A stretch of DNA of 32,743 nucleotides from Acidimicrobiia bacterium (GCA_029240695.1 JARDZU010000006.1:1-32743), one strand, 5' to 3'; shown: positions 1 to 32,743, counted from the first letter of the stretch. The notes: generated from the letters alone by a model not told the origin. A program made the numbers and translations.

Positions 1-18
1 ACGGGCGTCAACGACGGG

Positions 19-1887
19 CTACTTGTCAGGTCGGACATGGGCGCCTTCCTGGCCCTGTCCATCGTCTTCGACATCTAGTTCGATGCCCTCTTCCCCATCC
101 GGGTCGCCCTTGGACCGCCCCTCGGCTATGCCATCCACGGTCTTCCACACCTGGGAGCGAAGGCCGGTCGAGGCCCACCGGGTGAGCTTGGTCCGACGAC
201 GGCGAAGCAGCACGACCCCAACCAGCGTGGCGCGACGAATGGCGAAGTCGCGATCGGCGGCTTCGAGTGAGCGGGTGACGGTGTGCCCCGCCGAGGCGAC
301 CAGGATCACGGAGTCGACCCTCTGGGCCAACACGTGGGAAGCAGCTTCGCCCAAGTTGGTGCCTGCGATGATGACCACGTCGAAGATCTCCCGTGCCACC
401 TCGAGAAGCACCTCGAACCGGTATCCGGAGAGAACGTCGGCGGCGTCCCGCTTGCCATTGCCGGAGCGCAGAGCCCGCAACCCCTGAACGACCTCAGGTG
501 AGGACAGCAGGGTCGTCTTGAACTCGGAGATCAACTCCTCACGCTCGCCGCCGGCCCCGTTCAGCAGGCTGGACAGGGTTGCGCCAGTCTCCGGGCCCCA
601 CTCCACCATGTGGTTGGTCTTGTCGAAGGTTGCATCGAGGAGGAGCACGCTCCGACCCGATGCTGCGACAGCCACGGAAATGTCAGCAGTGAGCTCGCGG
701 ATGTCCTCTTTGAAGATCCCACTGCCCTGGAAGGCGATGACAGCATTGTCTTGGTCGTCCAGCTGGCTTCGCAGCATCTGGATCGAAGCCTTCCGCCTAC
801 CTCCTGGGCTTTCGAGGTACCAGGGCTCGCCAGTCGGATGGTGGACGATGGCCAGCGGCCGCGACGGCATCTCCACGATGACCGGCGGTCCCTCGTCGAG
901 GTCCTTGGCAGACCACATCATGCCCCGTCCACGCTCCAGTGCGATGAGCCCGATCAGAACCGCGCCGATGGCCCCGAAGGTGGCCAGCATCTGGTTGCCG
1001 GATGTCGAATCCGAATCAAGTGTTACCGGCCTGCTGTCGACCGTGCCAGACCGAGCGAGAGCTTCCTGCTCGAGGATGCCGGTGAACAAGCTGTTCCACC
1101 TGGCCTCGAGCTGCGCCAGCTCGAGGTTCTTGAGCGTGAGCTCGGGATCCTGCTGATCCTGGGTCAGGGGGTCCACAACGGGTGGGAATGTGGCCAGCTG
1201 AGCCTGGAGCTCGGAGAGACGCGCCATGGTCCGGTCCATCTCGGCCTGGATCGACTCAGGGGTGCGAAGCACCAGCTCTGGGTTCATCAGCTGAGTGGTC
1301 AGGTTCCCCTGGTGCGCCAGCAGGGCGGCCACCTGGTTTTCCAGAACAGTCCGCTGGGTCTGCTGTGTCACCTCGTCCGCGGTGGGAGGGGAGGCGGCCT
1401 GCAGAGCAGCCAGCTCATCACGCATTGTCTTGATCTCAGTCGAGGTCTTCTCCAGATCCTCCCTCATCCCATCTAGCCCAGCGCCAATCGTGGCGACCGC
1501 AAGGAAGTTCTTTTGCATGTTCTCGGCCAGCGCATCGGCTTCGGCCTGGGTGAAGCCACGGGCGATGAACTGAAGCTGGTTCGCTTCGTTCTCGAGATCG
1601 ACTTCGGCCATCAACCAGGGGAGAAAGGCTCCCGGAGTCTCGCCAATGACGTCAGAGTTCACATCCGTCGCCAAAGCCAGCTGGGTCTCGAGCATGGTCT
1701 CGAAATCTTCGCGTTCGAGGGCCTGCGGATCCTCGGTGAAGGTGACCGACGCCATTGCCTCGAAGGGCGGAAGGTTGGCATTGCGGTACTCGGCCAACTC
1801 GCCGGAAACCACATAGGCCAGGACTGCGGCGGCGACCAGCAGCCACCATCTCGCCTTGGCAATACCTCGAATCGTTGTCATGTCCAC
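19..1887 (-). CDS. Wzz/chain-length-determinant-like polysaccharide co-polymerase fused to a degenerate CpsD/BY-kinase-like domain
   Basis: 622-aa ORF; N-terminal TM (WWLLVAAAVLAYVV), coiled-coil middle, second TM (MLATFGAIGAVLIGLIAL), then a ParA/MinD-like fold (SVLLLDATFD, FDVVIIAG, DSVILVASAGHTVTRSLEAA) without a canonical Walker A. Confidence 0.75.
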   Translation of the reverse strand: MDMTTIRGIAKARWWLLVAAAVLAYVVSGELAEYRNANLPPFEAMASVTFTEDPQALEREDFETMLETQLALATDVNSDVIGETPGAFLPWLMAEVDLENEANQLQFIARGFTQAEADALAENMQKNFLAVATIGAGLDGMREDLEKTSTEIKTMRDELAALQAASPPTADEVTQQTQRTVLENQVAALLAHQGNLTTQLMNPELVLRTPESIQAEMDRTMARLSELQAQLATFPPVVDPLTQDQQDPELTLKNLELAQLEARWNSLFTGILEQEALARSGTVDSRPVTLDSDSTSGNQMLATFGAIGAVLIGLIALERGRGMMWSAKDLDEGPPVIVEMPSRPLAIVHHPTGEPWYLESPGGRRKASIQMLRSQLDDQDNAVIAFQGSGIFKEDIRELTADISVAVAASGRSVLLLDATFDKTNHMVEWGPETGATLSSLLNGAGGEREELISEFKTTLLSSPEVVQGLRALRSGNGKRDAADVLSGYRFEVLLEVAREIFDVVIIAGTNLGEAASHVLAQRVDSVILVASAGHTVTRSLEAADRDFAIRRATLVGVVLLRRRRTKLTRWASTGLRSQVWKTVDGIAEGRSKGDPDGEEGIELDVEDDGQGQEGAHVRPDK

Positions 1888-3998
1888 TGCGTTACCTCGT
1901 TGATTTCTCTCAAATCGATGGTCTCATCGTCAGGCCACTCGCGATTGGCGAGGGCCAGCAGGAACTCTGTGAGCTCCCGTCTTCCACCTGTGGTGGACAT
2001 CTGCTTCAACTGCCGAACGCTGAGCTTCAGTGCGTCCGGGCCGGGGACCTTCGTCTGGGCGATGTTGATCTGGGGATGCGAGCTGCTCAAGAGCGGGCCA
2101 TGGGCCAGCTCTTCGACCAACTTCTCGCCGGGACGAGCGCCGACTGTCTTGACTTCGATGTCCCGGCCCGGCACAAGACCGCCCAGACGGATCATGCGAT
2201 GGGCGAGGTCGATGATCCGGACCGGCTGACCCATGTCGAGGACGAACACCTCTCCGCGGTCGGCCAGGGCCGATGCTTGGAGCACGAGCTGGACCGCTTC
2301 GGCGATGGTCATGAAGTAGCGGGTCATGCGCTCGTCGGTGATCGTCACGGGTCCCCCGGCGCGGATCTGCTCCATGAAGGTTGGAACCACACTCCCACGG
2401 CTGCCGAGGACATTGCCGAACCGGACCGACGAATAGATGCACCCGTCAATCTCGGTGTTCGCGGCCGACTGCACCAGCATCTCCGCCATCCTCTTCGACG
2501 CTCCCATGACGCCCTTGGGGTCGACGGTCTTGTCGGTAGAGATCAAGACGAATCGCTCGATCCCGGTGCTGCGGACCACCTTGAGGAGGTTGTTGGTGCC
2601 GACCACGTTGGTCTTGACCGCTTCCTCGGGCCATTCCTCGAGGATGGGAACATGCTTGTGGGCCGCTGCGTGATAGACGACCTGCGGCTGGTACTTGGCA
2701 ATGAGAGCCTTCAGCTTCTTCTTGTCCCGGACATCGCATAGCGCGGGGACCAACTCGGTGCCGGCCGGCTCATCCCATTTGACCATGTTGTCGTGAAGAT
2801 GGGTCTCGTCGTGGTCCATGGCGATGACCCTGGCGGGCATGAAATGAAGCACCTGGTTCACGATCTCGGACCCGATCGAGCCCCCGGCCCCGGTGACCAG
2901 GACCGTCTTGCCGTAGAGGATCGACTCGACTGCATCGAGATCGGTGGTGACCGACGGGCGGAGCAAGAGGTCCTCGATCTCGAGGTCCCTGATGTCCGGA
3001 CCACCGTCGTATCCCGTGAGCAGCTCGTCGAGATCTGGCACGATCCGCAGACGCACATCGACGTCGACACAGAGGTCGACCAGCCGACGGGCCAGGACGC
3101 TGGCACCCTCCGAGGCGACGATCACCTGCTGGACGTTCAAGGTGGTCACCAACGATGCGATGTCCTCCAGCTCGCCGACGATCGGCAGATTGGCCAGACG
3201 CTTCGCCTTCGTGGTGGGCCCGGAGCTGACAAAGCCGACAACGTCGACCTCGTAGGGGCCGGTGTAGCGAGCTAAATCGGCGGCGCGCTTGCTGGTGCCC
3301 AGAATGAGCACACGGTCCCGGGCGTCCAGTCTGAGACCCCGGTGAAAAGAGAAGAGACGGGAGCGGAAGCGGACTGCACCGAGGAAGCCGAGCGAGATCA
3401 TCGACCCGAGGACCAAGACCGATAGGGGTACAGCCCGGTTGCCAGGTCCCTCGATCAGCTCGTGGTCACCGAGGGCGAGAACGATGAGGAACAGGACCGC
3501 CGCTGCCCAGAAGGTGGCGGCGATGACGCGGCGAGCCTCACTGATGCTGGCGAACTCCCAGACATGGCCATAGGCACCCATGGCGACGTTGGCGACGAGA
3601 TGGATCCCGATGATCACCGGCAGGGCGATGAGCACTCTCGCCCACCAGACTCCCTGGAGCCCCCCGTCGAGTGAAATGACACCGAGTGCTGATAGGTAGG
3701 CGACGGCGATGACCATCGCGTCCACGAATGCAAACGAGATGTCGGCACGGAGTTGGGCGAGCAGTGTCGCCACCCGTGCCCCGAACGAACTAACCCCAAG
3801 CTTCCCGGTGAACCGCCTAATCACGGCATCCGCCCTCTTTTGTCCCAGTCGGATGTGCGCGGCGGCCAGCGCCACCTTGGCATCATCCGTAATGCCTCCC
3901 AGAAATCCAGTCAGGGACCGAAACCGACCGACCGATTCATCCCCCCAACCCGGCCGAAGTATTACGAAACGCCTCGACCCGTTCGATACCTTAACCAC
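1878..3998 (-). CDS. FlaA1/CapD/WbpM-family membrane-bound NDP-sugar 4,6-dehydratase
   Basis: 706-aa ORF: N-terminal TM helices, Rossmann motif VLVTGAGGSIGSEI, LISTDKTVDPKGVMGASKRMAE (SMK-type triad), C-terminal HPQINIAQTKVPG. Overlaps the downstream gene by 10 nt. GTG start at 3998 is uncertain. Confidence 0.9.
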   Translation of the reverse strand: MVKVSNGSRRFVILRPGWGDESVGRFRSLTGFLGGITDDAKVALAAAHIRLGQKRADAVIRRFTGKLGVSSFGARVATLLAQLRADISFAFVDAMVIAVAYLSALGVISLDGGLQGVWWARVLIALPVIIGIHLVANVAMGAYGHVWEFASISEARRVIAATFWAAAVLFLIVLALGDHELIEGPGNRAVPLSVLVLGSMISLGFLGAVRFRSRLFSFHRGLRLDARDRVLILGTSKRAADLARYTGPYEVDVVGFVSSGPTTKAKRLANLPIVGELEDIASLVTTLNVQQVIVASEGASVLARRLVDLCVDVDVRLRIVPDLDELLTGYDGGPDIRDLEIEDLLLRPSVTTDLDAVESILYGKTVLVTGAGGSIGSEIVNQVLHFMPARVIAMDHDETHLHDNMVKWDEPAGTELVPALCDVRDKKKLKALIAKYQPQVVYHAAAHKHVPILEEWPEEAVKTNVVGTNNLLKVVRSTGIERFVLISTDKTVDPKGVMGASKRMAEMLVQSAANTEIDGCIYSSVRFGNVLGSRGSVVPTFMEQIRAGGPVTITDERMTRYFMTIAEAVQLVLQASALADRGEVFVLDMGQPVRIIDLAHRMIRLGGLVPGRDIEVKTVGARPGEKLVEELAHGPLLSSSHPQINIAQTKVPGPDALKLSVRQLKQMSTTGGRRELTEFLLALANREWPDDETIDLREINEVTQWT

Positions 3999-4095
3999 TC
4001 AGCGTGCTGGTTACCAGTACGTAATTCGATTTTTTTGCGACTCTGGATTTTGCACGATCCCGACTGGCCTGGGAGGACATGGAAAGGCTTGCCTC

Positions 4096-4125
4096 TTGAG
4101 CCAATATCACGCTCCGTGTTATTCT
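4096..4125 (+). promoter_or_regulatory. possible sigma70-like promoter for the plus-strand operon
   Basis: TTGAGC (4096-4101), 18 nt, TATTCT (4120-4125), about 40 nt upstream of an AGGGAGGA ribosome-binding site and ATG at 4165. Confidence 0.3.
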
Positions 4126-4164
4126 CCACGATCTCAGTGGGGTTATTCAGAGGGAGGACTCACC

Positions 4165-5043
4165 ATGAAAGTATTGGTGACGGGGTCTGCGGGTTTTATC
4201 GGCACGCATGTCTCCAGAGCATTGTTGGGCGACGGATTCGAGGTCACCGGTTATGACCAGAAGGAATCTTCCGAGCCCGGCATCGAATCGATCGTCGGCG
4301 ACTTTCTCGATCTCGAGGCGCTGACCGGCGCCGTCGAGGGTCACGACGTCATCGTTCACATCGGCGCGATCGGGGACGTATATCTCGCCGCCACCAATCC
4401 GGAGCTGGCCGCATCGGTCAACGTGACCGGGAGCACCAACATCGCTCTCGCCGCCGAAGCTGCTGGCGCCCGTGTGGTTTACGCGTCGACGTGGGAGGTC
4501 TATGGCGAGCCGGCGTACGAGCCGGTCGACGAGAAGCATCCTTGCGAGCCGGACCATCCTTACAACATCACCAAGCTGGCCGGCGAGCGAATGCTCATCG
4601 CCGCCGACCGGCTCCGAGACGTCCCGGTGATCGCTCTCCGATTGGGCACCGCCTACGGCCTTGGGATGCGTCCGAACTCCGTCTTCGAGATCTTCATCGA
4701 GAAGGCCCGGAAGGGAGAGCCCATCACCATTCAGGGTGACGGATCACAGGGCCGCCAGTTCACCCACGCCCGCGACATCGCCCGCGCCTTCGTCGCCGCC
4801 GCCAGGAGCGATGTGAGGGGTATCGCCCTCAATGTGGTGTCGCCAGAGATGATCTCGATCAAGCAGCTGGCAGACATCGTGACCGAGCGCTTCCCCACCG
4901 AGGTGACCTACGGGCAGCCGCGACCGGGCGACGTGCCACCGTCCTACGTTTCGGCGGCCCGCATCGAGGAGAAGCTCGGTTGGAAGACCGAAGTGAGCTT
5001 CGAGGAGGGCATGGCGGAGTTGCTCTCTGCCGATCGGGGCTGA
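4165..5043 (+). CDS. NAD-dependent epimerase/dehydratase (extended SDR)
   Basis: MKVLVTGSAGFIGTHVSRALL, YASTWEVYGEP, HPYNITKLAGE; ATG preceded by AGGGAGGA. The 3709 start in the ORF track is a non-coding extension. Confidence 0.9.
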   Translation: MKVLVTGSAGFIGTHVSRALLGDGFEVTGYDQKESSEPGIESIVGDFLDLEALTGAVEGHDVIVHIGAIGDVYLAATNPELAASVNVTGSTNIALAAEAAGARVVYASTWEVYGEPAYEPVDEKHPCEPDHPYNITKLAGERMLIAADRLRDVPVIALRLGTAYGLGMRPNSVFEIFIEKARKGEPITIQGDGSQGRQFTHARDIARAFVAAARSDVRGIALNVVSPEMISIKQLADIVTERFPTEVTYGQPRPGDVPPSYVSAARIEEKLGWKTEVSFEEGMAELLSADRG

Positions 5044-5044
5044 G

Positions 5045-6148
5045 GTGGGCTCGACGAAGATCCGGGTTCTCGTCCTGATCAAGGGTCTGGGAATCGGAGG
5101 AGCCGAGAAGCTCATCTCAGAGGGAGCCCGGTTCTGGGATCGGGATTCGTTCGAGTACACGGTCGCCTACGTGCTTCCCTGGAAAGACCAGCTCGTTGGC
5201 GCACTGGAGGATCAGGGCATCGAGGTGCACATGATCGGAGGGAAGCGCGGGCTCACCCCGCCCACCGTCGGCCGACTCCGCAGCCTGGTGAAGGATCTCG
5301 ACGTCGATCTGATCCATGCCCATCTTCCCACCATGGGGATAGTGGCTCGCATCGCCTCGCCCGTTCCAGTGGTCTACACGGAGCACAACATGGCTGACTC
5401 CTACCGGCCCATCACTCGCACCATGAACCGACTTACCTATGGGAGGAATGCCGCGGCGACCGCGGTCTCCGGGGCCGTCGCCAGCTCTGTGAGCACCTGG
5501 CCCGGTGAGCCGCCGCTCGTCATCCCCAACGGCGTGGCCGTTCACGTGGCCCCCGAAGATGTCGTTGCCGCTCGCCAAGAGTTGAGGCTGTCGCCAACTG
5601 ATCCGCTCGTGGCCCATGTGGGCAACATCCGGCCCGGGAAGGGTCACGATGTCCTGATCGACGCTGTCGCCCATCTCAATCAGCGCATGCCGAACGTCAA
5701 GTTCGTCTCGATCGGCGGCGAGAAGTACCCGGGCGACCTCGACCGAGTTCGTAACCGCGTCATCGAGGGCGGGCTGGAAGACCATCTGCGATTCATGGGC
5801 CGCCGCCCCGATGCCCTGAGCTTTGTGGCAGCGGCCGATATCTTCGTCAATCCATCGAGCGTCGAAGGGTTGCCGGTAGCGATCCTCGAGGCGATGGCCC
5901 TCGGCCGACCTGTCGTAGCGGCGGCCGCCGGAGGCGTGCCCGGAATCGTCAAGGATGGCGAGACCGGGATCCTCGTCGAGCCCAACGAGCCGGAGGCGCT
6001 GGCTGCCGGGATCGAGAAGTTGCTCAACGATCCTTTCCTCGCCGAGCGTCTCGCGCAGGCGGCCCAGGACATGGTGGAGAAGGAATACGGGTTGGAGCCG
6101 ATGGTCCAAGCCATCGAGGACATATACCGAGAGGTTCTCCGTGGCTGA
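5045..6148 (+). CDS. GT4-family glycosyltransferase
   Basis: 367 aa; GIGGAEKLISEGARFW, HIGNIRPGKGHDVLIDA-like segment (VAHVGNIRPGKGHDVLIDA), NPSSVEGLPVAILEAMALGRPVVA. Confidence 0.92.
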   Translation: MGSTKIRVLVLIKGLGIGGAEKLISEGARFWDRDSFEYTVAYVLPWKDQLVGALEDQGIEVHMIGGKRGLTPPTVGRLRSLVKDLDVDLIHAHLPTMGIVARIASPVPVVYTEHNMADSYRPITRTMNRLTYGRNAAATAVSGAVASSVSTWPGEPPLVIPNGVAVHVAPEDVVAARQELRLSPTDPLVAHVGNIRPGKGHDVLIDAVAHLNQRMPNVKFVSIGGEKYPGDLDRVRNRVIEGGLEDHLRFMGRRPDALSFVAAADIFVNPSSVEGLPVAILEAMALGRPVVAAAAGGVPGIVKDGETGILVEPNEPEALAAGIEKLLNDPFLAERLAQAAQDMVEKEYGLEPMVQAIEDIYREVLRG

Positions 6149-7091
6149 CACCATCACCACCAGGCATCTCGACGAGAGCGACGTCCTCCCGGTGCTGGAT
6201 CTGATGCGAGCCGCTCTAGGTGAGCCGCCGCTTCTTCGCCGCACCCCGGAGCTCTTCGCTTGGAAGCATTTCGACAACCCTTTCGGCCGCTCCTTGGCCG
6301 TCGTTGCCGAGACGGACGATCGAATCGTCGGTCTGAGGGCGTTCATGCGCTGGGACCTCGTCACACGCGATGGTGTCACCCTGCGTTGCGTCCGGGCCGT
6401 CGACACTGCGACCCACCCCGATTATCAGCGGCGTGGCATCTTTCGGAGACTCACTGAAGAAACTCTGGATTTAGCGCTAGCGGAAAACATGGATCTCGTG
6501 TTCAATACCCCTAACGAGAAATCGGGTGCGGGGTATCTCTCCATGGGGTGGACAGAAATCGGGATGATCGGTGTATTGGCACGCCCATCGTCGCGCCTGG
6601 CCACGGATCGCAGTCCCATTACCGACACAGAACCCGAGAATTTCCTTGCTGATCCCCAGCCGGCGATTCCACTCGAAGTGACCGATAGAGCCGCTCGAGG
6701 TCTGCGCACCCCGAGGAATGAGGCTTACTTGCGCTGGCGGTTCGGCTCACATCCGACGGCCCGATACTTCCGTGTCGACTCGGCGGACTCGACCGCCGTT
6801 GTCAGGCCCAACGTCCGCAAGGGACGACGCGAGTTGATCGTGGCCGACGTTTATGGGCCACGCCCGAGGGCTGCGTTGCGAGAGGCCGGTCGCAAATCCC
6901 GGTCGGGGTATGTTGCCGCCTGGTTCTCTCCAGGGTCGCCTGAGCGAGCGGCCGCCATTCGAAGCGGTCTCGTCCCCGTGCCTGGTGTCACCGCCTTGAC
7001 TCTCATGGCGCGCCCGCTTCGGGAATTGGACATCGACGTCACCTCAATGGCCTCATGGGATCTCGCCATCAGTGACCTGGAGCTCTTGTGA
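6141..7091 (+). CDS. GNAT-family N-acetyltransferase
   Basis: VDTATHPDYQRRGIFRRLTEETLDLA (acetyl-CoA loop), FNTPNEKSGAGYLSMGW; GTG start at 6141 overlaps the upstream stop by 8 nt. Confidence 0.8.
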   Translation: MADTITTRHLDESDVLPVLDLMRAALGEPPLLRRTPELFAWKHFDNPFGRSLAVVAETDDRIVGLRAFMRWDLVTRDGVTLRCVRAVDTATHPDYQRRGIFRRLTEETLDLALAENMDLVFNTPNEKSGAGYLSMGWTEIGMIGVLARPSSRLATDRSPITDTEPENFLADPQPAIPLEVTDRAARGLRTPRNEAYLRWRFGSHPTARYFRVDSADSTAVVRPNVRKGRRELIVADVYGPRPRAALREAGRKSRSGYVAAWFSPGSPERAAAIRSGLVPVPGVTALTLMARPLRELDIDVTSMASWDLAISDLELL

Positions 7092-8485
7092 TGACAACAC
7101 TGCTCGCGCTCCACGCCCCCTTCCTGGCCCAGATCGAGGACGAAGTCGTCACCGATGGGGTGGCCGTCTTCGAAGCGCTGCTCATTTCGGCGGCTGCCCT
7201 CATCGTCATGTCATTCGTGGGCAAGGCGGTCGCCACCAGACAGGACCGCGACTGGCTGCCGACGCTGATCATGTGGGCTTGCGCCGCCAAACTCCTGGGT
7301 GCGTTTGGGCGTTTCTGGATGGTCACCGTCCTCTATGAGACGGGTGACTCCTATAGCTATCACATGTGGGGCGGGATATTCGCCCAGGTCTGGCGGGGGA
7401 TGCAGGTTCCGGTGTCGCAATCCAGCCAGCCCGGCACCGCGTTCACCGAAATCGCCACCGGGCTGATCTACGCGCCCTATACCCCGAGCATGCTGGGGGG
7501 CTTCATCATCTTTGCATTGATCGCTTTCACCGGCCTGCTGCTCTTCTTCCTGGCCGGGCGCCACTGGTTGGCCGGTTATCAGCTCAAGATGTACGGCCTC
7601 GCTGTCTTTTTCGCTCCCAGCCTCCTCTTCTGGCCATCGAGCATCGGCAAAGACGCCCTCATGGTCTTCTTCCTGGGGCTGGCTGCTTACGGGGCGTCCC
7701 GGCTTCTCAAGTTCTATCAGTTCAGCGCAATCCTTCTCATCGCACCTGGTCTCTACATGGCTGCCAGTATCAGGTCGCACGTGGCGGCGGTGATGGGTCT
7801 GGCCATCGTCCTGGCCGCGGTATTCGGCAAGGCACCGAAGAAGTACCAGGGATCTGCCAAGCGCGGGATCATGATCCTCCTTTGCGCCGGGGGAGCCGCC
7901 CTCTCGGTTCTCACCTTCTCGAGCACCTTCGGAGTGACGGTTGACGGTGGTGAGGGGACCACGAGCCCCGATCAATTCCTCTCCGATGTCTCGGAGCGCA
8001 CAGCTACAGGTGGGTCCGAGGTCGAGGGCGGGGCGGTGGGCAGCCCGGCCCAGCTACCAGGCGCGATCATCAAGGTCCTGTTCCGCCCCCTGATCTACGA
8101 GGCAGGCAATGCCCAAGCGCTGCTCAGTGCTCTGGAGGGCACCATCCTGCTCGGCATAACGATTTGGAACCTCCCTGCGATGTGGAGGAACAAGGGACGA
8201 ATGCGCGAGAAGCCGTATCTGATGATGGCCTTCTTCTACACCGGCGGATTCATCGTCGGCTTCAGTGCCATCCTCAACCTCGGCTTGCTGGCCCGCCAAC
8301 GCGTCCAGGTGCTGCCGATGTTCTTCGCCCTCATCGCCGGTCTGGCTTGGGATGAGACCAAGGGCGGGCGGCGGAAGAAGACCGAAGAGGAAGAGCCGGC
8401 CCCGGAATCGATCGACGAAGCCGTCGAGACAGTCATACGCACTGGGCCCTCGCGAAAGCCCCTGCCGGCGCCCGGCGACCACTGA
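7088..8485 (+). CDS. polytopic membrane protein, candidate polysaccharide polymerase (Wzy/EpsG-like)
   Basis: 465 aa with many hydrophobic segments and motif SLLFWPSSIGKDALMVFFLGLAAYG; 4-nt overlap with the GNAT gene; context of EPS genes. Confidence 0.55.
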   Translation: MMTTLLALHAPFLAQIEDEVVTDGVAVFEALLISAAALIVMSFVGKAVATRQDRDWLPTLIMWACAAKLLGAFGRFWMVTVLYETGDSYSYHMWGGIFAQVWRGMQVPVSQSSQPGTAFTEIATGLIYAPYTPSMLGGFIIFALIAFTGLLLFFLAGRHWLAGYQLKMYGLAVFFAPSLLFWPSSIGKDALMVFFLGLAAYGASRLLKFYQFSAILLIAPGLYMAASIRSHVAAVMGLAIVLAAVFGKAPKKYQGSAKRGIMILLCAGGAALSVLTFSSTFGVTVDGGEGTTSPDQFLSDVSERTATGGSEVEGGAVGSPAQLPGAIIKVLFRPLIYEAGNAQALLSALEGTILLGITIWNLPAMWRNKGRMREKPYLMMAFFYTGGFIVGFSAILNLGLLARQRVQVLPMFFALIAGLAWDETKGGRRKKTEEEEPAPESIDEAVETVIRTGPSRKPLPAPGDH

Positions 8486-8509
8486 GACTGGGCGACAACC
8501 GACACCTAG

Positions 8510-9478
8510 GTGGTCGACGGAGGACGGACGTTGGCGATCGACATCAGCACGCTGGATCAAGACACCATCACCCGCGTGGTCAGTGACGTCCTGATGTCAT
8601 CTCGATCGATAGACCGGATCGAGGCCGTGGACACCTGGCGCACCCGCAACTCGGGGTTCTGGCGTTTTCGGGCCCATCCCGCGCAAGTGAATGACCAGCC
8701 GTTCGACGTGGTGTTCAAGGTGGAACGAAGATGGACTCCGGAGAGCGCAGAGGGTACCCATGACGCACTTCGTCGACTCTCCGACCTGCGACACCTGACG
8801 CCCGGGCCGTCGCCCAGCATCTCCTTCCCCGAGCCGTTGGGCTGGACCAGGGAGCCCCCCGGGGTGATCATGCCCAACGTCGAGGGTGTGGAGTTGTTCG
8901 ACGTGCTGGCTGACACAGGGCATGCTCTCTGGACCGACCCCGACCGCCCGTCTGAAGTAGTGAAGTCGTGCGGCGAAGCCTTCGGATGGATCCATCGCCT
9001 CGCCGTCATCGACCCAGAGACGGATGCCGTCCGTCAGGAGGCGCTGCAACGCTTGCCGGCCATCATGCGATGGGTCCTGGGGCGGTGGGCTCCAGCCAAG
9101 GAGGGGTCAGTGATTCGGAGTCACAACTTCTCGCGCAACGACTTCCTGGTCTCGAGCGATGCGCAGCTCTCGGTAGTCGACCCGCCGATCCTTGGCGCTC
9201 CGGCGCTGTTGCACGAGGACGTGGCGTGGTTCACCTACCAGTTGCTCACCCGCGCCGCACCCGGGCAACGGTTGGGGCTCCGGAGTCTGTTCCTCGAGGG
9301 CTATCAGTCCTCCAGCCTCGGTGGGCCTTTCGACAAAACCGACCTCAGAGGGGTCGGGATATACGAGGCATCTCGGGCCTTGGGCACTGCCAAGCGCCTG
9401 CTCATGAAAGGGGACTTCGCGGAAGCCCTGCAATCGTTCAAGATCGCATTGACCACACCCGGCCGCGTCTCCGGCTGA
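8510..9478 (+). CDS. divergent APH/choline-kinase-fold protein (catalytic loop altered)
   Basis: VIMPNVEGVELFDVL, GEAFGWIHRLA, SHNFSRNDFLVSSDAQLSVVDPP, HEDVAWFTYQL; aligns with the 15130-16092 product. True start may be TTG at 8531 after GGAGGA. Confidence 0.6.
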   Translation: MVDGGRTLAIDISTLDQDTITRVVSDVLMSSRSIDRIEAVDTWRTRNSGFWRFRAHPAQVNDQPFDVVFKVERRWTPESAEGTHDALRRLSDLRHLTPGPSPSISFPEPLGWTREPPGVIMPNVEGVELFDVLADTGHALWTDPDRPSEVVKSCGEAFGWIHRLAVIDPETDAVRQEALQRLPAIMRWVLGRWAPAKEGSVIRSHNFSRNDFLVSSDAQLSVVDPPILGAPALLHEDVAWFTYQLLTRAAPGQRLGLRSLFLEGYQSSSLGGPFDKTDLRGVGIYEASRALGTAKRLLMKGDFAEALQSFKIALTTPGRVSG

Positions 9479-9493
9479 TCCCAGCCCACCACA

Positions 9494-10459
9494 TCATCGG
9501 GTTCGAGGTTGATCGACTCTGAGGAAACCGAGACGGGCCAAGGCGGCAAGGAGTAGCGCGAGGAGGGCGATGAGTGACACCAGCCCCCACTCGACTCCCA
9601 GTGCCTGCTCGGCTGCGATCACAAGCGCAAGCAGGACAGCCTGTGTGGCGGCGGCGATCAGCGAGATGGCCCGCACCCCAACCCCGCGGTCACGTAGCTG
9701 GTCGTAGATGTGGCTGCGGTCTCCGAGAAAGAGCGGGCGATGGTTGAGCCGACGACGAAGGAGCGTCACGAGCATGTCGATTGCGAACACGCCGAGGACG
9801 CCGGCTGTGAACACCACCTCGATCGCCGATTCGTTGGTGGAGTCAATGATCAGATGCGTCAGATAGAGGCCGAGGAAATAGGTCCCGGCGTCGCCCATGA
9901 ACACACGTGCCGGGTGCCAGTTGAGGACGAGAAAGCCGGCCAAGGCCGCCCCGAGCTCGAGCGACGACACGAAGTCGAGGCCTCGACCCTGCGCGATCAC
10001 AGCCAATCCGGCCGCCGTCACCATTCCCACCGAACCAACCAGGCCGTCGAGGCCGTCGAAGAGATTGACGCTGTTGATGGCGAAGACCGCAAGCGCGACG
10101 CTGAGGACTATGAACACGACGCCGGGGTTCGAAGCAACGTTGAGGACCAACACGACTGCGGCCAGCACCTCGACGACCAGCCGCACCTTTGGATCGACCC
10201 CCACGCGGTCGTCGATCAGGCCGAGGATGAGAACCATGGTCGTGGCGATGAGAAGGCCCCACTCCAGGTCATTTCGCATCAGCGCGGCCGCGTTGACCCC
10301 GAGGAAAACCCCCACCCCACCCAGAGGCACCGCCGGCCGGGCGTGCGCCTTCAGTGCCGGGTCATCGGGGCGATCGACATATCCGACCTGGGGTCCCAGC
10401 CAGACTGCGAAAAGACACCAGGCCAGGCTGACGACACCGGCAACTATCAGGGCCGCCAA
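9494..10459 (-). CDS. WecA/MraY-type polyprenyl-phosphate sugar-1-phosphate transferase
   Basis: VDRPDDPALKAHARPAVPLGGVGVFLG, LGLIDDRVGVDPKVRLVVE, INSVNLFDGLDGL, VFMGDAGTYFLG, HRPLFLGDRSHIYDQL. Confidence 0.93.
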   Translation of the reverse strand: MAALIVAGVVSLAWCLFAVWLGPQVGYVDRPDDPALKAHARPAVPLGGVGVFLGVNAAALMRNDLEWGLLIATTMVLILGLIDDRVGVDPKVRLVVEVLAAVVLVLNVASNPGVVFIVLSVALAVFAINSVNLFDGLDGLVGSVGMVTAAGLAVIAQGRGLDFVSSLELGAALAGFLVLNWHPARVFMGDAGTYFLGLYLTHLIIDSTNESAIEVVFTAGVLGVFAIDMLVTLLRRRLNHRPLFLGDRSHIYDQLRDRGVGVRAISLIAAATQAVLLALVIAAEQALGVEWGLVSLIALLALLLAALARLGFLRVDQPRTR

Positions 10460-12237
10460 ACGAGGATCTCAGAGCGCTCGCCGGCATGGACCTGGATCCG
10501 CTCGGTGTCCTTGAAGCCCATCTTTCGGTAGGCGCCGATGGCCGTCTCGTTCTCTGAGCCAACGGTCACTTTCACCGCGGGCACTCCCCTCTGGTTCAGG
10601 TCGTCGAGCAGCCTCGCCCCCAACATCAGCGAAAGTCCCTTTCCCCGCGCTCTCGGAGCAACCACCATCGAGAGCAGTTCCGCCGGCACGTCTACCTGAT
10701 TCTGGCCATAGCGGAATGTCTCCCATGCCCGGCGCAGGTTGCTCGGTCTGATCAACCGGGGCAGGGCCGCCCATCCGGCTCGCCACCAATAATGCTTCGA
10801 GAAGTGGGCGTAGAACTCGCCGACGTTCTCCACTCCCGCCGTGAAGCCAACCGGTCCCCCGCCGTCGTCGACGACGACGACCACGGCCCCGTTCCAGGCG
10901 ATCAGCGCCTGATACAGGACCTTCATGAATCTCCGGCCAAGGAGGGGGAGAAACCCGGTTGCGATCAGTGAAGCGTGGAGCTCAGCCAGAGCCCGTGCGT
11001 CACGGGATGTGGCGAGCCGCATCTGGGGACGTGGCGCCGGGGTGATCATGGCGGGGGGCATGAGATGGCCGAGGCCTTTGGCGACGAGCCCGTCTCGGTA
11101 GGCATCCATGACGATGCTGACCACCTTCTCCTCATCGAAGCGCTCACGGGCGATGCTCGCGCTGGCCTCCGACATCTTGTTGCGCAGGGCCGCATCGTCG
11201 CCAACCTTCCGGATCGCCTCTCCCAGTCTCACCGGGTCGAGTACAGGGACCAGAAGCCCGTTGACACCGTCGTCGACGACCTGGCGACAGCCCCGGATGT
11301 CGGTGGCGATGACCGGGAGCCCCATTGCTGCCGCCTCCATCGCCGCCCTCGGGAATCCTTCCCGGTGCGATGGCAGGACGAATAGGTCCATCGCCGAATA
11401 CAGATCCTCCATGTCGGTGCGCATGCCGAGGAAACGCACGCCGGCTTCCTTGGCATTGGCGACGGCATCCGGCGGGAGGGCGTCTGACTTCTCAGGGTCG
11501 TCCGGTCCGATGACCACCACCTTGTATCCGTCACCGAGGTTGGTGGCGGCCTCGAACAACTCTGGATAGCCCTTCTCAGCGACGAGACGACCCACCATCC
11601 CCACCACCACGACGCCCTCGTCTACCCCGAACTCCGCTCTGAGACGGGAGCGCGCCTCTGGATCGACTCTGTCCCGGTCGAACCTCAAGAGGTCGACGCC
11701 ATTGCCAAGGAGCTGTCCCTTGCGGGAGGGAAGGATCCGGGTGCGACGGCAGAAGTCGAGATCCTCCACGTTCTGATGCAATTCCACGTCCGAGCACCGG
11801 GCGGCGACGGCCTCCAGGGCGTAGACGACGCCGCGCTTCAGTGGGTCGTCGTCTTCGGTGGCATACAGACCGTGCATCGTGTTGACCACGAGTGGAACCC
11901 CGGCGAGACGACCCAGGATCCGCCCGTACACGCCGGGCTTCGGGTTGTGGGTGTGGAGTACGTCGAATTGCTCTTTACGAAGGACCTTCCACAGCTGGGC
12001 GACTGCCTTCAGGTCGTTGCCCACGCTCATCCCTCTCGTCGACGCGGTGAGCGGGACATGCCGTATACCGTCCTGCTCGAGCTCCTCGACCCAGGGTCCC
12101 GGTGCGCTCACACCGACCGCTTCTCCTCCAGCCTCGTTAACCGCGAGAAGTTGGGGCCGGACGAGAAAGCGAAGACTGAGATCGACGGTGGTGAGGTGGG
12201 CGACCTGGAACGCCCGGCCCTCCAAGCTGTCATGCAT
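10447..12237 (-). CDS. bifunctional GT4 glycosyltransferase - GNAT acetyltransferase fusion
   Basis: 596 aa; GT4 part (LHTHNPKPGVYGRILGRLAGVPLVVNTMHG, VGRLVAEKGYPELFEA, PSHREGFPRAAMEAAAMGLPVIATD), then GNAT part (MVVAPRARGKGLSLMLGARLLDDL, VGSENETAIGAYRKMGFKD). Confidence 0.88.
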   Translation of the reverse strand: MHDSLEGRAFQVAHLTTVDLSLRFLVRPQLLAVNEAGGEAVGVSAPGPWVEELEQDGIRHVPLTASTRGMSVGNDLKAVAQLWKVLRKEQFDVLHTHNPKPGVYGRILGRLAGVPLVVNTMHGLYATEDDDPLKRGVVYALEAVAARCSDVELHQNVEDLDFCRRTRILPSRKGQLLGNGVDLLRFDRDRVDPEARSRLRAEFGVDEGVVVVGMVGRLVAEKGYPELFEAATNLGDGYKVVVIGPDDPEKSDALPPDAVANAKEAGVRFLGMRTDMEDLYSAMDLFVLPSHREGFPRAAMEAAAMGLPVIATDIRGCRQVVDDGVNGLLVPVLDPVRLGEAIRKVGDDAALRNKMSEASASIARERFDEEKVVSIVMDAYRDGLVAKGLGHLMPPAMITPAPRPQMRLATSRDARALAELHASLIATGFLPLLGRRFMKVLYQALIAWNGAVVVVVDDGGGPVGFTAGVENVGEFYAHFSKHYWWRAGWAALPRLIRPSNLRRAWETFRYGQNQVDVPAELLSMVVAPRARGKGLSLMLGARLLDDLNQRGVPAVKVTVGSENETAIGAYRKMGFKDTERIQVHAGERSEILVWRP

Positions 12238-12334
12238 GTCAGCCCACTACCAGCGGGGTCACTGCTGCTATCGCCGCCATGGATGCCAGAATACGGCCCA
12301 TGCATTTCCCACCCGGCATTGAGCAAACAGCCGC

Positions 12335-13585
12335 GTGAGCACGGGTGGTGTCCTCTTCCTGAACCCGAACCGGGCCGGGGGTCAGACGGCTCCGGTGACA
12401 TCCTGGATCAGTGTCGCCAGCTGGGCGGCGGCGGCCAGGAGGCTCTGGGGGCAGTCGTGGATCGTCACCCCCGAGGGCATTCTCGAACCAGAGGACGTCA
12501 TGCGGAGGGCATCTGACCCGGTCGCCCTCAAAGGCCCACCAGGTCCCGCGTCGCTGCGCCGCAAGGTGCCTACCACGGTCAAGACCGGGCTCAAGGACGC
12601 CCGAAAAGCTCTGGAGGCCCGCCGGTTCAGGGGAGCAGGGCTCGAAGGCCCGTGGCGTTCCGAGGAAGTGCGCTTCATCTGGCAGCGGCACGACCTCTTC
12701 CACGACGCAGGAGTGAGCGCGGCAAAGGCGCTGAAGCGCCCGTTGGTCGTCTTCACTCCCGCTCTCATCGTCCAGGAGGCGGCCGGCTGGGGTGTGAAAC
12801 GCCCGGGCTGGCAGGGGCTCCTGGAGCGGATCGCCGAGGCACCCTTGCTCAAAGCCGCCGATGTGGTGGCCTGCGGCTCGGTAGAGATCGCCGAGCAAGT
12901 GAGCCGGCTCGGGGTGCCCGAAGCGCGTCTCCTCGTGACACCGAATGGTGTCGATCCCGAGATGTTCTCGCCGGAGCGTCAAGGCGACGAGGTGAGACGG
13001 CGGCTCGGGCTGGAGAGCCGCTTCGTGATCGGGTGGGTGGGCAGCTTTCGTAAGTTCCATGGTCTCGACATGGCGTTGGAGGCGATGAAAAGGATCGCGT
13101 CCGAGATACCCGAGGCCACGCTTCTCCTCGTCGGAGACGGTCTGGAGCGGTCACATATCGAAGAGACCGTCCGGGCCCTTGGCCTCGAGAATGTCGTGAT
13201 GACCGGAACCGTGGGGTACCTCGATATACCCGAGCATGTGGCGGCGATGGACGTGGCGGTTATCACAGATCGCGGGGCGGGGTCCTTTCACTACTCCCCG
13301 CTCAAGCTCAGGGAGTACATGGCAGCGGGCAAGGCGGTGATCGCTCCCCGAGTCGGCGAGATGGCCAGATGGCTGGCGGACGGCGAGGACGCAGTGCTCG
13401 TCGAGAGCGGCGACACCGGAGGTCTTGCGGCAGCCATCGTCGATCTCCATGAGCGGCCCGAACTGAGGGCAAGGCTGGGGAAAGCCGCTCGTCGCAAGAT
13501 CCTCGAACAGGCGACCTGGGACATCCAGCTTCTCCGCATCGACGCTGCGCTGCACGGTGCCTCGAGTGCGCGGGCGCCTGGATGA
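12335..13585 (+). CDS. GT4-family glycosyltransferase
   Basis: 416 aa; VTPNGVDPEMFSPERQ, IGWVGSFRKFHGLDMALEAM, LLLVGDGLERSHIEE, SPLKLREYMAAGKAVIAP; GTG start. Confidence 0.9.
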   Translation: MSTGGVLFLNPNRAGGQTAPVTSWISVASWAAAARRLWGQSWIVTPEGILEPEDVMRRASDPVALKGPPGPASLRRKVPTTVKTGLKDARKALEARRFRGAGLEGPWRSEEVRFIWQRHDLFHDAGVSAAKALKRPLVVFTPALIVQEAAGWGVKRPGWQGLLERIAEAPLLKAADVVACGSVEIAEQVSRLGVPEARLLVTPNGVDPEMFSPERQGDEVRRRLGLESRFVIGWVGSFRKFHGLDMALEAMKRIASEIPEATLLLVGDGLERSHIEETVRALGLENVVMTGTVGYLDIPEHVAAMDVAVITDRGAGSFHYSPLKLREYMAAGKAVIAPRVGEMARWLADGEDAVLVESGDTGGLAAAIVDLHERPELRARLGKAARRKILEQATWDIQLLRIDAALHGASSARAPG

Positions 13586-14094
13586 GTGAGACACCTCTCG
13601 ACGAGTCTCTCAACCCGATCTGGGTGCTTCTCTCAAAGGGGGAAAGCCCAAATCTCTGGATGCCACCCACGGGAGGGAAGGAATGGGGAGCGTCGCTGGA
13701 GTCGGCGTCGGCTGCCCTAGGCGACGAGGAGCTCATCATCTCGGTGGGCCGGCCTCTGGCACGCTCGGCCCTGTCCCGCCTTTCCGGCCGGGGGCGTCTA
13801 TCGAGCAAGGGCCCCAGCCCGACAGAGATGACAGACGCATTCGCAAGGCAGGGGTTAGAGGTGATAGCCACTTATGGGCTCTGGCCGTCGGCCCGTTCCC
13901 CCCGAATTGCCTTCCCCTGGGGCCATATCCGCATGATCTACTGGCTACAGACCTCTGGCGTGCTCGGCGGTGGGGGCAACAGGCTCTGGGCCCGGATTCT
14001 GGCGAGGTCGGTTTTGTTCACGCCGGTCGCTGCCGCCATCGCCCCGGGCATCGCCTTCGTGGTTCGCCGATCCCGCAACGAAGTCGCTCGATGA
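13582..14094 (+). CDS. hypothetical protein (170 aa) in a GT-kinase operon
   Basis: ATGA overlaps with both neighbours (13582-13585 and 14091-14094) support translation; conserved-looking FARQGLEVIATYGLWPSARSPRIAFP segment and hydrophobic C-terminus. Confidence 0.7.
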   Translation: MSETPLDESLNPIWVLLSKGESPNLWMPPTGGKEWGASLESASAALGDEELIISVGRPLARSALSRLSGRGRLSSKGPSPTEMTDAFARQGLEVIATYGLWPSARSPRIAFPWGHIRMIYWLQTSGVLGGGGNRLWARILARSVLFTPVAAAIAPGIAFVVRRSRNEVAR

Positions 14095-15101
14095 TCGAAG
14101 AATTGACAGGCTACGCCAGGCAGGAATGGCAATCCTGGTTCGGGCATTCCCCTGAATCGGTGGGCATTGCGATCGGGAGCGGAGGGCCGGCCCATAGAAC
14201 GAGGGCCGCCGTGTTCGTGTTCGAGGACAGACGGGCGCGTCCATCGGTCGTGATGAAGATCGCCTTCACCGACCTCGAGGGAGCATTTCTTCGACATGAG
14301 CACGGTGCGCTCGCTGATATCCGGCCCCTCTTGCCGGAGCCGATGCGCCGAACTGTGCCCCGAGCCTTGGGTCTGGCGGAGATCGAGGGAAATACCGTCC
14401 TGACGATGGAGGCGCTAGCCGGGCGTCGCCTTCTCGTCCCCGATCTCAACGGTACAGGAGGCTCTCTACCACGGTCGTTGATGGGCGACTTCTACCGCAA
14501 GTCGTTCGAGTGGAGCAACGATCTCGCCGTCGCAACCAGCAGCACAGAGCGGCTCGATGGGTCACACCTCGCCGAGATCGTGGACCGGTACATCGGTCTG
14601 GTCTCCCACTCCACCGATGTCGAAGGAAAGGTGCGCAGCTTCCGTGATGCGGTGGCCGGGAGTGGAATCGCCTGGTCCACGTCCTGGCAACATGCCGACC
14701 TGGCGGTGGGCAACGTCCTGATGCATCGGGGGGAGTTGCGTCTCCTCGACTGGGAGCACGCATCCGATAAGTCACAGCCCTGGTTCGATCTAGCCCAGTC
14801 CGTCGGGGCGACGGCAAGGCTGGCCAAGCGTCAATCGGGCGCTGCCTCCTCCCGGGCCGCCGCAATGTCGGCTCTCGGTAGGTCGGGTTGGGCCGGCCAG
14901 GTGCTCCGGGCCGAGATCGAACGCGCCTGGGATAACCGGATGCCCCTCGGCTGGGTGATCGCTCTCAGCTCGATGGCAACCGCCATCCGGCAGGCAGACG
15001 ACACGCGTATGGGGGCCGACGACTGGACCGAGTTCGCCGCGTCGCTCGTCGCCGACAGAGAATTGCGATCGGAGCTCCCTTGGATGGTCCCCGACTGGTG
15101 A
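14091..15101 (+). CDS. APH/choline-kinase-family phosphotransferase
   Basis: 336 aa from ATG at 14091; WQHADLAVGNVLMHRGELRLLDWEHA matches the HxDxxxxN ... D-W-E kinase motif. Confidence 0.8.
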   Translation: MIEELTGYARQEWQSWFGHSPESVGIAIGSGGPAHRTRAAVFVFEDRRARPSVVMKIAFTDLEGAFLRHEHGALADIRPLLPEPMRRTVPRALGLAEIEGNTVLTMEALAGRRLLVPDLNGTGGSLPRSLMGDFYRKSFEWSNDLAVATSSTERLDGSHLAEIVDRYIGLVSHSTDVEGKVRSFRDAVAGSGIAWSTSWQHADLAVGNVLMHRGELRLLDWEHASDKSQPWFDLAQSVGATARLAKRQSGAASSRAAAMSALGRSGWAGQVLRAEIERAWDNRMPLGWVIALSSMATAIRQADDTRMGADDWTEFAASLVADRELRSELPWMVPDW

Positions 15102-15129
15102 TGAATGGTGACGGCGCTCAGCGCCAGCA

Positions 15130-16092
15130 TCACCCTCTGGCTGCCTTCCTCCAAAGCATTGCCAAACGGAGGTAGGCAGGTACTTCGCCAAGCTCACGCT
15201 GGCGCAGCCGGCGGCGCACTGTCCACAGACTTCGATGGGACCGATAGAGGGCGAGCAGCGCCCGATCGGCGGGAGTGTCGAGGGTGACCGGTCCGGTTCG
15301 GCGGTACCCGTCATGGAACGAATCGGCCAATTTGGCCCTCGCGTCGTCGAATGCCCCACCCTTCTCTGACGTTTCCGAGCCGAGACGGCGCTCGAGATTG
15401 AACAGAAACCAGGCCACATCTCGATGCACCAGATCGAGGGCAGGTGGAGACGGCTGGTCCATGATCCACGCCTTCCCGCCGGGCCCGAGCCTGATGTTGT
15501 ACGGGGCGAAGTCCCCGTACCGCCTCGCGGTAGAGCTGACGAGATCGATGGCGTCGAGAAACCACGGCTGGACCATCAATGTTCTCGCCATACCTTCGAG
15601 TTCCGCACGGATCGAAGTCGGGTCGGACACCAAGTCCGCCAACGGACTCTGGCTGTGAAACGATCCCAGCGCGTCGCCACACGCCTCGATGACCGATCGA
15701 AACGTATCTGCCGTGTCGTGGCCGGCGGCGCGGAGAAGCTTCCCGAGGTCCTCGCCAGGGACATACGCGATGCATAGGCAGGGCGGCGCCGCATGCCAGC
15801 CCATCGGTTGGGCAATTTCGAGAGACGACCCGGCATCAGTGAGAAGCGTTGACAGGGCGATGAGGTCGTCGTGGATTCTCCGCGCCTCGGTCAGGTCCCA
15901 ATCCCTCCCCACTTTGATCAGGGCGATCGGCGCGTCGCCTTCGGACGTGCTGAGCTCGTAGAACGTCGACGTGTGACTGACGAATCGGCCAGTGGGGACC
16001 GCAGTCGCCAATTCCCGAGCCGTCTCGAAGCTCTGTGCCAGGTCTGAGGCGACAGCCTTCAGCTCGGTCTCGGTCAGTAGATCGGCTGGCAC
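15130..16092 (-). CDS. divergent APH-fold kinase-like protein
   Basis: GDALGSFHSQSPL, RRYGDFAPYNIRLGPGGKAWIMDQPSPP, HRDVAWFLFNLERR; Tyr at the usual His of HGD. Confidence 0.7.
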   Translation of the reverse strand: MPADLLTETELKAVASDLAQSFETARELATAVPTGRFVSHTSTFYELSTSEGDAPIALIKVGRDWDLTEARRIHDDLIALSTLLTDAGSSLEIAQPMGWHAAPPCLCIAYVPGEDLGKLLRAAGHDTADTFRSVIEACGDALGSFHSQSPLADLVSDPTSIRAELEGMARTLMVQPWFLDAIDLVSSTARRYGDFAPYNIRLGPGGKAWIMDQPSPPALDLVHRDVAWFLFNLERRLGSETSEKGGAFDDARAKLADSFHDGYRRTGPVTLDTPADRALLALYRSHRSLWTVRRRLRQRELGEVPAYLRLAMLWRKAARG

Positions 16093-16098
16093 GCCTGC

Positions 16099-17214
16099 TC
16101 AGGCCCGACCGCGGGCGATGAAGGGCTCCAGCACGTCATGCCAATGTTCGACCGAGGCCTGGAGAGTGAACATGTCCATGCACCGCGTCCTTGCCTTCTG
16201 ACCCATCGCCTCCCTCAGGGCACGATCCGAGACCAGCCTCCGAACCGCGTCTGTCATCCCCGGCTTGTCCTCGATGTCGACCAACAGCCCGGTCACCCCG
16301 TCCTCGATCACATCCCGGGCCCCGGGGACCCTGGTCGCCACCGTGGCCAGACCGGAGAGCCCTGCTTCGATCAGCACACCCGGCATTCCCTCACCTGGGG
16401 GGAGGCTGGTGAAGACGAAGATGTCGTTCTCGGAGAGAAGCTGAGGCACGTCGCTGCGTCTGCCCAGCATCTCTATGCGTGCCTCCCCGGCGCGTGCGCC
16501 GAGCGATTGCTCCAGCGGCCCGTCTCCGACCATGGCGGCATCGAAGTCGAGATCATCCTGTCTCAGCGCCGCGACAACATCGATGAACCAGTCCGGGCGC
16601 TTTCCTGGATCGAGATGGCCCACGAAAATGACGCCCGCCCGCCCGTCTCTGCCACCGACGTGAGGCGGGAAGTCGACCGGGTCCCGGGCGTTGGGGATGA
16701 CCACAAGACGATCCTGGGGCACGTCGTAGAGCTGGTTGGCCTCCTCTGCCACGTCGCTCGACACCGCGGCGACGATGTTGGCCCGTCGGGTGTAGTAGCC
16801 GTGGAGGGACCGATTCGCCTTCCGCTGAAGTGCCCGGTGAGCGGTGCCGACCTTCAGATACACGAGGGGCAAGTCGCGCGGGAGGGCGATGGCGGCGTAC
16901 TTGGCCGACTCGCCTCCGTGGGCCACGACTACTGCCGGAGCGATACGCTTCACCTCGCTGCGGAGCCGTCGGACTACTCGCGGATCGAGGCCGAGCCGGC
17001 GGAGCATCCCGCGCGGCACATCGAGCTCGACATCGGGCCGAAGCAGAACAGGATCCGCTCGGAACAAGGTCAGGATCTGATGCGATTCGTCTTCGGTGTT
17101 GAGTGCATCGACAAGCGCTCGGGCATAACGCTGGGCGCCTCTCGCCAGGTCATAGGGGAGAACGTGGAGAACGACGGGCGGAGTCGGGGAGCCCGGCATC
17201 TCGGTCAATGACAT
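16099..17214 (-). CDS. GT4-family glycosyltransferase
   Basis: VLHVLPYDLARGAQRYARALV, IFVGHLDPGKRPDWFIDV, FTSLPPGEGMPGVLIEAGLSGLATVA; ATG at 17214 overlaps the upstream gene's stop by 10 nt. Confidence 0.9.
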   Translation of the reverse strand: MSLTEMPGSPTPPVVLHVLPYDLARGAQRYARALVDALNTEDESHQILTLFRADPVLLRPDVELDVPRGMLRRLGLDPRVVRRLRSEVKRIAPAVVVAHGGESAKYAAIALPRDLPLVYLKVGTAHRALQRKANRSLHGYYTRRANIVAAVSSDVAEEANQLYDVPQDRLVVIPNARDPVDFPPHVGGRDGRAGVIFVGHLDPGKRPDWFIDVVAALRQDDLDFDAAMVGDGPLEQSLGARAGEARIEMLGRRSDVPQLLSENDIFVFTSLPPGEGMPGVLIEAGLSGLATVATRVPGARDVIEDGVTGLLVDIEDKPGMTDAVRRLVSDRALREAMGQKARTRCMDMFTLQASVEHWHDVLEPFIARGRA

Positions 17215-18776
17215 GCACCGATGCCGACATCGACAAAGGTCGAGCCGGCTTCGGGGATGAACTCCCACTCGTATCCGTCGGCATACAGGGCCAGTTTGAG
17301 GATCCCGAACGAATCGGTGTATCGGGTTTCGCTGTTCGGGGCGACCTGGTCGAAGCTGCGGTTTCCCGTGCCCCCGGTTCCGGCGACGATCTGCCGGATC
17401 CCCTCGACCGGATCGTGAGTGCCATCGGGATCCTGAGGGGCAAAACGCTCGTAGTTGTGATCGTGCCCGTTGACCACGAGATCTGCCTCGCCCTCGTAGA
17501 GCGCAGCGAATAGGTCCCTCATCCCGGGATCGCCCCCGTGGTCACCCGAGCTGAACAGGGGGTGATGCCAGTAGGCCAGCGTGCATGCCGCATCTGAAGA
17601 ACCCAACTCTTGCTGGAGCCATCGCACCTGAGGCGAACCTGTCTCGCAAGCCACGTCTCCGCAGTTGGAATTGAGCACGAGGACCTGCCAGTCGCCGGCT
17701 TGGTAGCTGTAGTAGCCCTCACCAGGTTGGCCTGCGGCCTCGCCAAAGTAGCCAAAGTAACCAGTGGCATCGGAGGTGTTGTAGTCGTGGTTCCCGGGCG
17801 CCGGCCGGGTCCGATCCTTGTGCCGTCCCCAGGTCGGGTCATAACACTGGGCAAATTCCTCCGCCGAACCGTCCGAGTAGACGTTGTCTCCTGTGGTGAA
17901 AACGATGGTGGAAGGGTTCTGGGCGACAACACCGTCGATGAGATCGGCGGTGACGGTGTCGCCATCGTTACCACAATCCGAGATGTCGCCAGCGCCGGCG
18001 AGCACGACCGGTGTGCCTGTCAATTGAGCCACTGGCTCTGACTCCGCTGCCGCCGCCTCTGCCGAGCCCCAGTCGAGGATGAGAAGGGGAGCGTTTGCCC
18101 CGCTCTCGAGCGCGGCGAACTCGGCACTGTCGTCAGTTGAGGTGGTGAGATAGAAGTCGTAGGTGCCAGGCCCCAGGACGACGGAAGTCAGGTCCACGTC
18201 CACCGTGGAGCCCTCCGCAGTTCCGGGAGGAATGGTGGCGATCTGGGCCCCGACCGCTGGGGCATTCGCCCCGTTTGCATCGGCCTGAGTCCACGGGCCA
18301 TCTACCTCGTGCACCATGACCACCTCATCGGTGTCCGCTATCACGAAGAGTCGCATCGAGACGCTCTGGAGCGTTTCACCCTCGGGGATGTCGCCGACGA
18401 CGAAGCGAACCAGGGCCTGCTTGTTCTCGGGCGGATCGTTCTCTATCTCGAGCACGTCTTCGAAGCCGTTGATCTCTTCCGGCTGGCCGCTGTTGACGGA
18501 GGTGTCCTCACTAGCCGTGACGGCGAGTTGGCCCGGGGGCATGGAGACGGTCGGTGAAGTTGGCGCGACAGCGGTGGTCGAAGGCGCGTCGACCGAGACA
18601 GGAGGTGCCGGGGTTGTGGTCGGGGCCGCCGCAGGCTCCTGCGAAAGACCGCCCGTGGCAAGGAAGCCGATCACCAGGCCCACCAGGATCGTGAGCACCA
18701 CCGCCAGGACGATGATGATCGTCTGTCTGTTGTCCTTTGGTGTGGCGTCACCACCGTTCATGTTTTCGCCGTTCAT
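17205..18776 (-). CDS. membrane-anchored calcineurin-like metallophosphoesterase with N-terminal beta-sandwich (DNRLRE/CBM96-like) domain
   Basis: TM segment (IIIVLAVVLTILVGLVIGFLA), Thr/Pro linker, catalytic motifs GAGDISDCG, TTGDNVYSDG, PGNHDY, YWHHPLF, VNGHDHNYERF; ATG at 18776 overlaps the phytase stop (ATGA). Confidence 0.9.
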   Translation of the reverse strand: MNGENMNGGDATPKDNRQTIIIVLAVVLTILVGLVIGFLATGGLSQEPAAAPTTTPAPPVSVDAPSTTAVAPTSPTVSMPPGQLAVTASEDTSVNSGQPEEINGFEDVLEIENDPPENKQALVRFVVGDIPEGETLQSVSMRLFVIADTDEVVMVHEVDGPWTQADANGANAPAVGAQIATIPPGTAEGSTVDVDLTSVVLGPGTYDFYLTTSTDDSAEFAALESGANAPLLILDWGSAEAAAAESEPVAQLTGTPVVLAGAGDISDCGNDGDTVTADLIDGVVAQNPSTIVFTTGDNVYSDGSAEEFAQCYDPTWGRHKDRTRPAPGNHDYNTSDATGYFGYFGEAAGQPGEGYYSYQAGDWQVLVLNSNCGDVACETGSPQVRWLQQELGSSDAACTLAYWHHPLFSSGDHGGDPGMRDLFAALYEGEADLVVNGHDHNYERFAPQDPDGTHDPVEGIRQIVAGTGGTGNRSFDQVAPNSETRYTDSFGILKLALYADGYEWEFIPEAGSTFVDVGIGACH

Positions 18777-20419
18777 CTGCCCTCCGCATACTCGAGACGA
18801 AGTCCAGGAGCCTGCCCGGCGTCTCCTTCGAAGGCAACAGCCGCTCGTCGTCCGGCCCCCTCCGCGCGCACGACCAACCTCAGGCTCCCTCCGGGCTCCC
18901 ATCCTGGCGACGCGACGATCTCCCTGATGACCGCCGACAAGTCCGGAGTCTGCTGAAAGACACCGCGCTCCTCGTCGTCCCATCCCGCGGGCGCCCATGT
19001 CACGGCCTCTGTCTCTGCACTGCCCTCGTCGATGACACCGCTGATGGAGAGCACCAGGTCGGAATCATCGACCCCGGCAGCGGTGAACTGGACGTGGGCG
19101 CTCCTGACGGTTGAGTCAGCGGACACGTTCAGTCCAGGAAACTCCAATGCCACCGTGCTGTCAGAGTCGAAGACGAGGGTGGTTCCAGCTTCCACCGTGC
19201 CGTCAGTCGCCAACTGTCCATCTTCCTCCGCAGCCGATACCGCGGTCCGCCTCACCGACCAGTTCGAAGGTGTGGTGGCGATGTCGGAGGGCAGGGGCAC
19301 ATGTGGCAGGTTCGTCGGGCTGTCTCCACGCGGGTTCCAGCCGGTCTCGATGGCAAGAGCCGGATTGGGGGCCCCGGCTACGACATCCCAGGGAACGAGC
19401 TTGAAGTTCTGGTTCCCCGAATCGTTGTCCCCGTCCTGCGCCACGAATAGCCCGTTGGGAAATCCGGCACCCAAGGGAGCACTCATCACATCGATGCCAT
19501 CGGTGCTGCTGGTGCCGTCGATCGAAGCGGAATCGACGATCTGGAAATTCGAGACGTGCTCATTGTCTCCGGTGCGGTTGTACGTTGCGTACTGCCCCGA
19601 GCCCTGACTCGACGCGATCAGATAGCCGGCTCCGTCAGGGCCGTAGTAGATCGTCAGTCCCTCCACGTCGGCCTCCAAGGTCGAACCGACCTGATCGACG
19701 GGGACGCGGGAGGAGCCGCCGCCGGGCTCTGCCTCATATTTCCAAATGCCCACGGCTTCCTCCGCAACGTACAGGTAGGCGTGGTCGTCGTCGGCGACAC
19801 ATCCTTCGGCGGTGCTCTCCATGGAGATGTCACGCACCTGGGTCGCGGTCACTCCGCCCGCACCCCCGTCCGAGAGTTGGAACTGGCGCACCGGCCCGGA
19901 CCCGTCCGAGGTGACAAAGACGAAGAAGGTCCCGGTCTCGGGGCTGCGATAGAGGCACACGCCGAGGACGTCCAGGCCAGTAGCGATCGGCGAGGCCACC
20001 TCGACGAGCTGGCGGGTCTGGGGATCGACTCGGTGGATGGTGATGGCTTCATCGTCCTGTTCGCTGGTGACCACGATGTCTACCGGCTGGCCGGCCAGGG
20101 GAAAGCCATGGCGTATGTCGACGTTGTTGGGACGGATCCCGGCGAGATATTGGATCTGGCGGCCATCGAGGGCATAGACGGCGAGACCGCCTTCCTTGTC
20201 AGTTCCGATGACGGTCGAAAGCGCCGGGTCGGTGGGATGGAGCCAGATGGCTGGGTCGTCGGCCGCATCACCGCCGTTGGGAACCGGATCGGTTTCGACG
20301 GTCGCGGTCACGTCGGTCGTTTGGGCCTGCGCCGGCAGCCAGGACTCGCCCACCATCACTGATGCCACGATGACACCGACGACGAGCGCGCTTAGAACCC
20401 GCGGGCTCCTCCTCCACAT
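18773..20419 (-). CDS. secreted beta-propeller phytase (3-phytase) with C-terminal beta-sandwich domain
   Basis: signal peptide; GDAADDPAIWLHPTDP, RPNNVDIRHGF, TAEGCVADDDHAYLYVAEEAVGIWKY, ADVEGLTIYYGPDGAGYLIASSQGSGQYATYNR, TDGIDVMSAPLG..GLFVAQDGDN. Confidence 0.93.
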   Translation of the reverse strand: MWRRSPRVLSALVVGVIVASVMVGESWLPAQAQTTDVTATVETDPVPNGGDAADDPAIWLHPTDPALSTVIGTDKEGGLAVYALDGRQIQYLAGIRPNNVDIRHGFPLAGQPVDIVVTSEQDDEAITIHRVDPQTRQLVEVASPIATGLDVLGVCLYRSPETGTFFVFVTSDGSGPVRQFQLSDGGAGGVTATQVRDISMESTAEGCVADDDHAYLYVAEEAVGIWKYEAEPGGGSSRVPVDQVGSTLEADVEGLTIYYGPDGAGYLIASSQGSGQYATYNRTGDNEHVSNFQIVDSASIDGTSSTDGIDVMSAPLGAGFPNGLFVAQDGDNDSGNQNFKLVPWDVVAGAPNPALAIETGWNPRGDSPTNLPHVPLPSDIATTPSNWSVRRTAVSAAEEDGQLATDGTVEAGTTLVFDSDSTVALEFPGLNVSADSTVRSAHVQFTAAGVDDSDLVLSISGVIDEGSAETEAVTWAPAGWDDEERGVFQQTPDLSAVIREIVASPGWEPGGSLRLVVRAEGAGRRAAVAFEGDAGQAPGLRLEYAEGR

Positions 20420-20455
20420 GGAAAGGCATGTTAATGGTGACCGCCATCAAGCAGT

Positions 20456-21382
20456 TCAGAACGGGCTTGGTGCGCTTTCTGCCGGCTCGGTGACCCGTGT
20501 ACCGACGTAAATCCCGACGCCCAGAGCGATCAGGTAGCCGGCGACGATGACGATCAGAGCGGGAAGCATGTTGTCGAATCGGGCTGCAATCCGCGAGCAA
20601 ATAACGACCAAGACGAACTGAGGAATCGAGGCCACCACCGCGCCCAGCCAGTTCTGCCTGACCCTGTTGACCAGGTTGGCCGTGCCGGGACGAAGCCGGA
20701 AGATGATCGGCTCGAGCAGGAGCAGTCCCAAGCAGGCCGCAGATCCTGCGATCGACGGTGGACGGCCGCCCCCACCGGCTGCAGCCACCCAGAGGAATGC
20801 CCCCACGGCCACGAAGGAGCCCTCCATGCCCAGCGAGACGGCCACCTTGGGCCAGGCGAGAAGGGTGATCGGCAGAGCAGCTGCCATGAGAACCAGAGCT
20901 TGTTCCGTGTCGGGAACGGCAGCAAAGGTGCCGAGCACAGCAAGTGTGAAGTAGATGACGCCGAGTCCGAGACGTTGGTTGCGTGTCTCGAAGTCATTGA
21001 TGAGAAATCCACCGACCGGGATCAGCACCGCCATCAGGACCCGAACCCAGGTCAGGTCGGTGACAGTCGCACCGAAGCCCAGCCACACCGAGCCAGGCAC
21101 CGCAGCCAGTATCTGCACCCAAGCCGGGGCCCGGGTCAAGCGCACGATCAGGACTCCGATGGCTATCGCTGCGAGGGCGGGGACCGCAGGCCCGAGTGGC
21201 TCAGCCACGAGGTACAGGCCACCAATCGTGGCGATCGCGACGAGCAACCCGGCAATTGGCATTGGGGGTCGATAGCGGCCAGTCACAAATCGAAGGGCCC
21301 AGCCCAGTGCTAGCGCCAGTACACCAAGGCGGAGCCCGGTCGTGAAGAAGCCCGTCTCGAAAAGAGCGAGGAGATCGGACAC
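20456..21382 (-). CDS. polytopic membrane protein of unknown function
   Basis: 308 aa with about eight or more hydrophobic segments; codirectional with flanking secreted-protein genes. Confidence 0.65.
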   Translation of the reverse strand: MSDLLALFETGFFTTGLRLGVLALALGWALRFVTGRYRPPMPIAGLLVAIATIGGLYLVAEPLGPAVPALAAIAIGVLIVRLTRAPAWVQILAAVPGSVWLGFGATVTDLTWVRVLMAVLIPVGGFLINDFETRNQRLGLGVIYFTLAVLGTFAAVPDTEQALVLMAAALPITLLAWPKVAVSLGMEGSFVAVGAFLWVAAAGGGGRPPSIAGSAACLGLLLLEPIIFRLRPGTANLVNRVRQNWLGAVVASIPQFVLVVICSRIAARFDNMLPALIVIVAGYLIALGVGIYVGTRVTEPAESAPSPF

Positions 21383-21406
21383 GGAGGCGATTCTAGAACG
21401 GGGCTC

Positions 21407-23068
21407 TCAGCCGCAGCCCGCCGGATACCTCACATGTTGGTCTGCGGACACGCCCTCGAGGATCACAATCTCCCCTTCGCCCGGGGGGTTGAGCTGGATG
21501 TCGACTTGCTCATGGTCGCCGAGCCCGAAATGGGCCACGGGTGCCACTCCCGAGGAGTAGCCCTGAGTTGTTGTTATCTCACGGGCACCGAGCAACGCGG
21601 GCGTCTCCCCCGCTGTGCCCGACTCGTAGACCTCTATCCGCCACCCGAGGCCGGATCCCAATTCGCTGCCCATGGAAACTTCCAGCCAGTGGCCCGACGC
21701 GGTCTCGTTGCGCAACATCAGTGAGGGCAGTGCCGGGTCGAACTCCACCAGAAAGACGTCGAGTCGCCCGTCCCTGTCGATATCGGTCGTGGGCCCAGCA
21801 ACCCAGTACTGAGCGCTCCCCAAACCTTCCGGAGCGCTGAACACGGGGATGTCGCCGTTGAGCCCTGTGTGCCGGAACACGGCGGGCCGGGTGCCGTCTG
21901 CGGCCGAAGCCGTGGCAACCAGGTCGGGCCAGCCGTCGTTGTCCATGTCGTTGAGCTCGACATGCGGGCCTTTGGTCGGGAGCCCGACCAGTCCGGCCGC
22001 CTCGGTCACTTCCTCGAACTGCGCCCCTCCCCTGTTGAGGAACAGACGCACCGGGACCATGGCCCCATCGTCGATGGTGCTGTTGAAGTGGTGACCTACG
22101 GCGATGTCCAACAGACCATCGCGATTGACGTCTGCGATCGAAGCTCCCGTGACCAGATCCTCGTCACCGATCGGCGGCCAGGCGAAAACGGAGCTGTCGA
22201 CCTGCTGGAACGACTCGCCATCGGCGACGAATAGCTGATTCGACCCTGCCACGAAGATGTCCTGGCGGCGGTCCCCCGTGAGGTCGGCCACCGCCACCCC
22301 GAGTCCGACGATGCTCTGGGGCAGGCCCGCCGCCGCTGTGACGTCCGTGAAAGCGAGATCCCCTTCGTTTCGGAGCAGGACACTCCCGCCCTCATCGGCG
22401 GTGATGAACAGGTCGAGCAGGCCATCTAGGTCGTAGTCGAGGACGGCAACCGACCGCCCGGCAAATTGGGTGGGGAGCCCGGTTCCCGCCGGGACCAGCG
22501 AGCCCCCGTCGTTCCGCAGTATCTGTGAACCTGGCGCAGAAGGCTGGTCGTCGTCCCAGTTTCGGGAGATGACCAGGTCGAAGTCACCGTCCGAGTCCAG
22601 ATCGGCGGTGGTCCCACCGCTGGTTCTGGCGAACATGTCGGGGAGGCTCTCGTCGGCGGCGAAACTGGCGTCCGACGATAGGAGCAACTGGTCCGGGGCC
22701 GGTCCGTCGGCGCCCCGCGCCTGATAGATCTCGGTGTCACGATCGGCGAACGTGCCCATGAAGAGGTCGGGCCGCGTGTCGCCGTTGAAGTCTCCCCACA
22801 CCCCGGCGTGCCCGTACATGCCGACCAGAGGTGTCACCATGCCCAGAGCCTCGGTCTGATCGGAAAACCCGATCGCGGCCTCCCCGTCCCCAGGCGCTGC
22901 CGTCCAACAAGTAAGCCTTCCACCTTCAGCGACGGTGCCGGTGGTGCCTGAAGAGGTACCTCCCGGGTCTGTCTCCGCCCCACTCGTGGCGGGAGTTCCT
23001 GCCTCGCCCCCGGACGTGCACGCAGTCAGTACGACCAGAGCCGCCACTGTCAGCATCCGGCGACTCAC
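21407..23068 (-). CDS. FG-GAP/VCBS-repeat lipoprotein with C-terminal ASPIC/UnbV-like domain
   Basis: lipobox-like LVVLTACTSG; repeats DFNGDTRPDLFMG, DLDSDGDFDLVIS, DYDLDGLLDLFIT, DLTGDRRQDIFVA, DVNRDGLLDIAVG, DMDNDGWPDLVAT, DIDRDGRLDVFLV; C-terminal GHWLEVSMGSELGSGLGWRIEVY..GYSSGVAPVAHFGLGDHEQVDIQ. Confidence 0.88.
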   Translation of the reverse strand: MSRRMLTVAALVVLTACTSGGEAGTPATSGAETDPGGTSSGTTGTVAEGGRLTCWTAAPGDGEAAIGFSDQTEALGMVTPLVGMYGHAGVWGDFNGDTRPDLFMGTFADRDTEIYQARGADGPAPDQLLLSSDASFAADESLPDMFARTSGGTTADLDSDGDFDLVISRNWDDDQPSAPGSQILRNDGGSLVPAGTGLPTQFAGRSVAVLDYDLDGLLDLFITADEGGSVLLRNEGDLAFTDVTAAAGLPQSIVGLGVAVADLTGDRRQDIFVAGSNQLFVADGESFQQVDSSVFAWPPIGDEDLVTGASIADVNRDGLLDIAVGHHFNSTIDDGAMVPVRLFLNRGGAQFEEVTEAAGLVGLPTKGPHVELNDMDNDGWPDLVATASAADGTRPAVFRHTGLNGDIPVFSAPEGLGSAQYWVAGPTTDIDRDGRLDVFLVEFDPALPSLMLRNETASGHWLEVSMGSELGSGLGWRIEVYESGTAGETPALLGAREITTTQGYSSGVAPVAHFGLGDHEQVDIQLNPPGEGEIVILEGVSADQHVRYPAGCG

Positions 23069-24462
23069 GGGAGATGGATCACGAGGAGGACGACCTCCCC
23101 GAAGCCGTCGTCCGCGCCGAGCGGTCCGGCGTTCGCACCCATGTAGATCGTGTCGCCGGCGGGTGACACCGCCATGCTGAATGTCCCGCCGAGACGCAAC
23201 CCGAGACCCTCCTCTGTGAGGGGATTGAGCTCTGCCATGACCGTCTGCTCACCGGTTGCGGTGTCGACACTGGTGAGCGCGCCGCCGAATGCCCAGGCGT
23301 CGCCGTGGGCATCAGGCATGAAGAAGAATCGATCACCCGAGGGGTGAATGGCCATGGTTGCGGTGTATTCGGCCGGATTGCCGAGGCCCTCGATCGACCC
23401 GTCTGGATTTAGAACGAAGAACGCGTCGGGATCCCGGGTGACCGCGAACACCCTTCCGTCCTCGGCCGGCGTGGTCGAAGCCCTGAGCCAGTCACCGGGC
23501 ATCTGGTGGGGGTGAGTCGTCACCTCGTTGGTCGCCGGGTCATAAACCGACAGCTCGCCACCGCCGATCGAGTAGTACGCCCGCCCCTCGCCATCGACCA
23601 TCACGTTTCGGAACCCGGAATGCGGCGACGCCGGGCCTTCGAAGACCAATTGCTCACGCAGGACGTTGTAGACGAAGAACGGGCCGGCGTCGACGTTCTG
23701 AGCCTCCGCGATCGGGTCGATCGCCTCGCCGTATACCAGTCCCAGGTCCGACGATCCCGCCAGCGAGGGAATGCCGTGCTCCTGGATTGGGACTCCCAGG
23801 GCTGCGATCGTGCGCTGCTCGGGATCGAGTCGGAAGAGATAGTCCCCGGTGTAGGACGACCCGTACTGGAGATCACGGTTGGTGCCCCAGTAGGAGGCGA
23901 AATACACCTCGCCACAGGGCCCGGCGGCCATCTGACCGTGGACCTTGCCGTATCCCCAGGCCCCCGGAGTGTGATCGACGTAGGACAGGAGATCGCCGAG
24001 TGTGCTGAGCGTCCCGGTCGCCGGGTCGTACTCGTAAACGAAGGAGTTCCCATCAGGGCCGAGATGGTCGCCTATCGCAGAGACGAAACGGCCATCGTCC
24101 AGGGCTATGCCCTGACCCCACATGGTCCAGGGGTCGCCCTGGTAGTCGGGCCGCGGGTACACCACGCCCTCGACTTGCATCCCATTCACTTCGCCGAGGT
24201 CAACCAACTGGGCGCTCGGGCCACCAACGTATGGCTGACCGGGTGGGACATCGCATGACGGGTCGACAGCCCCGGTGACTGGGGTCGACTGGCTCGTCTC
24301 AGGCTGTGTACTCGATGTCTGCCCCTGTGTGGTGGGCGTCGCCGCTTCGGGGGAGTTGGGATCTGAATCCCCTCCGCCCGCCAGTCTGCTCCCGAGAAAC
24401 CACCCGCCGGCCAGGGCTACCGTCAACCCCCCGACGACCAAAACCCATTTCCACGCCCCCAC
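23065..24462 (-). CDS. membrane-anchored/secreted beta-propeller-like protein
   Basis: N-terminal TM, Ser/Thr/Gln linker, repeated FVYEYDPATGTLSTLGDL / LFRLDPEQRTIAALG / LSVYDPATNEVTTHP segments; ATGA overlap with the downstream gene. Confidence 0.7.
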   Translation of the reverse strand: MGAWKWVLVVGGLTVALAGGWFLGSRLAGGGDSDPNSPEAATPTTQGQTSSTQPETSQSTPVTGAVDPSCDVPPGQPYVGGPSAQLVDLGEVNGMQVEGVVYPRPDYQGDPWTMWGQGIALDDGRFVSAIGDHLGPDGNSFVYEYDPATGTLSTLGDLLSYVDHTPGAWGYGKVHGQMAAGPCGEVYFASYWGTNRDLQYGSSYTGDYLFRLDPEQRTIAALGVPIQEHGIPSLAGSSDLGLVYGEAIDPIAEAQNVDAGPFFVYNVLREQLVFEGPASPHSGFRNVMVDGEGRAYYSIGGGELSVYDPATNEVTTHPHQMPGDWLRASTTPAEDGRVFAVTRDPDAFFVLNPDGSIEGLGNPAEYTATMAIHPSGDRFFFMPDAHGDAWAFGGALTSVDTATGEQTVMAELNPLTEEGLGLRLGGTFSMAVSPAGDTIYMGANAGPLGADDGFGEVVLLVIHLP

Positions 24463-24639
24463 GGCATGCCCTCCCGTCTTCGTGACCGGACGATAGTGCG
24501 TTCTGCATATTGTTTGACCACGGAGGGCGGTTACACTCTCATTCGTCTAGGGGGGGCGCACACGCAAACCGTGGTTTACTTGATTCGACGCCGACTTCAT
24601 TCGATGCGGCGTCCTGGGCGTTGAGGGGTTTGACAGGAA

Positions 24640-25644
24640 ATGAGCGAACGCGATCCGAGCATCTCGGTCAAAGACCTGACCAAGGTCTATGAGCCCTCGC
24701 CCACGTGGATGAAGCTCATGGTGAAGAGCAACATCAAGAACGCAGTGGTCGCGCTCGACGGCATCACCTTCGAGGTTGGGCCCGGTGAGATCTGCGCTGT
24801 GGTCGGCCCCAATGGTGCCGGCAAGACCACGACGTTCCGCATCCTCCTCGGTCTCACCACTCCATCTACCGGGACCGCCACGGTTGGTGGATACGACGCC
24901 CAACACGAGTCGGTCGCAGTCCGACGCATGGTCGGCTGGATGCCTGGCCAGGACGTCAGCCTGCTGGGCCGCCTCACCTGTGTCGAGAACCTCCGTTTCC
25001 ACGGCCGTCTCCAGGGACTCAAAGGTGAGGATCTCAAAGGGCGGATATACGACTCCCTGGCCAAGGTCGGCCTCTCCCATGCCGCTGAGCATTCCGTCTT
25101 TGCCCTCTCCTCCGGAATGCGGGCACGACTCCAGCTCGCCCGTGCCCTGCTGCATAGCCCAAGCGTGCTGATCCTCGATGAGCCCACAGGCGCCATCGAC
25201 CCGGTAGCTGCCCACGAGCTCCTCGGCCTGATCATCTCCATCGTCGAGGAAGAGCGGCTCGCCTGCATGATCAGCTCGCACCGTCTCGAGGAAATCGAAG
25301 CCCTCCACTCTCACGTCGTCCTCCTCGACAAGGGGCGGATCCGGTACGACGGAGACCTCGATGAGTTGAGAGATCTCGTGGACCGGGAGCAGCTCGAGAT
25401 CGAGTTCAAGACCGACGAGAGTGCCCGTCAGGCACGAAAGCTCATCGACGCCGCCGGTCTGGGTGAGTCGATCACCGTCGAGGGATCCCAGCTGACGACG
25501 GTTCTGACCTCATCCGAGACGACGACCGGAGACGTCCTCGCAGTTCTCGAGACGGTGGCACCAGAGGTGGTGCATCTCCAGGAGGTGCAGCGACCGCTCC
25601 GCGACCTCCTCGCCGACATGTATCGGGAGAAACAAGCGAAATGA
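24640..25644 (+). CDS. ABC transporter ATP-binding protein (ABC-2/DrrA-like)
   Basis: VVGPNGAGKTTTFRILLGL (Walker A), ALSSGMRARLQLARALLHSPSVLILDEPTGAIDP (signature and Walker B), ISSHRLEEIEAL. Confidence 0.93.
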   Translation: MSERDPSISVKDLTKVYEPSPTWMKLMVKSNIKNAVVALDGITFEVGPGEICAVVGPNGAGKTTTFRILLGLTTPSTGTATVGGYDAQHESVAVRRMVGWMPGQDVSLLGRLTCVENLRFHGRLQGLKGEDLKGRIYDSLAKVGLSHAAEHSVFALSSGMRARLQLARALLHSPSVLILDEPTGAIDPVAAHELLGLIISIVEEERLACMISSHRLEEIEALHSHVVLLDKGRIRYDGDLDELRDLVDREQLEIEFKTDESARQARKLIDAAGLGESITVEGSQLTTVLTSSETTTGDVLAVLETVAPEVVHLQEVQRPLRDLLADMYREKQAK

Positions 25645-26510
25645 GTGTCGAGACCAAGGCCCCGGAAGCGGAGGAGCACGGGCGTCGCAAGAAGCGGCGC
25701 TCACCGAACAGACCCACCCCTTCGATCGCGGTTGCGTTCCTCCGCATGGATGCCATCGAGGAATTCAGCTACCCCATGTCGCTCATTCTCAGCGAGCTTG
25801 GAACCGTCCTGCCGGTTCTGGTCTCGTTCTTCATCGGCGACCTGGTCGGTGAGTCGGCCGAGGTCGGTGGCGACTATTTCACCTTCGCCGTACTCGGGTT
25901 GGCGGTGTCCGCGATTCTCCAGGGCGCCTTGAGCGGGTTCGGAGGCAACCTGCAACGCGCCCTGAACCGGGGCTCGCTGGAGACCCTGTTGGTTGAGCCG
26001 GTCCCGTGGACGTTCCTCCCATTTGCCATGAATCTCTGGCACACCATGATGGGAGTGCTCGAAGGGGCCATCATTCTCGCGATGGGTGCCCTGCTCGGGG
26101 CGGAGTACCTGGCCTCGGGGTGGTGGGAGTTCCTCGTCCTGCTCGTGCTGGGGATACTTGCTTGCACCGCCATCGGGATCGTGTCGGCAGCCATCCTCAT
26201 CATCTCGAAGCGGTCCAAGCCCTTCCTCACTCTATATGGCATGGCGGCGTCATTGCTCGCCGGTGCCGTGTTCTCCGTCGACCAGCTTCCCTCCTGGCTG
26301 CAGACCCTGTCCTGGGCCATCCCACACACGTATGTCATCAACGCCAGCCGCGCCGTGCTCATGGAAGACCCGGGCACGTTCGTCGTCCCGTTCCAAATGG
26401 CAGTCATCGCACTCCTTGCCTTCAATGTGGTGGTGCTCGCTGGTGGTCTCTGGCTGTTCTCCCGCTCACTCGAGTACGGGAGAAAGATGGGCATGCTGAG
26501 CGGCTACTAG
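25641..26510 (+). CDS. ABC-2 type transporter permease
   Basis: 289 aa with about six hydrophobic segments; start overlaps the ATPase stop (ATGA). Confidence 0.87.
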   Translation: MSVETKAPEAEEHGRRKKRRSPNRPTPSIAVAFLRMDAIEEFSYPMSLILSELGTVLPVLVSFFIGDLVGESAEVGGDYFTFAVLGLAVSAILQGALSGFGGNLQRALNRGSLETLLVEPVPWTFLPFAMNLWHTMMGVLEGAIILAMGALLGAEYLASGWWEFLVLLVLGILACTAIGIVSAAILIISKRSKPFLTLYGMAASLLAGAVFSVDQLPSWLQTLSWAIPHTYVINASRAVLMEDPGTFVVPFQMAVIALLAFNVVVLAGGLWLFSRSLEYGRKMGMLSGY

Positions 26511-26518
26511 GCCGGCCC

Positions 26519-27511
26519 GTGCCCTTCGACCATCGACCCGACGTCCCTGGAGCCGATGTGCTGCAGAGGGCCCTGGTGGCCCTGGCGGACAAACACTCGA
26601 TCGCGCCGGAGTCCCTGACCTGGAGGGTGGGCGACCGCAACGACCGCAAACGCTCGACGCTCTTCCCCTTGACCTTACGATCCACCGAAGGAACGGTGGC
26701 GACGGCTTGGTACAAGACACCCTACTTTCCGCCAGCAGAGCAAGACTCCCGACATCTGGGCCGGGCACGCGAGGCCCTCAGTCGGGGCGACGAGATGGCG
26801 CGACGTTTCATGGAGCTCGCCGGCGAATCCTCAATCGCCATCAACGAGACGCTGGCCTTCGACGAAGACACGCTCGAGGTGGTGACCCTCGGGCTGGAAG
26901 GCGAGCCGATGGGCAACCCGTTGCAGTTTGCCTTTACTGGCAAGAGTCGAACCAGGGCCTTGGCCGCTGTGGCAGCAGTCGGACAGGCGGTCCGGTTTCT
27001 CGAGAGTTTCCCCCAGCCCGAGCCTGGCCCAGAGCTGGACCGCATCTGGAAGGAGACGGAGCGAAAAGTCGAGTCCATCGGGCCGCTGCTGTCAGAGGCC
27101 GATCGGAGGAGTCTCGAGACCCATCTCGGCGAGCTGTTCGACTTGGCCTCAGCCGACACCCACGGAGTAACCGTCTCACACGGAGACCTCAGCCCCGGGA
27201 ACGTGATAATGATGGACGACGGCACCGGTCTGATCGATTTCGGCTGGATACCCCAGCTTCGTGGCTTCGACCTCTCCCGATTCGCTCATCGCCTCCGGTA
27301 CACCACCACGTCGTTCCGACCCTGGACCGAGGCTCTGATTTGCGCCGTCACGGATGGGTATGGAGACCCGGATGCCGCCTCCCGACCCGGATGGCAGTTC
27401 TCGGAGATGCAGCGGTTGATGGGCACGATTCAGCGTCTCGAGCGGAAAGGTGAGGGGGGTCGGAGATCGGCAGGGCGTGCCTTGGCCGAGATCCGGGCGG
27501 GGCTCACATGA
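26519..27511 (+). CDS. APH/choline-kinase-family phosphotransferase
   Basis: VSHGDLSPGNVIMMDDGTGLIDFGWIPQ matches HGDxxxxN ... DFG; GTG at 26519 follows the permease stop; the longer ORF from 26006 overlaps the permease and is rejected. Confidence 0.85.
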   Translation: MPFDHRPDVPGADVLQRALVALADKHSIAPESLTWRVGDRNDRKRSTLFPLTLRSTEGTVATAWYKTPYFPPAEQDSRHLGRAREALSRGDEMARRFMELAGESSIAINETLAFDEDTLEVVTLGLEGEPMGNPLQFAFTGKSRTRALAAVAAVGQAVRFLESFPQPEPGPELDRIWKETERKVESIGPLLSEADRRSLETHLGELFDLASADTHGVTVSHGDLSPGNVIMMDDGTGLIDFGWIPQLRGFDLSRFAHRLRYTTTSFRPWTEALICAVTDGYGDPDAASRPGWQFSEMQRLMGTIQRLERKGEGGRRSAGRALAEIRAGLT

Positions 27512-28410
27512 AGCCGTTCCCATTTTTCTTCGGGGCCAATGGTTCGGGCACGACGTTGCACCGAGCCATTTTCGACTCTCACCCCGACCTGGCGATACCG
27601 GGTGAGGCACGTTTCGTGGCCAAGCTGGCAAATCGGTACCGGGAGGGATACGACACCGAGCGGTTCATGAAGGATCTGGGCAAAGACGATCGGTTTGTGA
27701 ACTGGGGACTCGAACCAGATGACGTCGAGATGGCTCTGAATGACCCACCGGCCGGGGACTATCCGGAGGCGGTGCGTCGGCTCTACGACCGATACGCCGG
27801 CCTGCAGGGTAAGACCCGATACGGAGACAAGACCCAGAGCAACATCCATCATCTGGCGCTGCTGGCCGACCTCTTCCCTGAGGGCAAATTCGTCCATGCC
27901 GTGCGTGACGGCCGGGACGTCGCCCTGGCGCACACCGACGGGACCAAGATCGAACAGGTCGCCGTGTCCTGGAAGCGCCGGGTCGACGCCGGGCGGGCGG
28001 CCGGAAAGTCGCTAGGCCCCGACCGATACATCGAGTCTCGATTCGAGGGGTTGATCGACGACACCGAGGGCTCTGTTCGGAGGCTATGCGACTTCCTCGA
28101 GTTGCCATTCGACCCGTCGATGCTCACCTACTACGAGCGAGCCGGTGACATAGTGTCGACCACGGCGGTACCCGACCGGCACAAGGACATCTTCCTGCCC
28201 CCCACCAAAGGCCTTCGCGACTGGCGACGGGAGCTGTCCGATGACCAGGTGGCCCGCTTCGAGGCGCTGGCCGGCGACATGCTCGACGAGCTCAGCTACG
28301 AGCGGAAGTACGAAAAGGTGCCCCTGTCCGCCCGTGCCGCCGCTCTCCGTCAGGTGGTCCGGGATGGGGCCCGTTACACGGTGCGACGGGTGAAGAAGGT
28401 GGTCCGCTGA
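27508..28410 (+). CDS. sulfotransferase family protein (PAPS-dependent type)
   Basis: FFFGANGSGTTLHRAIFDSHPDLAIPGE (5'-PSB-like loop), GDKTQSNIHHLALLADLFPEGKFVHAVRDGRDVALA. Confidence 0.85.
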   Translation: MKPFPFFFGANGSGTTLHRAIFDSHPDLAIPGEARFVAKLANRYREGYDTERFMKDLGKDDRFVNWGLEPDDVEMALNDPPAGDYPEAVRRLYDRYAGLQGKTRYGDKTQSNIHHLALLADLFPEGKFVHAVRDGRDVALAHTDGTKIEQVAVSWKRRVDAGRAAGKSLGPDRYIESRFEGLIDDTEGSVRRLCDFLELPFDPSMLTYYERAGDIVSTTAVPDRHKDIFLPPTKGLRDWRRELSDDQVARFEALAGDMLDELSYERKYEKVPLSARAAALRQVVRDGARYTVRRVKKVVR

Positions 28411-28413
28411 CCA

Positions 28414-28446
28414 AATGAAGAGAGCCCCTGACGGGCTCTCTTCATT
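28414..28446. terminator. hairpin terminator between convergent genes
   Basis: AATGAAGAGAGCCC - CTGAC - GGGCTCTCTTCATT: 14-bp perfect arms, 5-nt loop, just after the sulfotransferase stop. Confidence 0.8.
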
Positions 28447-28483
28447 GTCGGCCGACTTACGTCACCCTTCGGCGGGCGGCTCC

Positions 28484-30169
28484 TCAGGGAACCGGTCGTG
28501 GCATTCCGCAGTTGTTCCAAAGCGGGTCGCGGGCCTTGATGTAGTCGTAGAGCGCCGTGCTCCCGGTGCTCAGGCACTGCACGGGGGGCCCATGCAAGAG
28601 CAACTCCGCCAGATCCGGTCCCCGCACCCGGAAGTTGGGAATGGCGTTGTCCTGTAACCGATTGTTGGAGATGTCCAGAGCCTCCAGCTGCGGCAGGTTG
28701 ATGATGGCGTTCGGAATCTCACCGGTCATCAGATTGAAAGACAGGTCGAGCTCGGTCAGAGTGAAGATCTGGGTGAACACCGTGCTGAATCCACCGAGCC
28801 TGTTGTTGGACAGATCGATGTCATCGAGGACTGGCGCATTCCCCAGGCCGGCCTGGACCCCACTGAATCTGTTCACGGAGAGGTCGAGCCGGTTGAGGAA
28901 CGGGAGACTCCCAAGGCTCCCCGGAATTCCGCCGCCGAATTGGTTCTCCCTGAGGTCTATCTGACGCAACGCGGGCATCCCACCCAACACAGTGATCGGC
29001 CCGCTCAGAGCGTTGGTACCGAGGTCGAGGATGCGCAGGGCATTGAGATTGGTCAAACTTGAGGGCAGGCCTCCACTCAACTGGTTGGCGTGCAGATCCA
29101 ATTCCACTGCGAGATTGGTCAGGTTGCCCAAGGTGCTCGGAATGTTCCCCGACAACCCATTTCCCGATAGGTCCAAAGCCGTCAGATTCCTCAGATTCCC
29201 GAGCGTCGCCGGAATCGATGAGCCCTCCAGCTCGTTGGAGGCGAGGTCAAGGGTGCGCAAGCCGGTCAGGTTCCCAAGAGCACTCGGCAGCGATCCAACC
29301 AGATTGTTGCCGGGATCATTCGGGGTCTGTTCCAACACGATGGATGTCACGCGGTTCCCTTGGCAGCCCACACCGAACCAGGTGCAGGGATTTGTGTTGA
29401 CGCCCCAACCGGTATTGGTCGTCCACTGGGGACCACCGGTGGAGTTGAACAGCGCCATGAGTGCTTGGCAGTCGCCTTTCACCACCGTGGTAACACTGTC
29501 ACAAAACGCGCCGCTCGGAGGAGGAGTAACTCCCCCACCCAGAGCCCTGATGATGAAAGCCGCCATCTGGCCACGCGTGACGTTGGCTGTGGGGCAGAAG
29601 TTGGTGTTGGCCGGCGGGTTGCACCCGAACGTGATACCGGCGTCGGCCACCTTGTTGATGCCCGGCTCGAAGATCGAGTTGTTGTCATCTACGAAATGGT
29701 CGGTGTTCGAGGGAGGCAGGTTCTCTGCCCGCGACAGGAACGCAGCCATCTCCCCACGGCTGATGGTGCTGTCACCGCAATAAAGCGCCGGACCACACCC
29801 CTGGGTCAGACCGGCCTGCCGCAGACGGTTGGCCGCGTCCTCATAGACCTTGCCATTGTCATCCGAGAAGTAATCCGCCGAGGCCGGTCCCAGGTCGTAG
29901 GCGCGGACGATGAAGATCGCCATCTGGCCACGGGTCACCGGGTCCTCTGGACAGAATCTGGTGTTTGCCGGTGGATTACACCCCAGGGTGATGCCACGAG
30001 CGGCGAGTTCGTCAATCGCCCCCTGGAACACGCTTCCTGCCGTGTCGGTGAACGCCTGCTGCTCGATCGACTCACCTGAGTCGTCGGCCACTTGCGCACC
30101 CGCCACCGGCATGATCGAGAGGAAGAGGGCCACGACGAGCCCCAACAACCCCAGTTTTCCACCACGCAT
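28484..30169 (-). CDS. secreted surface protein with three S-layer-homology repeats and plant-type leucine-rich repeats
   Basis: signal peptide MRGGKLGLLGLVVALFLSIMPVAGAQ (start chosen at 30169); SLH motifs VTRGQMAIFIVRA / ISRGEMAAFLSRA / VTRGQMAAFIIRA; LRR motif LxxLxxLDLSxNxLSGxIPxxLGNL. Confidence 0.88.
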   Translation of the reverse strand: MRGGKLGLLGLVVALFLSIMPVAGAQVADDSGESIEQQAFTDTAGSVFQGAIDELAARGITLGCNPPANTRFCPEDPVTRGQMAIFIVRAYDLGPASADYFSDDNGKVYEDAANRLRQAGLTQGCGPALYCGDSTISRGEMAAFLSRAENLPPSNTDHFVDDNNSIFEPGINKVADAGITFGCNPPANTNFCPTANVTRGQMAAFIIRALGGGVTPPPSGAFCDSVTTVVKGDCQALMALFNSTGGPQWTTNTGWGVNTNPCTWFGVGCQGNRVTSIVLEQTPNDPGNNLVGSLPSALGNLTGLRTLDLASNELEGSSIPATLGNLRNLTALDLSGNGLSGNIPSTLGNLTNLAVELDLHANQLSGGLPSSLTNLNALRILDLGTNALSGPITVLGGMPALRQIDLRENQFGGGIPGSLGSLPFLNRLDLSVNRFSGVQAGLGNAPVLDDIDLSNNRLGGFSTVFTQIFTLTELDLSFNLMTGEIPNAIINLPQLEALDISNNRLQDNAIPNFRVRGPDLAELLLHGPPVQCLSTGSTALYDYIKARDPLWNNCGMPRPVP

Positions 30170-30372
30170 TATGAAACCCCCTGGTGCCTTCCCCGCACCG
30201 GTAGACCAGGAAGAGCGATAGCCCTCCACCCAACGCCGCGGAGCATACATGTCCTTTGATTGTTGTGCCACGTCGAGTGGTCGGCGAACGTGATGAGTGA
30301 CCAGAGGGACTAGACCCGTTGCTGCCTCCTCGGGCTCGTTCTTGACGACGCCCCGAAACAGGCTCTATCGTG

Positions 30373-30404
30373 TTGTTGACATTAAATAGACAAGCAAAGT
30401 CAAC
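30373..30404. promoter_or_regulatory. candidate operator upstream of the TauE/SafE gene
   Basis: GTTGAC (30375-30380) ... GTCAAC (30399-30404) inverted repeat; TTGTTGAC half-site shared with 31763-31770. Confidence 0.35.
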
Positions 30405-30429
30405 ATTATCTCATAAGGATTTTTCCCAT

Positions 30430-31320
30430 ATGCCGTCGCTCATCGTTTTCGTCCTCGTCGGTTTCGCTGCCCAGATGGTCGACGGGTCGCTTGGCATGGC
30501 CTATGGGGTTACGTCGTCGACCCTCCTCGTGGCGACCGGCATCGGGCCGGCGATGGCCTCGGCCTCGGTCCACTTCGCCGAGGTTGGGACCACCCTGATC
30601 TCGGGAGCCTCTCACTGGCGGTTCGGAAACGTCGATTGGCGCACCGTTCTCCTGCTCGGGGTGCCCGGTGCCGTCGGCGCCTTTGCCGGCGCCACCGTCC
30701 TCTCCAACCTCTCCACCGAGGCGGCTCGACCATGGATGTCGGCCATCTTGCTCGTCCTCGGCGTCTCTCTCCTCGTCCGGTTTGCCGTCAAGGGCACCCG
30801 GACCGACCGGCACCATCTCGGCTTCAAGTCCAGGTTCCTCGCGCCACTGGGTTTGTTCGCCGGGTTTGTCGATGCCAGCGGTGGGGGCGGGTGGGGGCCG
30901 GTCGCCACTCCGACCATGCTCGTCTCGGGCCGGACCGAGCCTCGGAAGGTGATCGGCTCCGTGTCTGCCAGCGAGTTCCTCGTATCTGTCGCCGCCAGTC
31001 TCGGATTCCTCCTCAATCTCGGTTCGCAAGGCATCGACTGGCCGATCGCCGGCGCTCTTCTCGTTGGTGGGGCGATCGCGGCGCCGTTCGCCGCCTGGCT
31101 GGTGAGAAGGGTGGCGCCAAGGGTGCTCGGCACCGTGGTCGGGGCCGTGATCGTGATCACCAACTCGAGAACGCTGTTCAACCAGTTCGGGCTCGAGGGA
31201 GCGATGAGGACCTTGGGCTATCTGGCAATCGTCGTCGGCTCAGTGATCGCGATCGTTCTCGCGGTGAGAGGAAGCAGACGAGATCGCGAGCAGTCGGAGC
31301 TGATAACTCAGACCGTCTAG
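30430..31320 (+). CDS. TauE/SafE family sulfite exporter-like permease
   Basis: VGFAAQMVDGSLGMAYGVTSSTLLVATGIGPAMASASVHFAEVGTT, FVDASGGGGWGPVATPTML; ATG at 30430 with AAGGAT upstream. Confidence 0.9.
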   Translation: MPSLIVFVLVGFAAQMVDGSLGMAYGVTSSTLLVATGIGPAMASASVHFAEVGTTLISGASHWRFGNVDWRTVLLLGVPGAVGAFAGATVLSNLSTEAARPWMSAILLVLGVSLLVRFAVKGTRTDRHHLGFKSRFLAPLGLFAGFVDASGGGGWGPVATPTMLVSGRTEPRKVIGSVSASEFLVSVAASLGFLLNLGSQGIDWPIAGALLVGGAIAAPFAAWLVRRVAPRVLGTVVGAVIVITNSRTLFNQFGLEGAMRTLGYLAIVVGSVIAIVLAVRGSRRDREQSELITQTV

Positions 31321-31763
31321 CGCTTCGTTGTCAGACCCACCGGAACCCAGGGTCCGCCCGCCTGCACGGCGAGGGTGGCGAAATCGGTCCGCTCCAAAAT
31401 GGCGATGGTGGCGTCGCGCACCTCGGCCCAAACATCGCGCAGGCTGCACCCGATCTCCATCGAGCACGGCTGCGGCTCATGGCGAGTGGCGCATTCGATT
31501 GGTGCCAGTTGACCCTGAAATATGCGCACAATGCGCTCCAGGGTGATCTCTGCGGGATCGTGATTCAGGCGGTAGCCGCCGGAGGGGCCCCGCTCGGAGC
31601 GAACGACGCCGGCATCGCGAAGCTGCATGAGGATCTGCTTCATGAAGGGCTCGGGGACCCCCACTCTCCGCGAGAGATCCTGCGCATTCAGCCTCTCACC
31701 ATCGGCGATGGCCAGGGCGAGAACGGCTCGCGTCGCATAGTCGGTCTTGCGCGAGATCCACAT
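31317..31763 (-). CDS. Rrf2-family transcriptional regulator with three-Cys (Fe-S type) motif
   Basis: MWISRKTDYATRAVLALA, LSRRVGVPEPFMKQILMQLRDAGVVRSERGPSGGYRL, CATRHEPQPCSMEIGCSLRDVW; start taken at 31763, not the long upstream extension. Confidence 0.93.
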   Translation of the reverse strand: MWISRKTDYATRAVLALAIADGERLNAQDLSRRVGVPEPFMKQILMQLRDAGVVRSERGPSGGYRLNHDPAEITLERIVRIFQGQLAPIECATRHEPQPCSMEIGCSLRDVWAEVRDATIAILERTDFATLAVQAGGPWVPVGLTTKR

Positions 31764-31780
31764 TGTTGACCAATCTAGTC
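31763..31780. promoter_or_regulatory. candidate Rrf2-type operator at the Rrf2 gene's own start
   Basis: TTGTTGACCAATCTAGTC: GAC-7 nt-GTC symmetry, similar by eye to the core of the IscR type-1 site (YYGACTRWWWYAGTC). Confidence 0.4.
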
Positions 31781-31829
31781 GCCTTTGTAAGGTGGAACCT
31801 GAGACCCGGGAATGAAGTTGAAGCCTTGA

Positions 31830-31847
31830 TTGTTGATAGTTCAACAA
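31830..31847. promoter_or_regulatory. palindromic candidate operator upstream of the YceI gene
   Basis: TTGTTGA-TAGT-TCAACAA: 7-bp perfect arms, 4-bp spacer, 22 nt before the ATG. Confidence 0.45.
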
Positions 31848-31869
31848 CACCAGAAGAAAGGGCTCATTC

Positions 31870-32433
31870 ATGGCAACTGATCGCATCGTCGATGGCCGGA
31901 TCGTCCCCCATCCCGGGACGTGGCTCATCGACCCCATCCACAGTGATCTCCGGATCACCGCTCGCCATTTGATGGTGGCCAAAGTCCGAGGCACCTTCGA
32001 GGACCTCGATGCCACGATCGTTGTCGCGGAAGACCCACGGCAGTCGACCGTGCAGATCGAGGCCAAGGCCGCATCGGTCACCACCGGCACTCGCGAGCGA
32101 GACGAGCATCTGCGCTCCGCCGACTTCCTCGATGCCGAGCAGCACCCTCTGATCATCTTCAAGTCGACGGCGCTCAACCCGGCCGGAGACGACTGGAAGC
32201 TGACCGGTGACCTCACTATCCGCGGTGTGACCCGCCCGGTGCAATTCGACCTCAGCTTCGAAGGCACCTCAACGGATCCCTACGGCAACACCAAAGCGGG
32301 CTTCAGCGCCGTCGGTGAGATCGAGCGTCGGGACTGGGACCTGACGTGGAACGTCCCACTCGAAAACGGCGGTGTGCTGGTATCGGAGAAGTTCAAGATC
32401 GAGTTCGACATCGAGGCTGCCCTCCAGGCTTGA
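31870..32433 (+). CDS. YceI family protein (polyisoprenoid-binding-like lipocalin fold)
   Basis: GTWLIDPIHSDLRITARHLMVAKVRGTFEDLD, RDEHLRSADFLDAEQHPLIIFKSTAL, LTIRGVTRPVQFDL. Confidence 0.93.
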   Translation: MATDRIVDGRIVPHPGTWLIDPIHSDLRITARHLMVAKVRGTFEDLDATIVVAEDPRQSTVQIEAKAASVTTGTRERDEHLRSADFLDAEQHPLIIFKSTALNPAGDDWKLTGDLTIRGVTRPVQFDLSFEGTSTDPYGNTKAGFSAVGEIERRDWDLTWNVPLENGGVLVSEKFKIEFDIEAALQA

Positions 32434-32450
32434 CGCCGTTCTCCGTACAA

Positions 32451-32481
32451 AGAAGAGCCCGGCCCGCGGCCGGGCTCTTCT
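32451..32481. terminator. bidirectional hairpin terminator
   Basis: AGAAGAGCCCGGCC - CGC - GGCCGGGCTCTTCT: 14-bp perfect arms between convergent genes. Confidence 0.85.
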
Positions 32482-32494
32482 CGTTTCGTGCGGC

Positions 32495-32743
32495 TCAGTC
32501 GACCCGGAGTCCGCTGACCGCGTCCCCCCCGGCGGCGGCAGCGTCACGAAGGAAGTCGCGGACCACCTCGAGCTGCTCGGGAGTCAGGGCTCCGCAAATC
32601 TCGGCCAACGAGCGGTTCATGGGGCCGTAGAGACGGAGCAACTCCGGCCCACGCTCGTGTCGCGCGTCCAGACGAACACGACGACGGTCCTCGGGTCCGG
32701 TAGCCGGGTCACCTCCCTTCCTCCAATCGATCGATGACGCCGG
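32495..32743 (-). CDS. C-terminal part of a MarR-like regulator (truncated by the window edge)
   Basis: Open frame to the window end: ..DARHERGPELLRLYGPMNRSLAEICGALTPEQLEVVRDFLRDAAAAGGDAVSGLRVD*; absent from the ORF track because its start lies outside. Confidence 0.6.
   Translation of the reverse strand, partial: PASSIDWRKGGDPATGPEDRRRVRLDARHERGPELLRLYGPMNRSLAEICGALTPEQLEVVRDFLRDAAAAGGDAVSGLRVD

Follow-up and report, generated by a model that had tools for sequence, protein, structure and literature searches.

Genes of the APH fold commonly carry the annotation aminoglycoside phosphotransferase, and the APH family includes choline, ethanolamine and amino sugar kinases. WaaP and KdkA are enzymes of kinase-like fold that phosphorylate sugars of envelope glycans. 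The action of WaaP on an envelope glycan sugar is described in PMC6147952, and WbdD of E. coli O9a is a chain terminator that consists of an N-domain and a kinase and belongs to a WecA-primed pathway (PMC3482155). A further described group is formed by the spore kinases CotS, YtaA/CotI, YutH and YsxE, none of which had been assayed when PMC2860764 was published. The literature search for APH-type kinases in capsule or EPS loci gave only a passing mention, namely that the cps1 region of Akkermansia is flanked by a gene for an aminoglycoside phosphotransferase (PMC13343947), and no glycan-phosphorylating enzyme of the kind discussed below was found for Actinomycetota in the literature searched.

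The analysed window is an entire contig (C49, 32,743 bp) of the Acidimicrobiia genome G000, which is 2.89 Mb in size and 93% complete. Based on gene calls and Pfam/NCBIfam matches, an envelope-glycan locus of a WecA-initiated and probably Wzy-type kind spans the window from base 19 to about 17,200. The genes for Wzz/BY-kinase (- strand), PglF (-), an epimerase (+), GT4a (+) and GNAT (+) occupy positions 19..7091 and were assigned with Pfam/NCBIfam; their order is kept in relatives. They are followed by Poly465 (7088..8485, +), a polytopic polymerase-like protein of 465 aa that gave no match in the Pfam search and has 37-47% homologs in relatives, usually adjoining WecA. The core also comprises a WecA-like polyprenyl-phosphate glycosyl-1-phosphate transferase (9494..10459, -), assigned by PF00953 with the ECA_wecA model below its cut-off, and a GT4-GNAT fusion (10447..12237, -) with 54-60% counterparts in relatives.

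The four APH open reading frames are located at 8510..9478 (APH1, +), 14091..15101 (APH2, +), 15130..16092 (APH3, -) and 26519..27511 (APH4, +). They have good coding scores and belong to tight gene runs, with gaps of 6-28 nt or overlaps between neighbours. Their embedding in glycan-assembly operons, proposed in the first-pass annotation, is supported. APH1 begins 24 nt after Poly465. The GT4b glycosyltransferase (12335..13585, +; Pfam GT4) opens a cassette in which it overlaps orf170 (13582..14094, +) by 4 nt, and orf170 in turn overlaps APH2 by 4 nt. APH3 lies 6 nt from the GT4c glycosyltransferase (16099..17211, -; Pfam). APH4 is placed 8 nt after the permease gene of an ABC exporter (24640..26510, +; Pfam, NCBIfam) and overlaps by 4 nt the gene of a sulfotransferase (27508..28410, +; PF13469, E 2e-29).

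The APH fold, whose signature had been noticed earlier in all four products, holds for each of them on the evidence of Pfam scores, homology between APH1 and APH3, PDB matches of the APH3 model and profile-profile links. The window proteins share the fold with the PF01636 phosphotransferases, and APH2, APH4 and, with Tyr for His, APH3 also the catalytic residues, but the curated gathering cut-off of 23.2 bits was passed by APH4 alone (29.4 bits); APH2 scored 22.3 bits, about 1 bit below, and APH1 a sub-threshold 15.4 bits, APH3 gave no match in the Pfam search, and the divergence of both APH1 and APH3 puts them beyond the reach of Pfam. The two are nevertheless related to one another (27% identity, E 4e-19). 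The AlphaFold model of APH3, built from a four-sequence alignment, had a mean pLDDT of 64.7, with values of largely 80-94 in the N-lobe and below 50 at residues 149-198, near the catalytic loop. The best PDB matches of this model (Foldseek) were the APH kinases PsiK (E 8e-6), APH(2'')-IVa (E 1.3e-5), YihE (E 4.8e-5) and APH(3')-Ia. APH2 was modelled from its single sequence, with a pLDDT of 40.6, too low to be of use. Profile-profile comparison linked the APH2 family with the APH4 family (E 1.9e-8) and with the APH1/3 family (E 9e-6). The proteins can be divided into three subfamilies: A with APH1 and APH3, B with APH4 and F with APH2, where A and B rest on 3-4 sequences each. None of the NCBIfam equivalog models exceeded its cut-off for the APH proteins, and with cut-offs of 205 and 675 in the aminoglycoside-resistance kinase models, APH4 reached 13.2 bits at best.

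The core genes were present in the same order in five relatives (G015, G013, G021, G005 and G007). Each of them has the Poly465-like gene and WecA tail to tail and at most 18 nt apart, and no gap between the GT4-GNAT gene and the GT4c-type gene, which abut or overlap; in the window, APH1 is inserted in the first of these junctions, and GT4b-orf170-APH2 together with APH3 in the second. In the core stretches retrieved for the five relatives, no APH-type gene was found except the APH4 homolog of G015. Among the 395 genomes of the class, strong subfamily A matches occurred only in G000, G002 and G018, and subfamily B only in G000, G006 and G015, and more than one APH subfamily was found in no sampled genome (G002, G018, G006, G015) other than G000. 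Because the five relatives keep the core without the insertions and the distributions of the subfamilies are separate and patchy, the four APH genes are best regarded as accessory genes that joined the core locus independently. The idea of one phosphoglycan system with four members, put forward in the first-pass annotation, is not supported and was rejected, as the subfamilies do not co-occur in the sampled relatives. In GC and GC3, the APH genes resemble their neighbours, so that no foreign composition and no sign of recent import was seen.

The neighbourhoods are conserved in relatives, as the earlier reading demanded, and the association with glycan genes is kept for each subfamily. The congener G002 has phytase, metallophosphatase, GT4c (65% identity) and the APH3 homolog (37%) in the same order as the window. 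In G018, which belongs to another genus, the APH1/3 homolog follows a GT4 gene, with Wzz, a sulfotransferase and a polymerase-like gene nearby.

What is new in this locus is a recurring N-domain+APH module and not a four-kinase system. With APH2 as the starting point, proteins of some 505-592 aa that carry the APH domain at the C-terminus were found in G237, G245, G035, G037, G044, G050 and G418. In G435 and G455, the module is split into a gene of 203 or 230 aa and an APH gene, and the split pair of G455 follows a GT4 gene, the same arrangement as in GT4b-orf170-APH2. Family profiles recovered APH2 in its own genome with E 1e-9 (3 sequences) and with E 4e-23 and 1.5e-21 (8 sequences). A family F match at E 1e-8 was obtained in 17 of the 157 genomes of the phylum, and the scan of the contigs of the named genome collection gave no match for APH2.

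The orf170 product, previously described as a 170-aa orphan, matched a profile of six N-domains at E 1.4e-5 (next 0.19), as the sole match among the window open reading frames and 200 shuffles, and a second N-domain profile at E 1.5e-5, a significance reached only once the split partners from G435 and G455 had joined the profile. A broader, mixed N-domain profile gave an E of only 0.015, and the first mixed profile and the pairwise shuffles gave no significance. The protein has 170 aa vs about 200 aa of the N-domain, and most of its first half is not alignable. Because the N-domain profiles select orf170 and the relatives carry the module in split or fused form, orf170 can be assigned as a shortened N-domain partner of APH2 rather than an orphan. 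APH2 thus fits the family profile and has an N-domain gene directly upstream. For the N-domain and orf170, the searches of Pfam, NCBIfam and the PDB gave nothing noteworthy. By analogy with WbdD, the N-domain with its stretch LLRPGGWLYLEL was also considered as a SAM methyltransferase. This candidate was not supported, as there was no methyltransferase match in Pfam/NCBIfam, and the sequence-level comparison with five E. coli methyltransferases (hhalign) gave E 0.2-0.4, the same as for negative controls.

The N-domain+APH modules, fused or split, recur in glycan loci of Actinomycetota. In G044, a Wzx-type flippase precedes the fused gene and a Wzy_C protein follows it, both confirmed by Pfam, which also confirmed Wzy_C in G035. 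Profiles detected Wzx and Wzy genes around the fused gene in G035, G037 and G050, in G418 it stands between Wzx and GT4, and the split pair of G435 adjoins GT4/Wzy_C. Wzx, Wzy, GT4 or GT2 genes were present within 6 kb at 16 of the 18 family F loci and at none of 11 other APH matches in the genome of the window (hypergeometric about 2e-6, computed by hand), a count that is partly circular, as the proteins behind some profiles came from these very loci, and in which the 18 loci are mutually related, two of them are weaker relatives and several of the 11 controls are weak matches. A tentative and rather doubtful extension of these observations is that N-domain+APH proteins form an uncharacterised class of glycan-modifying kinases in Wzx/Wzy-type loci of Actinomycetota, in which the APH domain would phosphorylate the lipid-linked repeat unit, and recognition of this unit or of its glycosyltransferase would fall to the N-domain. 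If this were true, phosphate would commonly decorate or cap the surface polymers of actinobacteria and would have gone unrecognised in this role.

The alignment of catalytic motifs from the window APH proteins and 19 relatives showed intact loops in APH2 (QHADLAVGN..LLDWE, with K, HAD, N and DWE present) and APH4 (SHGDLSPGN..LIDFG, with K, HGD, N and DFG present), the two that had been called near-canonical. The description of the other two as altered holds for APH1 and was overstated for APH3, in which (YGDFAPYN..IMDQP) the sole change is His to Tyr, and K, the catalytic Asp, Asn and the metal Asp are kept. APH1 reads SHNFSRNDF..VVDPP where the others read HGDxxxxN; the catalytic Asp is lost, Asn is replaced by Asp, and the beta3 Lys and the metal-binding Asp are retained. 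The same catalytic loss in the G018 homolog of APH1 (GYRFSPNDF) argues for an old pseudokinase form and not fresh decay. Judged by these motifs, APH2 and APH4 look canonical, APH3 nearly canonical and APH1 dead, so that at least one pseudokinase member, as was suspected, is likely.

The proteins are most likely carbohydrate kinases that would modify the glycan or lipid-linked intermediates. In our proposal, for which we see an even chance, accessory APH-fold proteins were acquired separately on a conserved glycan locus, and APH2, APH3 and APH4, the predicted active kinases, would probably use ATP to phosphorylate a hydroxyl group on the glycan, on its lipid-linked precursor or on one of the building blocks of the glycan. 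APH2 would work with orf170, a cut-down N-domain that in relatives belongs to the same chain or is encoded by the gene directly upstream, and APH1, with its catalytic base lost, would most likely be a binding or scaffold pseudokinase. For APH2, APH3 and APH4, the residues and the gene context were observed, and from them we infer activity, substrate, timing and linkage.

A different and unlikely explanation is that the proteins are mainly non-catalytic docking or assembly partners of the adjoining glycosyltransferases, as proposed for CotS/YtaA, with kinase activity being secondary. It would fit with APH1 and its G018 homolog, which lack the catalytic Asp yet are full length as far as sequenced, and with the closeness of APH3 to GT4c, which it adjoins also in G002. 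In Bacillus, the assembly of CotSA depends on CotS, and five of the BSK classes are predicted to consist of pseudokinases (PMC2860764). However, the residues K, D, N and D are retained in APH2, APH4 and the aligned N+APH relatives, pointing to selection for catalysis.

It is decidedly improbable that the proteins are LicA- or AmgK-like small-molecule kinases supplying phosphorylated choline, ethanolamine or amino sugar as a precursor for glycan decoration. Such kinases occur in the APH family, and APH2 and APH4 gave weak choline-kinase matches, but neither LicC/LicD, already noted as missing in the first reading, nor a sugar nucleotidyltransferase was found among the window genes scanned, and no equivalog model exceeded its cut-off.

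For APH4, the window is syntenic with G006, in which the ABC ATPase, permease, APH4 (60%), sulfotransferase (77%) and an LRR protein were found. In G015, the APH4 homolog (28%) is located within a glycan locus that also holds the genes for PglF, Wzz and a sugar nucleotidylyltransferase-like protein. Within the contigs of the named genome collection, the APH4 family was limited to two MAGs of Acidimicrobiia and a single weak match in Fictibacillus. It is hardly probable that APH4, the exporter and the sulfotransferase stand outside the glycan system as a cassette for natural-product modification or self-resistance. In favour of this reading, the ABC subunits resemble DrrA/DrrB and NodI/NodJ (NCBIfam), corramycin phosphotransferase is the top PDB match for APH4 (E 4e-4) and the operon is kept as a unit in G006; against it, the homolog in G015 belongs to a glycan locus and no natural-product synthase was identified among the window genes.

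Under the preferred reading, that of glycan phosphorylation, a defined two-part module of N-domain and kinase emerges, and its recurrence together with flippases, polymerases/ligases and glycosyltransferases is a pointer to surface glycans decorated or capped with phosphate. WaaP and KdkA act on the LPS core, unlike the setting of the window; the only trace match was that of the 3-deoxy-D-manno-octulosonic acid kinase model to the G015 homolog of APH4 (16.9 bits vs a cut-off of 142). By analogy, the closest functional precedents would be WbdD and the spore kinases, and family membership is claimed for neither. WbdD likewise has an N-terminal domain of about 210 residues followed by a kinase-fold domain and belongs to a WecA-primed glycan pathway (PMC3482155). 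However, its N-domain is a methyltransferase (PMC3482155), a likeness not found for the window N-domain in the comparison with five E. coli methyltransferases, and its kinase is similar to the protein kinases of eukaryotes and has a coiled coil behind it, whereas the APH2 family is APH-type. The spore kinases belong to a different phylum, no spore context was seen in the window, the NCBIfam spore-kinase models gave no match at E <= 1 for the window APH proteins, and no N-domain partner of spore kinases was found in the sections of PMC2860764 consulted. They have in common with the proteins described here the APH/CAK-type kinase fold, the close grouping of their genes with those for GT4 glycosyltransferases and with sugar genes, and the mixture of likely active members with pseudokinases. 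The present locus would be a non-spore parallel to their GT4-kinase pairing, with the kinase-dead member included.

The run of phytase and metallophosphatase genes with the glycosyltransferase gene GT4c and the APH-fold kinase gene APH3 is conserved in two species (16099-20419 in the window; 1-4319 of L025, a stretch of a relative's DNA). The metallophosphatase looks secreted and carries a CBM96 domain. In this run, phosphate-removing enzymes adjoin APH3, a putative phosphate-adding kinase. The 308-aa membrane-type protein encoded at 20456-21382, which had no family match, has a counterpart (32%) adjoining GT4c in the related genome G015. Within the family's core glycan locus, the GT4-GNAT fusion protein (10447-12237) is 54-60% conserved.

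In G018, a genome of another genus, the end of contig C103 and the start of contig C177 (L026 and L027) overlap within the homolog of APH1 and APH3 with a small number of differences, and the locus appears to continue into sulfotransferase and SGNH-like genes. Other neighbours of APH genes were recorded in the loci of relatives. A fused protein in L138 (8022-9311), separated from the APH gene by a 203-aa gene, combines a weakly matching nucleotidyltransferase-like part and a thymidylate-kinase-like P-loop part; the one adjoining the APH gene in L141 (5073-6398) is similar to it by eye. In L140, an RtcB-like protein (4264-5697; PF01139, E 5e-41) immediately adjoins the APH gene of a glycan locus.

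The SLH region of the window LRR/SLH protein (28484-30271) shares 42-58% identity with the SLH regions of relatives' proteins, which flank the loci with consecutive Wzx flippase, fused N-domain-APH kinase and Wzy_C genes (L111, L112, L113 and L114) or lie inside another relative's glycan locus (L083, 4339-5655). As wall polymers are frequent ligands of SLH domains, the glycan could serve as an anchor.

The exporter adjoining APH4 (24640-26510) is similar to DrrAB and NodIJ; given the sulfotransferase close by, it may export a sulfated glycolipid or product.
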